Shown piece after piece: positions 1-64,000 of a DNA stretch of 64,000 bases. Every line of letters begins with the position of its first letter. Position 1 is the first letter of the stretch. This stretch comes from Mycobacterium sp. ITM-2016-00317 (lineage in GTDB: Bacteria > Actinomycetota > Actinomycetes > Mycobacteriales > Mycobacteriaceae): contig NZ_CP134399.1 of the NCBI RefSeq assembly GCF_002968295.1, forward strand, positions 248,001 through 312,000. The letters run 5' to 3'. Both the position numbers and the translations under genes were made by a program. A model generated the notes under the pieces. That model saw only the letters and a list, made by a program, of their open reading frames with translations. It was not told the DNA's origin and searched no databases.

Positions 1-87
1 ATCGCGTTGTCCGACAGCCCGCTCGGCGGTCTGCGCGCCACCCTGACGGTGTCGAACAGCGTCGAGCCGTCGGTCAATTCAGACTGA
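1..87 (+). CDS. C-terminal end of an unidentified protein (truncated by window edge)
   Basis: The first 28 codons read open and end in TGA at 85-87. The tail contains PLGGLRATLTV, which resembles the last beta strand of a histidine-kinase ATPase domain (typically GG-x-R/A-x-x-L-x-x). That is only a guess from a very short stretch. The stop overlaps the 3' end of the convergent DUF3054 gene by 9 bp. The start lies outside the window. Confidence 0.4.
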   Translation: MALSDSPLGGLRATLTVSNSVEPSVNSD

Positions 88-465
88 CGAGCGCCGGGCC
101 AGCACTCGGGCCGCGGCCCGCCACCCGAGAAGCAGCACCGCGGTGGTCAACGACGCGACCACGATGAAGCTCACGGCGGTGCCCTGCCCGGTCACCTTGC
201 GCAGCAGCATCCCGACGACGACCGTGGCCGCCCACACCACCAGCCCGGTGGGGGCCAACGACGCGGGCCGCTGCCATGCGCGGGCCAGCACCCACCCGGC
301 AGCGGTGCCGGTGAGGAACGGCCATGCGGTCTCCGCGATACCGCTCAGCGTCAGCCCCTCGGCGTGGCTGCGCCGTCCGATCGTGCAGAACAGCACGACG
401 CACACGAGATCGGTGGCGAGCGCCTTCAGTACCAGCGCGCGGTCGGGGAGATCATCGTTCGGCAT
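79..465 (-). CDS. DUF3054 family small membrane protein
   Basis: A 128-residue protein with about four hydrophobic segments (residues about 10-28, 42-60, 71-88 and 97-115), matching in size and pattern the DUF3054 family of actinobacterial membrane proteins, whose function is unknown. The ATG at 465 lies inside the 3' end of the upstream lipoprotein gene (14-bp overlap), so it is the last gene of a minus-strand operon with the M23-like lipoprotein and the flippase-like protein. This suggests an envelope-related role, by context only. Confidence 0.75.
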   Translation of the reverse strand: MPNDDLPDRALVLKALATDLVCVVLFCTIGRRSHAEGLTLSGIAETAWPFLTGTAAGWVLARAWQRPASLAPTGLVVWAATVVVGMLLRKVTGQGTAVSFIVVASLTTAVLLLGWRAAARVLARRSSV

Positions 466-1693
466 AGGTCATCACATCGTAAACCAGTGGGCTGGTGCCC
501 TTTTCGTCACGCGGTGCGAAGCCCGGCTCAAGCTTCGCCGCGTCACCGGCCAGCAGGCCCTCGACGACGTCCGCGGTTACCCGAGAATCCAGTGAGTACT
601 CGGTGAACACGAACGGCAGCCCGTTGGCGCGCAGCGGGTGGGGTGAGTCCATCACGTGGAAATGCAGGTGCGGCGCATCGCTGTTGCCGCTGTTGCCCAG
701 CGAGCCGATCACCTGCCGGGCGGTGAGCTGTTCACCCGCCTTCACCTTCACCGAGCCGGTCTGCATGTGCGCGTAGAACGCATAGTTGCCGCCGCCGAGA
801 TCCTGGACGACGTAGTTGCCGCCGTACTCGTTCAGGGCCAGCCCCGTCGGTGTGACGCCGGGGATCTGCTCGGGCAGCCCGTCCTGGACGTCCACCACCG
901 GACCGTCGCCGACGGCCAGGATCTCGCTACCGTAGAACGGGTAGCTCTCGACGTTGTCCTTGGCCCCGGTGAACAACCGGCCGTCCGGACCGAGCTGCAG
1001 GTAGTCGATCCCGAAACGCTCCGCGGCCCAGATCTCCCCGTTGATCGGGTTGAGCGCCGCCCGGTGCGCTGTCATGTCGCAGCAGCTGTTGCCGTCCAGC
1101 CAGTTCGGCCCGGCCAGTGGTGGGGAGATGGCCACCGGCTTGCGGGTCTGCACAGCCACGGGAGCGATGTCGGCGGTCATCGCCGCCGGGAACAGCGGCA
1201 GCATCGGCTCGGGCACGGTGATGCCGACGGCGTGGATCAACTGATCGGGTACCGCCTCGTCCGGTGACAGCTCGACATCCAGAATCACGGTCGCGGTCTG
1301 GGCGGGGCCGATGACCGTTGCCGGGTCGGGGTTTCCGAGGACACGGGTCCAGTAGGCCAGGCGGTCGCCGGGCAACTGCAGCAGCGTGCGGTCCCCGGCG
1401 CGGACGGCGACCGAGGTCAGCGTGACGTCCTGGGCCAGGGTGTTGGTCAGCTGCAACTCGTAGGCCAGGTGGGTCTTGCCGTCGCTGGCCGGCACCGGGA
1501 TGGGTGCGGCCAGCACCCGGCCCACCACCGGGGTGGCCATCGACGGTCCCGGCGGCGGCACCGCGGACGGGGGAGCCGGGGCGTCCGCCGCCGGTGCCAC
1601 GCTGGTGGCCGCCGGGGTGGTCTCCGGCGACGACGTACAGCCGGCAGCGACCAGCGATACCGCCGTGGCGGCGAGCAGAGCATGTACCTTCAT
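452..1693 (-). CDS. M23-family (LytM-like) peptidase lipoprotein, probably with an incomplete zinc site
   Basis: About 413 residues. The N-terminus is MKVHALLAATAVSLVAAGC, a signal peptide with a lipobox-type cysteine, followed by a Pro/Ala-rich linker, so an outer-surface lipoprotein is predicted. The C-terminal third has the M23 core: GGNYVVQDLG, YAHMQ, a VIGSLGNSGNS turn and the HLHFHV motif that supplies metal ligands. The other canonical motif H-x3-D appears as R-F-G-I-D, so one zinc ligand is replaced by Arg. Activity is therefore uncertain, and a regulatory or binding role (as in EnvC-type LytM proteins) is possible. I chose the ATG at 1693 rather than the TTG at 1702 because it gives a compact signal peptide and leaves 9 bp after the upstream stop. 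Confidence 0.75.
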   Translation of the reverse strand: MKVHALLAATAVSLVAAGCTSSPETTPAATSVAPAADAPAPPSAVPPPGPSMATPVVGRVLAAPIPVPASDGKTHLAYELQLTNTLAQDVTLTSVAVRAGDRTLLQLPGDRLAYWTRVLGNPDPATVIGPAQTATVILDVELSPDEAVPDQLIHAVGITVPEPMLPLFPAAMTADIAPVAVQTRKPVAISPPLAGPNWLDGNSCCDMTAHRAALNPINGEIWAAERFGIDYLQLGPDGRLFTGAKDNVESYPFYGSEILAVGDGPVVDVQDGLPEQIPGVTPTGLALNEYGGNYVVQDLGGGNYAFYAHMQTGSVKVKAGEQLTARQVIGSLGNSGNSDAPHLHFHVMDSPHPLRANGLPFVFTEYSLDSRVTADVVEGLLAGDAAKLEPGFAPRDEKGTSPLVYDVMTYAER

Positions 1694-1702
1694 GTGGCAC
1701 AA

Positions 1703-2881
1703 CTACTTTCGTGGATGGGCCGAATCGTCCGGCGGGGCACCGGATTTCTCATCCGGCGGGTGGAAGGCCTCGGGGTCGGGACTGAACTGTGGTGGCTGCA
1801 GTGCCTCCTCGGGGGCATCGCCGGTGGAATCCGGGTCGAGCGCGCTCTCGGTGCGGAACATGCAGAAGAACACCACCCAGCCGATGGCGGAGATGAAAAT
1901 CCAGCTGATCAGCCGGTAGACCAGCATCGCCGAGATCGCCGAGGCCAGCGACATCCCGCTCGACACCAGGCCGGGCACCAGCACCGCCTCGACGACGAGC
2001 AGACCGCCCGGCATCAGCGGGATGGATCCGACCGCGCGGGCCGCGGCGTAGGCGACGGTGACCCCGGCCAGGGACGGGTGCCCGCCGGTGGCGTAGCAGG
2101 CGAACAGCAGGCAGGCGACGTCGGCGACCCAGTTGAACAGCGACCAGCCGAACGCCTCGCTGAGATCGCGCCGGCCCAGGTGCACCGCCGCGAGCTGGGC
2201 CAGGATCTCGCGCCACTTGGCCAGGCCGGTGTCGGTGGGTTTGCCGCGCACCGAGTTGGTCCAGGCCAGCACCCGCGCCCCGAGCCCGTCGAGCAGCTCC
2301 GGCCGGCTCGCCACGGCCTGCGCCAGCAGGATCAGCGCCAGGAACCCGCCGAGGGAGAAGATCAGCGACAGCGGGTTCTCGCTGGCGCCGAGCAGGAACG
2401 CGCCGCCGAGGCCGAGCAGCGCCAGCCCGATCACCTGCAGGACCCCGGACATCACCAGCTGCCACGACGCGACCAGCGGGGACGCGCCCCACAGTCGCTG
2501 CTGCCGGTAGATGAACGTCGCCGACAGCACCGGGCCGCCGGGCAGCGTGGTCGACAACGCGTTGCCCGCGTAGAACGCCGCCTCGGACCGCCACTGATGC
2601 ACCCGCACCCCGGCCGACCGCAGCAGCGTGCGCTGAATCTGGGCGAAGCTGTGCATGGAGGCCATCGCCGCCGCGGCGGCGGCCAGCACCCACCACCAGT
2701 TTGCCGACAGCAGGCTCTCCCACGCCTTGGCCAGCTGGTCGCGCACCAGTGCCAGCTCCACGGCCAGCACCACGACGGCGAGCACGATCAGTGCCCAGCG
2801 CACCCACCAGTACTTGCCGCGCGTCCGGCCCGGGCCGGCAGGGCCGGTCTGTGTGCCGCTCGCGGGCGCGTCGTGAGACAC
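1703..2881 (-). CDS. Polytopic membrane protein of the lysylphosphatidylglycerol synthase TM-region (UPF0104) family
   Basis: A 392-residue protein with about eight hydrophobic helices (first at residues 28-45) and a polar, acidic and Pro-rich C-terminal tail of about 60 residues. The conserved NALSTTLPGGPV and GSIPLMPGG segments are typical of the flippase-like COG0392/UPF0104 family. Position next to the AI-2E permease and mmpL3 matches M. tuberculosis Rv0204c. GTG start (GTG TCT CAC). It is the first gene of a three-gene minus-strand operon and is divergent from the AI-2E permease, with about 77 bp between starts. Substrate unknown; lipid translocation is an inference from the family. Confidence 0.8.
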   Translation of the reverse strand: MSHDAPASGTQTGPAGPGRTRGKYWWVRWALIVLAVVVLAVELALVRDQLAKAWESLLSANWWWVLAAAAAAMASMHSFAQIQRTLLRSAGVRVHQWRSEAAFYAGNALSTTLPGGPVLSATFIYRQQRLWGASPLVASWQLVMSGVLQVIGLALLGLGGAFLLGASENPLSLIFSLGGFLALILLAQAVASRPELLDGLGARVLAWTNSVRGKPTDTGLAKWREILAQLAAVHLGRRDLSEAFGWSLFNWVADVACLLFACYATGGHPSLAGVTVAYAAARAVGSIPLMPGGLLVVEAVLVPGLVSSGMSLASAISAMLVYRLISWIFISAIGWVVFFCMFRTESALDPDSTGDAPEEALQPPQFSPDPEAFHPPDEKSGAPPDDSAHPRK

Positions 2882-2958
2882 GCGGTCCAGGGTAAGCCGA
2901 CGACAGCCCTAAATCGCAGATCCAGGGCACCGCCAGGCGAGGCCGTTACGCTACCGGA

Positions 2959-4116
2959 ATGTCAGGTCCACCGTCTCTGGACACTTTCGCCGACGCGTCG
3001 GTGAGCCCGCTGGTGCGCAAGGCGGCGGCCTGGTCGTGGCGGCTGCTGCTGATCTTCGGCGCCGTCGTCGCGCTGCTGTGGCTGGTGCTGCGACTGGAGA
3101 TCCTGTTCGTGCCCGTCGCGCTGGCGACCATCCTGGCCGCGCTGCTGATGCCGGCCGTCGACTTCCTCGACCGCCGCGGCGCGCCAAGGGGCGGGGCGGT
3201 GGCACTGGTGCTGCTGTCGGGCATCGCGTTGTTCGGCGGGCTGCTCGCGTTCGTGGTCAACCAGTTCATCGAGGGCGCACCGGACCTGGTGACCCAGGTG
3301 TCGACCAGCATCGAGGGGCTGGGGCGGTGGCTGACCGACGGACCGCTCGACGTCAGCCCGACCCAGATCAACCAGGCCCGCGACGCGGCGATCGAGGCGC
3401 TGCGCAGCAACCAGGAGAAGGTGACCAGCGGGGCGTTGTCGACCGCGGGCACGCTGACCGAGATCGTCACCGGCGCGCTGCTGGTGCTGTTCACACTGAT
3501 CTTCCTGCTGCACGGTGGCCGCAACATCTTCGCGTTCGTCACCCAGGTGTTCCCGGCCGACGTGCGGGGCCGGGTGCGCGACGCCGGCCGCGCGGGCTTC
3601 CGCTCGCTGATCGGGTACGTGCGGGCGACCTTCCTGGTCGCGCTCGTCGACGCCACGGGCATCGGCGTCGGGCTGGCGGTGATGGGCATCCCGTTGGCGT
3701 TGCCGCTCGCGTCGCTGGTGTTCCTCGGCGCGTTCATCCCGCTGGTCGGCGCGGTGCTGACCGGCTTCCTCGCGGTCATCGTCGCGCTCATCGCGAAGGG
3801 GTGGATCTACGGGCTGATCACGCTCGGCCTGATCATCGCGGTGCAGCAGCTGGAGGGGCACGTGCTGCAACCGCTGGTGATGGGTCGCGCGGTGGCGATC
3901 CACCCGCTGGCCATCGTGCTGGTGATCGCCGGCGGCGCTGTGCTCGCCGGCATCGTCGGCGCGCTGCTCGCGGTACCGGTGCTGGCGTTCATCAACAGCG
4001 CGATGCGGGTGCTCCTCGCCGACGACCCCGCCGCCGAGGAGGAGGCGATGGAGGCCGAAGACGCCCCAAGGGTGCACGCCGAACCCGACGACATCGAGAC
4101 CGAGACGCCCCGGTAG
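2959..4116 (+). CDS. AI-2E family transporter (PerM-like permease), Rv0205 homologue
   Basis: A 385-residue protein with seven to eight membrane helices. Paired N-terminal helices (about 28-60) are followed by a soluble segment (about 85-150) and a C-terminal bundle containing [19 protein letters not shown], the signature of the AI-2E/PerM family (COG0628). The last 40 residues are acidic and hydrophilic. These proteins are membrane exporters or permeases of mostly unknown substrate. Position between the flippase-like gene and mmpL3 is the mycobacterial Rv0204c-Rv0205-mmpL3 arrangement. It converges on mmpL3 with an 18-bp gap. Confidence 0.85.
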
Positions 4117-4134
4117 CGGGCTACCGCCGACCGG

Positions 4135-4638
4135 TCAGAGCCGGCCTTCGCGGCGCAGCAGGTCCTGCGCGCTGACCCCGTTTCCGCCCCCTCGGCGCTT
4201 CTGCTCCTCGTCGGGCCGCGTGTTCAGCTTCTCCGTCGCGGCGTCGGCGTCGGTCTGCCGTGGGGTCGGGATGGCCCGGGTGCTGGTCTCGTCGGCGTCG
4301 TCGTCCTGCGGCGTGGCCTGACCCGTCGGGATCGCCGTGGTCGGCTCGTTGCCGCCGGCACCCGTGTCGGGCATGGCCCGGGTGGGTTCGGCCGACGGGC
4401 GCATCGGCTGCGCGGGCGGGGTGCCCGCACCGGAGGCGCCCGCGCCGCGCAGGTCACCGAGCCACGACTCGATCTCGCGGTCCTCGCGCGGCTGAGCCTG
4501 CGGGGGAGCGGACTTGTCGGTGGCCCGCTGGGCGGCGGAGGTGGCGTTGCTGACCGCGTTGCGCACCGCGTTCTTCGCGACGCTGAACCGGGTGGTCGGT
4601 GCCTCCGGCTCCGGTTCGGGCTGCGGCTGCGGCGGCAC
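4135..4638 (-). CDS. mmpL3: Displaced C-terminal tail of MmpL3 (continuation after a one-base shift)
   Basis: This frame encodes TTRFSVAKNAVRNAVSNA, then EIESWLGDLRG, AATEKLNTR and the terminal SAQDLLRREGRL. These are the cytoplasmic tail of mycobacterial MmpL3, not an independent gene. The sense reading extends upstream of the first usable start codon to about 4727 (GATTRIPAPPRTGEP), where it meets the main mmpL3 frame at the C5 run 4728-4732. Read it joined to the main frame as one gene, 4135-7453. The tail is disordered and Pro/Gln-rich and interacts with cytoplasmic partners in relatives. Confidence 0.85.
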   Translation of the reverse strand: MPPQPQPEPEPEAPTTRFSVAKNAVRNAVSNATSAAQRATDKSAPPQAQPREDREIESWLGDLRGAGASGAGTPPAQPMRPSAEPTRAMPDTGAGGNEPTTAIPTGQATPQDDDADETSTRAIPTPRQTDADAATEKLNTRPDEEQKRRGGGNGVSAQDLLRREGRL

Positions 4639-7453
4639 CGGCGGGCGGGGCGGGGTACCGGGGATCCGCGAGGTGCCCGCGGCCGACGGCTCGCCGGTGC
4701 GCGGCGGGGCCGGGATCCGTGTCGTGGCCCCCGGCGCGCGCGGCCGGCCCGGGATGGGTCGGATCGTGCGGCGGCAGCGGCCGCGACGGCGCGGGGACGG
4801 GCGGACCGCCCGCGCCCACCAGAGCCTCCGCCGGCGGCGCGTTCTCCCGCACCATCGGGCGCTTGCGCTCGTCGGGCAGCTCGGTCTCGCCGAGGCCGAG
4901 CCGCTCCTGGACCCGTTTCATCCAGCGCGGGGCCCACCAGCAATCGTCGCCGAGCAGCTTCATGATCGCGGGCACCAGGAACATCCGGATGATCGTCGCG
5001 TCCAGCAGCAGCGCGATCAGCAGACCGAACGCCAGGTACTTCATCATCACCAGGTCGGAGAACACGAACGCGCCTGCGACCACCGCGAGCACCAGCGCGG
5101 CGCCGGTGATGAGCCGACCGGTCGTGGCGGTGCCGATCCGGATCGCCTCGGTGGTGGACATCCCGCGTTCGCGGGCCTCCACCATGCGGGAGACCAGGAA
5201 CACCTCGTAGTCGGTGGACAGACCCCAGATCACCGCGATGATCAGGCCGATCATCGGCGCCATCAGCGGCTGCGGCGTGTAGTTCATCAGCCCCGACCCG
5301 TGGCCGTCGACGAACATCCAGGTCAGGATGCCCATCGTCGATCCCAGCGTCAGCGCGCTCATCAGCGCGGCCTTGATCGGCAGCACGATGGACCCGAACG
5401 CCAGGAACATCAGGATCGTAGTCGTGACGATCAGCACCACCACCATCAGCGGCAGCTTGTCGAACAGGCTGTGGATGCTGTCCTGCTCGAGCGCGGGGGT
5501 GCCGCCCACGGAGATCTCCAGGCCTCGTGGAGGCTGGATGGAGCGGAGCTCGTCGATCTTCTCCGACGCGTCGTTGCGGTCGATCAGCCCGTTCTGGATC
5601 ACCCGGACGGAGTCGTCCTCGTTGGTGCCGCCGCGAGGCTGCCACATCTTCGACGGGTCGTCGTCGGGCTCGATGAACCCGGTGACCGACATCGCCTTGT
5701 TACGGATCTCGGCGACCTGCTGGTCGGTGACCGGCTGGCCGTCGGTGTTCTGGATGACCAGGGTGATCGGCTCGGTGCGGAAGCTCGGGAAGGTCCGGTC
5801 GAACTCCTCCTGGGCCAGCCGGACCGAGTTGTCCGGCGGCAGGTACTTCTCGCTGATGCCGCCGAGGGCCAACTGGCCGAGCGGGATCACCAACAGGATC
5901 ATCATGATCAGGATGGGCGCGGCGAACGCGATCGGCCGCTTCATCACGACGTTGACGAGCTTGCCCCAGAAGCCCTTCTCGACCTCGGCGCGCGTCTTGG
6001 TCTTCTGGGTCTTCTCGGCGAGCCACTCGACCCACCACTCGATGGGGCGGCGGGCCAGCGGGACGTAGCGCGCCAGCGCCAGCCCGCCCGCGATGACCGC
6101 GACGAAGATGACCACGCCGAGCAGCACCCAGTACAGGCCCCCGCCCAGGGAGTCCTTGTTGCTGATGACGAGGTAGGCCAGGCCGCCGAGCGTGCCGACG
6201 TAGCCGAGCACCAGGCCGATCACGGTCAGCGGCAGGCCCTGCTCACCGGTCTGCCGGATGCGCTTGCGGGCGAGGTGGCCCAGCGCGATACCGACCGGCG
6301 GGAGCAGCAGGCCCGTCGGGACCGACGCGATCGCCAGCGTGTTGGTGCGGGTGTTGGCCGGATCGGAGGACACGTCGTTCTGGATGAACTTCAGCAGCCA
6401 GCGCACGCCGAGCGCGTCGACCCGGGGGCCGAGGATGGCCAGCGCGGCGGGCAGCACGGTGACCGACAGGATCGCCGCCAGCATGACCGACGCGATGATC
6501 GCGTAGGTGATCGACTTCAGGAAGCCCTGCGGGAACAGCAGCAGCGGGACCGAGGACGCCACCAGGATGACCGCGGAGAACATCACGGTGCGCCCGGAGG
6601 TCATCACGGTGCGCCGCACCGCGGCCTGGGTGTCGTAACCCTCGGCCATCTCCTCACGGAACCGGCTCACCATGAACAGGCCGTAGTCGATCGCGATGCC
6701 GAGGCCCATCAGCGTCACCACCGGCTGGGCGAAGAAGTGCACGGGCATGAACTCGGCGAAGACCCGCATGATGCCCAGGGCGCCCGCGATGGTCAGGCCG
6801 CCGATGATGCCGGGCAGCGCCGCCGCGATCACGCCACCGAACACGAAGAACAGCACGACGCAGACCAGCGGGATGGCGGCCACCTCGGCGCGCTTCTGGT
6901 CTTCGCCGATGGTGCCCGTCAACTCACTGGCCAGCGGATTGAGCCCGCCGAGCTTGATGTCGCCGTCGTTGACCTTCAGCAGGTCGGGTTCGATGGTCTG
7001 GTAGTTCTTCAGGATGGTGTCGTCGTCGTCGCCCTTGAGCGGGATGCTGACGAACGTCTTCGACCCGTCCTCGGTCTTCATCTGCTGGACCGTGGGGTCC
7101 TCGCTGGTCGGGGCGCGCAGCCAGCCGACCCAGCCGACCATCTGGTCCTCGTGCTCGGCGACCAGGTCGTTCAGCTCGTCGGTGGTCTTCTCCATCCAGG
7201 CCGGGTCGTCGACCTTCTTGCCGTCCGGCGGCGTGAGGATCGCGACCACGTGGCTGGTCCGGTCACGGCCGTAGGCCTGATCGGCGACGATCGACGCGTG
7301 CACGGACTCGCTGCCCTCGTCGTAGAAACCGCTCTGGGTGACGTGCTGTCCCAGGCTCATGCCGTAGACGCCGCCGCCCAGGCACAGTGCGACCATGACA
7401 CCGATCACTATGTATCGGTACTGGTACACCGTTCGACCCCACCAGGCGAACAC
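4454..7453 (-). CDS. mmpL3: MmpL3 trehalose monomycolate flippase (RND family); C-terminal tail shifted out of frame
   Basis: Inner-membrane RND transporter that moves trehalose monomycolate to the periplasm for mycolic-acid envelope assembly; essential in M. tuberculosis and M. smegmatis. The start MFAWWGRTVYQYRYIVIG is diagnostic. Both Asp-Tyr proton-relay pairs are present (GLGIAIDYGLF and GLSTDYEVFLVSR). GTG start at 7453 with AGGAG 7 nt upstream. Two oddities. First, about 115 extra residues (about 6050-6390) sit in the loop between the two membrane halves and resemble a DUF4190 membrane domain. Second, the frame is lost after the conserved PPHDPTHP of the tail. The conserved MmpL3 end, SAQDLLRREGRL, is in the next frame and ends at 4135. 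Removing one C from the C5 run at 4728-4732 restores a protein of about 1105 residues. The last 90 or so residues of the literal 999-residue reading are therefore not real. Confidence 0.95.
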   Translation of the reverse strand: MFAWWGRTVYQYRYIVIGVMVALCLGGGVYGMSLGQHVTQSGFYDEGSESVHASIVADQAYGRDRTSHVVAILTPPDGKKVDDPAWMEKTTDELNDLVAEHEDQMVGWVGWLRAPTSEDPTVQQMKTEDGSKTFVSIPLKGDDDDTILKNYQTIEPDLLKVNDGDIKLGGLNPLASELTGTIGEDQKRAEVAAIPLVCVVLFFVFGGVIAAALPGIIGGLTIAGALGIMRVFAEFMPVHFFAQPVVTLMGLGIAIDYGLFMVSRFREEMAEGYDTQAAVRRTVMTSGRTVMFSAVILVASSVPLLLFPQGFLKSITYAIIASVMLAAILSVTVLPAALAILGPRVDALGVRWLLKFIQNDVSSDPANTRTNTLAIASVPTGLLLPPVGIALGHLARKRIRQTGEQGLPLTVIGLVLGYVGTLGGLAYLVISNKDSLGGGLYWVLLGVVIFVAVIAGGLALARYVPLARRPIEWWVEWLAEKTQKTKTRAEVEKGFWGKLVNVVMKRPIAFAAPILIMMILLVIPLGQLALGGISEKYLPPDNSVRLAQEEFDRTFPSFRTEPITLVIQNTDGQPVTDQQVAEIRNKAMSVTGFIEPDDDPSKMWQPRGGTNEDDSVRVIQNGLIDRNDASEKIDELRSIQPPRGLEISVGGTPALEQDSIHSLFDKLPLMVVVLIVTTTILMFLAFGSIVLPIKAALMSALTLGSTMGILTWMFVDGHGSGLMNYTPQPLMAPMIGLIIAVIWGLSTDYEVFLVSRMVEARERGMSTTEAIRIGTATTGRLITGAALVLAVVAGAFVFSDLVMMKYLAFGLLIALLLDATIIRMFLVPAIMKLLGDDCWWAPRWMKRVQERLGLGETELPDERKRPMVRENAPPAEALVGAGGPPVPAPSRPLPPHDPTHPGPAARAGGHDTDPGPAAHRRAVGRGHLADPRYPAPPAGAAAAAARTGAGGTDHPVQRREERGAQRGQQRHLRRPAGHRQVRSPAGSAARGPRDRVVAR

Positions 7454-7491
7454 GTAATGCTCCTATCGGTCACCGAACTCTGGACTTCTTC

Positions 7492-7512
7492 GCCGGCCTC
7501 TACACGGCCGGC
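7492..7512 (-). terminator. Hairpin between the NYN gene and mmpL3
   Basis: Inverted repeat GCCGGCC-tctacac-GGCCGGC in the 78-bp gap between the stop of the NYN gene and the mmpL3 start. It has no U-tract, as is usual in mycobacteria, so termination is an inference. If it works, mmpL3 needs its own promoter downstream of it or within the NYN gene end. Confidence 0.4.
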
Positions 7513-7531
7513 CCCCGGGCTTTGTAGTTGT

Positions 7532-8254
7532 CTAGACGCGCGAGGTCAGTAGCGACGACAGCGGCCGGAACGGCTGCAGCCAGGCGCCCTGCTCGGGTAG
7601 CGAGTCAAGTCCGATCCGCGGTAACGGCTCCCGGAAGACACCGGGGATGTCTTCCAGGTCGACGAACTCCAAGGTATCCGACGCTAACGCCCAACTGGCA
7701 TGTTCGCGAAATCCGAGCACCTGGACCTCGACGCCGCTTCTCGCGATGTCTTCCAGCGGAAGTTTGAACGCCTGACCGTCGGCCGACGCCACGATCAGCC
7801 CGGCCAGTCCCTCGCTGTTGCGCAGCGCGATGTGGGCCAGCATGTCGCTGTCGACGTCGCTGTCCTCGTCGATCTTCGGCTTGGCGAACACCGCGAAGCC
7901 GACGTTGCGCAGGGCCTCCACCCAGGGCCGCACGACGTCGGCGCTGCCGGGGGCGATGTTGGTGAAGACGGTGGCCTCGGGCTCCAGCGCCACCTGCCGA
8001 CCGGAGTCGGCGTGCGTGGCCGACAGGTCGGCGGTGCGGGCCAGCAGCCAGCGTCCCAGCGCGTCGAAGCGCGGCCGGTGCGCCGCGGTCGGGCGACCAC
8101 CGAGGATGGCGCCGAGCCCCATGTCCAGGTTGGGGGCGTCCCAGACCAGCAGCACGCGCGCCGCGGGTGCGGTGTCCGCGCCCAGGGTGGCCGGCGTGAC
8201 CGGAGCGCCGGAGCTCTCCACGCCGGGTGTCGGGATGTCGTCGGTCAGGCTCAC
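7532..8254 (-). CDS. NYN (PIN-like) domain protein, Rv0207c homologue
   Basis: 240 residues. Acidic residues of the NYN/PIN-like nuclease fold are visible: LLVWDAPNLDMGLG near the N-terminus, SDVDSDMLAHIALR in the middle and IVASADGQAF after it. This is the pattern of LabA/Rv0207c proteins predicted to cut or bind RNA. The GTG start at 8254 overlaps the trmB stop as GTGA, so the two genes are translationally coupled. A longer upstream reading exists but lies over trmB in another frame and is Arg-rich nonsense. The partner tRNA methyltransferase hints at an RNA-related role. Substrate unknown. Confidence 0.85.
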   Translation of the reverse strand: MSLTDDIPTPGVESSGAPVTPATLGADTAPAARVLLVWDAPNLDMGLGAILGGRPTAAHRPRFDALGRWLLARTADLSATHADSGRQVALEPEATVFTNIAPGSADVVRPWVEALRNVGFAVFAKPKIDEDSDVDSDMLAHIALRNSEGLAGLIVASADGQAFKLPLEDIARSGVEVQVLGFREHASWALASDTLEFVDLEDIPGVFREPLPRIGLDSLPEQGAWLQPFRPLSSLLTSRV

Positions 8255-9102
8255 GGCGTTCTCTCCCAGAGCAGTTCGGCGACGGTGGGACCGGCCAGCG
8301 CCTTGCGCTCGTACTTCGTCACGGGCCGGGCCGCCGAGATGGGGAGCCCGCCGGCGGCCGGGTCGACCCGCCGCAGCCGTGGTTCGGCGTCGCCGACCTC
8401 GGCGATGTGCTCGGCGTACCCCATGTGGTCGGTGGCCGCGTGCAGGATCCCGCCCGGGCGCAGCCGGTCGGCGATCAGCGCGACCACGTCGGGCTGCAGC
8501 AGCCGGCGCTTGTGGTGGCGGGCCTTGGGCCACGGGTCAGGGAAGAACACCCGCACACCCGTGAGCGAGCCGGGGCCGAGCATGTGGGTGAGCACGTCCA
8601 CGCCGTCACCGCGGATCAGCCGGATGTTGGTGACCGGGTCGGTGTCGGACGCGCGGTCGATCGCGGCGAGCAGCTGCGCCAGCCCGCGCCGGTAGACCTC
8701 CACGGCGATCACGTCGACGTCGGGTTCGTCGCGGGCCATGGCCAGCGTGGAGGTGCCGGTGCCGCAGCCGATCTCCAGCACCACCGGCGCCGTACGGCCG
8801 AACCACTCCGCGATGTCGAGCCGGCCCGCCGGCGTGATGTCGAGCCGGCCCGCCGGCGTGATGTCGAGCCGGCCCGCCGGCGTGATGTCGAGCCGGCCCG
8901 CGGGGGCGTCGCCGTCACGGGCCTGACGCCCGAGCCGCGGCCACAGCCGGTCCCAGACGGCCTGCTGGTTGTCCGAGATCGTCGAGCGGCGGGCGCGGAA
9001 ACTGGTCACCCGGCGGTGGAAATGGGGGTGCTCCTCGGAGTCGGGCGCCACCGGGGTGGCGACCCCAGACTCCGGTGTGTGCATCCGTCCATAGTCGCTC
9101 AT
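8251..9102 (-). CDS. trmB: tRNA (guanine-N7-)-methyltransferase TrmB
   Basis: 283 residues. SAM-dependent enzyme forming m7G46 in tRNA. Visible motifs are the SAM-binding LEIGCGTGTSTLAMA, RVFFPDPWPKARHHKRR (the family's PDPWxKxRHxKRR signature) and TDHMGYAEH with the C-terminal GRPVTKYERKA-type end (here ARPVTKYERKA). The N-terminal 45 residues are a mycobacterial extension. Residues about 68-96 hold an unusual tandem PAGRLDIT repeat (see the repeat entry) just before the Rossmann core. ATG start. First gene of the trmB-NYN pair upstream of mmpL3, as in M. tuberculosis Rv0208c-Rv0206c. Confidence 0.95.
   Translation of the reverse strand: MSDYGRMHTPESGVATPVAPDSEEHPHFHRRVTSFRARRSTISDNQQAVWDRLWPRLGRQARDGDAPAGRLDITPAGRLDITPAGRLDITPAGRLDIAEWFGRTAPVVLEIGCGTGTSTLAMARDEPDVDVIAVEVYRRGLAQLLAAIDRASDTDPVTNIRLIRGDGVDVLTHMLGPGSLTGVRVFFPDPWPKARHHKRRLLQPDVVALIADRLRPGGILHAATDHMGYAEHIAEVGDAEPRLRRVDPAAGGLPISAARPVTKYERKALAGPTVAELLWERTP
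8812..8902 (-). repeat. In-frame 24-bp tandem repeat inside trmB
   Basis: Three identical 24-bp units (8812-8835, 8836-8859, 8860-8883; on the plus strand each starts GATGTCGAGCCGGCCCGCC) and a fourth partial unit from 8884 that diverges after about 18 bp. Each unit encodes eight residues, P-A-G-R-L-D-I-T. The length is a multiple of three, so reading is preserved. Repeat number is likely to vary between strains by slippage. Confidence 0.97.
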
Positions 9103-9199
9103 CGAGACCGTGCTCTCCGCATCGTGTTACAGATTGATACCCAACAGTTGCCTGGCACCTGTACTGGGCGTCCACCCTCTCCGGAGGTGCCGGAAATTC

Positions 9200-10249
9200 G
9201 TGTCCGGAACGGTTCGTGACGGGTGTCACGATGGGTGGGGGCGGGCGTGGGGCCCGGTCCCGGACACGGGGGGCAGGCCCATCTTCGCCGACGTCTTGGC
9301 TGACTTCGCCGCGCGCACGCGCGACCCGCGCCCGCGCGCGGTTCTGACGCGCCTGCGCGCCCCGACCAGGGTAACCGTCCGCGGGCGGATGGGGGTGGGC
9401 CGCGGCGCGGTGGCCCGCGCGCTGGCCGCCGCCGGGGTGCCGGTGGTGCCCGGTGACGCTGCCGCCGACGCGCAGGTGGTAGTCGTCGCCGAGGCGCTCA
9501 AACCGGAGGACCTGGCCCTGCTGGAGGCGCCCTGGCCTGCGGTGATCGTGCTGAACAAGGCGGATCTGGCCGGCCGGGTGCCCGGCGGGCCGCTCGCCGC
9601 GGCGGCGGCCGACGCCGCCCGGATCGCCGCGGCCACCGGGCTGCCGGTGGTGCCGATGATCGCGCTGCTGGCCTGCCCCGGCGTCGACGCGCAGGACGTC
9701 GCGGCGCTGCAGACGCTGGCCGGCGCCCCGGCGGACCTGAGCTCCACCGACGCGTTCGTCCGGTCCGGGCATCCGGTGCCGGCTCCGGTCCGCGACCGGC
9801 TGCTCGCCCGGTTCGACCGGTTCGGCATCGCGCACGCGGTGCTGGCGTGCGCCGACGGCGCCGACGCGGCCGCGGTGAACCGGACGCTGCGAGAACTCAG
9901 CCAGGTCGACCGCGTCGTCGCGCAGGTCACCGCGCTGGCCGCCGAGGTCGCCTATCGCCGGGTGTGCGTCGCCGTCGACGACCTGCACCGCCACGCCGCC
10001 GAGACCCGCGACGACGCGCTGGCGGCATTCCTGGCCGGCGACGAGGCCGTGATCGCGGTGATGGCCGCCGCGGTGGACGCGATGGAGGCCACCGGGATGC
10101 GGGTCGATCGCGGGGATGACCCCGACGCGCACGAACGGCGGGCGGTGCACTGGCAGCGCTACGCCGGCGGGCCGGTCACCGAAGCCCACCGCCGCTGCGC
10201 GTGCGCGATCGCGCGCGGCTCGCTGCGGCTGCTGGACCGGACGCGGTGA
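9200..10249 (+). CDS. G-domain-like protein, Rv0209 homologue (first of a coupled pair)
   Basis: About 349 residues from GTG 9200 (GGAGG at 9183-9187). The same frame is open from ATG 9110, so the start is uncertain; clearly conserved-looking protein begins near 9285 (IFADVLADFAART). A degenerate P-loop (RMGVGRGAVARAL, Arg where Lys is usual) and a G4-type VIVLNKADLAG motif point to a GTPase-fold protein. The C-terminal half is helical and Ala-rich. It overlaps the next gene as GTGA. Position between trmB and pckG matches M. tuberculosis Rv0209. The pair resembles other mycobacterial dynamin-like or GTPase pairs only in outline, and function is unknown. Confidence 0.7.
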   Translation: MSGTVRDGCHDGWGRAWGPVPDTGGRPIFADVLADFAARTRDPRPRAVLTRLRAPTRVTVRGRMGVGRGAVARALAAAGVPVVPGDAAADAQVVVVAEALKPEDLALLEAPWPAVIVLNKADLAGRVPGGPLAAAAADAARIAAATGLPVVPMIALLACPGVDAQDVAALQTLAGAPADLSSTDAFVRSGHPVPAPVRDRLLARFDRFGIAHAVLACADGADAAAVNRTLRELSQVDRVVAQVTALAAEVAYRRVCVAVDDLHRHAAETRDDALAAFLAGDEAVIAVMAAAVDAMEATGMRVDRGDDPDAHERRAVHWQRYAGGPVTEAHRRCACAIARGSLRLLDRTR

Positions 10250-11466
10250 CCGCGGCAGACGTCGTGCTGGTGGTCGGCCCGCCGCGGGCCGGCGTCACCG
10301 CGATGACGGCCGAGCTGCGCCGCCGGATGCCGGACCAGCGGTTCGTCGAGGCCGGGGACGCCGGGCCCCCGGCGCTGGTGGTGTTCGTCGTCTCCGCGGT
10401 GGCGCCGGTAACCGAATCCGATTGTGCAACAGTCGATTCAGCGACCTGGTCCACCGACGTGGTGGTCGCGGTGGTCGCCAAGGTGGACGACCACCGGGAC
10501 TGGGGCCGGGTGCTGGAGGCCGACCGCGAGCGGCTGGCCGCCCGTGCGCCGCGATTCGGCCGGGTCCCGTGGGTCGGCGCGGCTGCGGCCCCGCGCCTCG
10601 GCGAGCCGGTGATGGACGAACTCGTCGCGCTGCTCCGCAGTCAGCTCGCCGACCCCGCCCTGGCAGGGCGGAACGCGCAGCGCGCCGCCGAGGCCCGGGA
10701 ACGGGCGCTGCGCAGCGAGCGCGAGCAACTGGCGCGGGACCGCAGGGCGGCCGCGCTCGAGCTGAGGTCGGATGTCGCGCAGGCCCGGCTCGCGGTCACC
10801 CACGCCGTCCGGCGACGATGCGCCCGGCTGCGCGCCGATCTGCTCGACGACGCAGCCGCCGCGGGCCGGCGGGATGTGCCCGGGTTCGCCGACCGGGCCC
10901 GCCGCCACGCTGCCGAGGTGCTGGCCCGCGTCGACGAGGACGTCGACGCGCACACCCGCGCGGTCACCGGCCGCACCGGATCCGACATGCCGGGGCGGCC
11001 CGTTCCGGAGCCGGTCGGCGTGCCGGATCCGCCGCTGCGCGCCCGGCGGCTGGAGACCCGGCTGATGACGGTGCTCGGTGCCGGCTTCGGCGTCGGGGTC
11101 GCGATGGTGGTCACCCGGCTGCTGTCCGGCCTGGCCCCCGGACTCGCGACCGCCGGGGCGGCCGTCGGCGTGGCCCTCGGAATCGCCACCGCGGCATGGG
11201 TGGTGCGGGCCAGGGCGCTGCTGCACGAACGGGCGGTCCTGGAGAGGTGGTCGCTCGATGCGGCCGCCGCGGTGCGCGCCGCGGCCGAGGAGCGGGTGGC
11301 GGCGCGGATGCTGACCCTCGAGACCTCGATCGGCCGACGGATCGCGGAGGTGGAGACCGAGATTCGGGCGCTCTCCCGTGCGCAATCGCGCCCGATCGGG
11401 CAGGATTGCTGGTTACCCGTCGGTAGACCGCGCGGTGAGAGTCATCTGAATCGTTCCTGTGAGTGA
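10246..11466 (+). CDS. Membrane-associated P-loop protein, Rv0210 homologue
   Basis: 406 residues from the GTG at 10246, which overlaps the upstream stop by 4 bp. The N-terminus has a nucleotide-binding-like loop (VVGPPRAGVTAM) and a degenerate NKxD-like VVAKVDD. The middle is a long charged helical region (about 140-230, rich in Arg/Ala/Glu). Two hydrophobic helices near residues 275-325 are followed by another helical stretch. That order (G-domain, helices, membrane paddle, helices) is reminiscent of dynamin-like proteins, but the GTPase motifs are weak. The protein is shorter than I recall for Rv0210, and the last 30 residues look unconserved, so the 3' end deserves caution. Confidence 0.65.
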   Translation: MTAADVVLVVGPPRAGVTAMTAELRRRMPDQRFVEAGDAGPPALVVFVVSAVAPVTESDCATVDSATWSTDVVVAVVAKVDDHRDWGRVLEADRERLAARAPRFGRVPWVGAAAAPRLGEPVMDELVALLRSQLADPALAGRNAQRAAEARERALRSEREQLARDRRAAALELRSDVAQARLAVTHAVRRRCARLRADLLDDAAAAGRRDVPGFADRARRHAAEVLARVDEDVDAHTRAVTGRTGSDMPGRPVPEPVGVPDPPLRARRLETRLMTVLGAGFGVGVAMVVTRLLSGLAPGLATAGAAVGVALGIATAAWVVRARALLHERAVLERWSLDAAAAVRAAAEERVAARMLTLETSIGRRIAEVETEIRALSRAQSRPIGQDCWLPVGRPRGESHLNRSCE

Positions 11467-11530
11467 TCGGACATAGTCCTGGATTCCCGCGGGTATGTCA
11501 CCCGCGTTAACCTCAGTACACAGTGACCAG

Positions 11531-11555
11531 GGAATCCGAAGCTTATTCGGATTCC
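11531..11555. terminator. Perfect 10-bp hairpin upstream of pckG
   Basis: GGAATCCGAA-gctta-TTCGGATTCC, a perfect stem 65 bp after the upstream stop and 50 bp before the pckG ATG. It could end the upstream transcript or form a structured pckG leader. The surrounding 11467-11605 gap holds no gene. Confidence 0.55.
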
Positions 11556-11605
11556 GGCGCCTGCGTCAGCGCAGGCCATCGCGAGATGCAGGGAGACGAC
11601 ACAGC

Positions 11606-13432
11606 ATGACCTCAGCGACCATTCCCGGGCTCGACACCGCACCGACCAAGCACCAGGGTCTGCTCGAATGGGTTCGCGAGGTCGCCGAGCTGACCCAGCC
11701 CGACCGGGTGGCGTGGGCCGACGGCTCCCAGGAGGAGTACGACCGCCTCTGCGCACACCTCGTCGAGGCGGGCACCTTCCAGAAGCTGAACCCCGACAAG
11801 CAGCCGAACTCGTACCTGGCGCTGTCGGATCCGTCCGACGTCGCTCGCGTCGAGTCCCGCACGTTCATCTGCTCCGAGCGCGAGATCAACGCCGGCCCCA
11901 CCAACAACTGGATGGACCCGGCCGAGATGCGCGGCATCATGACCGGCCTGTACCGCGGCTGCATGCGCGGGCGCACGCTGTGGGTGGTGCCGTTCTGCAT
12001 GGGCCCGCTCGACGCCGAGGACCCCAAGCTGGGTGTGGAGATCACCGACTCGGAGTACGTCGTGGTGTCGATGCGCACGATGACCCGGATGGGGTCGGCG
12101 GCGCTGGACAAGATCGGCGACGACGGCTTCTTCGTCAAGGCGCTGCACTCGATCGGCGCGCCGCTGGAGGAGGGCCAAGCCGACGTGCCGTGGCCCTGCA
12201 ACGACACCAAGTACATCACCCACTTCCCGGAGACCCGCGAGATCTGGAGCTTCGGTTCGGGCTACGGCGGCAACGCGTTGCTGGGCAAGAAGTGCTACTC
12301 GCTGCGCATCGCGTCGGCGATGGCCCACGACGAGGGCTGGCTCGCCGAGCACATGCTGATCCTGAAGCTGATCAGCCCGGAGAACAAGGCGTACTACATC
12401 GCCGCGGCGTTCCCGTCGGCGTGCGGCAAGACCAACCTCGCGATGCTGCAGCCCACCATCCCGGGCTGGCGCGCCGAGACCGTCGGCGACGACATCGCGT
12501 GGATGCGCTTCGGCAAGGACGGCCGTCTCTACGCCACCAACCCCGAGTTCGGTTTCTTCGGCGTGGCGCCCGGCACCAACTGGGACTCCAACCCGAACGC
12601 GATGAAGACCATCGCCGCAGGCAACACCGTCTTCACCAACGTCGCCAAGACCGACGACGGCGACGTGTGGTGGGAGGGCCTGGAAGGCGACCCCGACCAC
12701 CTCATCGACTGGAAGGGCCACGACTGGACCCCCGAGTCGGAGAACAAGGCCGCCCACCCGAACTCGCGTTACTGCACCCCGATCTCGCAGTGCCCGACGC
12801 TGGCCCCGGAGTGGGACGACCCGCAGGGCGTGCCGATCTCGGCGATCCTGTTCGGCGGCCGCCGCAAGACGACCGTCCCCCTGATCACCGAGGCCCGCGA
12901 CTGGCAGCACGGCGTGTTCATCGGCGCCACGCTCGGCTCCGAGCAGACCGCCGCCGCCGAGGGCAAGGTCGGCACCGTGCGCCGCGACCCGATGGCGATG
13001 CTGCCGTTCCTCGGCTACAACGTCGGCGACTACTTCGCGCACTGGATCAACATCGGCAAGAACGCCGATGAGTCCAAGCTGCCGAAGGTGTTCTTCGTCA
13101 ACTGGTTCCGCCGCGGCGACGACGGCCGCTTCCTGTGGCCCGGCTTCGGCGAGAACAGCCGCGTCCTCAAGTGGGCCGTCGAGCGCATCGAGCACAAGGC
13201 CGACGGCAAGAGCACCCCGATCGGCATCGTGCCGACCGCTCAGGACCTCGACCTGGAGGGGCTGGACGTGGATGCGGCCGACGTCGACGAGGCGCTGGCC
13301 GTGAAGGTCGACGAGTGGCGCGACGAGGTGCCGCTGATCGAGGAGTGGTTCGAGTTCGTCGGCGAGAAGCTGCCCACCGGCATCAAGGACGAGTTCGACG
13401 CGCTGAAGACCCGCCTGGCGGAGGAAAGCTAG
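11606..13432 (+). CDS. pckG: Phosphoenolpyruvate carboxykinase (GTP)
   Basis: 608 residues, the usual length for the GTP-type enzyme. Converts oxaloacetate plus GTP to PEP, CO2 and GDP in the cytosol; it is the gateway from TCA-cycle carbon to gluconeogenesis and is needed for growth on fatty acids and cholesterol. Motifs seen are the P-loop [13 protein letters not shown] with the GTP-type reactive Cys, [19 protein letters not shown], and [11 protein letters not shown]. The ATG at 11606 has a GGGAG 10 nt upstream; earlier in-frame starts add unrelated residues. Convergent with, and directly abutting, the Lrp-type gene. Next to a carboxylic-acid catabolic island it would receive the C3/C4 products. 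Confidence 0.97.
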
Positions 13433-13915
13433 TCACAAGCGGCGTTCCAACAGCGGGGTGACCCGGAACTCCACCAGTTGACGCATGGTCAGCGCGGTGG
13501 TGGTCTGCTCCACCCCGTCGATGTCGAGGATCTGGCCGGCGATCCGGTAGAGGTCGTCGGCATCCCGTGCGACGACGTGGATCTGCAGGTCGATCGAACC
13601 GCTGAGCCCGAGCACCTCCAGCACCTCCGGGATGGCGGCGAGTTCGCCCGCCACGTACTCGAGCTTGCGCTGCACGACGGTGGTCAGGATGAACGCCGTG
13701 AGCGGATAGCCAAGGGCCGCAGGTGAAATGCGTCTCTCGAAAGGGCGCAGGCAGCCACTGGACTCCAGCTTGGCCAGTCGCGCCTGCACGGTGTTGCGGG
13801 ACAGGCCCGTGCGGTCTGCGATCGCCATGGCCGCCGCGCGGGGGTCCTCGTTGAGCGCGGTCAGGATGCGGGCGTCGATCGCGTCGACGGGCTTGCCGCC
13901 GGCCGGGCTGGTCAA
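13433..13915 (-). CDS. Lrp/AsnC family transcriptional regulator (MdeR-like by context)
   Basis: 160 residues: an N-terminal winged helix (DARILTALNEDPRAAAMAIADRTGLSRNTVQARLAKL) and a C-terminal RAM/ligand domain (LGLSGSIDLQIHVVARDADDLYRIAG). Lrp-family proteins bind amino acids or oxo-acids and usually control the divergent gene. Here that is a homodimeric 2-oxoacid dehydrogenase E1, the same pairing as mdeR-mdeB in Pseudomonas methionine/2-oxobutyrate catabolism. No ATG fits; the only plausible start in frame is TTG at 13915. A spaced inverted repeat at 13949-13992 is the likely operator. Confidence 0.85.
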   Translation of the reverse strand: MTSPAGGKPVDAIDARILTALNEDPRAAAMAIADRTGLSRNTVQARLAKLESSGCLRPFERRISPAALGYPLTAFILTTVVQRKLEYVAGELAAIPEVLEVLGLSGSIDLQIHVVARDADDLYRIAGQILDIDGVEQTTTALTMRQLVEFRVTPLLERRL

Positions 13916-13948
13916 AGTGCCCGCCGTCGGAGTCGGAAGAGATAGTGC

Positions 13949-13992
13949 ATCTGCGCATTATGCCCACGCGCTGCGCTGAAGGTTGCGCAGAT
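13949..13992. promoter_or_regulatory. Candidate Lrp-type operator between the regulator and the E1 gene
   Basis: Perfect 9-bp inverted repeat ATCTGCGCA (13949-13957) and TGCGCAGAT (13984-13992), 35 bp apart centre to centre, in the 132-bp divergent intergenic region. A weaker third half-site, ATCTGCAC, lies near 14018. Spaced half-sites fit an Lrp octamer wrapping DNA. Assignment is inferred. Confidence 0.55.
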
Positions 13993-14047
13993 CGCCGACA
14001 AGGCGTGGGATCGGTGGTCGATCTGCACTCGGCGAGAGGTGTCCGTG

Positions 14048-16402
14048 ATGACCGTCAGTATCCCGCAGTCCGGGGCCGCCCGCGGTGAGGTGCTGGCGGT
14101 GATCGAGCGCCACGTGCTGTGGTTGGCCACGGCGATGGTCCATCACGCCAACCGCGTCCGCCCCAACCCGTCCGGGCTCAAAGTCGGCGGGCACCAGGCG
14201 TCGTCGGCATCGATGATCTCGATCATGACCGCACTGTGGTTCGCGCACCTTCGGTCGGGGGACCGGGTGGCGGTCAAGCCGCACGCGTCACCGGTACTGC
14301 ACGCGATCAACTATCTGATCGGCGAACTCGACGCCACCTACCTGACCACCCTGCGCGAGTTCGGCGGACTGCAGAGCTATCCCAGCCGGAGCAAGGACCC
14401 CGATCCCGTCGACTATTCGACCGGTTCGGTGGGGATCGGGGCCACCGCACCGATCTGGGCCGCGCTGGCCCGCCGGTATGTGCACGCCCACTTCGGTCCC
14501 GACAGCGGTCTGGTCGATGCCGACCGGTCCGCCGGCGCCGCGCTGGGACGGCAGTACTCGCTGGTCGGCGACGCCGAGTTGGACGAGGGCGCGGTGTGGG
14601 AGGCGATCCTGGACCCGGCGGTCGCTGAATTCGGCGAGATCGTGTGGATCGTCGACATGAATCGTCAGTCGCTGGACCGGGTGGTGCCGCACATCGCGGC
14701 CGAGCGGCTCGAGCGGATGTTCGGCGCCGCCGGCTGGCAGGTGATCACGCTGAAGTTCGGGCGGCTGCTGGAATCGTTGTTCGCCCGTCCCGGCGGGCCG
14801 GCGCTGCGCGAGCGCATCGTGGCCATGCCGAACCCGGAGTACCAGCGGTTGCTGCGGTGCGACGCCGCCGAACTGCGCACCCGGTTGCCGGGGGACGGGC
14901 CGGGCCGCGCACAGGTCGCCGACCTCATCGCCGATCTCGACGACGAGACCTTGCTGGCGGCCGTCCGTAATCTGGGTGGTCACGATCTGGACCTGCTGTG
15001 CAACGCGCTCGGGCAGATCGACGACACCAGGCCCACGGTGTTGATCGCCTACACCGTCAAGGGTTACGGCCTTCCGACACAAGGGCATCCGCAGAACCAC
15101 TCGTCCCTGCTGACCGTGGCCCAGTACGAGGAGCTGGCCGCCGGACTCGGCATGGACCCCGACGATCCCTGGCGCGGTGTCGCGCCCGACAGCGACGCCG
15201 GTGCGCTGTGCGCGGCGACGCGGGAACGGCTGCGTCGGCCGGCCGTGCCGACGGCGGCGCCCGCGGCGATTCCCACCGACATCGGGCGCACCCCGGGCGG
15301 GACGTCCACCACCCAGGCCGCGCTGGGCCGCACCCTGCTGGACCTGAGCCGCGAGGCTCCCGACGCCGCCCGCCGGGTGGTGACGGTCAGCCCGGATGTC
15401 AGCTCGACGACCAATCTGGCCGGCTGGCTGAACAAGGTGGGGGTGTGGTCGCCGACCGAGCGCCGGGACTGGTTCGACGACGACGCCGAGACGATCATGC
15501 ACTGGCGCGAGCGGCCCACCGGACAGCACATCGAGCTCGGCATCGCCGAGACCAACCTGGTGGGCCTGATCGGCGAGCTGGGCGCCACCTGGAGCCGGTG
15601 GGGCAGCCCGCTCCTGCCGATCGGGGTGCTCTACGACCCGTTCGTCGAACGCGCGCTGGAACCCTGGTCCTACGGCATCTACGCCGGAGGTCAGTCGATC
15701 CTGGTGGGCACCCCGTCCGGGGTGACGCTGGCGGCCGAAGGCGGTGCGCACCAGTCGATCAAGACCCCATCGATCGGTCTCGAGCAGCCCGGCTGTGTCA
15801 GCTACGAGCCGGCGTTCGCGATCGACGTGGAATGGACACTGCTGGCCTGCATGGCCCGGCTGGGGCGTCCCGACGGCGGTTCGTCGTACCTGAGGTTGTC
15901 CACCCGGCCGGTCGACCAGCGGCTGGCGGCCGTGCCCGCCGATCCGGCGGCGCGGGAACGTCGCCGCCGCCAGGCCGTCGCCGGCGGCTACCTGCTGCGC
16001 CGCGGCGGGGATCCGGCGGTGACGTTGGTCGGGATGGGCGCGATGATGACCGAGACCCTCGCCGCCGCAGACCGCCTCGCCGACCAGGGCATCGCCGCGG
16101 ACGTGGTGTGCGTGACCAGCCCCGGTCGGCTCTTCGAGGCGCTCCAGGCCCGTCGCGGGCTCGGCGAAGGCCCCAGCTGGATCCTGGACCAGGTGTTCCC
16201 CGCCGGTCGGGCCGCCCCGATGGTGACGGTGCTCGACGGTCATCCGCACACCCTGGCGTTCCTGACCTCGATCCACCAGGTCCGGGGCGCGGCCCTGGGG
16301 GTGAGCCGGTTCGGCCAGGCGGGGTCGCTGCAGGACGTGTACCGCTACCACGGCATCGACGCCGACAGCATCGTCGCCGCCGCGCTCGACCTGACCTACT
16401 GA
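14048..16402 (+). CDS. Transketolase-like 2-oxoacid dehydrogenase E1 (AceE/MdeB type)
   Basis: 784 residues. Shares the layout of homodimeric E1 enzymes. The TPP domain has GDAELDEGAVWEAI followed by VDMNRQSLD (the GDG-x25-N thiamine motif). A central pyrimidine domain (HIELGIAETNLVGLIGELG) and a C-terminal transketolase domain follow. It is shorter than AceE (about 890-930), like MdeB, the 2-oxobutyrate dehydrogenase E1 of Pseudomonas. With E2/E3 from elsewhere it would oxidatively decarboxylate pyruvate or 2-oxobutyrate to acyl-CoA. ATG 14048 is preferred over GTG 14039 because GAGAGG (14033-14038) is correctly spaced for it. Divergent from an Lrp regulator. No mdeA (methionine gamma-lyase) neighbour, so the substrate is open. 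Confidence 0.8.
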   Translation: MTVSIPQSGAARGEVLAVIERHVLWLATAMVHHANRVRPNPSGLKVGGHQASSASMISIMTALWFAHLRSGDRVAVKPHASPVLHAINYLIGELDATYLTTLREFGGLQSYPSRSKDPDPVDYSTGSVGIGATAPIWAALARRYVHAHFGPDSGLVDADRSAGAALGRQYSLVGDAELDEGAVWEAILDPAVAEFGEIVWIVDMNRQSLDRVVPHIAAERLERMFGAAGWQVITLKFGRLLESLFARPGGPALRERIVAMPNPEYQRLLRCDAAELRTRLPGDGPGRAQVADLIADLDDETLLAAVRNLGGHDLDLLCNALGQIDDTRPTVLIAYTVKGYGLPTQGHPQNHSSLLTVAQYEELAAGLGMDPDDPWRGVAPDSDAGALCAATRERLRRPAVPTAAPAAIPTDIGRTPGGTSTTQAALGRTLLDLSREAPDAARRVVTVSPDVSSTTNLAGWLNKVGVWSPTERRDWFDDDAETIMHWRERPTGQHIELGIAETNLVGLIGELGATWSRWGSPLLPIGVLYDPFVERALEPWSYGIYAGGQSILVGTPSGVTLAAEGGAHQSIKTPSIGLEQPGCVSYEPAFAIDVEWTLLACMARLGRPDGGSSYLRLSTRPVDQRLAAVPADPAARERRRRQAVAGGYLLRRGGDPAVTLVGMGAMMTETLAAADRLADQGIAADVVCVTSPGRLFEALQARRGLGEGPSWILDQVFPAGRAAPMVTVLDGHPHTLAFLTSIHQVRGAALGVSRFGQAGSLQDVYRYHGIDADSIVAAALDLTY

Positions 16403-16446
16403 CCTCGCCACCGCGACATGGCCGGCCCGGCCGGTACGGGCACGCC

Positions 16447-16485
16447 TTGCGCACGCCCATGTTCTCTCCATAGAATATTTTCTAT
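16447..16485 (+). promoter_or_regulatory. Promoter of the acyl-CoA catabolic operon with overlapping GntR operator
   Basis: TTGCGC (16447-16452), 18 bp, TAGAAT (16471-16476). The inverted repeat ATAGAA-TATT-TTCTAT (16470-16485) covers the -10. A closely related sequence, ATAGACAATTTTCTTC, sits over the -10 of the GntR/FCD gene at 21275-21290. The two match at 12 of 16 positions, suggesting one repressor for both. Confidence 0.6.
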
Positions 16486-16504
16486 TGAGCTAGGAGGTGG
16501 CGGC

Positions 16505-17659
16505 ATGGTGCTGTCGGAGGAAGAGAAGGCCCTCGTCGAGACGGTGCGCGACTTCGTCGAGAAACAGGTCAAGCCGGTGGTACGCGACATCGAGCACGCC
16601 AACACCTATCCCGAAGAACTGATCGAGACGATGAAGGAGATCGGGATCTTCGGTCTCGCGATCCCCGAGCCGTACGGCTTCGGAGCGGTCTCGATGCCCT
16701 GCTACGTGGCCGTCACCGAGGAACTGGCCCGGGGCTGGATGAGCCTGGCCGGCGCGATGGGCGGGCACACCGTGGTCTCCAAGCTGATCGGGATGTTCGG
16801 CACCGAGGAGCAGAAGCAGCGGTACCTGCCGCGGATGGCCACCGGTGAACTGCGCACCACCATGGCGCTGACCGAACCCAGCGGCGGATCCGACCTGCAG
16901 GCCATGCGCACCGTCGCCCGCCGCGACGGCGACGGGTACGTCATCAACGGCAGCAAGACCTGGATCACCAACGCCCGCCGGGCCGGTCTGATCGCGTTGA
17001 TGTGCAAGACCGATCCCGACGCCCAGCCCGCCCACAGCGGCGTCTCGATCCTGCTCGTCGAGAAGGTGCCCGGTTTCACCGTCTCCAAGGACCTGCCCAA
17101 GCTGGGCTACAAGGGTGTGGAGAGCTGTGAACTGAACTTCACCGACTGCCGGGTGCCCGCCGACGCGCTGCTCGGCACCGTGGAGGGCAAGGGTTTCGCC
17201 CAGATGATGAAGGGGCTGGAGGTCGGCCGGCTGCAGGTGGCCGCGCGCGCCACGGGGGTGGCCCGGGCCGCCTTCGAGGACGCCCTGCGCTACGCCCAGG
17301 ACCGGGAGAGCTTCGGCAAACCGATCTGGCAGCACCAGTCGGTGGGCAACATGCTGGCCGACATGGGCACCAAGCTGGCTGCCGCACGCGCGTTGTTGCT
17401 CAGTGCCGCAGAGAAATTCGACTCCGGCGCCCGCTGCGACATGGAGGCGGGGATGGCCAAGCTGTTCGCGTCCGAAGTCGGGATGGAGATCGCGCTGGAT
17501 GCGGTCCGGGTCCACGGCGGCTACGGATACTCCACCGAGTACGACGTCGAACGGTACTTCCGCGACGCGCCGCTGATGATCGTCGGGGAGGGCACCAACG
17601 AGATCCAGCGCGGCGTCATCGCCAAGCAGCTGGTCAAGCGCGGCGGCCTCGACCGGTGA
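16505..17659 (+). CDS. Acyl-CoA dehydrogenase (first gene of the C5-CoA operon)
   Basis: 384 residues, standard ACAD length. FAD-dependent alpha,beta-dehydrogenation of an acyl-CoA. Visible motifs are TEPSGGSDLQAMRT, KTWITNARRA, the catalytic-base region VGEGTNEIQRGVIAKQLVKRGG, and VHGGYGYSTEYDVERYFRDA. ATG with GGAGG 7 nt upstream. GTGA overlap with the CoA-transferase gene shows coupling. Because the next genes make and split citramalyl-CoA, a short branched substrate such as methylsuccinyl-CoA (giving mesaconyl-CoA) is attractive, though known methylsuccinyl-CoA dehydrogenases are longer. Substrate not proven by sequence. Confidence 0.88.
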   Translation: MVLSEEEKALVETVRDFVEKQVKPVVRDIEHANTYPEELIETMKEIGIFGLAIPEPYGFGAVSMPCYVAVTEELARGWMSLAGAMGGHTVVSKLIGMFGTEEQKQRYLPRMATGELRTTMALTEPSGGSDLQAMRTVARRDGDGYVINGSKTWITNARRAGLIALMCKTDPDAQPAHSGVSILLVEKVPGFTVSKDLPKLGYKGVESCELNFTDCRVPADALLGTVEGKGFAQMMKGLEVGRLQVAARATGVARAAFEDALRYAQDRESFGKPIWQHQSVGNMLADMGTKLAAARALLLSAAEKFDSGARCDMEAGMAKLFASEVGMEIALDAVRVHGGYGYSTEYDVERYFRDAPLMIVGEGTNEIQRGVIAKQLVKRGGLDR

Positions 17660-18870
17660 TCCCGGCTTCCCCCGCCGCGGCGGGACCGCTTCCACTGCAA
17701 GGCATCACGGTACTGTCGCTCGAGCATGCCGTCGCGGCGCCGTTCGCCACCCGCCAGCTCGCCGATCTCGGCGCCAGGGTCATCAAGGTCGAGCGGCCGG
17801 GAACCGGGGACTTCGCCCGCTCCTACGACGACTCGGTCAACGGCTCGTCGAGCTACTTCGTGTGGCTCAACCGGTCCAAGGAGTCGATTGCGCTCGACGT
17901 CAAATCGCCGCACGGACACCAGGTTCTGCATGACCTGGCCGAGCGTGCCGACGTCATCGTGCAGAACCTGGGGCCGGGCGCCGCGGCGCGGCTGGGACTG
18001 TCCGCGGAGGACATCCGCGCGCGCGACCCCGGCAAGATCGTGGTGTCGGTGACCGGCTGGGGCAGCACCGGGCCGTGGGCCGACCGCAAGGCCTACGACC
18101 TGCTGGTCCAGTGCGAGACCGGTCTGGTGTCGCTGACCGGGACTCCCGACGAGGTGGCCAAGGTCGGGGTGTCGATCGCCGACGTCGCCGCCGGAATGTA
18201 CGCCTTCAGCGGCATCCTGGCGGCGCTGTACCGGCGCGCGGTCACCGGTGAGGGCGCCACCATCGAGGTGTCCCTGTTCGAGGCGCTGGCCGAATGGGTC
18301 GGCCAGCCCATGCATTTCACCGCGGGAGCCGGTCGCCAGCCCGGCCGGTTCGGGGCGCAGCACGCAACGATCGCGCCGTACGGACCCTTCGAGGCCGGCG
18401 ACGGGCACACGGTGCTGATCTCCATCCAGAACGAACCGGAGTGGGCACGCCTGTGCACCGAGGTTCTCGAATGTCCCGAGGCTGCCGCCGATCCGCGGTT
18501 CGCCTCGAGCACGTTGCGGGTGGCCCACCGCGACGAGGTCAACGACCTGGTCGCCAAGGCCTTTGCCGCACTGAGCACCGCAGAACTCGAAGCCCGCCTG
18601 AGCGCGGCGCGTATCGCGTTCGCCGGGGTGAACACCGTCAGCGAGTTCCTGGCGCATCCCGTGCTGGCCGAACGCGACCGCTGGCGCACGGTGGAGACCG
18701 AGAACGGCCCAGTGCAGGCGCTGCTTCCGCCCATCGACCTGGGTGTCGAACCCCGGATGGACGCGGTCCCCGCACTGGGGCAGAACACCGACGCTATCCT
18801 GACCGAGCTCGGCTACAGCCCGTCAGAAGTCACGGGATCGACGCCGTCGCAACACCGATCGGAGGCCTGA
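17656..18870 (+). CDS. Class III (CaiB/BaiF) CoA-transferase
   Basis: 404 residues. Family III CoA-transferases move CoA between acids through an aspartyl-CoA intermediate. The N-terminal Rossmann-like core (LSLEHAVAAPFATRQLADLGARVIKVERPG), the LDVKSPHG strand, and the candidate catalytic Asp in KAYDLLVQCETG are present, followed by SLFEALAEW. Pseudomonas itaconate operons use a CoA-transferase in this position, so succinyl-CoA:itaconate, mesaconate or methylsuccinate transfer is a reasonable inference. GTG start overlaps the dehydrogenase stop. The next gene begins 2 bp after its stop with a clear GGAGG. Confidence 0.88.
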   Translation: MIPASPAAAGPLPLQGITVLSLEHAVAAPFATRQLADLGARVIKVERPGTGDFARSYDDSVNGSSSYFVWLNRSKESIALDVKSPHGHQVLHDLAERADVIVQNLGPGAAARLGLSAEDIRARDPGKIVVSVTGWGSTGPWADRKAYDLLVQCETGLVSLTGTPDEVAKVGVSIADVAAGMYAFSGILAALYRRAVTGEGATIEVSLFEALAEWVGQPMHFTAGAGRQPGRFGAQHATIAPYGPFEAGDGHTVLISIQNEPEWARLCTEVLECPEAAADPRFASSTLRVAHRDEVNDLVAKAFAALSTAELEARLSAARIAFAGVNTVSEFLAHPVLAERDRWRTVETENGPVQALLPPIDLGVEPRMDAVPALGQNTDAILTELGYSPSEVTGSTPSQHRSEA

Positions 18871-18872
18871 CA

Positions 18873-19754
18873 ATGACCGAAGGGACCACAGCGGAGTCTG
18901 TCACGGGCCTGGAACGGTTCGTCGCCGACTGGCATCCGCAGCCGGTCAGCACCACCGACGCGATGGATGCGCGGCGCGCCACCGAGCTGGCGGCGACCCT
19001 GGATCTCGACGTCGTGCCGCAGCCGGGCGACGAGCTGCCCACCATGTGGCAGTGGGTCTACTTCACCGAGTTCCCGCCGACCGCGGAGCTCGGCGTCGAC
19101 GGCCACCCACGCGACGGCCACTTCCTGCCGCCGATCCCGCACCGGCGCCGGATGTTCGCCGGCGCGAGGTTGACCGTGCACAGCCCGCTCGTCCTGGGCC
19201 GTCCCGCGACCCGGCACGCAGAGGTGTTGTCCACCAAGGTCAAACACGGCAAGACCGGTGAGCTGCTGTTCGTGACCGTGGGCTACCGCTACGAGCAGGA
19301 CGGCGAGCACCGCCTGACCGAGGAACACGACCTGGTGTACCGCAGCGAGGCCGAATCGAGCACCTCCTTCACGCGGGTCACCGAACCCCTTGCACCCCAG
19401 GATGCTCCGTGGTCAGCGTGCCCCACCACGGGGCCGGTGCTGCTGTTCCGCTTCAGCGCGCTGACCGCCAATGCCCACCGCATCCACTACGACGAGGCCT
19501 ACACCACCGGAGTCGAGGGCTTCCCGGCGCTGGTGGTGCACGGTCCGCTGTTGGCCCTGTACATGTCCGAGCTGGCCCGGGCCCGCAGTGAGCGCCCGCT
19601 GACCGGGTTCCAGTTCAGGCTGATGCGGCCGGTTTTCGTCGGCGACGTGTTCCGCGCCCAGGGCACCCCCGACGCCGACGGCTCGGCGGCCGAGCTGTCA
19701 CTGGTGTCGGGCGCAGGCAATCTGCACGCCACCGCGCGGGCGACCTTCGGATGA
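18873..19754 (+). CDS. MaoC/HTD2-like (FAS1-like dehydratase) acyl-CoA hydratase, mesaconyl- or itaconyl-CoA hydratase type
   Basis: 293 residues forming a double hot-dog hydratase. The N-terminal half carries the FAS1-like dehydratase region (WQWVYFTEFPPTAELGVDGH...PPIPHRRRMFAG). The C-terminal half has the MaoC-type R-F-S-A-L-T-A-N-A-H-R-I-H-Y-D segment and the GLVVHGPL-like VVHGPLLALYM. This architecture is that of mesaconyl-C4-CoA hydratase and of itaconyl-CoA hydratase (Ich/RipB). Product would be (S)-citramalyl-CoA, the substrate of the next gene product. ATG 18873 with GGAGG; ATGA overlap downstream. Confidence 0.85.
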   Translation: MTEGTTAESVTGLERFVADWHPQPVSTTDAMDARRATELAATLDLDVVPQPGDELPTMWQWVYFTEFPPTAELGVDGHPRDGHFLPPIPHRRRMFAGARLTVHSPLVLGRPATRHAEVLSTKVKHGKTGELLFVTVGYRYEQDGEHRLTEEHDLVYRSEAESSTSFTRVTEPLAPQDAPWSACPTTGPVLLFRFSALTANAHRIHYDEAYTTGVEGFPALVVHGPLLALYMSELARARSERPLTGFQFRLMRPVFVGDVFRAQGTPDADGSAAELSLVSGAGNLHATARATFG

Positions 19755-20572
19755 CGGTGCTGCCGGCCGAGACGGTGCGGGCCGCGCGCTCGTTGTTGTT
19801 CGTCCCGGGTAGCCGCCCCGAGCGCTTCGCCAAGGCCGCGGCCGCACAACCCGATGTGGTGATCCTCGACCTCGAGGACGCGGTGGCCCCGTCCGACAAG
19901 GACGCCGCCCGCAGGCATGTCGAGTCGTGGCTGGCCGACGGCAACGCCGCACTGGTACGTATCAATGCCGCCGACACCCGTTGGTATGAGCAGGATCTGG
20001 CGATGGTCGGCCGACTCGGCGCCGCGACGATGCCGGCCAAGGCCGAGCGGCCCGAGCACCTCGCGCGGCTGGCCGAGGTGACGTCGGGCGCGCCCGTGGT
20101 GCCGCTGGTCGAGACCGCTGCAGCCCTGGCCGCCCTCGGCCCGCTCTGTGCGGTCGGTGCCGTGGTGCGGCTGGCGTTCGGGAGCATCGATCTGGCCAAC
20201 CAGCTCGGGGTGGATCCCGACGACCGGGAGGCTCTGCTGACGTTCCGCTCGATGCTGGTGGCGGCCTCGGCCGCGGCGGGGCTGGCGGCACCGATCGACG
20301 GTGTCACCCGGTCCTTCACCGAACCAGATTCGGTGACAGACGATTTCGGCTATGCCCGCCGCCTCGGTATGGGCGCGAAGCTGTGCATCCATCCGGCCCA
20401 GGTCGCCGCGGTGCACGCGGCGGCGGCGCCGTCGGCCGCCGAGGTGGAATGGGCGCAGAAGGTGGTCTCGGCAGCCGGGGACGGTTCGGCGGTGGCCCTG
20501 GACGGTCAGATGATCGACGTGCCGGTGGTCGAACGCGCCCGGCGGATCCTGCGGATCGCCGGCGCGGCCTGA
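19751..20572 (+). CDS. CitE-type CoA-ester lyase, probably (S)-citramalyl-CoA lyase
   Basis: 273 residues of the HpcH/HpaI aldolase (CitE-like) fold. Core motifs are RSLLFVPGSRPERFAKAA, VILDLEDAVAPSDKDAAR, LVRINAADTRWYEQD, GSIDLANQLGVDP and GMGAKLCIHPAQV. The conserved Arg, Glu and Asp residues that bind Mg2+ and the acid are present. Stand-alone CitE proteins next to a mesaconyl/itaconyl-CoA hydratase cleave citramalyl-CoA to pyruvate and acetyl-CoA. The alternatives, malyl-CoA or 3-hydroxy-3-methylglutaryl-like substrates, cannot be excluded. Last gene of the operon, 9 bp from the convergent GntR stop. Confidence 0.88.
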   Translation: MTVLPAETVRAARSLLFVPGSRPERFAKAAAAQPDVVILDLEDAVAPSDKDAARRHVESWLADGNAALVRINAADTRWYEQDLAMVGRLGAATMPAKAERPEHLARLAEVTSGAPVVPLVETAAALAALGPLCAVGAVVRLAFGSIDLANQLGVDPDDREALLTFRSMLVAASAAAGLAAPIDGVTRSFTEPDSVTDDFGYARRLGMGAKLCIHPAQVAAVHAAAAPSAAEVEWAQKVVSAAGDGSAVALDGQMIDVPVVERARRILRIAGAA

Positions 20573-20581
20573 CCGCAGCGG

Positions 20582-21265
20582 TCAGCCCAGCGTGCCGCGC
20601 GCGGCCAGGTGGTCGGCCAGCAGCGCGCCTGCATTCCGGATGTGTTGTGCCATGGCGGTTCTGGCCGCCTCTTCGTCACCGGCGCGCAGGTGCTCGATGA
20701 TGGCCCGGTGGTCGTGGGCGGAGGCCTCGGGCCAGCCCTCCACCGCGGCGAAGAACTTGCGGGGGGAGTAAGGCAGGGTGGCCTTGACCAGCCAGCGGAT
20801 CTTGCGTGAGCCCGCCAGCCGGTAGATGGTCTCGTGGAACCGGTGGTTGAGTCGTTCGACGGCGTCGTAATCCTTGTCGGCGGCCGCCTGTTCGAGTTCC
20901 GCCTGGATCTGCTCGAGTTCGCTGAGCCGGTCGGCGTCGATGACCCGCGCCGCGCGTGCGGTCAGCTCGCCGCCCAGCAGCGCCTGTGCGGCGTAGACGT
21001 CGCGGATGTCCTCGCTGGACAGCGCGGTCACCGAGAACCCGCGCCTGGGCTCGACGGTCAGGAAGCCCTCGTTCTGCAGCAGCAGCAGGCCCTCCCGGGC
21101 CGGCGTCGCGCTGATACCGAGGTCGTCGGCCACGGTCTCGGGCCGGATGAACTCCCCGGCGCGCAGCTGTCCGGACACGATCAGCTCCCGGACATGTGCG
21201 GCGGCGAGATCGCTCAGCCGCAGGATCGGCTGCCGTTTGCGCCCGCTGCCGCCTGCCGTCGTCAC
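20582..21265 (-). CDS. GntR-family regulator, FadR/FCD subfamily
   Basis: 227 residues: N-terminal winged helix (LRAGEFIRPETVADDLGISATPAREGLLLLQNEGFL) and an all-helical FCD ligand domain with metal-binding candidates in LNHRFHETIY, AHDHRAIIEHL and AQHIRNAG. FCD regulators commonly sense small carboxylates. It converges on the CitE operon and shares an operator-like sequence with that operon's promoter, so it is the likely repressor of 16505-20572 and of itself. The GTG start at 21265 lies about 7 nt after a TATATT -10, indicating a leaderless transcript. Confidence 0.88.
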   Translation of the reverse strand: MTTAGGSGRKRQPILRLSDLAAAHVRELIVSGQLRAGEFIRPETVADDLGISATPAREGLLLLQNEGFLTVEPRRGFSVTALSSEDIRDVYAAQALLGGELTARAARVIDADRLSELEQIQAELEQAAADKDYDAVERLNHRFHETIYRLAGSRKIRWLVKATLPYSPRKFFAAVEGWPEASAHDHRAIIEHLRAGDEEAARTAMAQHIRNAGALLADHLAARGTLG

Positions 21266-21271
21266 TGATCG

Positions 21272-21290
21272 AATATAGACAATTTTCTTC
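21272..21290 (-). promoter_or_regulatory. Leaderless promoter of the GntR/FCD gene with overlapping operator
   Basis: On the minus strand TATATT (21277-21272) is followed after six bases by the GTG start codon, the spacing of mycobacterial leaderless promoters. The operator-like ATAGACAATTTTCTTC (plus strand 21275-21290) overlaps it and resembles the site at 16470-16485. Confidence 0.55.
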
Positions 21291-21489
21291 GCTGGAGGCT
21301 CAAGTCAGGCGCGGGACACCATCGGGCACCGGCCGTCGTGACCCGGCTAAATGTAGGTACAAAGTGGTGCCGACCGGTCCGCGCCGCCGCGCTGGCCGCA
21401 TCCCCGGTGCTGGCTGCCGAACGTCGATCATGGCCCTCACCTGGCTCGGGAGCGGCAGGGTGCGGCGCGCGCGGCGGGACGGGCGGCCA

Positions 21490-21519
21490 TTGACATTCGT
21501 GGCCCGGGATGCGTACATA
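21490..21519 (+). promoter_or_regulatory. Promoter for the UTRA-type GntR gene
   Basis: TTGACA (21490-21495), 18 bp, TACATA (21514-21519), 90 bp before the GntR/UTRA start. The rest of the 344-bp gap 21266-21609 holds a TGTA-GG-TACA palindrome at 21352-21361 and a GC-rich direct repeat (GGCGCCCGGGC twice, about 21552-21574). I see no gene in it. Confidence 0.5.
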
Positions 21520-21609
21520 TCGCGGGAGAAGTTAGCGGTGTCGCTCTTCTGTGGCGCCCGGGCGGCGCCCGGGCAACGGCCGTCGGACCGGGGGAGGACG
21601 TGAGGTCGG

Positions 21610-22350
21610 ATGACCCTGGAATCGAATGCCGGACCGGCATACCAGCGCATCGCCGAGGAGCTCAGGCAGGCGGTGCTGCGTGCCGCGGACAGCGAGGTGC
21701 GGCTGCCGACCGAGGCGGAGCTGGCCAGGCGGTACGGCGTGAGCCGGCAGACGGTGCGCCGGGCCTACCAGGAACTGGTGTCCGACGGATTGGTGACCAG
21801 GACTCCCGGCCGCGGCACCTTCGCCGCCGGTGGGGGTTCGCAGTATCTGCGCCGCTTCGGCACCGTCGAGGACCTGATGAGCCTGTCGGTCGACACCGAC
21901 ATGGAGGTGCTCACCCCGTTGGCGCGGCGGGTGGAGATCGAGGCCGCAGGCCGGCTGGGGCTGTCCAGCGACGTCACGTGGACGGTGTCGTTCCGGCGGC
22001 TGCACCAGGGGGTTCCGTTCTGCGTCACCGACGTGTACCTGCCACCGGCAATCGGCGCGCTGATCGCCGCCGCTCCCGAGGTGCAGCGCGGTGCGCGCAG
22101 TTCCCGAACGATCATCGGCCTGCTGGACCCGTTGCTGGCCGAGCCGATCGGCGGCGCGGACCAGACCATCTCGGTGGCGCTGGCCGACGCCCGGGTGGCA
22201 GCCGCGGCCGAGTGCGAACCCGAGGAGCCCATGCTGCGCATCGACCGGATGTACCGCACGATCACCGGTGAAGCCGTGGAACTGGCCGTGAGCCGGTTCG
22301 TCACCTCTCTCTACAGCTACCGGTCCAGCCTGCGGCGCACCCGCGCCTAG
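21610..22350 (+). CDS. GntR-family regulator, HutC/UTRA subfamily
   Basis: 246 residues. N-terminal GntR winged helix (LPTEAELARRYGVSRQTVRRAYQELVSDGLVTRTPGRGTF, a nearly perfect family signature) and a C-terminal UTRA ligand domain (RLHQGVPFCVTDVYLPP...PMLRIDRMYRTITG). UTRA regulators sense sugars, histidine-pathway acids and other small metabolites. It is followed 51 bp later by an IclR gene on the same strand, and the two probably form the regulatory block of the transporter/PrpD operon. A TTGACA promoter precedes it. Confidence 0.88.
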   Translation: MTLESNAGPAYQRIAEELRQAVLRAADSEVRLPTEAELARRYGVSRQTVRRAYQELVSDGLVTRTPGRGTFAAGGGSQYLRRFGTVEDLMSLSVDTDMEVLTPLARRVEIEAAGRLGLSSDVTWTVSFRRLHQGVPFCVTDVYLPPAIGALIAAAPEVQRGARSSRTIIGLLDPLLAEPIGGADQTISVALADARVAAAAECEPEEPMLRIDRMYRTITGEAVELAVSRFVTSLYSYRSSLRRTRA

Positions 22351-22401
22351 CAGCCACCGGGCAGGCACCGAACATGCACGAAATCGAACAGGGGACAACC
22401 G

Positions 22402-23217
22402 ATGCCACCCACCGATGACAGCGGCGACCCGACGTTCTCGCCGCGCAGCGGCATCGCCGCCGTGGACCGGGCGGTGGCCGTGCTCGACGTGTTCACCCAG
22501 GGCCGGCTGAGCCTGGGCGTCAGCGACATCGCCCGCGCCACCGGGCTGAGCACCAGCACCGCGCACCGCGTGCTGGCCTCGCTGTGTGCCCACGGCCTGG
22601 TGTCCAAGGTCGGGCCGAACTACGCACTCGGTCCCCGGATCCTGCAGCTCGCCGCCGCCGCCCGGGACACCGGCGACGTGGCCGCGGTGGCCCGTCCGGT
22701 GATGACCCGGCTGCGGGACGTCACCGGCGAGACCGTCGGGCTGCACGTGGTCAAGGGCGGCGGGCGCTACGTCATCGACCAGGTGGAGAGCACCCAGCCG
22801 CTGCGCCGGACCTACACCGAGTGGGGCCGGTTCATCCCGCTGCACCAGGGCGCGCCCAGCCGGCTGCTGCTGGCCTACTGCGACGAGAAGACGATCGCGT
22901 CGGTGCTGGCCGGCCCGTTCGAGAGCATCACCCCGAGCACCGTCGTCGATCGCGACACGCTGGTGCGCGAGATCGAGGCGATCCGGCGCGACGGCTACAC
23001 GTTCTCGTTCGAGGAGCGGGTGGCCGGTATCCGTTCGATAGCGGTACCGTTGCGCGATTTCACCGGCGCGGTGGTGGCCGCGATGAGCGTGACGGGGCCG
23101 GCGATCAGGGTGACCGAGGACTGGATGCACCGGACCCTGCCGACGATCCTCGCGGCAGCCGCCGACATCTCCGCGAACCTGGGATATGCCGGTCCGGACG
23201 TGGCAGGGCCCGCATAA
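22402..23217 (+). CDS. IclR-family transcriptional regulator
   Basis: 271 residues. N-terminal helix-turn-helix (LSLGVSDIARATGLSTSTAHRVLASLCAHGLV) and C-terminal IclR effector domain (GETVGLHVVKGGGRYVIDQVES, GRFIPLHQGAPSRLLLAY, FSFEERVAGIRSIAVPLRDFTG). IclR proteins usually control neighbouring aromatic or carboxylic acid catabolism. Twin palindromes just downstream of the gene, at the promoter of the tct/PrpD operon, make that operon the probable target. Stop is TAA at 23215-23217. Confidence 0.9.
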   Translation: MPPTDDSGDPTFSPRSGIAAVDRAVAVLDVFTQGRLSLGVSDIARATGLSTSTAHRVLASLCAHGLVSKVGPNYALGPRILQLAAAARDTGDVAAVARPVMTRLRDVTGETVGLHVVKGGGRYVIDQVESTQPLRRTYTEWGRFIPLHQGAPSRLLLAYCDEKTIASVLAGPFESITPSTVVDRDTLVREIEAIRRDGYTFSFEERVAGIRSIAVPLRDFTGAVVAAMSVTGPAIRVTEDWMHRTLPTILAAAADISANLGYAGPDVAGPA

Positions 23218-23234
23218 CCCGCGCTATGTGACGC

Positions 23235-23301
23235 TTGACACTGGAGTTAGCCCAGCCGTAAGGTTTCCCGCTGTACGGATTGTCTTCCCGCTAGACGGGA
23301 A
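23235..23301 (+). promoter_or_regulatory. Promoter and twin-palindrome operator of the tct/PrpD operon
   Basis: TTGACA (23235-23240), 18 bp, TAAGGT (23259-23264). Two related 17-bp palindromes of the form TTCCCG-N5-CGGGAA lie directly downstream: a degenerate one at 23265-23281 (TTCCCG-ctgta-CGGATT) and a perfect one at 23285-23301 (TTCCCG-ctaga-CGGGAA). They start 20 bp apart, on the same DNA face across the expected transcription start. The remaining leader to 23519 is AT-richer than its surroundings and carries no gene. Confidence 0.65.
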
Positions 23302-23519
23302 AGTGGTACTCGCCTGAGCGTGATGGTGAGGACCCAGCGCGGCGGCGCGCACAAAGTGCAGTACCAATTCCGCATTGCTGCAGCGGCCGGAAACACGGCA
23401 TATGTGTGCGCTGAACAGCCAGTATCCACAAAATAAAAAGTAGCCCGGCCCCCTTGCTATCGCAAATGTACGGCCATTAAGCTCCTTGTTGACCCAGATC
23501 ACAGTCGATCGGAAATCAC

Positions 23520-24524
23520 ATGACACGTCACATGACCCGCACGATGCTCGCCGGGGCCGCCGTCGCGGCGTTGGCGCTCTCCGGATGCGCCTCGGAGTCC
23601 GAGCAGTCCGACTTCTCGGGCAGCAAGATCCGCTGGATCGTCTCCAGCGCCCCCGGCGGCGGATTCGACACCACCACCCGCCAGCTCGAGCCGTTCCTCA
23701 GCAAGGCGCTCGGCGCCACGGCCACCGTGGAGAACATGGAGGGCGGCGGCTACGCGATCGGCGCCCAGACCATGCTGACGAACGGCGCGGACTGCTCGGC
23801 CATCGTCACCCACGGTGTGCCGCACCTGATGTTCTCGTACATGACCCAGGCCGTCGACTACGACCTGTCGAGCTTCGCCCCCGTCGGCGGGATCAGCATC
23901 GAACCCGGCGTCATCCGCGTGCGCAACGACGCCCCGTGGCAGAACATCGGCGAGTTCGTCGACGACGCGAAGGCGCGCCCGGGCCAGATCAAGATCAGTG
24001 TGTCGGACCTGCAGAGCAACAACTACATCGCGCTGCTGCAGATGGAGCGCGATCTCGGCATCGACCTGAACATCATCGGCTACGACGGTGGTGGGCCGTC
24101 GCGTACCGCGCTGGTCAGCGGCGAGGTCGATGCCACCCACGCCGGTGTGTTCAACAGCCTTGCCATCGCCGATGATTCGCGTGCGCTGGCCGTCAGCCAG
24201 CCGGAGAACAAATGGCCCGAGGTCACCAACGACGCCCCGCCGATCAACGAGGCCCTCGATGTCGAGCTGCCGGCCAACGCGTCGAACTACGCGCTCTTCG
24301 CGTCTGCCGAATGCCGTGACAAGAATCCCGAGCGGTATCAGGCGCTGGTGGACGGCCTGAAGGCGTCGCTGGAGAACGAGGAATACCTCGCCACCCTGAG
24401 CGAGCTCGGCGAGGAGACCAAGGTCGCCTACCTGAGCCCCGACGAACTGCAGGACCTCGCCGAGCAGTCCCAGACCGAGATCGAAGAGCTCCTCAGTGGC
24501 AATCCGAATGCCTTCTCCGGCTGA
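23520..24524 (+). CDS. tctC: TctC-type tripartite tricarboxylate transporter substrate-binding lipoprotein
   Basis: 334 residues. Signal peptide with lipobox ALSGC (Cys about residue 23), followed by a Bug/TctC fold: IRWIVSSAPGGGFDTTTRQL matches the family's P-G-G-x-D-x-x-A/T-R carboxylate-binding loop, then ENMEGGGYAIGAQTM. It would capture a carboxylate outside the membrane for TctAB. In-frame ATGs at 23520 and 23532 are both possible starts. First gene of the operon. Overlap with the tctB frame shows tight packing. The exact ligand is not readable from sequence. Confidence 0.88.
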   Translation: MTRHMTRTMLAGAAVAALALSGCASESEQSDFSGSKIRWIVSSAPGGGFDTTTRQLEPFLSKALGATATVENMEGGGYAIGAQTMLTNGADCSAIVTHGVPHLMFSYMTQAVDYDLSSFAPVGGISIEPGVIRVRNDAPWQNIGEFVDDAKARPGQIKISVSDLQSNNYIALLQMERDLGIDLNIIGYDGGGPSRTALVSGEVDATHAGVFNSLAIADDSRALAVSQPENKWPEVTNDAPPINEALDVELPANASNYALFASAECRDKNPERYQALVDGLKASLENEEYLATLSELGEETKVAYLSPDELQDLAEQSQTEIEELLSGNPNAFSG

Positions 24525-25005
24525 CGATCTCGCGATGACGGAGCAGCACGCCGGTAGTGCGGCGGCGAGGAGCATCCTCGCCGCCGCGCCCGGCGGCATC
24601 GCCGTCATCACCGGCGCGCTGGCCTGGATGATGTCGGGTGGTCTGAATCCGGCCGACAAGGGATACCCGCGTGCGCTGGCCGCGCTGCTGCTGATCGTCG
24701 GGCTCTGGAGCATGATCGCCGACATCCGGGAGCGCGCCGCCCACGACGAGCCGGACCCCGAGTACGGCCGCCTGGTGGCGTGGCGCGTCGTCGGCTTCAC
24801 CGCACTGGTCGCCCTGGTCGTCTGGCTGGTGGAACCGATCGGCTTCTATCCGGCCGCGGGTCTGCTGATCCTCGGCGGTCTGTGGATCATGGGCGTGCGA
24901 AAACCCCTGGTGCTCATTCTCTTTCCGTTGACCCTGCTCGCGCTCGGTTACGTGCTGTTCTCGATCGTGATCGGGGTCCCGCTACCACTGGCCCGAGGAT
25001 TCTGA
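24496..25005 (+). CDS. tctB: TctB-type small membrane subunit of the tripartite tricarboxylate transporter
   Basis: Up to 169 residues with four hydrophobic helices (about 26-46, 57-75, 95-112 and 117-165 as a pair), the size and layout of TctB. Start uncertain: GTG 24496 lies 29 bp inside tctC, and ATG 24508 or ATG 24535 would shorten the soluble N-terminus without touching the first helix. The stop overlaps the tctA start as TGATG. Works with TctA in a Na+ or H+ driven symporter. Confidence 0.82.
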   Translation: MAIRMPSPADDLAMTEQHAGSAAARSILAAAPGGIAVITGALAWMMSGGLNPADKGYPRALAALLLIVGLWSMIADIRERAAHDEPDPEYGRLVAWRVVGFTALVALVVWLVEPIGFYPAAGLLILGGLWIMGVRKPLVLILFPLTLLALGYVLFSIVIGVPLPLARGF

Positions 25006-26552
25006 TGCTGGACAACATCACCGCAGGACTGGGGCTGCTGATGCAGCCGGCCCCGCTGATGTGGCTCGTGGTGGGCGTGTCCGTCGGCTTCATCGTCGGC
25101 GTGCTGCCCGGGCTGAGCACCTCGAACACCGCGGCGCTGCTGCTTCCGTTCGCGATCACGCTGCCGCTGGAGAACTCGCTGGTGCTCATCGTCAGCATCT
25201 ACGCGGGCGCGCAGTTCGGCGGTGCGGTACCGGCGATCCTGTTCAATGTGCCCGGCGAGGCCGGCTCCGCGGTGACCGCCCTGGACGGCTATCCATTGGC
25301 CAAGAAGGGACAGGCCGGGCTGGCCATCGGCATCGCCCGGATGGCATCGGTCCTCGGCGGCGTCATCAGCGGCTTCTTCGTCCTGTTCCTGTTGCAGCCA
25401 CTGGGCGCGCTGTCACTGAAGTTCGGTGCCAGGGAGATGCTCGCCATCATCGTGCTCGGCCTGGTCGTCGCGTCCTCGCTGATGGGTGGCTCGGCGCGCA
25501 AGGGGCTGATGGTCGGCCTGCTGGGCCTGATGTTCGCAGTGGTCGGTGTCAGCCCCGCCACCGCCGAGACCCGGTACACGTTCGGCGAGCTGCAGCTCTA
25601 TGACGGAATCCCGTTCCTGGCGGCCCTGATCGGCGTCTTCGCGATCAGCGAGATGCTGATGCTGGTGGGCTCGACCCTGATGCAGAAGCGCCAGAAGGAG
25701 CAGGCCATGACGCCCGGCGGTCTGCGCAAGGAGACCCGCGACGCGATCGACGGGGTCAAGGCGACGCTGCGCCAGCCCGGTGCGGTCGGGCGGGCGAGCT
25801 CCGTCGGTGTCGTGCTCGGCATCATCCCGGGCCTGGGCGCCGCCGTCGCCAACTTCATCAGCTACTCGTTCGAGAAGCGGCGCTCCAAGACCCCGGAGGA
25901 GTTCGGCAAGGGCAGCCACAAGGGCATCATCGCGTCCGAGGCCTGTGACAACGCGGTCGCCAGCTCCAGCCTGATCCCCACCTTCACGCTCGGCATCCCG
26001 GGCAGCGCCACCATGGCAGTGGTGCTGGCGGCGTTCTACCTGCAGGGCATCCAGCCCGGGCCGCGGGTGCTGCAGACCAACAGCGCCGAGGTGTACGCGG
26101 TCGCGCTGGCGCTGATCGCGGCCAGCATCCTGATCCTGCCGCTGGGCGTCCTGCTGGCCGGGCCGCTGGCCTCGGTCACCAAGGTGCCGCTGTCCTTCCT
26201 GGTGCCGACGGTGCTGTTCATGTCGATGGTCGGCGTGTACGCGATCCGCAACTCCATCTTCGACGTCGGGCTGGCGCTGTTCTTCGGCGTCATCGGTCTT
26301 CTGTTGCGGCTCAACGGTTATCCGGTGATCCCGCTGATCCTCGGCATCATCCTCGGGCCGCTGGCCGAGGAGTACCTGCTGCGCAGCCTGCAGCTCGCCG
26401 ACGGCCCCGGCTACTTCTTCGGTTCGATCGTGGTGAACATCCTGTGGGCACTACTGGTGGCCGCACTGGCGGCGATGGCCTTCTCCGGCCTGCGCAAGGG
26501 CCGGGCCGAGAAGAAGCCCGCCGCGCGCGAAACCGCCCAGCAGAACAGCTGA
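25005..26552 (+). CDS. tctA: TctA-type large permease subunit of the tripartite tricarboxylate transporter
   Basis: 515 residues with about 11-12 membrane helices. Diagnostic TctA motifs are GVLPGLSTSNTAALLLPFAITLP, AGAQFGGAVPAILFNVPGEAGSAVTALDGYPLAKKG, and the C-terminal-half repeat GIIPGLGAAVANFISYSFEKR with EACDNAVASSSLIPTFTLGIPGSATMAVVL. Passive permease channel for carboxylate uptake together with TctB and TctC. ATG 25005 overlaps the tctB stop. The polar C-terminus (about 20 residues) is Lys/Glu-rich. Confidence 0.93.
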   Translation: MLDNITAGLGLLMQPAPLMWLVVGVSVGFIVGVLPGLSTSNTAALLLPFAITLPLENSLVLIVSIYAGAQFGGAVPAILFNVPGEAGSAVTALDGYPLAKKGQAGLAIGIARMASVLGGVISGFFVLFLLQPLGALSLKFGAREMLAIIVLGLVVASSLMGGSARKGLMVGLLGLMFAVVGVSPATAETRYTFGELQLYDGIPFLAALIGVFAISEMLMLVGSTLMQKRQKEQAMTPGGLRKETRDAIDGVKATLRQPGAVGRASSVGVVLGIIPGLGAAVANFISYSFEKRRSKTPEEFGKGSHKGIIASEACDNAVASSSLIPTFTLGIPGSATMAVVLAAFYLQGIQPGPRVLQTNSAEVYAVALALIAASILILPLGVLLAGPLASVTKVPLSFLVPTVLFMSMVGVYAIRNSIFDVGLALFFGVIGLLLRLNGYPVIPLILGIILGPLAEEYLLRSLQLADGPGYFFGSIVVNILWALLVAALAAMAFSGLRKGRAEKKPAARETAQQNS

Positions 26553-26577
26553 GCGACACAACCAGAAAGGAGGCCCC

Positions 26578-27330
26578 GTGCGGGCCGCAATCGTGACCGG
26601 CGCCAGCCGCAACATCGGGCTGGCGATCGCCGGTCGACTGCTCCACGACGGCTGGAAGGTCTGTCTGACAGGGCGCGACGAAGCCGGGGTGGCCGCAGCC
26701 GCGGCCACCCTCGCCGAAGGGGCGGCCGAGGGATCGGTGCGCTGGTTCGCCGGGGACATCGGAGTCCCCGATGACGTGACGCACCTGGTCGGTGAGGTCG
26801 AAAGTGCTTGGGGCGGCGTCGATGCCGTGATCAACAACGCCGGCATCCGGGCGCACGGGCCGATCGAGGCAATCCCCGTGACGGATTGGGACGCGGTGCT
26901 GTCCACCGTGATGACCGGTGCGTTCCTGACCACGCAGGCGGTGCTGCCGCAGATGAAGCAGCGGGGCTGGGGCCGCATCGTCAACATCGCCGGGATGTCC
27001 GGGCAGTCCGGCGCCGCCGGCCGGGTACCGGTGGTGGCGGCCAAAGCCGGGCTGATCGGGCTGACCAAGGCGTGCGCACACGAGGCCGACGGCACCGGGG
27101 TCACCGTCAACGCGGTGTCCCCCGGGCACATCGACACCGAACGACGCCCGGGTCTCGGCGACGCAGGCGTGGCAGCAGAGCACTACCGGCACCTGCGCGA
27201 CCATGGCAACCCCGTGGGCCGGATCGGATCGGTCGACGATGTCGCAGGCGCGGTGTCCTACCTGTGCGGTCCGGACGCGGGATACGTGACCGGACAAGTG
27301 ATCTCGGTGAACGGCGGTGCCTACATGTGA
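26578..27330 (+). CDS. Short-chain dehydrogenase/reductase-like protein lacking the catalytic tyrosine
   Basis: 250 residues, full SDR length. The NAD(P) site is intact (VTGASRNIGLAIAGRLL, then NNAGIRAHG), as is the C-terminal GGAYM end. The active-site Y-x3-K is read as V-V-A-A-K (RVPVVAAKAGLIGL), so Tyr is Val. Ser of the triad (NIAGMSGQ) and Lys remain. Either the enzyme uses another acid or base, or it is a non-catalytic or altered relative. GTG start with AAAGGAGG just upstream, 25 bp after tctA. It is the link between transporter and PrpD genes in the operon. Confidence 0.85.
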   Translation: MRAAIVTGASRNIGLAIAGRLLHDGWKVCLTGRDEAGVAAAAATLAEGAAEGSVRWFAGDIGVPDDVTHLVGEVESAWGGVDAVINNAGIRAHGPIEAIPVTDWDAVLSTVMTGAFLTTQAVLPQMKQRGWGRIVNIAGMSGQSGAAGRVPVVAAKAGLIGLTKACAHEADGTGVTVNAVSPGHIDTERRPGLGDAGVAAEHYRHLRDHGNPVGRIGSVDDVAGAVSYLCGPDAGYVTGQVISVNGGAYM

Positions 27331-27391
27331 GTCGGCCCCCGGTTCCAGGAGCCGCGCTCCGCACCCCGCACACCCTCGAAAGGACCAACAG

Positions 27392-28771
27392 ATGGCTGCC
27401 GATATCAGCACACCGACCCGCCGACTCGCCCAGTACCTCAGTGCCACCGCGGACACCCCGCTGCCGCCCGCGGTGATCCACAAGACCAAGCACCACATCA
27501 TCGACACCGTCGCCGCGATGGTCTCCGGGGCGCAGCTGCCGCCCGGGAAGCGGGCGCTGGCCTATGTCGCAGGCAGCGCCGGAGGTCCGAGCGTATTGGT
27601 CGGCGGTCAGCGCACCGTGGCCGTGGAAGCCGCACTGGCCAACGGGATGTCGGCGCACGCCGACGAAACCGACGACTCGCACGCCCGCTCGATCAGCCAC
27701 CCCGGCTGTGCGGTGGTGCCCGCCGCGCTGGCCGTCGGTGACCTGCAGCGCAGCAGCGGCGAGCAGATCCTGCGCGCGGTGGCCGCCGGCTACGACGTCG
27801 GCACCCGAGTGGTGCTCAGCCTCGGAAAGCCGGTGCTGAACACCGAATCCAGCGGCCGCAGCACCCACGCGTACTGCGGGCTGTTCGGCGCCACCGCGAC
27901 CGCCGCCTCGCTGTACCGGCTCGGCGAGGAACAGGCGCGGCACGCGTTGTCCTATGCGGCACAGAGCGCTTCGGGTGTGACCAGCTGGGTGCGCGACCCC
28001 AACCACGTCGAGAAGGCCTTCGTCTTCGCAGGCATGCCCGCCTCCAACGGCGTCCGCGCCGCGGCGATGGTGGCCTCCGGCTGCGACGGGGTGCCGGACG
28101 TGTTCAGCGGCGTCCCCAACTTCCTGGACGCGCTGTCCGACGACGTCCGCCGCGACGAACTCGCCGACGGGCTCGGCGAGCGCTACGAGATCATGCACAC
28201 CAACATCAAGAAGTTCGCCGTCGGCTCCCCGGCGCAGGCCGCCGTGCAGGCGATGCTGGAACTCGTCGAGGAGGAGCCGATCGACCCGGAGCAGGTCACC
28301 GGGATCCGCATCGTGCTGCCCCACGACCTGTGCCGCGTCGTGGACGACCGGTCCATGCCCGACATCAACTGCCAGTACCTGGTGGCCGGCACCCTGGTGG
28401 ACCGCGCGTTCACCTTCGCGATGGCGCACGACGACGACCGGATGACCGATCCGACGATCATGGCCCTGCGGGGGCGCACCGAGCTGGTGGCCGACCCCGA
28501 GAAGGCCGGTGTGCGTACCGCGGACGTCACGGTCAGCCTGCGCGACGGCCGCACCCGGCAGCGCTACGTCGGGGCCGTCCGCGGCACCGTCGATGATCCG
28601 ATGTCCGACGACGAGGTGACCGCCAAGGCCGTGGACCTGATGGAACCGATTCTGGGTTCCGCTGCCACCGCCGACCTGATGGACCGGCTGTGGACACTGG
28701 AGAACTGCGCCGACATCAGCGAGGTCACCGCGATGCTGACCGCCGATGCCACAGTGCGGGTCTCCCGATGA
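27392..28771 (+). CDS. MmgE/PrpD family protein, paralogue 1
   Basis: 459 residues. MmgE/PrpD proteins include 2-methylcitrate dehydratase (PrpD) and cis-aconitate decarboxylase (IRG1/ACOD1). Conserved positions seen: HADETDDSHARSISHPG (the Asp/His loop), STHAYCGLFGATATAA, NHVEKAFVFAGMPASNG (Lys region) and HTNIKKFAVGSPAQAAVQA. It is the most divergent of the four, with an N-terminus of about 20 extra residues, and could act on a different acid. ATG 27392 with AAAGGA upstream. An ATGA overlap links it to paralogue 2. Confidence 0.85.
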   Translation: MAADISTPTRRLAQYLSATADTPLPPAVIHKTKHHIIDTVAAMVSGAQLPPGKRALAYVAGSAGGPSVLVGGQRTVAVEAALANGMSAHADETDDSHARSISHPGCAVVPAALAVGDLQRSSGEQILRAVAAGYDVGTRVVLSLGKPVLNTESSGRSTHAYCGLFGATATAASLYRLGEEQARHALSYAAQSASGVTSWVRDPNHVEKAFVFAGMPASNGVRAAAMVASGCDGVPDVFSGVPNFLDALSDDVRRDELADGLGERYEIMHTNIKKFAVGSPAQAAVQAMLELVEEEPIDPEQVTGIRIVLPHDLCRVVDDRSMPDINCQYLVAGTLVDRAFTFAMAHDDDRMTDPTIMALRGRTELVADPEKAGVRTADVTVSLRDGRTRQRYVGAVRGTVDDPMSDDEVTAKAVDLMEPILGSAATADLMDRLWTLENCADISEVTAMLTADATVRVSR

Positions 28772-30030
28772 CCAGTTCCGCGATGACATCGAGCACCGAA
28801 CTCGCGCCGGGCGTGCCGACCACCGCGGCGGCGCTGGCCCGGTGGGCCTGCGAACTGCAGCCCAGCCAGGCCGATCTCGACCTCGCCGGGATTGCGCTGG
28901 TCGACACCGTGGCGGTCGCGCTGGCCGCGACCGGCCATCCCCTGCTGACGGTGACCGCCGGTCTGCCGGAGCCGGCGAGGTGGGCCGCACAGGCCCACGT
29001 CGTCGACTATGACGACCTGCACCTGCCGTCGACCACGCACATCAGCACGGTGTGCGTGCCCGCGGCGGCCGCGGTCGGCGGCGATGCCAGGGCGTATCTG
29101 GCCGGTGCCGGCGTGATGGCCAGGATCGGCAGCGCGCTGGGCTGGAACCACTACTCCCGGGGCTGGCATGCCACGTCGACGACCGCACCGATGGCGGCCG
29201 CCGTGGTGGCGGCGACGGCGCGCGGCTTCAGCGCCGAGGACACGGCCAGGGCGATGGCGCTGGCCGTCTCGAGTGCGGGCGGCGTGCAGCGCGCGTTCGG
29301 CAGCGACGCCAAGGCGATTCAGGTCGGCCTGGCGGTGGAAGCGGGTATCCGCGCCGCCGACCTGGTGGCCCACGGCGCGAGCGCGGACCCGCGGGTGCTG
29401 GACGCCTGGCTGGCCCTGGTCTCGGAGCCACCGTTCGACCTGGCGCTCGACTCGCCCGAAGCGGTGCCGGGCGGCCTGGCGGTCAAGGTGTACCCGTGCT
29501 GCTACGCGCTGCAGCGACCCATCGCCTGCACCTCGGAACTGGCCGCCGGACTGGAATCCGATCAGGTGGACCGCATCGACGTGTGGGTCACCGAATCGGC
29601 GATCCAGCCTCTGGTGCACCATCGGCCCACCTCCGGGCTGGAAGCCAAGTTCTGCCTCGAGCACGCGGTGGCCGTCGCGGTCACCGACCGGGTACCGGGA
29701 TTCGACAGCTTCTCCGACGCGGCGGTGCGCCGCCCCGAGGTCGCGCGCCTGACCCGCAGCGTGACCGTGCACGTCGCACCAGGCGGCAACGGCCTTCTCG
29801 AGGACGAGGTCCGGGTGGCGCTGACGACGACCGACGGGCGCGAGCTCACCGGGTCGATCGACATCCCGCCGGGGGCGCCCGGCCGCCCGGTCACCCGGGA
29901 TGAACTGGCGCAGAAGGTACGTGACTGTGCCGGCGACCAAGCCGACGCCGTACTGGCGGCCGGCTGGGGCGACATCGCCGGCCTACTCAGGGGTACGACC
30001 ACCCCGCCGACACAGAAGGATGCTTCATGA
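28768..30030 (+). CDS. MmgE/PrpD family protein, paralogue 2
   Basis: 420 residues, the shortest of the four: the N-terminal helical domain is reduced. Family positions: QAHVVDYDDLHLPSTTHIS (the usual HPG is HIS), HYSRGWHATSTTAPMAAA, GSDAKAIQVGLAVEAG, KVYPCCYALQRPIA. Loss of Pro-Gly after the active-loop His and the short N-terminus suggest altered or lost activity, or a partner role. Start overlaps the previous stop (ATGA), as does its end with the next gene, so the three are probably made in equal amounts. Confidence 0.83.
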   Translation: MTSSAMTSSTELAPGVPTTAAALARWACELQPSQADLDLAGIALVDTVAVALAATGHPLLTVTAGLPEPARWAAQAHVVDYDDLHLPSTTHISTVCVPAAAAVGGDARAYLAGAGVMARIGSALGWNHYSRGWHATSTTAPMAAAVVAATARGFSAEDTARAMALAVSSAGGVQRAFGSDAKAIQVGLAVEAGIRAADLVAHGASADPRVLDAWLALVSEPPFDLALDSPEAVPGGLAVKVYPCCYALQRPIACTSELAAGLESDQVDRIDVWVTESAIQPLVHHRPTSGLEAKFCLEHAVAVAVTDRVPGFDSFSDAAVRRPEVARLTRSVTVHVAPGGNGLLEDEVRVALTTTDGRELTGSIDIPPGAPGRPVTRDELAQKVRDCAGDQADAVLAAGWGDIAGLLRGTTTPPTQKDAS

Positions 30031-31394
30031 TCGACCTGACCGAACTGGCCGCCGAGGCGCTCGCCGTTGCCGACCGTGTCGAGGGGGAGGTGCGCGCCGA
30101 GGCGGTGCGCTCGTTGCTCAACGTGGTGGGAACGACGATCGGTGCCGCGGCCACCACCGAGACCGACATCGTCGCCGCGGGGATGCGGCACAGCGGCGCC
30201 CCGGGCGATGCGCCGGTACCCGGACGCGCCGACACCTTCGATCCGTCGTCCGCTGCGCTGATCACCGGATTCGCCGCTCATCTCGACGATTTCGACGACA
30301 CCCACCTGGCCACCGTGGTGCACCCGGGAGCCGCCACCCTGGGCGCCGCACTAGGGGCGAGCTGGATGCGCGACCGCAGCACCGGCGAGCTGCTGCCCGA
30401 CCGCAGCGGTGACGAACTGCTGCGCGCCTTCGCCGTCGGCATCGAGCTGCAACTGCGCGTCGCGGTGGCGATGTCGCCGTCGCACTACGACGCGGGCTGG
30501 CACATCACCGGGACCGTGGGATCGCTCGGCGCCGCCACCACCGCGGCCATGCTGCTGGGACTGGATGCCGAGACCACCGGCCGCGCACTGGGAATCGCGT
30601 CCAGCATGACGATCGGTCACCGCGAGGGCTTCGGCACGATGAACAAGCCGCTGCACCCCGGCAAGGCCGCCGCCAACGGGCTGGTGGCCGCCGCGGCCGC
30701 CGCCCGCGGCCTCGACGCATCGCCGTCGGCGCTCGACGGCCCCCGCGGCTACTTCGCGGTGATGGCCCCGGAACTGGACCCCGGCCTGCTCGTCGACGGT
30801 TGGGGCGAGCGGTGGGAACTGTTGTCCAACACCTACAAACCGTATCCGTGCGGCATCGTCACGCATCCCGCGATCGAGGCCGCCGAGCGGCTGCACCAGG
30901 CGGTCGGCGGACGGGAGATCGACCGTGTCGAGGTCCGGTGCCATCCGCTGGTGGTGGAGCTGACCGGCAACCCGGATCCGGGCGACGGGCTGGCCGCACG
31001 GTTCTCCACCGTGCACGGAGTGGCCGCGGGCGTGCTCGGCGGCGCCGTCGACCTCGGCTCCTACGACGACGCCTACGTGCGCTCGGCGGCGCTGATCGCC
31101 ATGCGGGCCAGGGTCGAGTTGATCCCGGATCCCGAGATCCCGCGTGCCACCGCCCATCTGACGGTCACGCTGACCGACGGAAGCACCGAGAAGTGCACCG
31201 TCGAGAACGCGCGGGGCAGCCTGGAGGCGCCGCTGACCGACGACCAACTGGATCGCAAGGTCCTGGCTCTGGTGGAACGCACCCTGCCCGGCCGCGAGAA
31301 GGAGATCGTCGAGACCTCCCGGGCCGTCGCCGCCGCAGCAGGCGCGCGCGGCTGGTTCTCCGCCCTGGCCGCCGCCGACACGAAAGGCAACTGA
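30027..31394 (+). CDS. MmgE/PrpD family protein, paralogue 3
   Basis: 455 residues, standard family length. All active-site-like segments are present: HLDDFDDTHLATVVHPGAA, HYDAGWHITGTVGSLGAA, GTMNKPLHPGKAAANG and NTYKPYPCGIVTHPAIEA. With paralogue 4 it is closest to the cis-aconitate decarboxylase/PrpD pattern (D-x3-T-x5-H, later H, K and K/Y). Possible reactions are dehydration of a citrate analogue or decarboxylation of an aconitate-like acid. It is cytosolic. The gap to the next gene is 3 bp. Confidence 0.87.
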   Translation: MIDLTELAAEALAVADRVEGEVRAEAVRSLLNVVGTTIGAAATTETDIVAAGMRHSGAPGDAPVPGRADTFDPSSAALITGFAAHLDDFDDTHLATVVHPGAATLGAALGASWMRDRSTGELLPDRSGDELLRAFAVGIELQLRVAVAMSPSHYDAGWHITGTVGSLGAATTAAMLLGLDAETTGRALGIASSMTIGHREGFGTMNKPLHPGKAAANGLVAAAAAARGLDASPSALDGPRGYFAVMAPELDPGLLVDGWGERWELLSNTYKPYPCGIVTHPAIEAAERLHQAVGGREIDRVEVRCHPLVVELTGNPDPGDGLAARFSTVHGVAAGVLGGAVDLGSYDDAYVRSAALIAMRARVELIPDPEIPRATAHLTVTLTDGSTEKCTVENARGSLEAPLTDDQLDRKVLALVERTLPGREKEIVETSRAVAAAAGARGWFSALAAADTKGN

Positions 31395-31397
31395 CCC

Positions 31398-32720
31398 ATG
31401 AGCTCGGACATCACCGCCCGTACAGCGGCTTTCGTCGCCGGACTGAACTGGACCGACGTACCCGCCTCCGCCCAGGCGGCCGCCCGCAGGACCGCCGCCA
31501 ACGTGATCGGCCTGTCGGTCGGCGCGGCGCACACCCCGGCGGCCGAGGCCGCGGTGGCCGCCGCAGGAGATCTCGGCCTGTCGGGCCCGGCCCAGGTGCT
31601 GGGTCGCGCTGAGACGCTGACCCCGCCGTGGGCGGCCCTGGTCAACGGATTGACCGCCCACGTCGAGGACTTCGACGACACCTACCTGGCGTGCATCCTG
31701 CATCCCGGTGCGCCGGTGGTCCCGGCGGCGCTGGCTGCCGCCGAACTCACCGGTGCCGACGGGGCCACGCTGATGGCCGGGGTGGTGGCCGGCGTGGAGG
31801 TCGCCAGCCGGATCGGTGATGCGCTGTGGCCCAGCCACTTCGACCGCGGCTGGCATGTCACCGCCACCACCGGCCCCGTCGGTGCGGCGTGTGCGGCCGC
31901 CCGCGTCCTCGGGCTCGACGCGGCGCAGACCGCGCACGCCATCGCGATCGCGGCCACGCAGGCGGCCGGCCACACCGAACAACTCGGATCGATGACCAAG
32001 TCGTTCCAGGTGGGCCGTGCGGCCGCAACCGGTGTGGAGGCGGCGCTGCTGGCGCAGCAGGGATTCACCGGTCCGGTGGAGCCGCTGGCCGGCCGGCGCG
32101 GGATGTCCGCCCTGATGGCCGACGACGCGGACTGGTCGACGGTGGACGACCTGGGTTCCCGCTGGCTGGTCGAACAGAACGCGCTGAAACCGTACAGCTG
32201 CGGCATCGTCAGCCATCCCGTGATCAACGCCGGCGTCTTCCTGCGCGCGCAGGGCATCGACCCGGCGCGCGTCGCGTCGGTGGCGCTGGAGGTGCATCCG
32301 CGGGTGCTCGACGTCATGGGCGTCACCGAGCCGGAAACCGGCCTGCAGAGCAAGTTCTCGGTCTACCACTGCTTCGCCGTCGGATTGGTGCGGGGCGCGG
32401 GAGGCCCGGCGGAGTTCAGTGACGACGCCGCGCTCGATCCGCAGGTCGTCCGGGTGCGCGGCCTGGTCGCCGTGAGCCTCGACGGCGCTCTGGCCGCCGA
32501 CTCGTGCCGGATGACCGCCACCCTCGACGACGGCAGCACCATCGCCCACACCGTCGAGCACGCCACCGGCAGCACAGCGGCGCCGATGACCGACGATCAG
32601 CTGCGGGACAAGGTACTTCGGCTGACCGAACGTCTCGACGACCCGGGCCGGCTGTGGGACACCGCCTGGCGGATCGACGAGATCGGCTCGGCCGCTGAGT
32701 TGTTCGCGGTAGCCAGGTAG
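31398..32720 (+). CDS. MmgE/PrpD family protein, paralogue 4
   Basis: 440 residues. Shares with paralogue 3 the segments HVEDFDDTYLACILHPGAPV, HFDRGWHVTATTGPVGAA, GSMTKSFQVGRAAATG and NALKPYSCGIVSHPVINA. Full length and intact active-site pattern make it a likely enzyme. The two could also form a hetero-oligomer, since MmgE/PrpD proteins are dimers. TAG stop, then 8 bp to a possible ATT start of the AbrB-type gene. Confidence 0.87.
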   Translation: MSSDITARTAAFVAGLNWTDVPASAQAAARRTAANVIGLSVGAAHTPAAEAAVAAAGDLGLSGPAQVLGRAETLTPPWAALVNGLTAHVEDFDDTYLACILHPGAPVVPAALAAAELTGADGATLMAGVVAGVEVASRIGDALWPSHFDRGWHVTATTGPVGAACAAARVLGLDAAQTAHAIAIAATQAAGHTEQLGSMTKSFQVGRAAATGVEAALLAQQGFTGPVEPLAGRRGMSALMADDADWSTVDDLGSRWLVEQNALKPYSCGIVSHPVINAGVFLRAQGIDPARVASVALEVHPRVLDVMGVTEPETGLQSKFSVYHCFAVGLVRGAGGPAEFSDDAALDPQVVRVRGLVAVSLDGALAADSCRMTATLDDGSTIAHTVEHATGSTAAPMTDDQLRDKVLRLTERLDDPGRLWDTAWRIDEIGSAAELFAVAR

Positions 32721-32779
32721 GGGCACCGATTTCGCCCGTCATCGGCCGCTGGCTGCAGCTGGCGCTCGTCGCCACGGCG

Positions 32780-33775
32780 GTGTCGGCGGGCTTCGTCGCC
32801 GTCGGCCTGCCGACACCGATGCTGTTCGGCGGGCTGGTCGGCGCACTGATCTACGCGCTGGCCCGCCCGTCGGCCCCGCTGCGCCTGCCCGGGTCCTGGT
32901 TCCAGGCCGGGCAGGCGGTGGTGGGCGTGATCGTCGGTTCGATGATCGACTGGGAGACGCTGGCCGGACTGGGCACCCGCTGGCTGATCGTGCTGGGCAT
33001 CTCCTGCTTCGCGCTGCTGGTCAGTGTGCTGGTCGGCAGTCTGCTGACCCGCCGCGGTGCGAGCCCGGCGACGGCGGCGTTCTCGTCGATCGCCGGCGGC
33101 GCCATCGGCCTGACCGCGATGGCCGACGATCTCGGGGCGGACTCGCGGGTGATCGCGGTGCTTCAGTACCTGCGGCTGCTGGTGGTGCTGCTGACGTTGC
33201 CGGTCGTGGTCACCGTCGTGTTCGGCGCACACGGTGTCGGCGACGCGCTCGCGGCCACCGGCGGCGACTGGCACGTCGACCTGCCGTTCGTCGCGATCGC
33301 ACTGGTCGGCGGGGTACTGGTCGGCAAGCTGGTGCGGCTGCCGTCACCGGCGCTGCTCGGCCCGCTGCTGTTCGCCGCGCCGCTGACCCTGGTGCCGTAC
33401 TTCTCCGGCGCCGGAGTGCCGGTGCTGGTGGCGGGGCTGGGCTACCTCGCGATCGGGCTGCAGGTCGGCCTCAAGTTCACCGTCGAGAGCCTGCGGTCGA
33501 TCGGCCGGATGATGCCGATCGCGATGCTGACCATCGCGGTGACCCTGTTGGGTTGCGCGGGGCTGGGCTGGATCCTGACCCTGACCACCGACGCCACCCC
33601 GCTGGACGCGTACCTGGCCACCACCCCCGGCGGTATCTACGCGGTGATGGGCACCGCGGCCTGGCTCGGCGCCGACGTCACCTTCGTGGCGGCCGCCCAG
33701 ATCCTGCGGATGCTGATCGTGCTCGCGCTGGCGCCGTTCCTGGCCGCCTATTTCCGGCGGCGTGCGTCAGGTTGA
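32780..33775 (+). CDS. AbrB-type membrane protein (COG3180 family), last gene of the tct/PrpD operon
   Basis: 331 residues from GTG 32780, with about nine to ten membrane helices and two internally similar halves (GQAVVGVIVGSMIDW and GLQVGLKFTVESL; AFSSIAGGAIGLTAMADDLGADSR and TTPGGIYAVMGTAAWLGADVTFVAAAQILRML). This is the AbrB family, described as regulators or putative transporters. The frame is open upstream to ATT 32729, preceded by AGGTAGGGG. Starting there would complete the first helix (WLQLALVATAV), so the real start may be this rare codon. Substrate unknown; export or import of a pathway acid fits the context. Confidence 0.82.
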   Translation: MSAGFVAVGLPTPMLFGGLVGALIYALARPSAPLRLPGSWFQAGQAVVGVIVGSMIDWETLAGLGTRWLIVLGISCFALLVSVLVGSLLTRRGASPATAAFSSIAGGAIGLTAMADDLGADSRVIAVLQYLRLLVVLLTLPVVVTVVFGAHGVGDALAATGGDWHVDLPFVAIALVGGVLVGKLVRLPSPALLGPLLFAAPLTLVPYFSGAGVPVLVAGLGYLAIGLQVGLKFTVESLRSIGRMMPIAMLTIAVTLLGCAGLGWILTLTTDATPLDAYLATTPGGIYAVMGTAAWLGADVTFVAAAQILRMLIVLALAPFLAAYFRRRASG

Positions 33776-34338
33776 GCCGGGACCCGCTCGACGACGGCGT
33801 GCGCGACCGCGTCGCCCACCTGATGATCGCTCAGCGTGCTGTTTTCGACGAGGGTGTGCGAGAGCACCGCCCGCACCATCACCTCGGCGGCCTGCACCTT
33901 CGGCAGCCGCAACCGGGCCGCGTCGACCGTGAGCACCGGTGTGACGACCGCCGCGACGGTCTGCACCAGATCCATCCGCGCGTCGCCGACGGTGAGCACC
34001 GCCTGCAGCAGCCAGTGCGGTTCGTGATCGCGGATGTAGGTGAACGCCCGGTGGGCGCGCAGATACCGCAGCGCCGACACCACGACTGACGCGACCAGCG
34101 CCGCCGGTTCCGCGGTCACGTCGATGTCGGCGTTCACCGCGCCGAGCATCGCCGCGATCTCGTGCCGGGCCAGCGCCCCGATGAATCCGTCCTTGTCGCC
34201 GAACTCGCGGTAGGCCGTGGCCCGGGAGACGCCGGCGTGCGCCGCCACCTGACTGAGCGTGAGGGAGTCGAGGCCGCCGGCGGCAACCAGTTCGACGCCG
34301 GAGCGCAGCATCGCGTCGAACGACCGGGTGGAAGGCAT
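33748..34338 (-). CDS. TetR-family regulator of the adjacent carotenoid oxygenase
   Basis: 196 residues. N-terminal TetR HTH (GLDSLTLSQVAAHAGVSRATAYREFGDKDGFIGALARHEI) and a variable helical C-terminus. ATG 34338 is chosen; upstream in-frame codons would run through the intergenic operator. It is divergent from the carotenoid oxygenase with an 8-bp-arm palindrome between them. It overlaps the AbrB gene convergently by 28 bp. Confidence 0.87.
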   Translation of the reverse strand: MPSTRSFDAMLRSGVELVAAGGLDSLTLSQVAAHAGVSRATAYREFGDKDGFIGALARHEIAAMLGAVNADIDVTAEPAALVASVVVSALRYLRAHRAFTYIRDHEPHWLLQAVLTVGDARMDLVQTVAAVVTPVLTVDAARLRLPKVQAAEVMVRAVLSHTLVENSTLSDHQVGDAVAHAVVERVPAQPDARRRK

Positions 34339-34382
34339 CACTGGCTTTCTACCGCAGGAGCGGGCGTTGACGAACCCCCCGA

Positions 34383-34410
34383 CTGAGACTAATTTGCATA
34401 TCAGTCTCAG
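34383..34410. promoter_or_regulatory. Candidate TetR operator
   Basis: CTGAGACT (34383-34390) and AGTCTCAG (34403-34410), perfect 8-bp arms around an AT-rich 12-bp spacer (containing ATTTGCATAT), in the 83-bp divergent gap. It ends 11 bp before the oxygenase GTG, overlapping its likely promoter. Confidence 0.65.
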
Positions 34411-34421
34411 AGGGGGGTGCG

Positions 34422-35936
34422 GTGACCACGACATCGCCGGTGGAACCGTCGATCGATCTCGCCCGGCTGCCCTCGCTGCGCCACTATCTCGATGCTCTTC
34501 CGGAGGCCGAGCGGCGGGCCGCGCTGGGCCGGCTGGCGGCGTTCTCGCCCGAGGATCTGAGCAGCCTCGGCGTCAGCGAGCCGCAGTCCGTCGAGTCCGA
34601 CTACCGGGTCGAGGAGATCGGCGGGGCCATCCCGGCCGGGCTGACCGGGACGCTGTACCGCAACGGCCCCGGCCGGTGGCAGGACCACACCGGTCGGCCG
34701 CTGCACCATCTGTTCGACGGCGACGGCATGCTCTCGGCGTTCACCATCGATTCCACCGGCGTGCGGTACCGGAACAGGTACGTGCGCACCGCGCACTTCC
34801 GGGGCCGCTCCGGCGTCAGCCACATGGGCACCGCGGCGCCGGGCGGCTGGCGGGCCAACATCGGCCGCATCCCGCCGAATCTGGCCAACACCAACGTCGT
34901 CGAGCACGCCGGCCACCTCTACGCACTCTGGGAGGGCGGTCCGCCGCACGAGATCGACCGGGACACCCTCGACACCCTTGGCGTGCGCCGGTTCGGTGGC
35001 CGATTGCGTTGGCTGGGAACCTATTCCGCGCACCCGAGCTTCTGCCCGAGCAGCGGGGCGATGTTCAACTTCGGCGTGGAGCTGGCACCGCGGCCCCATC
35101 TGCGCATCTACCGCACCGACCGGAGCGGGCGGCTGCGGCATTTCCGGTCGACGCCGCTGCCGTACCCGGCGATGGTGCACGACTTCGCGATCACCGAACG
35201 CCATGTCGTGTTCCTGGTCTCGCCGATCATTCCCGACGCGATGTCGGTGGCGCTGGGACGCGCGTCGATCGGCGACACCCTGCGGTACCGCCCGGAACGC
35301 GGCAGCACCTTCATCCTGGTGCCCCGCGACGGCGGAAAGGTCCGCCGCATCGACCACGACCCGGTGCTGCAGTTCCATCTGAGCAACGCGTTCGACGACC
35401 GCGGCGACGTCGTGGTCGACGCCATCACCTACGCCGACGGCCGCATGCTGGAACGCATCGCGCGGTTCCACACCAGTTCGCTCGCCGACGCCCCGTCAAC
35501 GTTCACCCGGTTCCGGATCACCGCCGCCGGTCGCGTCAGCGCGGAGCCGCTCAGCGACAGCCCGAGTGAGTTCCCGCGCCATCATCCGGCCCACGAAGGC
35601 CGCCCGCACCGGTACGCCTACGTCAACACCCGCGTGCGTCTGGGCGCGTTCTACGACTCGGTCACCAAACTCGATCTGGTGGACCGGCGGGAACTCACCT
35701 ATACCGCAGGCGAGCCCGGGAACAGTTTCTGCGAGCCGGTGTTCACCCCGCGGCCCGGCGGCGTCGCTGAGGACGACGGGTGGCTGCTGACCGTCGAGTA
35801 CCAGGCCGCCCGGCAGACGTCGCGGCTGGTGATCCTCGATGCGGCGGACCCGACGCGCGGGCCGCTCGCCACCGCCGAGCTGACCGGTCATGTCCCGCAG
35901 GGCTTCCACGGCAACTTCTCGGCGCGCCCGGCCTGA
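34422..35936 (+). CDS. Carotenoid cleavage oxygenase (RPE65 family)
   Basis: 504 residues, seven-bladed propeller enzyme with a non-haem Fe2+ held by four His. Candidates are in GTYSAHPSFCP, AMVHDFAITERHVVF, LQFHLSNAFDD and the C-terminal GFHGNFSARPA. Also typical are GTLYRNGPGRWQ near the start and LFDGDGMLSAF. It would split a carotenoid, apocarotenoid or stilbene-like double bond into aldehydes or ketones. GTG start with a GAGGGGGG ribosome site. Divergent TetR gene. Relation to the carboxylate genes is not obvious. Confidence 0.9.
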   Translation: MTTTSPVEPSIDLARLPSLRHYLDALPEAERRAALGRLAAFSPEDLSSLGVSEPQSVESDYRVEEIGGAIPAGLTGTLYRNGPGRWQDHTGRPLHHLFDGDGMLSAFTIDSTGVRYRNRYVRTAHFRGRSGVSHMGTAAPGGWRANIGRIPPNLANTNVVEHAGHLYALWEGGPPHEIDRDTLDTLGVRRFGGRLRWLGTYSAHPSFCPSSGAMFNFGVELAPRPHLRIYRTDRSGRLRHFRSTPLPYPAMVHDFAITERHVVFLVSPIIPDAMSVALGRASIGDTLRYRPERGSTFILVPRDGGKVRRIDHDPVLQFHLSNAFDDRGDVVVDAITYADGRMLERIARFHTSSLADAPSTFTRFRITAAGRVSAEPLSDSPSEFPRHHPAHEGRPHRYAYVNTRVRLGAFYDSVTKLDLVDRRELTYTAGEPGNSFCEPVFTPRPGGVAEDDGWLLTVEYQAARQTSRLVILDAADPTRGPLATAELTGHVPQGFHGNFSARPA

Positions 35937-35953
35937 GGGAAACCCGCACGCTC

Positions 35954-35967
35954 TTGACACCTGTCAA
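35954..35967. promoter_or_regulatory. Palindrome upstream of fadD4
   Basis: TTGACA-CC-TGTCAA, a perfect 14-bp palindrome 23 bp before the ATG. Its left arm could also be a -35 box, with TAAAGT 19 bp beyond that arm as -10. A related sequence (AGACACCTGTCAAG) lies near 57572-57585. Confidence 0.45.
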
Positions 35968-35990
35968 CTATGGCCAAGTAAAGTCGGCCC

Positions 35991-37511
35991 ATGCAGATCC
36001 GCGACACCGCCGTTGCCACCCCCGACAAGCCCGCCATCATCATGTATCCCAGCGGGACCGTGGTGACGTTCGGCGAACTGGAGGCGCGCGCCAACCGGCT
36101 GGCACATCTGTTCCGTAACGCCGGTCTGGTCGAGGGCGACGCGGTCGCGATCCTGATGGAGAACAACGAGCACATCCACGCGGTGATGTGGGCGGGGCGT
36201 CGCGCCGGCCTGTACTACGTGCCGATCAGCACCCACCTGACCGCTGCCGAGGTCGCCTACATCGTCGACAACAGCGGCGCCAAGGCCATCGTCGGCTCGG
36301 CCAAGCTCGCCGACACGCTGGCCGGGCTCGCCGCCGAACTGCCGCGGGGGCTGCCGCCGGTGCTGCTGATCGCCGGGGGTTCCCTCGACGGCTGGCAGAG
36401 CTATCCCGAATGTGTGGCCGACCTGCCGGACACCCCGATCGACGACGAGATCGAGGGGGACCTGCTGCAGTACTCGTCGGGCACCACCGGACGCCCGAAG
36501 GGCATCAAACGCGAGCTGCCCCATGTGCCGCCCTCGGAGTCGCCCGGCCTGATGGCCGCGCTGGTGTCGTTCTGGATGCACCCCGACACCGTGTACCTCA
36601 GCCCGGCCCCGCTGTACCACACCGCGCCGTCGGTATGGTCGATGCAGACCCAGGCAGGCGGGATCACCACCGTCGTGATGGAGAAGTTCGACGCCGAGGG
36701 CGCGCTGGACGCCATCGCCACGCACAAGGTGACGCACGGCCAGTTCGTTCCGGTGATGTTCACCCGGATGCTGAAGCTGCCCGAGGACGTCCGCAAGTCC
36801 TACGACGTGTCCAGCCTGGAGCGGGTCATGCACGCCGCCGCGCCGTGCCCGGTCGAGGTCAAGAAGCAGATGATCGACTGGTGGGGCCCGATCGTCGACG
36901 AGTACTACGCGTCCTCGGAGGCCCACGGCTCCACGCTGATCAGCGCCGAAGAGTGGCTGACGCACCCGGGCTCGGTCGGCAAACCGCTCAGCGGCGTCAT
37001 CCACATCGTCGGCGAGAACGGCGAGGAACTGCCGCCCGGCCAGGCCGGCGAGATCTACTTCGAGGGCGGCTACGACTTCGAGTACCTCAACGACCCCGAC
37101 AAGACCGCGTCGTCGAGGCATTCACAGGGCTGGAAGACGGTGGGCGACATCGGTTACCTGGACGAGGACGGCTACCTCTACCTGACCGACCGGCGCCACC
37201 ACATGATCATCTCCGGCGGGGTGAACATCTATCCGCAGGAGGCCGAGAACCTGCTCGTCACCCACCCGAAGGTGATGGACGCCGCGGTCTTCGGGGTGCC
37301 CGACGAGGAAATGGGCCAGCGCGTGGCCGCCGCCGTCCAGACCGTCGACCCCGCCGACGCCACCGACGAGTTCGCCGCCGAACTGATCGCCTGGCTGCGG
37401 GACCGCCTCGCGCACTACAAGTGCCCGCGCACGCTGTCATTCGAGGCGCAGCTGCCGCGCACCGACACCGGCAAGCTCTACAAGCAGGAGCTGATAAAGA
37501 AGTACTCGTGA
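35991..37511 (+). CDS. fadD4: Fatty-acyl-CoA synthetase, FadD4-like
   Basis: 506 residues of the ANL adenylating family. Motifs: QYSSGTTGRPKGIKRE (P-loop A3), YYASSEAHGSTLIS (A5), GWKTVGDIGYLDEDGYLYLTDRRHHMIISGGVNIYP (A7-A8) and the terminal DTGKLYKQELIKKY with the catalytic Lys (A10). Activates a carboxylic acid to acyl-AMP and then acyl-CoA. Gene order after pckG matches M. tuberculosis Rv0214 (fadD4), which suggested the name. The next gene starts within its stop (GTGA), so it leads a four-gene operon with a crotonase, a CoA-transferase-like protein and an amidohydrolase. Confidence 0.85.
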   Translation: MQIRDTAVATPDKPAIIMYPSGTVVTFGELEARANRLAHLFRNAGLVEGDAVAILMENNEHIHAVMWAGRRAGLYYVPISTHLTAAEVAYIVDNSGAKAIVGSAKLADTLAGLAAELPRGLPPVLLIAGGSLDGWQSYPECVADLPDTPIDDEIEGDLLQYSSGTTGRPKGIKRELPHVPPSESPGLMAALVSFWMHPDTVYLSPAPLYHTAPSVWSMQTQAGGITTVVMEKFDAEGALDAIATHKVTHGQFVPVMFTRMLKLPEDVRKSYDVSSLERVMHAAAPCPVEVKKQMIDWWGPIVDEYYASSEAHGSTLISAEEWLTHPGSVGKPLSGVIHIVGENGEELPPGQAGEIYFEGGYDFEYLNDPDKTASSRHSQGWKTVGDIGYLDEDGYLYLTDRRHHMIISGGVNIYPQEAENLLVTHPKVMDAAVFGVPDEEMGQRVAAAVQTVDPADATDEFAAELIAWLRDRLAHYKCPRTLSFEAQLPRTDTGKLYKQELIKKYS

Positions 37512-38410
37512 ACGAACCTGTGGAACTGGCAGGCGGCGTGCGCGTCGCCGTCGGAACTCCGTGCGACGACGCCACGTTCACGCTGACCGAGGAGCCCACC
37601 GACGACCGCCGCGCGGTCACCGTCGAGTCGGTGCCCGACGCGCTCGCCGCGCTGGCGCGGCGCTGCGACCGGTGGCCGCAGGCGGCCGCGGTCTGCGACG
37701 ACGTGCTGCGCGCGCTGGACCCGGCCGGGCCGGTGTTCGCCGGGGTGATCACCGAGTCGCTGGCGTACTCGACCCTGCAGTCGGGTCCGGAGTTCGGCCG
37801 CTGGCTGGCCGAGCGCGGCCCGGCGCAGGTTCCGGTGGAGCCGGATCCCGTGGTGGCGCACCGCGACGGCGGCCGACTGGTCATCCGGTTCAACCGGCCG
37901 CGACGGCACAACGCGTTCTCCACCGACGCGCGGGCCGCCCTGCTGGAAGCGCTCGAGGTGGCCCGCCTGGATCCGTCGGTCGACGAGGTGGCGCTCGCCG
38001 GCAACGGCCCGTCGTTCTGCAGCGGCGGGGACCTCGCCGAGTTCGGCACGTTCACCGACCCCGCCGCCGCACACCTGGCCCGCACCCGGCACAGCCCGGC
38101 GCTGGTGCTCGCCGAGATCACCGCGCGACTGGGCCCGGCCTGCCGCGCCGAGATCCACGGCCAGGTGCAGGGCAGCGGCCTGGAGATGGCGGCGTTCTGC
38201 GGCACCGTGTCGTGTCACCCCGACGCGGTGCTCGGCCTGCCCGAACTGGCGTTGGGCCTGATCCCCGGCGCAGGCGGCACCGTCAGCATCACCCGCCGGA
38301 TCGGGCGGTGGCGCACCGCGTATCTGGTGCTGTCCGGCCAGTCCATCGATGCCGGCACCGCGCTGCGGTGGGGGCTGGTCGACACCGTCGCAGGCGAGCC
38401 GGGCCCCTGA
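37508..38410 (+). CDS. Enoyl-CoA hydratase/isomerase family protein with N-terminal extension
   Basis: 300 residues. The crotonase core starts near residue 115: RLVIRFNRPRRHNAFSTDARAALLEAL, then the oxyanion-hole segment LAGNGPSFCSGGDLAEFG and QVQGSGLEMAAFCGTVSCHPDAVLGLPELALGLIPGAGGT. The usual catalytic Glu region (LPE) is present. The first about 110 residues are not crotonase-like and probably cap or bind another domain. Possible role: hydration or C-C chemistry on the FadD4 product. GTG start overlaps the fadD4 stop. Confidence 0.82.
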   Translation: MNEPVELAGGVRVAVGTPCDDATFTLTEEPTDDRRAVTVESVPDALAALARRCDRWPQAAAVCDDVLRALDPAGPVFAGVITESLAYSTLQSGPEFGRWLAERGPAQVPVEPDPVVAHRDGGRLVIRFNRPRRHNAFSTDARAALLEALEVARLDPSVDEVALAGNGPSFCSGGDLAEFGTFTDPAAAHLARTRHSPALVLAEITARLGPACRAEIHGQVQGSGLEMAAFCGTVSCHPDAVLGLPELALGLIPGAGGTVSITRRIGRWRTAYLVLSGQSIDAGTALRWGLVDTVAGEPGP

Positions 38411-38432
38411 ACCACAATCCCTGAACCACAAT
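38405..38432 (+). repeat. 14-bp perfect tandem duplication
   Basis: CCCTGAACCACAAT occurs at 38405-38418 and again at 38419-38432. The first copy contains the crotonase stop codon; the second abuts the start region of the next gene. It is a simple short duplication, possibly slippage. Confidence 0.9.
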
Positions 38433-38438
38433 GGGGTG

Positions 38439-39554
38439 ATGACGTCCGTGCGCATCCCCGCCGCGGTGCTCGAGCAGGCCCGCTCGGTCGCCCGCGACGT
38501 GGCCGGCCGCGCGGGTATCGCGCTCGACGCAGGCGAACTGCTCGGCGGCAGGGCCGTGCTGCTCGGACTTCAGGCCGCGGACCGGATCTCCGCCGGCGGC
38601 GCGACCCGGCTGCTGGACGCCCGCGACGGCTGGTGTGCGCTGACCCTGGCCCGCAGCGACGACGTCGCCGCGGTACCGGCGCTGGCCCAGGCCGACACCG
38701 TCGGCGACGACCCCTGGCCGGTCGTCGCCCGGTGCGTGCACGAACTCGGCGTGGAAGGCTTCGCCGAGCGGGCGCGGATGCTCGGCCTGCCGGTGGGCGT
38801 ACTCGGCGAAACACCCTCTGCCGCAGCGGTTCACCGCAGGATCGGCCCGGCCGCCCGAGCGCCTGCGATGTCCGGTCTGCTGGTGGCCGACCTGTCCGCG
38901 ATGTGGGCCGGCCCGCTCTGCGGCCGGCTGCTCGGGCAGGCGGGCGCCACCGTCGTGAAGGTGGAGAGCGCAACCCGGCCCGACGGGACGCGGCAGGGCC
39001 CGCAGGCCTTCTTCGACTGGGTGAACACCGGAAAGCTCTCCTACCGCGCCGATTTCGCGCAGCCCGGGGGTTTGCACCGGCTGCTGTCGGCGGCCGACGT
39101 GGTGATCGAATCCTCGCGGCCGGCGGCGCTTCAGCGCCGCGGGCTGGGTCCGCAGCAGGTACCGGGCCGCCCGGGCCGGACCTGGTTGCGCATCACCGGG
39201 CACGGCACCGAGGACGGCCGCGCCGACTGGGTTGCGTTCGGCGACGACGCGGCGGTGTCCGGCGGCCTGGTGAGCGGCACCGCGGAGGCGCCGCGGTTCT
39301 GCGGCGACGCGATCGCCGACCCGTTGACCGGCCTGCACGCGGCGCTGGCGGTCCTGCAGTCCCAGGCCCGCGGCGGCGGGGAACTGGTCGAGCTCTCGAT
39401 GTCCGCGGTTGCCGCGAACTACGCCGCGCTGCCGCGTGGCGACGAAATACTCTGTACTGCAACCCCTCCCGGTGCATCGTCCGGTCCGGCACCCGGGGCC
39501 GACAACGAGGTCGTCGACCGACTGGTCGGCAACCGGTTGGCCACGACATGCTGA
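38439..39554 (+). CDS. CaiB/BaiF-like CoA-transferase family protein with atypical arrangement
   Basis: 371 residues. The class III core begins late, about residue 147 (LLVADLSAMWAGPLCGRLLGQAGATVVKVESATRPDG), after a helical region with no recognised motif. The C-terminal part is shorter than in a full CaiB enzyme and ends soon after GGGELVELSMSAVAANYAALP. It may be a non-standard CoA-transferase or a domain that lost activity. ATG 38439 (the nearby ATG at 38431 runs into a stop). It overlaps the amidohydrolase start, so it belongs to the fadD4 operon. Confidence 0.72.
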   Translation: MTSVRIPAAVLEQARSVARDVAGRAGIALDAGELLGGRAVLLGLQAADRISAGGATRLLDARDGWCALTLARSDDVAAVPALAQADTVGDDPWPVVARCVHELGVEGFAERARMLGLPVGVLGETPSAAAVHRRIGPAARAPAMSGLLVADLSAMWAGPLCGRLLGQAGATVVKVESATRPDGTRQGPQAFFDWVNTGKLSYRADFAQPGGLHRLLSAADVVIESSRPAALQRRGLGPQQVPGRPGRTWLRITGHGTEDGRADWVAFGDDAAVSGGLVSGTAEAPRFCGDAIADPLTGLHAALAVLQSQARGGGELVELSMSAVAANYAALPRGDEILCTATPPGASSGPAPGADNEVVDRLVGNRLATTC

Positions 39555-40828
39555 TCCGCCGCGCCACCCTGCTCGACGGCACCGCGACCGACATCCGCGT
39601 CGGCGACCGCATCCTCGAGGTGGCCGACGGCCTGTCCGCGCGGCCCGGCGAACCCGAGTACGACGCGGCCGGCGGCACCGTGCTGCCCGGCCTGCACGAC
39701 CACCACATCCACCTGCGGGCGGCTGCGGCCGCGCTGCACTCGGTGCGCGTCGGCCCCGACGAGGTGCGCGGCGGGGCCGAGCTCGCGCACGTCCTCGCAT
39801 GCGCAACCGCAGGCCCCGACGGCTGGATCCGCGCCGTCGGCTACCACGACGCCGCCGCCGGGCCGCTGGACCGGCACGTGCTCGACGAACTCGCACCTCC
39901 GGTCCCGGTGCGGGTCCAGCACCGCAGTGGCGTGCAGTGGATTCTGAACACCGCTGCGCTGCAGCGCATCGGGCGTGCCGACCATCCCGACGGCCGACTG
40001 CCCAGCGCCGACCCCGCCTGGGCCGCGTCGCTGCGCAGCGCCCCCGACCTCGCCGGGCTGAGCGCGCGGCTGAGCGCGCTGGGGGTCACCGGGGTCACCG
40101 ATGCCACACCGGATCTGGAGGATCCCGCGGAGTTGCGCCGCGGCATGCGGCAGCGGGTCCGGTGGCTGGCCCCGGGCAAGCGCATCCTGCACGACGACGC
40201 GCTGGACCTCGACGCGCTCGGCGAGTGGATCGCCGACCAGCACGCCCGCGACGTCCCGGTCGCGGTGCACTGTGTGACCGCAGCCCAGCTCGTGGTGGCG
40301 CTGGCGGCGTTGCGCAGCACCGGGACTCATCCGCGAGACCGCATCGAGCACGCCGCGGTGGTACCCGAGGCGAGCCTGGCCGACCTCGCGGCCACGGGGG
40401 TCACCGTGGTCACCCAGCCGAACTTCGTCGCCGAGCGCGGTGAGCAGTACCTGGCCGACGTCGACCCCGCCGAACATCACGAGCTGTGGCGGGTGGCCTC
40501 GCTGTCGCGTGCCGGGGTGCCGGTCGCGCTGTCCACCGACGCCCCGTTCGGCGACCTCGATCCGTGGGCGGCGATGCGCGCGGCCGTGCACCGCGCAACC
40601 CCCGCCGGCCGGGTGCTGGGTGGGCGCGAACAAGTCGGCGCGACAACTGCTTTGACGATGTTCCTGGGTGAGGCGGACCGGCCCGCGGTGCCCCGCCGGA
40701 TCGAACCCGGGGCGCAGGGCGACCTGTGCGTGCTGGCCGCCGCGCCGAGCGCGCTGCTCGCCGAACTGGACGCCGGCGCGGTGGCCGCCACGATCATCGG
40801 CGGCGAGATGGTCTACGAACGCCGGTGA
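39548..40828 (+). CDS. Amidohydrolase-superfamily hydrolase
   Basis: 426 residues. Metal-binding TIM-barrel features: GTVLPGLHDHHIHLRAA (H-x-H of strand 1, here HDHHIH), VAVHCVTAAQ, RIEHAAVVPEA and ALSTDAPFGDLDPW (the strand-8 Asp). The C-terminal GDLCVLAAAP with GEMVYERR is the usual end of the flanking beta domain. It hydrolyses a C-N or C-O bond of an amide, cyclic amide or ester; substrate unknown. ATG 39548 overlaps the previous gene. Last gene of the fadD4 operon, with 3 bp to the convergent lipW stop. Confidence 0.85.
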   Translation: MLIRRATLLDGTATDIRVGDRILEVADGLSARPGEPEYDAAGGTVLPGLHDHHIHLRAAAAALHSVRVGPDEVRGGAELAHVLACATAGPDGWIRAVGYHDAAAGPLDRHVLDELAPPVPVRVQHRSGVQWILNTAALQRIGRADHPDGRLPSADPAWAASLRSAPDLAGLSARLSALGVTGVTDATPDLEDPAELRRGMRQRVRWLAPGKRILHDDALDLDALGEWIADQHARDVPVAVHCVTAAQLVVALAALRSTGTHPRDRIEHAAVVPEASLADLAATGVTVVTQPNFVAERGEQYLADVDPAEHHELWRVASLSRAGVPVALSTDAPFGDLDPWAAMRAAVHRATPAGRVLGGREQVGATTALTMFLGEADRPAVPRRIEPGAQGDLCVLAAAPSALLAELDAGAVAATIIGGEMVYERR

Positions 40829-40831
40829 GCG

Positions 40832-41743
40832 TCAGGCCGCCGCCGGCGCGAACGCGGTACGCAGCAGCGCGCACTGGCTGTTGAAGAACGACTGGGACAC
40901 CGACGCTTTCGGCGCGATGCCGTCGAACCCGTGGAACGCGCCGTCGACCACCATCACCTCGCACGGCACGCCGGCGGCGCGCAGTCGCTCCGCGTACGCG
41001 AGGTCCTCGTCGTGGAACAGGTCCAGCGTGCCGACGCCGATCCAGGCCGGCGGCAGCCCGGCGAGGTCCTCGCGGCGGGCCGGAACCGCTTCGCCCGGGT
41101 CGGCGTCGCCCAGATAGGCGCGCCAGCCGAAGCGGTTGCTGGACTGGTTCCACAGCCGGTGCCCGGGATTGTCCAGATCCTTACGCTCCGTGGTGCGGTC
41201 GTCGAGCATCGGATACACCAGAACCTGTGCGGCCACGGCGATCTCGCCGCGGTCGCGGGCCAGCAGCGCCAGTGTGGCAGCCAGCCCGGCGCCGGCGCTC
41301 GCACCGGCGATCGCGACGCGCGCCGGGTCCACCGACGGCAGACCGGCAAGCCAGCTCAGCGCCGCGTAGCAGTCCTCGACCGGCACCGGATACGGATGCT
41401 CGGGCGCCAGCCGGTAATTCACCGACGCCACCGTCGCGCCGAGTTCCTGCGCGAACCGGCGGCACAGCACGTCGTCCTGCGCCGCGTCGCCGATGACGTA
41501 GCCGCCGCCGTGGATCCACAGCAGCGCCGGACCCGGGCCCGGCGCCACCCCACGCGGGCGGAACAACCGCACCCCCACACCGGAGGCGAGGTCGAGCACC
41601 TCGATGTCCGCGGGCACGTCCTTGCCTCGCCACATCAGACGGGACGCCGCCCGCATGAACGGCAGCGTGACGGGGGTGATCATCTGTTTGGGCAGGATGC
41701 GGGCGCTGCGGCGCAGCTCGGGATGAAAGTCGATGCGGGGCAC
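40832..41743 (-). CDS. lipW: Alpha/beta hydrolase, hormone-sensitive-lipase family (LipW-like)
   Basis: 303 residues, close to M. tuberculosis LipW (Rv0217c). HSL-family motifs: oxyanion-hole IHGGGYVIG, nucleophile elbow AIAGASAGAGL, acid in GTLDLFHDED and His in DGAFHGFDGI. Hydrolyses short- to medium-chain esters. GTG 41743 is the start; upstream in-frame codons belong to the shadow of the dehydrogenase gene. It lies 14 bp downstream of the two-domain acyl-CoA dehydrogenase and is probably cotranscribed with it. Confidence 0.88.
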   Translation of the reverse strand: MPRIDFHPELRRSARILPKQMITPVTLPFMRAASRLMWRGKDVPADIEVLDLASGVGVRLFRPRGVAPGPGPALLWIHGGGYVIGDAAQDDVLCRRFAQELGATVASVNYRLAPEHPYPVPVEDCYAALSWLAGLPSVDPARVAIAGASAGAGLAATLALLARDRGEIAVAAQVLVYPMLDDRTTERKDLDNPGHRLWNQSSNRFGWRAYLGDADPGEAVPARREDLAGLPPAWIGVGTLDLFHDEDLAYAERLRAAGVPCEVMVVDGAFHGFDGIAPKASVSQSFFNSQCALLRTAFAPAAA

Positions 41744-41757
41744 CCGACCAGTATTGG

Positions 41758-43959
41758 TCAGCGCAGCAGCGGGTCCCGGGGTAATCCGAGGATTCGCTCG
41801 GCGATGGTGTTCCTGGTGATCTCCGAGGTCCCGCCTGCGATCGTCATGGCCCGGTTGCCCAGATAGCTGCGGGTCAGTTGCGGGTTCTGCCCGGTCACCG
41901 CGGCCGCACCCGCCAGTTCGACGGCGAGCTCGGTGAGTCGCTGACCGGACTCGGCGACCAGCAGTTTGGTCACGTTGCCCTCCGGCCCGGGCTCGGCACC
42001 GCCGATCGCCCGGGTGGCCCGGCGAAGGTTCAGCAGCCGCAGGGTGTGCAGCTCGGCGATCACCTCGCCCGCCTGCCGGACGTATCCCGCCGAGCTCTCC
42101 GGCGCGCCGTCGAGCAGCTCGACGAGGTCGTCGGCGGTGGTGCCGGTGGGCCCGCCGGATCCGCCTCCGATGGAGATCCGCTCGTTGCCCAGCGTCGCGC
42201 GCGCGACCAGCCAGCCCCTGTTCACGTCCCCGACGACGTCGGCGTCCGGGACGAACACGTCGTCGAAGAACACCTCGTTGAAGTGCGAGTCGCCGGTCAG
42301 TCCGCGCAGCGGGTTGACCGTGACACCGTCGGCGGTCATGTCGATCGCCATCATCGTCACCCCGGCGTGTTTGGCGGCGTCCGGATCGGTGCGCACCGTG
42401 GCCAGACCCCATTGGCACAGGTGCGCCAGGCTGGTCCACACCTTCTGTCCGGTGACCCGCCAGCCGCCGTCGACCTTGCGCGCCGACGTGCGCACCGCCG
42501 CGGCGTCCGAACCGGCGCCCGGCTCGGAGAACAACTGACACCACATCACCTGACCGCGCAGCACCGGTTCCACCCAGCGTTCCCGCTGCTCCTCGGTGCC
42601 GGCCTGGGCGATCGTCAGCGCCACCCAACCGGTGATCCCCATGTCGGGGCGCTCGACGTCGGCGAACTCCTCTTCCACCACCAGTTGTTCGAGCACGTCG
42701 GCGCCGCGGCCCCACGGCCGCGGCCAGTGCGGCACCAGATATCCGGAGTCGACGAGGCGGTCCCGCCGCCGGTCGGCGGGCAGCGACCGGATCTCCGCCG
42801 CCGCCTCCCTGGCCGCGCTGCGGTACCTCTCGGAGTCGGTCGGCAACGCGAACGACGCCCCGCGGGCCAGGCCGCGGCGCTGCGCGTCGACCACGTCGAG
42901 CACCGGGTCGGCGCCACCGGCGGCCAGCGCCGCCAGGGTGCGGGCCCGGCGTAGATAGAGGTGCGCGTCGTGCTCCCAGGTGAACCCGATACCACCGTGG
43001 AGCTGAATATTGGTCTGCGCGTTGAACACCTGGGCCCGGTTGGCCAGGGTGGCAGCCACCGCGCCGGCGAACCACGCGCCGGCCAGATCCTCGGCGCGGG
43101 CGGCGTCCCAGGTCGCGGCGGTCGCGGCCTCGGCGTGCACCAGCATGTCGGCGGCGTGGTGCTTGACGGCCTGGAAGGTGCCGATCGTGCGGCCGAACTG
43201 TTCTCGCACCTTGGCGTATTCCACGGCCATGTCCAGCGCCGCCCAGCTGACGCCGACGGCCTCGGCCGCGGTCAGGATGCGCCACACCGTCCTCGCATCG
43301 CGCGCGGCCCCGCGCAGCACCCGGTCCTCGGCCACCTGCAGTCCGCCCAGCGACACGCTCCCGATGCGGCGGGTGGTGTCCAGGCTGTCCAGCGGGGTGA
43401 CCGCGGCGTCTCCGGCCTCGACGAGCACCACGTCGTCGCCGCTGACCAGGACAAACAGCGCAGCATCGGGCGCGCCGAGCACCGCCGGGCTCTGCCCGGC
43501 CACCGTCAGGTCGTCACCCGCTCCGACGCTGCCCACCCCACCCCTGCCCACCGTAAGGTCGCCCGACACGCCGAGCGCCGCAATCGTCGTCCCGGCGACC
43601 AGACCCGGCAGCAGTGCGGCGCGCACCGGGTCCGGCGCACACCGGTCGATCACCACCGCGGCCGCCGCCGAGGCCAGGAACGGGCCGGGCGCGAGCCGGC
43701 AGCCGAGACATTCGACCACGACCGCGAGCTCGGCCAGCCCGAAACCCGACCCGCCGACGTCCTCGGGCAACGCCAGCCCGGTCCAACCGAGTTCGGTTGC
43801 CGCCGACCAGATGTCAGCCGGTCCGGGGTCGCCGCCGTCGAGGGTCGCACGGGCCTTTGCCGGCGTCTGCAGCCGCGCGAGCTGGCCGGACACCGCCGCG
43901 GCGAGGTCCTGGTGGTCGTCGGTGATGGCGAGCCTGGACGCGGGTGCGGTCTTACTCAC
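41758..43959 (-). CDS. Two-domain (fused) acyl-CoA dehydrogenase
   Basis: 733 residues: two ACAD modules in tandem. Module 1 (about 1-360) has EYAKVREQFGRTIGTFQAVKHHAADM and IQLHGGIGFTWEHDAHLYLRRA. Module 2 (about 380-733) has FSEPGAGSDAAAVRTSA, GQKVWTSLAHLCQWGLA, NERISIGGG and IAGGTSEITRNTIAERILGLPRDP. In module 2 the usual E-G-T base is G-G-T. M. tuberculosis FadE6 and FadE34 are single chains of similar length, used for sterol side-chain or branched acyl-CoAs. Substrate unknown. GTG start; leads the short operon with lipW. Confidence 0.85.
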   Translation of the reverse strand: MSKTAPASRLAITDDHQDLAAAVSGQLARLQTPAKARATLDGGDPGPADIWSAATELGWTGLALPEDVGGSGFGLAELAVVVECLGCRLAPGPFLASAAAAVVIDRCAPDPVRAALLPGLVAGTTIAALGVSGDLTVGRGGVGSVGAGDDLTVAGQSPAVLGAPDAALFVLVSGDDVVLVEAGDAAVTPLDSLDTTRRIGSVSLGGLQVAEDRVLRGAARDARTVWRILTAAEAVGVSWAALDMAVEYAKVREQFGRTIGTFQAVKHHAADMLVHAEAATAATWDAARAEDLAGAWFAGAVAATLANRAQVFNAQTNIQLHGGIGFTWEHDAHLYLRRARTLAALAAGGADPVLDVVDAQRRGLARGASFALPTDSERYRSAAREAAAEIRSLPADRRRDRLVDSGYLVPHWPRPWGRGADVLEQLVVEEEFADVERPDMGITGWVALTIAQAGTEEQRERWVEPVLRGQVMWCQLFSEPGAGSDAAAVRTSARKVDGGWRVTGQKVWTSLAHLCQWGLATVRTDPDAAKHAGVTMMAIDMTADGVTVNPLRGLTGDSHFNEVFFDDVFVPDADVVGDVNRGWLVARATLGNERISIGGGSGGPTGTTADDLVELLDGAPESSAGYVRQAGEVIAELHTLRLLNLRRATRAIGGAEPGPEGNVTKLLVAESGQRLTELAVELAGAAAVTGQNPQLTRSYLGNRAMTIAGGTSEITRNTIAERILGLPRDPLLR

Positions 43960-44125
43960 GGATGGGCCTCACTGCTGAAGTTGACGGTCGGCAACCGACG
44001 TTAGCGCGCGTCACAGGCGTCACGAAGCTGTGACGACAGTCACAATTCGGACACGACGAAAACATGGGTAGACAACTTCGCTGAGAGTGTCGTTTCGATT
44101 ACCTACTCGGGGGTACGCTCGCGAA

Positions 44126-45349
44126 ATGACGGAACGGCCGGACATCCGGTATCCCGGGCCTACTCTGACCACGCGCTTGAAGTGGTTGCTGAATGCGGGG
44201 CCTTCCGACTACATGCTGGCGATGAGCGTGGCCTCGGCGTCGCTGCCCGTGATCGGGAAACATCTTGAGCCCCTTGGCGCTCTGACCGCCGCCGGGATCT
44301 GGGGCACCCGGCACGCCCCGGACTTCGTCGGCGCGCTGGCGAAGTCGCTGGTAACGCCCAACGACGCCGAGAAGAAGCAACAGGAACGGGACTGCACCAA
44401 CGCGGTCACCGAGGCGGCGCTGCGGGGGGTGGTCGGGGCCAAGGATCTGGAGATCGAATGGCCGGTCGCCGAGCGCACGCCGCCGGTCTGGAAGATGCGC
44501 GAGCACCGGCGCCACGTGCACCGGTCCTCGGTGCGCTACGGCCCGCGCCCCACCCAACTCCTCGACGTGTGGCGCCGCGACGACCTCCCCGCCCAGCCTG
44601 CACCGGTGATGATCTTCGTGCCCGGCGGGGCCTGGGTGCACGGCAGCCGGATGCTGCAGGGCTATGCGCTGATGTCCCATCTGGCCGAGAAGGGCTGGGT
44701 GTGCCTGTCCATCGACTACCGGGTGGCCCCGCACAATCCGTGGCCGGCGCACATCGCCGACGTGAAGACCGCGATCGCGTGGGCGCGCGCCAACGTCGAC
44801 CGATTCGGTGGCGACCGCAACTTCGTGGCGATCGCCGGAACCTCTGCCGGCGGGCATCTCGCGGCGCTGGCCGGCCTCACCGCCAACGACCCGGAGCTGC
44901 AAGGGGAACTGCCCGAGGGCTCGGACACGTCCGTCGACGCGGTCATCGGGATCTACGGCCGCTACGACTGGGAGGACAAGTCGACGGTCGAGCGGGTGCG
45001 CTTCATGGACTTCCTGGAACGGGTCGTGGTGAAACGCAAGTTCGACAAGCATCCCGACGTGTACCGCAACGCGTCGCCGATGGCCCGCGTGCATCCCGAG
45101 GCGCCGCCGTTCCTGGTCGTCCACGGCACCGGGGACAGCGTGATCCCGGTGGCCCAGGCGCAGAGCTTCGTCGAACGGCTGCGCGGCGTATCGCGTTCGG
45201 TGGTCGGATACGTCGAGCTGCCCGGCGCCGGGCACGGCTTCGACATGACCGACGGTGCCCGCACCGGAGCCGCCTCGACGGCAATCGGCCTGTTTCTCAA
45301 CCACATTCACCGAAACCGGAGCCTCATCGGAGCTAAAGAGGTTATATAG
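44126..45349 (+). CDS. lipC: Carboxylesterase LipC-like alpha/beta hydrolase
   Basis: 407 residues, near M. tuberculosis LipC (Rv0220, 403). HSL-like pattern with the oxyanion segment FVPGGAWVHGS (PGG instead of HGG), nucleophile AIAGTSAGGHLAALAG, Asp in HGTGDSVIP and His in PGAGHGFDMTDG. The N-terminal 100 residues include a hydrophobic stretch. LipC in M. tuberculosis is a cell-surface esterase active on short chains. ATG 44126 chosen over the GTG 39 bp upstream. It precedes a wax-ester synthase gene by 23 bp on the same strand, as Rv0220-Rv0221. Confidence 0.9.
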   Translation: MTERPDIRYPGPTLTTRLKWLLNAGPSDYMLAMSVASASLPVIGKHLEPLGALTAAGIWGTRHAPDFVGALAKSLVTPNDAEKKQQERDCTNAVTEAALRGVVGAKDLEIEWPVAERTPPVWKMREHRRHVHRSSVRYGPRPTQLLDVWRRDDLPAQPAPVMIFVPGGAWVHGSRMLQGYALMSHLAEKGWVCLSIDYRVAPHNPWPAHIADVKTAIAWARANVDRFGGDRNFVAIAGTSAGGHLAALAGLTANDPELQGELPEGSDTSVDAVIGIYGRYDWEDKSTVERVRFMDFLERVVVKRKFDKHPDVYRNASPMARVHPEAPPFLVVHGTGDSVIPVAQAQSFVERLRGVSRSVVGYVELPGAGHGFDMTDGARTGAASTAIGLFLNHIHRNRSLIGAKEVI

Positions 45350-45372
45350 TCACCTCCGGTGCGGAAGGTGGC

Positions 45373-46793
45373 GTGTTGAAGAGGCTTCGTGGCTGGGACG
45401 CTGTGCTGCTGTACAGCGAGACGCCGAACGTTCACATGCACACGCTCAAACTGGCGGTGATCGAACTCGACGATCTCGGCGGCGCGACGTTCGGCGTGGA
45501 GGAGCTGCGCAAGGTCATCCACGGCCGGCTCTACAAGCTGGACCCGTTCCGCTACGAGCTGGTCGACATCCCGTTCCAGTTCCACCACCCGATGTGGCGG
45601 GAGAACGCCGAGGTCGACCTCGACTATCACGTGCGGTCCTGCCGCGTCGACGCCCCCGGCGGCCGCCGGGAACTCGACGAGGCGGTCGGCCGGATCGCCA
45701 GCACGCCGTTGGACCGCAGCCGTCCGCTGTGGGAGATGTACCTGATCGAGGGCCTGGCCGGCGGTCGCATCGCGGTGCTCGGCAAGATCCACCACGCGCT
45801 GGCCGACGGGGTCGCCTCGGCGAACCTGTTGGCGCGCGGCATGGATCTGCAGGACGCCCCGCAGTCAGAACGAGATTCGTACGCCACCGATCCCGCCCCC
45901 ACCCGCGGCGAGCTGGTGCGGACCGCGTTCGCCGACCACATGCGCCAGATCGGCAAGCTGCCGAGCGTGATGCGCTACACGGCCCAGGGTGTGCGCCGGG
46001 TGCAGCGCAGCCCGCGGAAACTGTCCCCGAAGCTGACGATGCCCTTCACCCCACCGCCGTCGTTCATGAACCACATGGTCGACGCGACGCGGAAGTTCGC
46101 CACGGCCACCCTCTCGCTCGCCGACGTCAAGCAGACCGGCAAGCAGCTGGACGCCACCATCAACGACATGGTGCTGGCGATGTCGGCCGGTGCACTGCGA
46201 AAGTTGTTGCTGCGCTACGACGGTCACGCGGATCATCCGCTGCTGGCGTCGGTGCCGGTCAGCTTCGACTTCTCCCGCGACCGAATCTCGGGCAACTTTT
46301 TCACCGGCGTGCTGGTCAGCCTGCCGGTGGACGTCGAGGATCCGGTGGAGCGGGTGCACGCCGCCCACGTCGCCGCGGCCGCGGGCAAGGAGAGCAACAA
46401 CCTGATCGGTCCGGAGCTGATCAGCCGCTGGTCGGCGTACTTCCCGCCGGCCCCGCCCAGGCGATGTTCCGCTGGCTGTCGAACAAGGACGGCCAGAACA
46501 AGCTGATGAACCTGCCGATATCGAACGTGCCCGGCCCGCGCGAGCGGGCCCGCGTCGGCGGCGCGCTCGTCACCGAGATCTACTCGGTGGGCCCCCTCAC
46601 CGCCGGTAGCGGTCTCAACATCACGGTGTGGAGTTACGTCGACCAGATCAACATCTCGGTGCTCTCGGACGGCAAGACACTCGAGGACCCGCACGAGCTC
46701 ACCGCGGCGATGCTCGACGAGTTTGTCGAGATCCGCCGCGCCGCAGGGCTTCCCGCCGAGCTGACGGTCGTCGAGTCCGCCATGGCCAACTAG
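45373..46793 (+). pseudogene. Wax ester synthase/diacylglycerol acyltransferase (WS/DGAT), apparent one-base frameshift
   Basis: Acyl-CoA-dependent triacylglycerol or wax-ester synthase, Rv0221-like. Frame 1 (45373-about 46455) gives LRGWDAVLLYSETPNVHMHTL, the active-site IHHALADGVAS (HHxxxDG) and ISGNFFTGVLVSLPVD, up to SAYFPPAP. The rest (QAMFRWLSNKDGQNKLMN, NLPISNVPGPRE, GLNITVWSYVDQINISVLSD) is in another frame and ends at 46793. One missing base in CCCCGCCC (46451-46458) would restore about 473 residues. Every other part is conserved, so an assembly deletion is more likely than real decay. GTG start, GGAAGG upstream. Confidence 0.88.
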
Positions 46794-47191
46794 CCGCCGG
46801 CTCTCACTACTCGCCGTGGTTGCTTTCCGGGTGACTCGTTCGCGAAATCCGGCTCCTGGCACGCGATTTCGGTGACGAGTGGGGTGGCGGCGACCCGCCC
46901 GCGGTACCTGGCCAGGTACCGCTCGGCCGCCCGCCGGTCGGTATCACCGCGGATCGGGTCGAACCCCAGCGTGATGTCGCTGTCCGGGTCGGCGGTGGCC
47001 ATCTGTCGGCTGCGCAGGACGAAGCAGGACACCGCGAGTCCGAAGCTCACGATCATCGCGACGGCGAACCACGGCGCGAGGCTGCTGCCCAACGCCAGCG
47101 CCGCAGTCGTCGACCCCAGGAACAGGAAGCCGAGCAGGGTCAGCAGGTAGCCGAAGATCGGCAGTGGGGCGTTGTTGAACGATCTACGCAT
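46790..47191 (-). CDS. Small two-helix membrane protein
   Basis: 133 residues: two hydrophobic helices (about 13-33 and 38-60), then a polar C-terminal half with TLGFDPIRGDTDRRAAERYLARYRG. Not recognised; homologous small membrane proteins occur beside lipases in mycobacteria. ATG 47191 with GAGGAG 8 nt upstream. The promoter is shared with a divergent TetR gene over a perfect 20-bp palindrome. Its last 4 bp overlap the WS/DGAT end. Confidence 0.7.
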   Translation of the reverse strand: MRRSFNNAPLPIFGYLLTLLGFLFLGSTTAALALGSSLAPWFAVAMIVSFGLAVSCFVLRSRQMATADPDSDITLGFDPIRGDTDRRAAERYLARYRGRVAATPLVTEIACQEPDFANESPGKQPRRVVRAGG

Positions 47192-47209
47192 GTGAACATC
47201 TCCTCTTCA

Positions 47210-47229
47210 CTACGCTACGCGTAGCGTAG
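47210..47229. promoter_or_regulatory. Perfect 20-bp palindrome, candidate TetR operator
   Basis: CTACGCTACG followed by its exact reverse complement CGTAGCGTAG, between the divergent small membrane protein and TetR genes. A further GTAGCG half-site at about 47243-47248 lies next to the TetR start. Confidence 0.75.
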
Positions 47230-47250
47230 CGATACAGCCAGTGTAGCGTT

Positions 47251-47832
47251 TTGGGTGTGGTTCAGCCAGGACGAGACGCGGCGGACAAGACCGACGAGGT
47301 CGGCGCGCGGATACTGGCCGCGGCCCTGGAGCTGCTGCGGGCCCGCGGCCCGCGGGCGGTGACGATGCAGGCCGTCGTCGAGGCCACCGGGATCGCCAAG
47401 ACCACGATCTACCGCAGGCATCAGAACCGGCGCGCGCTGCTCACCGCCGCGCTGGCGACGCTGGGGGAGCGACCGTCGGTGCCGCCGGACTCCACCCGCG
47501 AGCAGCGCATCCAGTGGGTCGTCTCGCAGTCGGTCGACGTCATCGCCGACGGGATCGGCGCCGGTGGTTTCGCTGCGCTGCTCACCGGGGAGGACCCGGA
47601 GTTCAGCGCCGCGTTCCGGGACATCCTGGGGGCCTACCGCCGTCAGGCGATGGACGCGCTACAGGTCGACCGGATTACTGCCCACCCGCCCCCCGACGGC
47701 TTCGCCGACACGCTGATCGACATGATCGTCGGCAGCTACGTCGCCGAGCTGGCTCGCGCGGACTCGATCAGCGACGACTGGCACACCCGGATCGCGTCGG
47801 CGGTCGGCGCACTGTTGGCTGCGCAGACCTAG
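47251..47832 (+). CDS. TetR-family transcriptional regulator
   Basis: 193 residues. HTH region RILAAALELLRARGPRAVTMQAVVEATGIAKTTIYRRHQNRRALL and a C-terminal TetR_C domain. TTG 47251 or GTG 47257 could start it. A TAGCGT -10-like box at 47244-47249 would make a leaderless GTG 47257 transcript. It probably represses itself and the divergent membrane gene through the 20-bp palindrome. Confidence 0.85.
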   Translation: MGVVQPGRDAADKTDEVGARILAAALELLRARGPRAVTMQAVVEATGIAKTTIYRRHQNRRALLTAALATLGERPSVPPDSTREQRIQWVVSQSVDVIADGIGAGGFAALLTGEDPEFSAAFRDILGAYRRQAMDALQVDRITAHPPPDGFADTLIDMIVGSYVAELARADSISDDWHTRIASAVGALLAAQT

Positions 47833-49067
47833 CCGGCCTTCTCGGCCGCCTGCCGGGTGGCCATCACCCAGGACAGGAACTCCTCGACCGCCTGAGCGGT
47901 GTAGTGCGCGCGCGGCGAACCGTAGTAGAAGTCGAAAGCGTGCTGGGCGTGCGGGATCTCGGCGTACACCACCGGCGAGGTGGACACCTCGCGCAGCGCC
48001 TCGGCGAACTCCCGACCCTCCGGTACCGGGATGATCGAGTCGTCCTGCCCGTGCAGGATGAAGAACGGCGGTGCGTCGGCCCGCAGCCGGTAACTCGGCG
48101 ACGCATCGACATAGATCTGGCGGTTCCGGGTGATCGGCTTCTTGACCACGAACTTCTGCAGGAACGCGATGAACTCCTTGCGCCCGCTGCCCTTCCCGGA
48201 CACCCAGTCGTAGCGACCGTAGATCGGCACCGCGGCCACCACCGAGGTGTCGGCGTCCTCGAACCCCGGCTGCAGCCGCGGGTCGTCGGCGGTCAGCGCC
48301 GCCAGTGAGGACAGATGGCCACCGGCGGAGCCGCCGCTGATCGCGACGAAGTCCGGATCGCCGCCGTACTCGGCGATGTGCTCCTTGATCCACGCCAGCG
48401 CGCGCTTGACGTCGACGATGTGATCGGGCCAGGTGTTGCGCGGGCTGACCCGGTAGTCGATCGACACGCAGATCCATCCGTGGTCGGCAAGGTGGCTCAG
48501 CATCGGGTAGGCCTGCGGACGGCGCATCCCGATCGCCCATGCACCGCCCGGAACCTGAAGCAACACAGGCGCTTTACCATCACGCGGCAGGTCCGCGCGG
48601 CGCCAGATGTCGGCCTTGTTGACCGGCAGCGGGCCGTACTGCACCACGCTCTCGACGTAGCGTCGGCGGATCACGTCGTTGGGGAAGACACCGATCAACC
48701 GGCGCCTGGACGGCCTGGCCTTGTCGGCGATCTGCTGGTAGTTCTCGCCGAGCGCCTCGCGCAGCGGATCCTCGAAGTACGGTTGCGAGCCGACGTTGCG
48801 GCGGTGGATCAGATACAGCAGCCCCCACGCGATCGCGGTGAGCGCCAAGGCGATCCGGCCGCGTGGCCCGCGGAAGTCGCCCCGGATGCCGCGGCGCACC
48901 GCATCGAGCATCGAACCTGCCATGTACAGCGGGGACATCTCCGAGGTCGGCCAACCGAACGCGAACACCGGGATGGTGGGGTAGCCGTCGCGCGCGAGCG
49001 GGCGGACGCCGTTGGCGGCGTTGAGCAGCTCGGCGACCGCGCGCAGCAGCGGCCGCGGCTTAGGCAT
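47829..49067 (-). CDS. lipO: Alpha/beta hydrolase, LipO-like
   Basis: 412 residues, paralogous to the LipC-type enzyme at 44126. Hydrophobic helix near residues 73-88 (membrane anchor), oxyanion-like QVPGGAWAIGMRRPQ, nucleophile AISGGSAGGHLSSLAAL, Asp in HGQDDSIIPV and His in IPHAQHAFDFYY. In M. tuberculosis lipO-fadD12-Rv1428c are neighbours, and the same trio occurs here (47829-51534), which supports the names. Last gene of that operon. Likely esterase on lipid substrates. Confidence 0.82.
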   Translation of the reverse strand: MPKPRPLLRAVAELLNAANGVRPLARDGYPTIPVFAFGWPTSEMSPLYMAGSMLDAVRRGIRGDFRGPRGRIALALTAIAWGLLYLIHRRNVGSQPYFEDPLREALGENYQQIADKARPSRRRLIGVFPNDVIRRRYVESVVQYGPLPVNKADIWRRADLPRDGKAPVLLQVPGGAWAIGMRRPQAYPMLSHLADHGWICVSIDYRVSPRNTWPDHIVDVKRALAWIKEHIAEYGGDPDFVAISGGSAGGHLSSLAALTADDPRLQPGFEDADTSVVAAVPIYGRYDWVSGKGSGRKEFIAFLQKFVVKKPITRNRQIYVDASPSYRLRADAPPFFILHGQDDSIIPVPEGREFAEALREVSTSPVVYAEIPHAQHAFDFYYGSPRAHYTAQAVEEFLSWVMATRQAAEKAG

Positions 49068-49069
49068 GA

Positions 49070-50719
49070 TCAGGCATTCTCGATGCGCTCCTGGAGGTCC
49101 TTGCGGGAGATCTTTCCGGTGACGCTGCGCGGCAGTTCATCGAGAACCCTGATCTCCCTTGGGACTTTGTAGCCGGCGAGGTTTTCGCGGACATGCTGCT
49201 TGAGTGTGTCGGGAGTAGCCGATGCGCCGCCGGTCAAAACCACGAACGCCTCAAGTCGCTGGCCGAACTTCTCGTCGTCGACCCCGAGCACCGTCGCCTC
49301 GGCCACCTCCGGGTGGGCGGCCAGCGTCTTCTCCACCTCGATCGGGTAGACGTTCTCGCCGCCCGAGACGATCATCTCGTCGTCGCGCCCGACCACGAAG
49401 AGCCGCCCGTCCGCGTCGAGGTAGCCGACGTCGCCCGAGGACATGAACCCCTCGTGGAAGGCTTTGTCCTTCCCAGTCGAACCCTCCGTGTAGCCGTCGA
49501 ACTGCGTCGAGTTGCGTACATAGATCCCGCCGACCTCACCGGTGGGCACCTCGCGGAACTCGGCGTCCAGGATCCGGATCTCGGTGCCCTCGGCGGGGCG
49601 GCCCGCGGTGTCGGGGGCGGCCCGCAGATCGCGCGGCGTCGCGGTGGCGATCATGCCGGCCTCGGTGGCGTTGTAGTTGTTGTAGATGACGTCGCCGAAC
49701 CGGTCCATGAACCCGATGACCACGTCGGGGCGCATCCGTGAACCGGAGGCGGCCGCGAATCTCAGTGAGCGTCCGCTGTATTTGTCGAGCACCTCGACGG
49801 GCAGGTCCATGATCCGGTCGAACATCACCGGCACCACGCACAGCCCGGTGGCCCGGTGCTTGTCGACGAGCTCCAGGGTCGCTTCGGGATCGAACTTGCG
49901 GCGGGTGATGATCGTGCACGACATCGACGCGGCGAACGCCAGCTGGGAGAAGCCCCACGCGTGGAACATCGGGGCGACGATCACGACAGGCTGCTCGGCG
50001 CGCCACGGGGTGCGATCCAGGATCGCCTTGAGCACGCTCGGGTCTCCACCGGAGTGCTTGGCGCCCTTGGGTGTTCCGGTGGTGCCGGAGGTCAGCAGGA
50101 TGACCCGGCTCTTGTCCAGCGAGCGCTTCGGCTCCTGTCCGCTGTGCCCGGCGATCAAGCCCTCGACCGTGAGCTGGTCGGTGGGGCCGTCGGTCCACGC
50201 GACGATGCGGGTGGTGTCGGGCCGCCCGGCCAGCGCCCGGTCGACGGTGTCGGTGAACTCCTCGTCGTAGACCACCGCGACGGAGCGTCCCTCGCCCTCG
50301 CGCTCCATCACCTCGGCCAGCGCCGGGCCGGCGAACGAGGTGTTGAGCAGCAGCACGTCGGCGCCGATCCGGTGGGCCGCGATCAGCGCGTCGACGAACC
50401 CGCGGTGGTTGCGCGACATCAGCGCGATCACCTCGGGCTGGCCGCCGGGCAACGCCTGCAGGGCCGCGGCGAACGCGTCGGCGCGGCGGTCGATCTGGCG
50501 CCAGGTCAGGATTCCGAGCTCGTCGACCAGACCGGCCCGGTCCGGACAGCGCTGCGCCGCGGCGGCGAACCCGGACGTGATCGCCATGTTCTCGCGCTGC
50601 ATCGCGGTGGCGATGCGCAGGTACTTGTCGGGCCGCATCGGTGCGATGACGCCGGCGCGCGCCATCGTCGTGACCAGACCGAGGGCGTTGGTGATCGAGT
50701 CGGTGAATCCCATGGGCAC
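49070..50719 (-). CDS. fadD12: Fatty-acyl-CoA synthetase, FadD12-like
   Basis: 549 residues. ANL family: VILLTSGTTGTPKGAKHSG (P-loop), YNNYNATEAGMIA, FMSSGDVGYLDADGRLFVVGRDDEMIVSGGENVYP and the C-terminal SVTGKISRKDLQ with the catalytic Lys. Middle gene of the acyltransferase-fadD12-lipO operon, with 5-bp and 2-bp gaps. It would supply acyl-CoA to the acyltransferase encoded upstream. A KstR-type site lies before the first gene. Start GTG 50719 or ATG 50713. Confidence 0.85.
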   Translation of the reverse strand: MPMGFTDSITNALGLVTTMARAGVIAPMRPDKYLRIATAMQRENMAITSGFAAAAQRCPDRAGLVDELGILTWRQIDRRADAFAAALQALPGGQPEVIALMSRNHRGFVDALIAAHRIGADVLLLNTSFAGPALAEVMEREGEGRSVAVVYDEEFTDTVDRALAGRPDTTRIVAWTDGPTDQLTVEGLIAGHSGQEPKRSLDKSRVILLTSGTTGTPKGAKHSGGDPSVLKAILDRTPWRAEQPVVIVAPMFHAWGFSQLAFAASMSCTIITRRKFDPEATLELVDKHRATGLCVVPVMFDRIMDLPVEVLDKYSGRSLRFAAASGSRMRPDVVIGFMDRFGDVIYNNYNATEAGMIATATPRDLRAAPDTAGRPAEGTEIRILDAEFREVPTGEVGGIYVRNSTQFDGYTEGSTGKDKAFHEGFMSSGDVGYLDADGRLFVVGRDDEMIVSGGENVYPIEVEKTLAAHPEVAEATVLGVDDEKFGQRLEAFVVLTGGASATPDTLKQHVRENLAGYKVPREIRVLDELPRSVTGKISRKDLQERIENA

Positions 50720-50724
50720 CGGGC

Positions 50725-51534
50725 TCAGCCCAGGATGGGGAGTCGGCGCTCCCGGGCCAGATCGTCGAGCGCCCGCTGCATCACCCGCCGCACGTGCGCG
50801 TCGACCTCGTCGATGTCGGGGTTCTCGCCGAACTCCGCGACGATGTCGATCGGGGTCAGCGCCTGCATGGTGATCTTGGCCGGCAGCGGCACGTTCAGCG
50901 GCAGCACCACCGACAGCCCGAACGGGAAGCCGAACGACACCGGCAGGATCTTCGTGCGGAACGCCCGTGCCACCGGGCCCAGCGCCTTGGCGATCTCGGT
51001 GCCGCGGGACAGGAACAGCTGGCTCTCCTGGCCGCCGATGGCCACCGTCGGCACGATCGGCACCCCGGCGTTCAGCGCCGCCTTCACATAGCCGGTGCGT
51101 CCGGCGAAGTCGATCTTGTTCGCGGCCAGCGTCGGGCGGTAGACGTCGTAGTCACCGCCGGGGAACACCACCACGACGCCGCCGGAGCGCAGTGCCTCGT
51201 CGGCGTTGCGGTGGTTGGCCGGGATGAACCCGGTCTTCTTGAAGAAGGTGCCGGTGGGGCCGACCATCAGCATGTCGTGGCTGAGCGTGTAGACGGGCCG
51301 GTCGAAGCCGAACTTGTCGTAGAAGCCGCTGGCGAACACCGGCACGTCCATCGGGAACAGCCCGCCCGAGTGGTTGGAGACCACCAGCGCGCCGCCGTTC
51401 GGGAAGTCGTCCAGCCCGCGCACCTCGGCGCGGTGCCACCCCTTGAGGAACGGCTTGAGCAGACCCATGACCCGTTCGGTGAGAACCGGGTCCCATTTGG
51501 TCAGCTCGGACGTCTCGATGTCGGTCGCGCCCAC
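50725..51534 (-). CDS. Lysophospholipid/diacylglycerol acyltransferase-family protein, Rv1428c-like
   Basis: 269 residues. Acyltransferase motifs ALVVSNHSGGLFPMDVPVFA (NHSG block), VVVFPGGDYDVYRP (FPGG), GVPIVPTVAIGGQES and FPFGLSVVLPLNVPLPAK. Transfers acyl from acyl-CoA to a glycerol or lipid acceptor at the membrane. First gene of the operon, GTG start at 51534 only 18 bp from a perfect KstR consensus match at 51552-51565. Confidence 0.85.
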   Translation of the reverse strand: MGATDIETSELTKWDPVLTERVMGLLKPFLKGWHRAEVRGLDDFPNGGALVVSNHSGGLFPMDVPVFASGFYDKFGFDRPVYTLSHDMLMVGPTGTFFKKTGFIPANHRNADEALRSGGVVVVFPGGDYDVYRPTLAANKIDFAGRTGYVKAALNAGVPIVPTVAIGGQESQLFLSRGTEIAKALGPVARAFRTKILPVSFGFPFGLSVVLPLNVPLPAKITMQALTPIDIVAEFGENPDIDEVDAHVRRVMQRALDDLARERRLPILG

Positions 51535-51551
51535 GGGGCCCCCTCGATTAC

Positions 51552-51565
51552 TGGAACGTGTTCTA
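51552..51565. promoter_or_regulatory. KstR-type operator motif at the acyltransferase-fadD12-lipO promoter
   Basis: TGGAACGTGTTCTA fits TnnAACnnGTTnnA, the published binding consensus of KstR, the TetR repressor of cholesterol and lipid catabolism in mycobacteria, at every fixed position. It lies 18 bp before the GTG of the first gene. Confidence 0.55.
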
Positions 51566-51582
51566 GTTTTTCAGTCTAGCCG

Positions 51583-51614
51583 CTGCTCTCGGCTGCCTGG
51601 TCGGCTGAGAGCAG
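51583..51614 (-). terminator. Hairpin downstream of the SDR gene
   Basis: CTGCTCTC (51583-51590) and GAGAGCAG (51607-51614) with an internal GGC/GCC pairing, 88 bp after the SDR stop on the minus strand and before the KstR-site promoter. Acts as terminator by inference. The rest of 51535-51701 holds no gene. Confidence 0.45.
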
Positions 51615-51701
51615 GCTCACGTGACCGAACACTCCAGTACCGGCGGGGTCGTCGTCAAGCACGGCCGCGCGATCGTGACTTCGATCTTGATCGGGTCGTG
51701 A

Positions 51702-52391
51702 TCAGGCCGACAGTCCTGCCTTCACCGTGCGGGTCAGCTCGTCGGCCAGGATCTCCGGCTGCCCGGCCAGCAGGCCGTCCAGCGCGAGCTTGGCCACCAC
51801 CGCCGGATCGGTCTTCTGGTCGGCCGGGATGTAGGACACCATGTCGGTGTCCATGTAGCCGACGTGCAGCGCGGCGACATGGATGCCGCGGGGCGCCAGC
51901 TCCTCGCGCAGCGCATCGGTCATCGCCCAGCCCGCGGCCTTGGCCGCGGAGTACGCGCCGCTGGCCGGCGAGTGGAACCAGGACAGCACCGACAACACGT
52001 TGAGGATCGCGCCGCCTGCCCCGTTGTCGGCGATGTTGCGTTCGATGACCGGCACGAACTCTCGGGTGACGCCGAGGGTGCCGAAATAGTGCGTCTCCAT
52101 CTCCAGCCGGATGTCGGCCATCGTCCCGTCGAGCAGTCCGGCCCTGGTGGACACGCCCGCATTGTTGATCACGACGTTGACGTCGGCGGCCTGCTCGGCG
52201 GCGCGGCGCACCGACTCGGGATCGGTGATGTCGAGCTGGATCGGGATGACCCCGGGCAGATCGACGGTCTCGAGCCGGCGGGCCGCGGCGTAGACCTTGG
52301 CGCCGCGCGCGGCGAGCTGTGCGGCGAATTGGCGGCCGAGGCCACGATTGGCGCCGGTGACCAGTGCGGTGAGCTGTTGTGTGTGCGTCAT
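51702..52391 (-). CDS. Short-chain dehydrogenase/reductase
   Basis: 229 residues. Classical SDR: ALVTGANRGLGRQFAAQL (TGxxxGxG), VINNAGVST (NNAG), Ser in LNVLSVLSW, catalytic YSAAKAAGWAMTD (Y-x3-K) and LHVGYMDTDM. NAD(P)-dependent oxidoreductase of unknown substrate. ATG at 52391; divergent from the AraC-DinB gene across a 227-bp gap containing a strong palindrome. Not obviously part of the fadD12 operon because a hairpin and an independent promoter intervene. Confidence 0.88.
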   Translation of the reverse strand: MTHTQQLTALVTGANRGLGRQFAAQLAARGAKVYAAARRLETVDLPGVIPIQLDITDPESVRRAAEQAADVNVVINNAGVSTRAGLLDGTMADIRLEMETHYFGTLGVTREFVPVIERNIADNGAGGAILNVLSVLSWFHSPASGAYSAAKAAGWAMTDALREELAPRGIHVAALHVGYMDTDMVSYIPADQKTDPAVVAKLALDGLLAGQPEILADELTRTVKAGLSA

Positions 52392-52502
52392 GCTGCCGTC
52401 AACGTCGCCGCGGGGCTGCGCAGTCCCGTGCGCGCCACATTTGCAGCTGGCCGGTAGTCCGAAACACCCGGCGGCACCACGGCACCCGCTGTAGCGTTAC
52501 AA

Positions 52503-52543
52503 ACACTATGGCGGAACCCGGTCGGGGGATTCCGTCATAGTGT
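52503..52543. repeat. Strong 14-bp-arm palindrome in a divergent gap
   Basis: ACACTATGGCGGAA (52503-52516) and TTCCGTCATAGTGT (52530-52543) pair at 13 of 14 positions, with an inner CCC/GGG pair. It sits between divergent promoters where no terminator is needed, so it is an operator or a small dispersed palindromic repeat. Confidence 0.7.
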
Positions 52544-52618
52544 CTTTCCGGGCAGTTCCGCAGGGCCAGCAGGAATTGTCATGTCGCCGGCGGCGGCTCG
52601 CGACGATACTCGGAAACC

Positions 52619-53565
52619 GTGACAGCTCAGCCCGACCCACCCCATCCCGGCCCACGCCACCGCGACCGGCTCCGTGAACTCCTCGACGCCGTCACCGATT
52701 CGGCCAACGGCGACGTCGGCGACATGGCGCGCAGCAGTTACAGCTCGGAGTTCCACTTCTCCCGCGAGGTCCGCCGGCTGACCGGGGAATCGCCGGCGGC
52801 ATTGCGCCGCAGGGTGATGCTGGAGCGGGCCGCGTGGCGGCTGCAGCGCGGCGAGGCGGTGTCGGCCGTGGCCGCCGACGAAGGGTGGTCGTCGGCCGAG
52901 GTGTTCTCCCGGGCGTTCCGGCGCACTTACGGGCTGCCCCCGTCGCAGGCCGCCGAGGTGCACTTCCGGCTGCCGGCGCCCAACGGACTGCACTTCCATC
53001 CGCCCGAATCGCTCTGGCTGGACAGCGATCCCGGCAGCCGTGCGCAGACCCCCGACATCGCATCGCTGATGGTCGACCACGACCTCGCCGACACCGCGCA
53101 TCTGCTCGAACAGGCGACGCAGCTGAGCGCGCAGCAGTGGACCGCCGAGATCGCGCCGGGGCAGACGGTGCTCGAATGGGACGGTCCCGAACCCAGCGTG
53201 GGCGCGGTGCTCGGCGCGATCGTGTGGAACAAACAGGTGTGGCTGGCCACCATCGCCGGCGACGACTTCCCGTCCCGAAGCGCCACCCAACCCGAATCCG
53301 TCGACGCCGCCGAGTTGGCCGCGCATCACGATGACATCGGGAAGCGCTGGCGCGCAATGGTTTCCGAGTACACCGCGGCGGCCGGCTCGGCGACACCGTG
53401 ATCGACGCGCTGTGCGACCCGCCGGAGTCCTTCCAGCTCTTCGGCATCGTCGCGCACGTGCTGACCTACTCGGCGCACCGCCGGGAACTGGCGCGCACCA
53501 TGTTGGCCCGGCACGGGGTGAAGAGCCAACTCGGCGATCCGCTCGACTGGATGAGAGGAAACTAG
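52619..53565 (+). pseudogene. AraC-type HTH plus DinB-like domain protein, apparent one-base frameshift
   Basis: Frame 1 (52619-about 53375) has an AraC-like two-HTH segment (FSREVRRLTGESPAALRRRV and DEGWSSAEVFSRAFRRTYGLPPSQ) followed by a DinB/DUF-type helical domain (MVDHDLADTAHLLEQA, SVGAVLGAIVWNKQVW). It then reads to a premature TGA at 53399. The conserved end (GRLGDTVIDALCDPPESF, AHVLTYSAHRRELARTML, GDPLDWMRGN) continues in the other frame to TAG 53563-53565. One missing base in the GCGGCGGCCGG run (about 53371-53384) repairs it. The next gene starts immediately after the TAG. Probable transcription regulator; assembly error likely. GTG start. Confidence 0.8.
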
Positions 53566-54087
53566 ATGGCCACCGTGTACTACACCGCAGCCAGTCTCGA
53601 CGGCTTCATCGTCGACCAGAACAAAAGCCTGGACTGGCTGGTCTCGCGCGACATCGACGCCGACGGCCCGTTCGCGCCCGATCCGTTCCTGGAATCGGTG
53701 GGCGCGCTGGTGATGGGCGCCGACACCTACGAATGGATCCTGCACAACGAGCCGGGTGAGTGGATGTACCCGCGGCCGTCCTGGGTGCTGACCCACCGCG
53801 ACGGCCTCATCGCCGACGGCCACGACGTGCAGACCTTCGCCGGGGACGTCGCCGACCTGCACCCGGTCCTGTGCGAAGCCGCCGGCGACAGGAACGTGTG
53901 GGTGGTGGGCGGCGGCGACGTGGCGGCCCAGTTCGTCAGCGCCGGCCTGGTCGACGAGATGATCGTCTCCTACGCGCCGTGCACGCTGGGCGCCGGATCG
54001 CCCGTGCTGCCGCTGCGCTCGGAATGGGAGCTGGTGTCCTCGGCCGTCAACGCGGATTTCGTGTGCGCCCACTGGCGGCGTGCCTGA
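53566..54087 (+). CDS. Dihydrofolate reductase-fold (RibD C-terminal) family protein
   Basis: 173 residues with the RibD_C/DHFR-like fold: [61 protein letters not shown] and [20 protein letters not shown]-dependent reductase of unknown substrate. ATG directly follows the upstream TAG, and homologues of AraC-DinB proteins are often paired with such reductases. The stop TGA at 54085-54087 is 52 bp before the FadE5-like gene. Confidence 0.87.
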
Positions 54088-54139
54088 GCCGGCGGCCGTA
54101 GGGTGGCGGGCGAATCCGCACGACAATGGAGGCGCCCGC

Positions 54140-55975
54140 ATGGGTCACTACCGGAGCAACGTCCGCGACCTGGAGTTCAACCTTTTCGAGACGCTCGACC
54201 TGGAGAAGGTGCTCGCGACCGGGCAGTTCGGTGACCTCGACGCCCAGTCCGTACGCGAGATGCTCAAGGAGGCCGCCAAGCTGGCCGAGGGCCCGGTGGC
54301 CGAGGCTTTCGCCGAGACCGATCACACACCGCCGACGTTCGATCCGGCCACCCACACCGTGACGATCCCGGAGCCGTTCAAGAAGTCCTACCGCGCCTGG
54401 CAGGACGCCGAGTGGTTCCGGGTCGGGATGTCCGAGGACATCGGCGGGGTGCCGGCGCCGCGGATGCTGGAGTGGGCGATCAACGAGCTCGCGCTCGGCG
54501 CCCAGCCCGCGGCCTTCATGTATGCGGCCGGTCCCAAGATGGCGGACGTGCTCAACGCGATCGGCAACGAGCAGCAGCGGCACTGGGCGTCGCTGATGAT
54601 CGAGCGGCGCTGGGGCGCGACGATGGTGCTCACCGAGCCCGACGCGGGCTCCGACGTCGGCGCCGGGCGCACCAAGGCCATCGAGCAGCCTGACGGCACC
54701 TGGCACCTGGACGGCGTCAAACGGTTCATCACCAACGGCGACGCCGACGACCTGTTCGAGAACATCCTGCACGTGGTGCTGGCCCGGCCGGAGGGCGCGG
54801 GCCCGGGCACCAAGGGGCTGAGCCTGTTCGTGGTGCCTAAGTTGCACTTCGACCCGCAGACCGGCGAGCTCGGCGAACGCAACGGTGTGTTCGTCACCGG
54901 CCTCGAGCACAAGATGGGCCTGAAGGCCTCGGCCACCTGTGAGCTCACCTTCGGCCAGCACGGCACCCCCGCGGTCGGCTACCTGGTCAACGACACCCAC
55001 AACGGCATCGCCCAGATGTTCCGGGTCATCGAGTACGCCCGGATGATGGTCGGCACCAAGGCGATGTCCACGCTGTCGACCGGATACCTGAACGCGCTGG
55101 AGTACGCGAAGACGCGGGTGCAGGGCGCGGACTTGACGCAGATGACCGACAAGACCGCACCGCGGGTGACGATCATCCACCACCCCGACGTGCGGCGTGC
55201 GCTGCTGACCCAGAAGGCCTACGCCGAAGGGCTGCGCGCGCTGTACCTCTACACCGCCGCACACCAGGACTTCGTGGTCGCCGACGCGGTGTCGGGCGCC
55301 GACGAGGCGATGGCCGGCCGGGTCAACGACCTGCTGCTGCCGATCGTCAAGGGCGTCGGCTCCGAACGGGCCTACCAGTGCCTGACGGAGTCGCTGCAGA
55401 CGTTCGGCGGGTCCGGGTTCCTGCAGGACTACCCGATCGAGCAGTACATCCGCGACGCGAAGATCGACTCGCTGTACGAGGGCACCACCGCGATCCAGGC
55501 GCAGGACTTCTTCTTCCGCAAGATCGCCCGCGACCAGGGCGGGGCGCTGATGCACGTGGTGACCGAGCTGCGCGCGTTCGTCGACGATCCGGCGGCCCGC
55601 GACGAGCTGGCCACCGAGCGCGCGCTGCTGGCCACCGCGGTCGACGACGTCCAGGAGATGGTCACGTCGATGACCACCTACCTGATCGAGTCGCAGCAGG
55701 ATCCCAGCCAGCTGTACCGGCTGGGGCTGGAGTCGGTGCCGTTCCTGCTCTCGGTCGGCGATCTGCTGATCGGGTGGCTGCTGCTGCGCCAGGCCGAGAC
55801 CGCGCTGAACGCGCTGGACCGCGACGTCAGCGAGCGGGACCGGGCGTTCTACACGGGCAAGGTGGCTGGCGCGAAGTTCTTCGCCCGCACCGTGCTGCCG
55901 CGGCTGTCCGCGCAGCGCCGCGTCCTGCAGGCGGTGGACCTGACCGCGATGGAACTGTCCGAAGCGGGGTTCTAG
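54140..55975 (+). CDS. Acyl-CoA dehydrogenase, FadE5-like
   Basis: 611 residues, the exact length of M. tuberculosis FadE5 (Rv0244c), with which it shares [74 protein letters not shown]-like [59 protein letters not shown] (catalytic Glu in YEGTTAIQ). Long-type ACAD with a C-terminal extra helical domain, oxidising long- and medium-chain acyl-CoAs. ATG with GGAGG. A paralogue of FadE5 rather than its orthologue by location, since Rv0244c lies elsewhere in M. tuberculosis. Confidence 0.9.
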
Positions 55976-55980
55976 ATGCG

Positions 55981-56039
55981 GCGAGACTGAGGTTGTTGGC
56001 GAGTTTCCCGAGAAACTCCGCCAACAACCTCAGTCTCGC
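55981..56039. terminator. Perfect 21-bp-stem hairpin between convergent genes
   Basis: Arms at 55981-56001 (GCGAGACTGAGGTTGTT...) and 56019-56039 are exact reverse complements over 21 bp, with an inner AGTTTC-CCGA-GAAACT stem. Lies between the stops of the FadE5-like gene and the aldehyde dehydrogenase, so it is placed as a bidirectional terminator. The length and perfection are unusual and may mark a repeated element. Confidence 0.75.
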
Positions 56040-56050
56040 GTCTGCGTGGG

Positions 56051-57526
56051 TTAAGAGGCCGGGGTATAGCCGAACGGCAGCAGCACGCTCTTGGACTCGC
56101 AGTACCCGGCGATGCCTTCCGGTCCGCACTCGCGGCCGATGCCGGAGTTCTTGTAACCGCCGAACGGGGCCCCGGCATCGAAGGCGTACATGTTGATGCC
56201 GTAGGTGCCGGTGCGGATCTGCTTGGCGATCTCGACGGCCTTGGCGTAATCGGTGGTGTACACCGAACCGGCCAGGCCGTAGACCGAGTCGTTGGCGATG
56301 CGCACCGCGTCGGCCTCGTCCTCGAACGGGATCACCACGAGGACGGGACCGAAGATCTCCTCCTGGGCGATGGTCATCGAGTTGTCCACATCGGCGAACA
56401 CGGTGGGCTGCACGAACCAGCCGCTGTCCAGGCCCTCGGGACGGCCGCCTCCGGCAACCAGCCGCGCGCCCTCGTCGAGGCCCTTCTTGATGTAGCCCTC
56501 GACGCGCTCACGCTGCTTCTCGCTGATCAGCGGGCCGATCATGGCGGCCGCGTCATCGGGCAGGCCGGGTGCCATGCCCGCCGCGGCGGCCGCGATCTTC
56601 TCCACGACCTCGTCGTAGCGCGACCGCGGGGCCAGGATGCGGGTCTGCCCGACACAGGCCTGCCCGGAGTTCATCAGGCCGGAGAAGATCAGCATCGGCA
56701 GGGTGGCGTCCAGGTCGGCGTCCTCCAGGATGATCGCCGCGGACTTGCCGCCCAGCTCCAGCGTGCACGGCTTGAGCTTCTCGGCGGCGATCTTGCCGAT
56801 CTCCTTGCCGACCGCGCTGGACCCGGTGAAGGTGAACTTGTCGATCTCCGGGTTGTCGGTCAGGGCACGGCCGGTGTCCACGCCACCGGGCACCACCGAG
56901 AGCACACCCTCGGGCAGCCCCGCCTCGGCGAACACCTCGGCCATCAGGTTGGTGGTCAGCGGGGTCTCGGCGGCGGGCTTGAGCACCAGGGTGCAGCCGG
57001 CCAGCAGGGCCGGGCCCAGCTTGTTGGCGGCCAGGAAGAACGGCACGTTCCAGGCGACGACGGCGCCGACGACACCGATCGGTTCCTTGAGCACCAGGGT
57101 CTGGCCGTACGCGCCGTCGCGGATGTCCTGCCAGGAGAACTTGTCCGCCGCCGAGGCGTAGAACTGCAGCGTCGACATGGCCGCGCCGTACTGCATCATG
57201 TCGACGATGGTCTGCGGCTGGCCGGTCTCCAGCTTCAACAGCGCCTTGAATTCGTCGGCGCGCGCTTCGATCAGCTCGATCGCCTTGGCGATGACGGCCT
57301 CGCGCTCCTTCGGGGTGAGCCGCGGCCAGGGGCCCTCGTCGAAGGCCTTGCGGGCGGTCGCGAATGCGGCGTCGACGTCGGCCTTGGTGGCCAGCGGAAC
57401 CTGACCGACCTTCTCGCCGGTGGCGGGGGAGTACACGTCGATCACGTCCGAGGTGGCCGGCTCGACCCACTTGCCACCGATGAACAGCTTGTCCCACTCG
57501 GTTTTCAACGCAGTGCTCTGTGTCAT
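56051..57526 (-). CDS. NAD(P)-dependent aldehyde dehydrogenase, Rv0223c homologue
   Basis: 491 residues. ALDH signatures: FTGSSAVGKEIGKIAAEKLKPCTLELGGKSAAIIL (catalytic Glu), MNSGQACVGQTRIL (catalytic Cys) and EEIFGPVLVVIPFEDE. Oxidises an aldehyde to an acid. ATG 57526 chosen over an upstream GTG because the N-terminus then matches family starts (MTQSTALKTEWDKLFIGGKW). A KstR-like site with one mismatch (57558-57571) lies about 32 bp upstream; M. tuberculosis Rv0223c is, as far as I recall, in the KstR regulon. Order with the methyltransferase and glycosyltransferase is conserved. Confidence 0.9.
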   Translation of the reverse strand: MTQSTALKTEWDKLFIGGKWVEPATSDVIDVYSPATGEKVGQVPLATKADVDAAFATARKAFDEGPWPRLTPKEREAVIAKAIELIEARADEFKALLKLETGQPQTIVDMMQYGAAMSTLQFYASAADKFSWQDIRDGAYGQTLVLKEPIGVVGAVVAWNVPFFLAANKLGPALLAGCTLVLKPAAETPLTTNLMAEVFAEAGLPEGVLSVVPGGVDTGRALTDNPEIDKFTFTGSSAVGKEIGKIAAEKLKPCTLELGGKSAAIILEDADLDATLPMLIFSGLMNSGQACVGQTRILAPRSRYDEVVEKIAAAAAGMAPGLPDDAAAMIGPLISEKQRERVEGYIKKGLDEGARLVAGGGRPEGLDSGWFVQPTVFADVDNSMTIAQEEIFGPVLVVIPFEDEADAVRIANDSVYGLAGSVYTTDYAKAVEIAKQIRTGTYGINMYAFDAGAPFGGYKNSGIGRECGPEGIAGYCESKSVLLPFGYTPAS

Positions 57527-57557
57527 ACCGGTCACACTACCGATCGTGACGCCAAAC

Positions 57558-57571
57558 GAGAACCTGTTGCA
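57558..57571. promoter_or_regulatory. Imperfect KstR-like motif upstream of the aldehyde dehydrogenase
   Basis: GAGAACCTGTTGCA matches TnnAACnnGTTnnA except the first base. It lies in the gap 57527-57580 between the aldehyde dehydrogenase start and the methyltransferase stop. Confidence 0.35.
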
Positions 57572-57580
57572 AGACACCTG

Positions 57581-58348
57581 TCAAGAAGGCCGCAACACCA
57601 GCACCAGGTTGCTCACCAGGAATTCCCGCAGACCCGGCACGCGGGTCAGCCCCCAGGCCCATCGCGGGTGGTAGCGCGGGAATGCGGCGATCAGCGCCCC
57701 GGTGCCCTCAGCCCAGCGCAGTCCGTCGCGCGCATGGACAGCGAACAACGACGAGCCGTAGTCGTTCTTCGGCCGGTGGCCGTGTTTGCGGGTGTAGCGC
57801 TCCGCGGCCCGGTATCCGCCGAAATAGTGCGTCAGCCCCATCTCGTGACCGCCGAACGGGCCCAGCCACACCGTGTAGGACAGCACCACCAGGCCGCCGG
57901 GCCGGGTGACGCGCAACATCTCGTCGCCGAGGCCCCACGGCTGCGCGACGTGCTCGGCGACGTTGGACGACAGACAGATGTCGACGCTGGCGTCGGCGAA
58001 CGGCAGCGCGGTTCCCGAGGCCCGCACGAACGTGCCGGCCGAGCCCTGGGTGCGCGGCCCGGCGGCGTGCATCTCGCGCGGATCGGGCTCGACGCCGATG
58101 TAGCGGACGCCGGCCTCGGCGAACGCGGACGCGAAGTAGCCGGGACCGCCGCCGACGTCCAGCAGGGTCAGCCCCGACAGGCCGGTGCCGGAGACCGACC
58201 GCCACAGGTCCCCGACCATCGCGGCGGTGTCGTCGGCCAGCGCGCCGTAGAAGCGGTCCGGATCACTCTGCTCGAAACGGAACGCCGCGAGCAGCCGCAG
58301 CGACCGCGCCAGCGTCGCCCGTGCGGCGAAGCGGTCGGTGGCAGGCAT
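57581..58348 (-). CDS. SAM-dependent methyltransferase, Rv0224c homologue
   Basis: 255 residues. Class I methyltransferase: LTLLDVGGGPGYFASAFAEAGVRYIGVEPD (motif I and acidic loop), ALPFADASVDICLSSNVAEHVAQP (motif II/III) and PGGLVVLSYT. Methyl acceptor unknown; the M. tuberculosis gene is adjacent to a glycosyltransferase, suggesting a glycolipid or sugar substrate. ATG at 58348; divergent from the glycosyltransferase with 37 bp between starts. Confidence 0.9.
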   Translation of the reverse strand: MPATDRFAARATLARSLRLLAAFRFEQSDPDRFYGALADDTAAMVGDLWRSVSGTGLSGLTLLDVGGGPGYFASAFAEAGVRYIGVEPDPREMHAAGPRTQGSAGTFVRASGTALPFADASVDICLSSNVAEHVAQPWGLGDEMLRVTRPGGLVVLSYTVWLGPFGGHEMGLTHYFGGYRAAERYTRKHGHRPKNDYGSSLFAVHARDGLRWAEGTGALIAAFPRYHPRWAWGLTRVPGLREFLVSNLVLVLRPS

Positions 58349-58385
58349 CCGGCCACCCTACTGACCACCCGTTAGGCTGGCGGGG

Positions 58386-59573
58386 ATGTCTGCCCAGCCT
58401 GAGCCCGGCCGCTCCGCACCTGCGCGGGTCGGCTCGGTGCTCCTCCTCTGCTGGCGCGACACCGGCCACCCCCAGGGCGGCGGCAGCGAGACCTACCTGC
58501 AACGCATCGGCGCCCAACTGGCCGCGTCGGGCACCCGGGTGACGCTGCGCACCGCCCGCTACGCCGGTGCGCCGCGCCGGGAAGTCGTCGACGGCGTACA
58601 GATCCAGCGCCGGGGCGGGCCCTACACCGTCTACGTGTGGGCCGGGCTCGCGATGGCCGCCGCGAAGATCGGGCTGGGCCCCATGCGCCGCGTCCGCCCC
58701 GACATCGTGGTGGACACCCAGAACGGGCTGCCGTTCCTGTCCCGGCTGGTCTACGGCAGGCGCACCGTCGTGCTGGTGCACCACTGCCACCGCGAACAGT
58801 GGCCGGTCGCCGGCCCGGTGATGAGCCGGATCGGCTGGTTCGTCGAGTCGCGGCTGTCTCCGCGGCTGCACCGGCGCAACCAGTACGTCACGGTGTCGCT
58901 GCCGTCGGCGCGCGACCTGGCGCTGCTTGGGGTGCAGTCGGACCGGATCGCGGTGGTGCGCAACGGCGTGGACGCGGCCCCCGAGGACACGCTGACGGTC
59001 CCGCGGTCGGCGACGCCCCGCGTGGTGGTGCTGTCGCGGCTGGTGCCGCACAAGCAGATCGAGGACGCGCTCGACGCGGTGGCGCGGCTGCGCACCCGTG
59101 TCCCGGACGTGCACCTGGACGTGCTGGGCGACGGCTGGTGGGCCCAACGGCTCGTCGACCACGCCGCCAGGCTCGGCATATCCGACGCGGTCACCTTCCA
59201 CGGACACGTCGACGATGCCGCCAAACATGCTGTGCTGCAGCGCAGTTGGGTGCACGTGCTGCCCTCGCGCAAGGAAGGCTGGGGGCTGTCGGTGGTCGAG
59301 GCCGCCCAGCACGGGGTGCCGACCATCGGCTACCGCAGCTCGGGCGGGCTGACCGATTCGATCGTCGACGGGGTCACCGGCATGCTGGTCGACGACAGCG
59401 ACCAGCTCGTCGACGGCCTGGAGCGGCTGTTGACCGACGGCGTGCTGCGCGAGCAACTGGGCACCAAGGCACAGGTGCGCAGCGGCGAGTTCTCCTGGGA
59501 ACAGAGCGCCGACGCGATGCGCGCGGTGCTGGCCGCGGTCCGCGCCGGGCAGCAGGCCAGCGGCGTCATCTGA
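58386..59573 (+). CDS. GT4-family glycosyltransferase, Rv0225 homologue
   Basis: 395 residues. GT-B fold: N-terminal WRDTGHPQGGGSETYLQRIGAQLA (Gly-rich loop and acceptor domain), then VVVLSRLVPHKQIEDALDAVA, GHVDDAAKHAVLQRSWVHVLPSRKEGWGLSVVEAAQHGVPTIGYRSSGGLTDSIVDGVTGML, the E-x7-E region of GT4 retaining enzymes. Transfers a nucleotide-sugar to a lipid or glycan acceptor at the inner membrane. Conserved next to the methyltransferase. Confidence 0.9.
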   Translation: MSAQPEPGRSAPARVGSVLLLCWRDTGHPQGGGSETYLQRIGAQLAASGTRVTLRTARYAGAPRREVVDGVQIQRRGGPYTVYVWAGLAMAAAKIGLGPMRRVRPDIVVDTQNGLPFLSRLVYGRRTVVLVHHCHREQWPVAGPVMSRIGWFVESRLSPRLHRRNQYVTVSLPSARDLALLGVQSDRIAVVRNGVDAAPEDTLTVPRSATPRVVVLSRLVPHKQIEDALDAVARLRTRVPDVHLDVLGDGWWAQRLVDHAARLGISDAVTFHGHVDDAAKHAVLQRSWVHVLPSRKEGWGLSVVEAAQHGVPTIGYRSSGGLTDSIVDGVTGMLVDDSDQLVDGLERLLTDGVLREQLGTKAQVRSGEFSWEQSADAMRAVLAAVRAGQQASGVI

Positions 59574-59645
59574 CCCAACGGGCCAACTCCGCGGATCTCG
59601 CTGGTATCGCGGACAGCCTCGTGAACGGCCATTAACATAGCCGCC

Positions 59646-59870
59646 ATGCTCAGCGCGCTGCGCCGCATCATGGACTACGAGATGACCGTCGCCGAGTGGA
59701 TCGGCGCCGCGCTGCTGGCCGGCGCGCCGTACGGCGCCCTCGGGCTGCTCGTCGCACTGCTCAAACCCGACCACTACGCCCACGCGGACGGCCTGTACCG
59801 GATCGTCGCGTTCGTCGGCTCCGTGGTGTTCTGGCCCGTCCTGTTCGTCACGGATGTCTGCATGCCATGA
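59646..59870 (+). CDS. Small membrane protein
   Basis: 74 residues with two helices (about 18-39 and 48-66). Not recognised. It resembles the small protein at 60734-60993 (AEWIGAALLAGAPYGALGL versus DVIELGLWLAIPYVTIGLG), so the pair flanking the DUF2236 gene may be related. ATGA overlap with the DUF2236 gene suggests joint translation and assembly in the membrane. Confidence 0.7.
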   Translation: MLSALRRIMDYEMTVAEWIGAALLAGAPYGALGLLVALLKPDHYAHADGLYRIVAFVGSVVFWPVLFVTDVCMP

Positions 59871-60721
59871 GCCGCAACAGGATCCAGATCAACCGGCGCA
59901 CCGCACGCTGGAGCGACGACCCGGTGACGGTCGCGGGCGCGATGGACTTCTGGTCGTTCGCCGCGGGCGCAGCCAACGTGATCATGCAGCTGTCCCGGCC
60001 CGGTGTGGGTTACGGCGTGGTGGAGAGCAAGGTCGACTCCGGGAACCTGCTCAAGCATCCGTGGAAGCGGGCGCGCACCACCTTCCAGTACCTCGCCGTG
60101 GCGATCTTCGGGACCGACGACGACCGTGCCGCGTTCCGCGCGGCCGTCGACGGCGTGCACCGGCACGTCAAAGGCCCGGCCAGCCCGGTGCCCTACAACG
60201 CGTTCGACCGCGACCTGCAGATGTGGGTGGCGGCGTGCCTGTTCGTCGGGCTGGAGGACACCTACCAGCTGCTGCGCGGCGAGATGACCCCCGAACAGGC
60301 CGAGCAGTTCTACCGCTCGGCCGCGACGCTGGGCACCACCCTGCAGGTGAGCCCCGACCAGTGGCCGCCGAGCCGGGTGGAGTTCGACCGCTACTGGGAC
60401 ACCGCCTGCGAGCAGGTCCGAATGGACGACGTCGTCAGGTCCTACCTGACCGACCTGATCAACCTGCGGATGATCAATCCGCTTCTGGGACTGCCGTTCC
60501 GGCCGCTGCTGAAGTTCCTGACCGCGGGCTTCCTGGCCCCGGTGTTCCGCGACGCGCTCGGGGTGTCCTGGGGAGCGCGGCGGCAATGGTGGTTCGAGCA
60601 GCTGTTCCTGTTCGTCGCGTTCGTGAACCGGTTCGTGCCGGGCTTCATCCGCCAGGGCGGCAGCCACCTGCTGCTCGCCGACGTCCGCCGCCGCGTCCGC
60701 GCGCACCGCAGGCTGGTCTGA
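59867..60721 (+). CDS. MpaB/DUF2236 family oxygenase-like protein
   Basis: 284 residues. DUF2236/ER-bound oxygenase (MpaB, latex-clearing Lcp-like) family: AFRAAVDGVHRHVKGPA (conserved His), NAFDRDLQMWVAACLFVGLEDTYQ, FDRYWDTACEQVRMDDVVRSYL. Members are haem-dependent or membrane-bound oxygenases on hydrophobic substrates. ATG 59867 overlaps the small membrane gene stop, and another small membrane gene follows 12 bp later, so all three probably form one unit. Confidence 0.8.
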   Translation: MSRNRIQINRRTARWSDDPVTVAGAMDFWSFAAGAANVIMQLSRPGVGYGVVESKVDSGNLLKHPWKRARTTFQYLAVAIFGTDDDRAAFRAAVDGVHRHVKGPASPVPYNAFDRDLQMWVAACLFVGLEDTYQLLRGEMTPEQAEQFYRSAATLGTTLQVSPDQWPPSRVEFDRYWDTACEQVRMDDVVRSYLTDLINLRMINPLLGLPFRPLLKFLTAGFLAPVFRDALGVSWGARRQWWFEQLFLFVAFVNRFVPGFIRQGGSHLLLADVRRRVRAHRRLV

Positions 60722-60733
60722 GGGAGCCCCGGC

Positions 60734-60993
60734 ATGTCGATCCGCACCGCGACCCGAAGCCTGCTGGCCCGGCAGCTGTCGGTCGCCGACGTCATCGAAC
60801 TCGGGCTGTGGCTGGCGATCCCGTACGTGACCATCGGGCTGGGGTGGGCGTTCTTCCGCTTCGAGGAGGTCCAGCAGCTGGAAACCATCCTGCAGGTGCG
60901 GCTGCGGCCGGCGGCGGCCTGGCGGCCTACCTACTGGTGGCCGCGCTGTGGCCGGTCCAGCTCCTGCTGCCCACGGCGTGCGCGGTGGTGTGA
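60734..60993 (+). pseudogene. Small membrane protein, apparent one-base frameshift
   Basis: Starts MSIRTATRSLLARQLSVADVIELGL, one helix and a short loop to QVRLRP. Frame 1 then runs on as unrelated Arg/Trp-rich residues. The other frame continues as GGGLAAYLLVAALWPVQLLL and stops at 60993. One missing G in the GGCCGGCGGCGGCC run (about 60906-60919) gives an 86-residue two-helix protein like the small gene at 59646. Assembly error is likely. Confidence 0.7.
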
Positions 60994-62666
60994 GCGCAGC
61001 GATCCGGCCAGCATCCCGATGAGCCCGGCGACGAGCGCGGCGAGCCACACCGCATGCGCGGCGAGCAGCGCGGGACGGTCCGGCGAGCGGGGCGTGTCCC
61101 CGCCGACCGTGTACACCGTCAGCGCGTCGTCGGCGAACGCGCTAGGCAATGCCAGCGGCGGCGCCTGACCGGCCTGGTTCTCCACCACCACCCAGCCCAC
61201 CCCGGCCGCGGCGAGTGCGTCGGCCCCGGCCCCGGCGATCAGCATCTGCTGCACGTCGCGGGCCCTGCTGCCCTCACCGGGGACGTTCTTCCCGGCGATG
61301 GTCAGGTCACCGGTGCTGAGCACGTCGGCGCGCAGCCAGCGTGGCAGCGGGTCGAGCACCGGCGCGTCACCGGCCCACGCGAACCGGCGCATGCTGTCGA
61401 CGGGCAGCACCGCGACCGTCGCGGGGTCGGCGTTGATCACCGCGGCGGCGGCCGACCACCCCGGTGGGTACTGCACGGAGGTGACGCGCCCGCCCACCCC
61501 CCAGGTGAGGTCGGGCAGTGTGGCGACCACCGCGGCGCAGCACAGCGTGGCGGTGAGTGCGGCGGGCAGCCGGGGGCGCAGCGTGACGACGGCCGCTGCG
61601 CCGGCCAGCGCGTAGCCCGGCATCGCCAGCGCCACCCATTTCTGCCCGTCGCGGAGCACCCCGAGGCCGGGGGCGGCGTCGATCACGGTCTCCAGCACCG
61701 CCAGGCCGGGGCCCGTCGCCATCAGCGCCGGCCCCACCACCGACGTCGCCGCCAGGATCAGCAACGGCAGCGCGGCCCGCCTGCGCAGCAGCACGGGCAG
61801 CCCGAGCGCCACCACGGCCAGCAGCACGGCCGTCGCGACCACCGCGAACAACGACGTCCGGGACGCGGGCACGGCATCGGCGTTCCAGATCCCACCGAGG
61901 CCGGCCAGGCTGCCGAGGGTGCCCAGACCGGGCTCGGCACGCGCCGCGAACGCGTCGATCCCGGGCCGCTGGTCCACCGCCCCTGCCCAGCCGCCCGCCG
62001 CCCCGCCGGAGACCGCGGACGCGACCAGCCACGGCGCCGCGGCCATCACCGCGGCGCCCATGCTCAGCCCGGCACACCACCACCGCGGCCTGCGCCGGGC
62101 GCCAGCGCGCACGCCAGCGCGGTCGTCGCACCCAGCATCAGCCCGGTCGGCGTCAGACCGGCCAGCGCCAGCCAGAACAGCAGCGCCCCGATTCCGCCGA
62201 AATTGCGTTCCGCGCGGTCAGGATGCGCATTCTCGCGCGTGGAATGCAATTTCGGCGCGCCCCGCAGCGTCAGCACCGTCGCGGCGATCCACGGCAGGCA
62301 GCCGTAGCCCACCAGCAGACTCCAATGCCCCTGCAGCAGCCGCTCGGCGACGTAGGGATTCCAGATCGCGATCGTGACGGCCACGCACTGGCCGGCCACG
62401 CCCGCGGCGGGCAGCACCACCGCGGCCAGCCGCGCGGCACCCCAGCCCGCCAGCCACAGGCCGAGGATCGTCAGGCCCTTGACCACGACGCCGCCGTCGA
62501 GCACGGCCGAGGCCAGCGCCACCGCGAAATCCTGCGGCAGCGCTCTCGGCGCGGCCTGCGTCAGCCCCAGCGCGGCGTCGGTCAGATAGGACCGCGGCGT
62601 GGACACCGCGTCGCGCAGCAGCAGGTAGCCGGGCGCCAGCAGCGGCGCGGTCACGGCCAGCGTCAA
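60931..62666 (-). pseudogene. Polytopic membrane protein, Rv0226c homologue, apparent one-base frameshift
   Basis: M. tuberculosis Rv0226c is a membrane protein of about 576 residues; here the two halves total about 578. Frame 1 (62666-about 62094) reads PLLAPGYLLLRDAVSTPRSYL, then IWNPYVAERLLQGHWSLLVGYGCLPW and LFWLALAGLTPTGLMLGA up to LAPGAG. Frame 2 continues PRWWCAGLSMGAAVMAAAPWL to the stop at 60931, with about ten helices in all and a C-terminal Arg-rich tail. One missing base in GGCCGCGGTGG (about 62083-62100) repairs it. The 3' end overlaps the convergent small membrane gene. The start is unclear (TTG 62666). A palindromic insert lies at 62195-62257. Confidence 0.8.
62195..62257. repeat. 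63-bp imperfect palindrome inside the Rv0226c-like gene
   Basis: Arms CGCCGAAATTGCGTTCC (62195-62211) and GGAATGCAATTTCGGCG (62241-62257) match at 16 of 17 positions, with additional CGCG pairing inside and a central ATGCGCAT. It codes for a hydrophilic loop between two helices. The design looks like an inserted palindromic repeat tolerated in frame. Confidence 0.75.
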
Positions 62667-62725
62667 CGCCAGCGCATAGCCCGGTGCGACCAGGGAGCGC
62701 CAGGACGGCGCGGAGACCGGCGGGA

Positions 62726-63928
62726 TCAGACCGGTCGGTCCGGCGGCAGATCGGTAGGTCGCTGCGCGGGCAGCTTCTCGGTCATGGCCTCGGCGCCGGG
62801 TACCGGTTCACCGTCGTCGCCGCGCTTGCCGAAGAACCGGTTGCCGGTGTCGTCGAGGCCGGGATCGATCAGCGACTCGGAGCGCAGGCTGAACGAGCCG
62901 AGCAGCGCCCCGCCCACCAGCGCGACCAGCCCGAGCGCGGTGAACGTGATCGGCAGGATGCGGCCCCACAGCGAGACCCGGTCCCGCTCGTCCTGGGCGA
63001 CGGCCACCTGGGCCTCGACGGTCTCCTCGTTGGAGGTCACCGTGTAGTCGACGAACGTCACCTCGGGCTTGGTCGCTTCGCGGGCGTAGTAGTGGAATCC
63101 GCGGTCGGATTCCTTGACGATCGTGCCCGAGACCGGATCCACCCAGAACGTGCGCTGGGCGGCGTAGTACCGCGTCATCGTGATCATCTCTTCGGGGTCG
63201 CCCTCGAAGCCCCACAGCTCCGCGCGGGCGGTCACCTGGCTGTCGGCGTCATCGTCGTAGAGCGACGCGTACTTGACCGGCTCGACCAGCTCGCCGTCGG
63301 AGTCGAACCCGACGTTCTGGGTGAACCTGTACGCGGTCAGGCCGTTGACGTCTTCCTCGCCGGCGTAGTTGGCGTCGTACGCCTTCTGCGCGATCGGGTC
63401 GAACACCGGGTAGGTCTTCTTCTCGGTGTCGAACGGGAACCGGTAGGCCAGCCCCTCGTGCGGCAGCGCGATGTTGGTCGGCGGGTTCTCCTCCTCGATG
63501 GCGCGCGGCTTCTGCACCGAGCCACCGGGATTGGTCTCGCTCGACACCGCAAGCGCGGTGGAGCGGTTCACGGTGACGGTGTCGACCATCGCCAGCAGCA
63601 ACCCGTTGTCCTGCTGCTGATCGGAACGCCGCACCGTGGTGCCGACCTGCAGCGTGACGACGTCGGCGTTCGACGGCGACTCCACGCTGATCTGCTGCTG
63701 CATCACCACCGGGATGTCCTCGTTGATGACGAAACGCTCCCCGAGCAGCGACGCCGGGTCGAACGCGGTGGCGGTGCCGTCGCTGACCAGAGTGGTGTCG
63801 ATGTCGAGCGGAATCTTGGAGATCTTGCCCTGGGTGTACGTGGACAAGAGCAGCGCAGCGATGAGCAGGGCAGCCCCGAGGCCCATGATTCCGCACGCAG
63901 CGATCCTCAGCGCAACTGCGCGGTTCAA
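62726..63928 (-). CDS. DUF3068 family membrane-anchored protein, Rv0227c homologue
   Basis: 400 residues: an N-terminal helix (about 8-30), a large extracytoplasmic region, a C-terminal helix (about 325-350) and an acidic, Pro-rich tail. Sections such as LPHEGLAYRFPFDTEKKTYPVFDP and YYAAQRTFWVDPVSGTIVKESDRG match the DUF3068 pattern. Function unknown. The TTG at 63928 is preferred over a GTG at 63958: GGGAGA is well placed 7 nt before the TTG. It precedes the Rv0226c-like gene on the same strand, as in M. tuberculosis. Confidence 0.88.
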   Translation of the reverse strand: MNRAVALRIAACGIMGLGAALLIAALLLSTYTQGKISKIPLDIDTTLVSDGTATAFDPASLLGERFVINEDIPVVMQQQISVESPSNADVVTLQVGTTVRRSDQQQDNGLLLAMVDTVTVNRSTALAVSSETNPGGSVQKPRAIEEENPPTNIALPHEGLAYRFPFDTEKKTYPVFDPIAQKAYDANYAGEEDVNGLTAYRFTQNVGFDSDGELVEPVKYASLYDDDADSQVTARAELWGFEGDPEEMITMTRYYAAQRTFWVDPVSGTIVKESDRGFHYYAREATKPEVTFVDYTVTSNEETVEAQVAVAQDERDRVSLWGRILPITFTALGLVALVGGALLGSFSLRSESLIDPGLDDTGNRFFGKRGDDGEPVPGAEAMTEKLPAQRPTDLPPDRPV

Positions 63929-64000
63929 TACCGTGTCTCCCTTCGCGCACGCCGCCACGGGCGTGGCGGCGGCGGCGCCCAGCCAGACGCCCAGAAATCC

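Follow-up and report, generated by a model that had tools for sequence, protein, structure and literature searches.

Gene content and insertion of the island

The window, a stretch of 64,000 nucleotides from Mycobacterium sp. ITM-2016-00317, carries a gene island between pckG and fadD (Table 1). Operon 1 encodes a FadE3-type acyl-CoA dehydrogenase (ACAD), a class III CoA-transferase, an HTD2-type hydratase and a CitE-type lyase. Operon 2 encodes the transporter TctCBA, a short-chain dehydrogenase (SDR), four MmgE/PrpD paralogues (A1, B2, C3 and D4) and an AbrB-family membrane protein. The transporter is of the TTT type, with TctA, TctB and TctC all above their Pfam cut-offs. All gene families named in an earlier note on this DNA are found where that note places them, exactly or to within tens of bases. 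The TPP enzyme and the AbrB-family protein also lie inside its range but were not named in it.

Table 1. Features of the island and its flanks (window coordinates)
Feature	Position	Strand	Remarks
pckG	ends 13432		left flank of insertion
Lrp/AsnC-family regulator	13433..13915	-	Pfam
TPP enzyme, aceE/transketolase-like	14039..16402	+	
24-bp palindrome CTCCATAGAATATTTTCTATTGAG	16466..16489	+	15 bp before fadE3; probable operator
FadE3-type ACAD	16505..17659	+	Pfam
Class III CoA-transferase, Ict-like	17656..18870	+	Pfam CoA_transf_3
HTD2/MaoC-type hydratase, Ich-like	18867 or 18873..19754	+	
HpcH/HpaI CitE-type lyase, Ccl-like	19751..20572	+	
GntR/FCD regulator	20582..21265	-	Pfam
Half site before gntR	21276..21289	+	weak, uncertain; 3 mismatches to 14-base core
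GntR/UTRA regulator	21610..22350	+	Pfam
IclR-family regulator	22402..23217	+	Pfam
Tandem element TTCCCGCTNNACGG upstream of tctC	23265..23301	+	copies at 23265 and 23285
TctC substrate-binding protein	23520..24524	+	PF03401, 69.5 bits
TctB	24535..25005	+	PF07331, 61.2 bits
TctA permease	25008..26552	+	PF01970, 441.2 bits
SDR	26578..27330	+	
MmgE/PrpD paralogue A1	27392..28771	+	PF03972 + PF19305
MmgE/PrpD paralogue B2	28768..30030	+	PF03972 + PF19305
MmgE/PrpD paralogue C3	30027..31394	+	PF03972 + PF19305
MmgE/PrpD paralogue D4	31398..32720	+	PF03972 + PF19305
AbrB-family membrane protein	32780..33775	+	PF05145; last gene of conserved core
TetR regulator	33748..34434	-	within insertion, outside core
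RPE65/carotenoid-oxygenase-family protein	34422..35936	+	within insertion, outside core
fadD	35991-37511		right flank of insertion
ech gene	37520-38410		

Both pckG and fadD are held by nine of the 12 fetched loci with a 74-78% FadE3, and the gap between the two genes measures 67-149 bp in four of these and 1.0-2.5 kb in five. Because pckG almost adjoins fadD in some relatives, the block 13433..35936 is seen as a 22.5-kb insertion, whose end at about 35936 lies slightly past that of the range in the earlier note (33775). The sequence TTGACACCTGTCAA preceding fadD is kept. A core of 16 genes, fadE3 through abrB, recurs in the same order in three further genomes of the genus, at different genomic locations. 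Given this collinear core and the near contiguity of pckG and fadD in relatives, the gene order is beyond chance. D4 (E<=1e-100) occurs in 4 of 248 genus genomes, all among the six that hold the lyase at >=65%, a co-occurrence that represents one shared block. The Lrp/AsnC gene adjoins the TPP enzyme gene also in loci L159 and L201, and in L159 (genome G225), L201 (G200) and L235 (G309) relatives of the TPP enzyme are encoded at distances of roughly 6-15 kb from fadE3.

Enzymes of operon 1

The CoA-transferase is the best match in the genome to Ict of P. fragi (55%, 445 bits; search in that one direction) and keeps the stretch AYDLL[VI]Q in the alignment, which points to orthology with Ict. 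The hydratase is weak in Pfam (24.2 bits, cut-off 22) but clear against solved chains; among PDB chains it matches 8huc best (199 bits), followed by 8khg (198 bits), which is named itaconyl-CoA hydratase. With HRIHYD and LVVHGPL kept, it is predicted to be of the Ich type. Its named near relatives are from Mycobacterium and Mycolicibacterium. The lyase is nearest to chains 8khl and 9nzb, with 172 bits to 8khl against 112 bits to 1z6k and 6aq4, which we take to be Rv2498c of M. tuberculosis; among solved lyases Rv2498c is thus not its nearest relative. We propose that it is an (S)-citramalyl-CoA lyase. It scores 142 of 375 bits with the NCBIfam model RipC_Ccl, and no operon 1 enzyme reaches an NCBIfam equivalog cut-off. 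This last result would also suit an operon 1 that acts on other beta-hydroxyacyl-CoA esters, HMG-CoA-like or malyl-CoA-like, instead of C5 branched dicarboxylates. CitE-type lyases can indeed be broad, as Rv2498c is reported to be both an (S)-citramalyl-CoA and an (R)-HMG-CoA lyase (available part of PMC6689899), and fadE3 and gntR often stand as a pair alone (see below). However, hydratase and transferase are closest to itaconate-pathway enzymes, and class I fumarase family genes lie within the same run in loci L114 and L187. We therefore consider such other esters improbable substrates.

The ACAD shares 33-35% identity with Mcd of three Pseudomonas loci. When Mcd of P. fragi is searched against the genome, two other ACADs, at 4.06 Mb (48%, 383 bits) and at 4.69 Mb, rank above the window FadE3 (34%, 198 bits), which comes third and is not the Mcd orthologue. 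From its position we propose that the FadE3-type ACAD converts methylsuccinyl-CoA to mesaconyl-CoA. A FadE3 of about 75% identity is widespread in the genus. Of 27 genus loci, 12 have fadE3 with gntR and with none of ict, ich and ccl within the fetched stretch, and five have fadE3 with none of gntR, ict, ich and ccl. As fadE3 so often stands without the other genes, FadE3 also has a function apart from this route. Among the papers listed by a literature search on FadE3 (solved as 4iv6), none deals with its function. The locus at 4.06 Mb, which has the closest Mcd relative, was weighed as a possible second methylsuccinate cluster, but this was rejected: its predicted proteins, named by eye, look like a beta-oxidation type cluster with a CoA-transferase in two frames.

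Four MmgE/PrpD paralogues

All four paralogues belong to the MmgE/PrpD family, with both Pfam domains above cut-off. B2 and C3 retain the known active-site positions. In D4 the Tyr148 position is occupied by Phe, and A1 deviates at Tyr148 and His152, and also at Lys202 in the MAFFT alignment but not in the phmmer alignment. One could suppose that these proteins are 2-methylcitrate dehydratases or cis-aconitate decarboxylases, the island then making itaconate or running a methylcitrate branch. Their scores make this very unlikely, and both assignments were set aside. The highest score with NCBIfam PrpD models is 42.1 bits, where the cut-off is 950, with no model listed for B2, and each of the four scores higher with iminodisuccinate epimerase and with the 7bra chain of B. 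subtilis than with cis-aconitate decarboxylase. Decarboxylase activity has not been shown for 7bra (PMC12290011).

In a tree of 51 proteins, which carries long-branch warnings, none of the four falls inside the methylsuccinate-isomerase (Msi) clade. Eleven rows of this tree were labelled isomerase by position, one of which (L153) falls outside the isomerase clade, and the row for prpB2 of L058 has a too-early start (556 aa). B2 has Asp where Glu91 is found in 10/10 Msi-clade proteins and Gln where all ten have His, three residues after Lys202. Msi of P. fragi finds its best match in the genome in a second TTT cluster, and B2 comes seventh with 64 bits. The papers listed for the phrase methylsuccinate isomerase concern, in their available parts, proteobacteria.

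Relatives of B2 lie in one run with fadE3 and a CoA-transferase gene in two other actinobacteria (L114, L157). Genome G471 has B2, ict and fadE3 together, and ich is absent there at E<=1e-10. The family fold was examined for B2 through a predicted model, which is near iminodisuccinate epimerase; alignments with other family members are almost as good (VIA-align 2). Based on these gene runs and this fold, B2 is a candidate isomerase serving operon 1. At least 120 relatives at >=53% identity are among the matches listed for B2; the plasmid collection, searched at 1e-40, contains no match to it.

Regulators and upstream elements

The 24-bp palindrome is found upstream of fadE3 in 19/19 loci with a GntR/FCD gene and in 2/9 without one. 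It is probably the operator of the GntR/FCD regulator, which we propose as its binder. Upstream of operon 2 no such palindrome is found. The tandem element before tctC is kept in loci L057, L058 and L059, where its second copy carries single changes, and is a possible regulator site. The two operons thus carry unlike conserved upstream elements. The earlier note has operon 1 supplied by PrpD-type conversion of C5/C6 acids. Nothing we found shows such a coupling, and the elements differ.

Comparison with known systems

The itaconate-methylsuccinate cluster of Pseudomonas and Cupriavidus consists of ich, mcd, msi, ict and ccl (PA0878-PA0886). The island likewise has homologues of the CoA-transferase, the hydratase and the lyase together in a single operon, pairs an ACAD and MmgE/PrpD proteins with them, and has a carboxylate importer nearby. 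In contrast, its ACAD is of the FadE3 type instead of Mcd, its PrpDs stand in a second operon, and its importer is TTT where Pseudomonas has PA0884-0886, termed a TRAP transporter in the available part of PMC12599236. The Pseudomonas analogy drawn in the earlier note is thus supported by hydratase and CoA-transferase and by the nearest chains of the lyase. That the ACAD and a PrpD take their Pseudomonas roles by descent is not supported. Itaconate breakdown would not be a new mycobacterial ability. It is described for M. tuberculosis with the lyase Rv2498c (available part of PMC6689899), and the genome has a matching locus at 3.94 Mb, whose lyase reaches 327 bits to 6aq4 and in whose examined 12 kb neither TTT nor PrpD genes are found. 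Like the itaconate/leucine pathway of M. tuberculosis, a member of the same genus, the island ends in a CitE-type lyase of one superfamily with Rv2498c, but its lyase is nearer to 8khl, as given above.

Operon 2 resembles uncharacterised TTT-SDR-AbrB-MmgE/PrpD modules of Alphaproteobacteria, on pDY25-A of Pacificitalea and pTAV3 of Paracoccus versutus. TctCBA, an SDR, an AbrB-family protein, several MmgE/PrpD proteins and an FCD regulator are common to both. No match to ict, ich, ccl or FadE3 is found in the 21-25 kb examined there. Near these modules lie tartrate and isocitrate/isopropylmalate-type dehydrogenases (Pacificitalea) and a tricarballylate dehydrogenase (Paracoccus), and beta-decarboxylating dehydrogenases beside some of the modules hint at hydroxylated acids. 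Operon 1 might then serve a C5 dicarboxylate and operon 2 a different carboxylate, such as a di- or tricarboxylate bearing a hydroxyl group, as two unrelated pathways joined by transfer. The plasmid modules devoid of operon 1 genes in the stretch examined would agree with this, as would the different upstream elements and genome G423, where an operon-1 type run (with no fadE3) and operon-2 type genes lie on different contigs. On the other side, D4 is confined to genomes with the lyase, albeit within a single shared block. In G309 fadE3-ich adjoins a different TTT-PrpD cluster, and B2, fadE3 and ict share one run in L114 and L157. We regard two unrelated pathways as unlikely, yet as a reading to be taken seriously.

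Proposed pathway

We lean towards an island that imports C5 branched dicarboxylates such as itaconate and methylsuccinate and converts them to acetyl-CoA and pyruvate by its two operons. It would seem to follow a known bacterial route with two usual enzymes replaced by distant relatives. TctCBA of operon 2 would import the acid or acids, and the MmgE/PrpD enzymes would change their stereochemistry or hydration, with B2 as the likely isomerase for operon 1 and the other three handling further carboxylates. The CoA-transferase would make methylsuccinyl-CoA or itaconyl-CoA, and the ACAD would oxidise the former to mesaconyl-CoA. The hydratase would then make (S)-citramalyl-CoA, which the lyase would split to acetyl-CoA and pyruvate. 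A wider reading, which we put forward tentatively and at less than an even chance, is an actinobacterial methylsuccinate/itaconate unit built on an Ict-Ich-Ccl core, in which a FadE3-type ACAD and the B2 clade replace Mcd and Msi, and to which a few mycobacteria add a TTT importer and three PrpDs that funnel further branched acids in.

Should the proposed pathway be correct, some mycobacteria would have a dedicated importer for the use of branched dicarboxylates, together with a regulator whose operator is defined. FadE3 would gain a substrate that can be tested, and within the MmgE/PrpD family the B2 subfamily would be a candidate for a second origin of dicarboxylate isomerases. According to the available part of PMC9875883, no transporter like PA0884-0886 adjoins the itaconate operon of M. 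tuberculosis, and isolates of the M. avium and M. abscessus complexes are described as unable to use itaconate in the available part of PMC11086914. One more of the 19 actinobacterial ich loci, L076, carries a 78% FadE3 stretch of just 110 aa and is left out of the count. Among 80 named loci, TctA is found near ich in none, and single TctC-like genes are found near it in seven.

Gene content and likely function

The island inserted between pckG and fadD is best read as a two-operon system for branched dicarboxylates. ORF lists, translations and Pfam/NCBIfam scans recover all the gene families named in the earlier note. In operon 1 the final three steps (CoA-transferase, hydratase and lyase) are predicted from homology, while the dehydrogenase and isomerase steps are proposed from position and, for the candidate isomerase B2, also from active-site residues and fold. 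Operon 2 may be coupled to operon 1, as their linkage alone suggests. Operon 1 is separated from pckG by an Lrp gene and a TPP enzyme. Both are also found near fadE3 in two other genomes (G225, G200), and the TPP enzyme near fadE3 in G309.

Features of the island and its right flank, in window positions
Feature	Position	Remarks
TPP enzyme, like homodimeric pyruvate dehydrogenase E1 or transketolase	14039-16402	Lrp gene alongside
24-bp palindrome	16466-16489	15 bp upstream of fadE3
Operon 1: acyl-CoA dehydrogenase (fadE3), class III CoA-transferase (ict), HTD2-type hydratase (ich), CitE-type lyase (ccl)	16505-20572	gene ends overlapping or almost touching
GntR/FCD gene	20582-21265	strand opposite to operon 1
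UTRA regulator	21610-22350	
IclR regulator	22402-23217	
Operon 2: TctC, TctB, TctA, short-chain dehydrogenase (SDR), MmgE/PrpD A1, B2, C3, D4, AbrB-family membrane protein	23520-33775	
A1	27392-28771	
B2	28768-30030	candidate isomerase
Acyl-CoA synthetase, enoyl-CoA hydratase-like and CoA-transferase-like genes, amidohydrolase	35991-40828	one run, right of the insertion

Relation to known itaconate routes

The CoA-transferase, hydratase and lyase resemble Ict, Ich and Ccl of the Pseudomonas itaconate cluster. The pathway published for Pseudomonas and Cupriavidus also gives roles to additional ACAD and MmgE/PrpD genes (PMC12290011, PMC9875883). Among solved chains the best matches of the hydratase are 8huc (199 bits) and 8khg, named itaconyl-CoA hydratase (198 bits), everything else scoring at most 21.1 bits; the lyase scores 172 bits against 8khl/9nzb and 112 bits against 1z6k/6aq4. 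The CoA-transferase shares 52-55% identity with the Ict proteins of three Pseudomonas loci. It is also the best match of Ict in its own genome (445 bits; next single stretch 204), where a two-piece gene at 4.06 Mb gives 199 and 151 bits. None of the three proteins reaches an NCBIfam equivalog cut-off.

Itaconate breakdown as such is not a new mycobacterial ability. It is already described for M. tuberculosis in PMC6689899, and this genome carries a locus of the M. tuberculosis type at 3.94 Mb. The lyase of this locus (within C1:3930001-3942000) is close to 6aq4 (327 bits), and by eye its neighbours resemble genes for branched-chain keto acid dehydrogenase, MaoC, an ACAD and a carboxylase.

The FadE3-type dehydrogenase

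The ACAD of operon 1 matches chain 4iv6, named FadE3, with 763 bits, but is only 33-35% identical to the Pseudomonas methylsuccinyl-CoA dehydrogenase (Mcd); P. fragi Mcd matches two other ACADs of the genome ahead of it. Among the best 80 named ich loci, sorted by title, FadE3 (at least 65%, >300 aa) occurs in 11 of 19 actinobacterial loci and in none of the 61 others, 30 of which carry an ACAD of 27-45%. FadE3 thus seems to take in actinobacteria the position held by Mcd in proteobacteria. Against this count the loci of the genus itself: 28 genomes have FadE3 at 84% or more, and in the stretches fetched for 27 of them (G187 left out) ich is nearby in 10, fadE3 and gntR stand without ict, ich and ccl in 12, and fadE3 stands without any of these four genes in 5. 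The closest relative of P. fragi Mcd in the genome (48%; C1:4052001-4072000) is adjoined by a CoA-transferase split over two frames.

A palindrome upstream of fadE3

The palindrome, CTCYATAGAATATTTTCYATAGAG, was sought in 28 upstream regions (27 fadE3 loci and G038), allowing five mismatches. It is present in 19 of 19 loci with a GntR/FCD regulator (at least 60%) versus 2 of 9 without; as a good part of these loci come from close relatives, the cases are not independent. In the window background (639 tiles of 100 bp) the next best match has 9 mismatches. In a wider scan of 236 overlapping loci (3.17 Mb) selected around these genes, all sites with at most six mismatches precede fadE3, the sole exception lying ahead of ich in G104, whose locus has ich, ccl and gntR but no fadE3. 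The palindrome connects fadE3 and ich with the GntR/FCD gene, whose product probably binds it as its operator. No copy was found upstream of operon 2, where a tandem TTCCCGCT..ACGG element is retained with single changes in the other three island genomes.

Insertion and distribution

The block is an insertion between pckG and fadD. Twelve genus loci with FadE3 of 74-78% identity were fetched, and both flanking genes are present in nine; their spacing is 67-149 bp in four and 1.0-2.5 kb in five, versus 22.5 kb in the window, which retains a promoter-like stretch ahead of fadD. The gene order proposed for a search in other mycobacteria does recur: G225, G366 and G386 have the 16 genes that begin with fadE3 and close with abrB in collinear order. 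Neither pckG nor fadD has a match within 12 kb either side of the block in these genomes, therefore it sits at another place there. The lyase (at least 65%) occurs in 6 of 248 genus genomes, and D4 (E<=1e-100) in four of these six and nowhere else; one block is common to all four, which therefore do not count as separate events. Operon 1 genes with no operon 2 in the 18-20 kb covered are found in G226, G341 and G038 (another genus) and, in a different order, on contig 2 of G199. By eye, a glycogen-debranching-like gene flanks the fadE3 region in G225 (L160, 11683-12000), G160, G200 and G309; this site is perhaps an older home of the fadE3 unit.

Operon 2 and B2 relatives

On proteobacterial plasmids, modules of the operon 2 type have no match to ich, ccl or an Ict-like protein (>50%) in the 21-25 kb covered. 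Isocitrate/isopropylmalate dehydrogenases are annotated in the Pacificitalea and Variovorax clusters, and by eye a similar gene (G423 C213, L188 2192-3259) adjoins the operon 2-type cluster of G423; such neighbours hint at hydroxylated acids.

B2 relatives (E<=1e-50) occur in 3 of 345 class genomes, its own included, and in Nocardiopsis potens, where the run is gntR(-), ict, class I fumarase family, DASS carrier, ich, B2, fadE3, ccl. In G471 B2, ict and fadE3 form one run in this order, and its genome has no ich at E<=1e-10. One G423 contig holds B2 with TctCBA and A1-, C3- and D4-like genes, and a different contig gntR(-), ict, class I fumarase family, ich and ccl, without fadE3. The fumarase-family genes of N. 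potens and G423 score above Pfam and below NCBIfam FumA cut-offs.

In G309 a TTT-PrpD cluster directly precedes a group made up of fadE3, a CoA-transferase fragment and ich, from which a single carrier gene separates it; five of the cluster's proteins are 82-95% identical to those of a second cluster of the window's genome (4.42-4.43 Mb). The best match of P. fragi methylsuccinate isomerase in the window's genome lies in this second cluster (TTT-SDR-PrpD, within C1:4418001-4438000), whose PrpD pieces look broken. A1 is changed at known active-site positions, but its identity to the counterparts in the other island genomes is still 80-85%, and its changes are common to most plasmid relatives.
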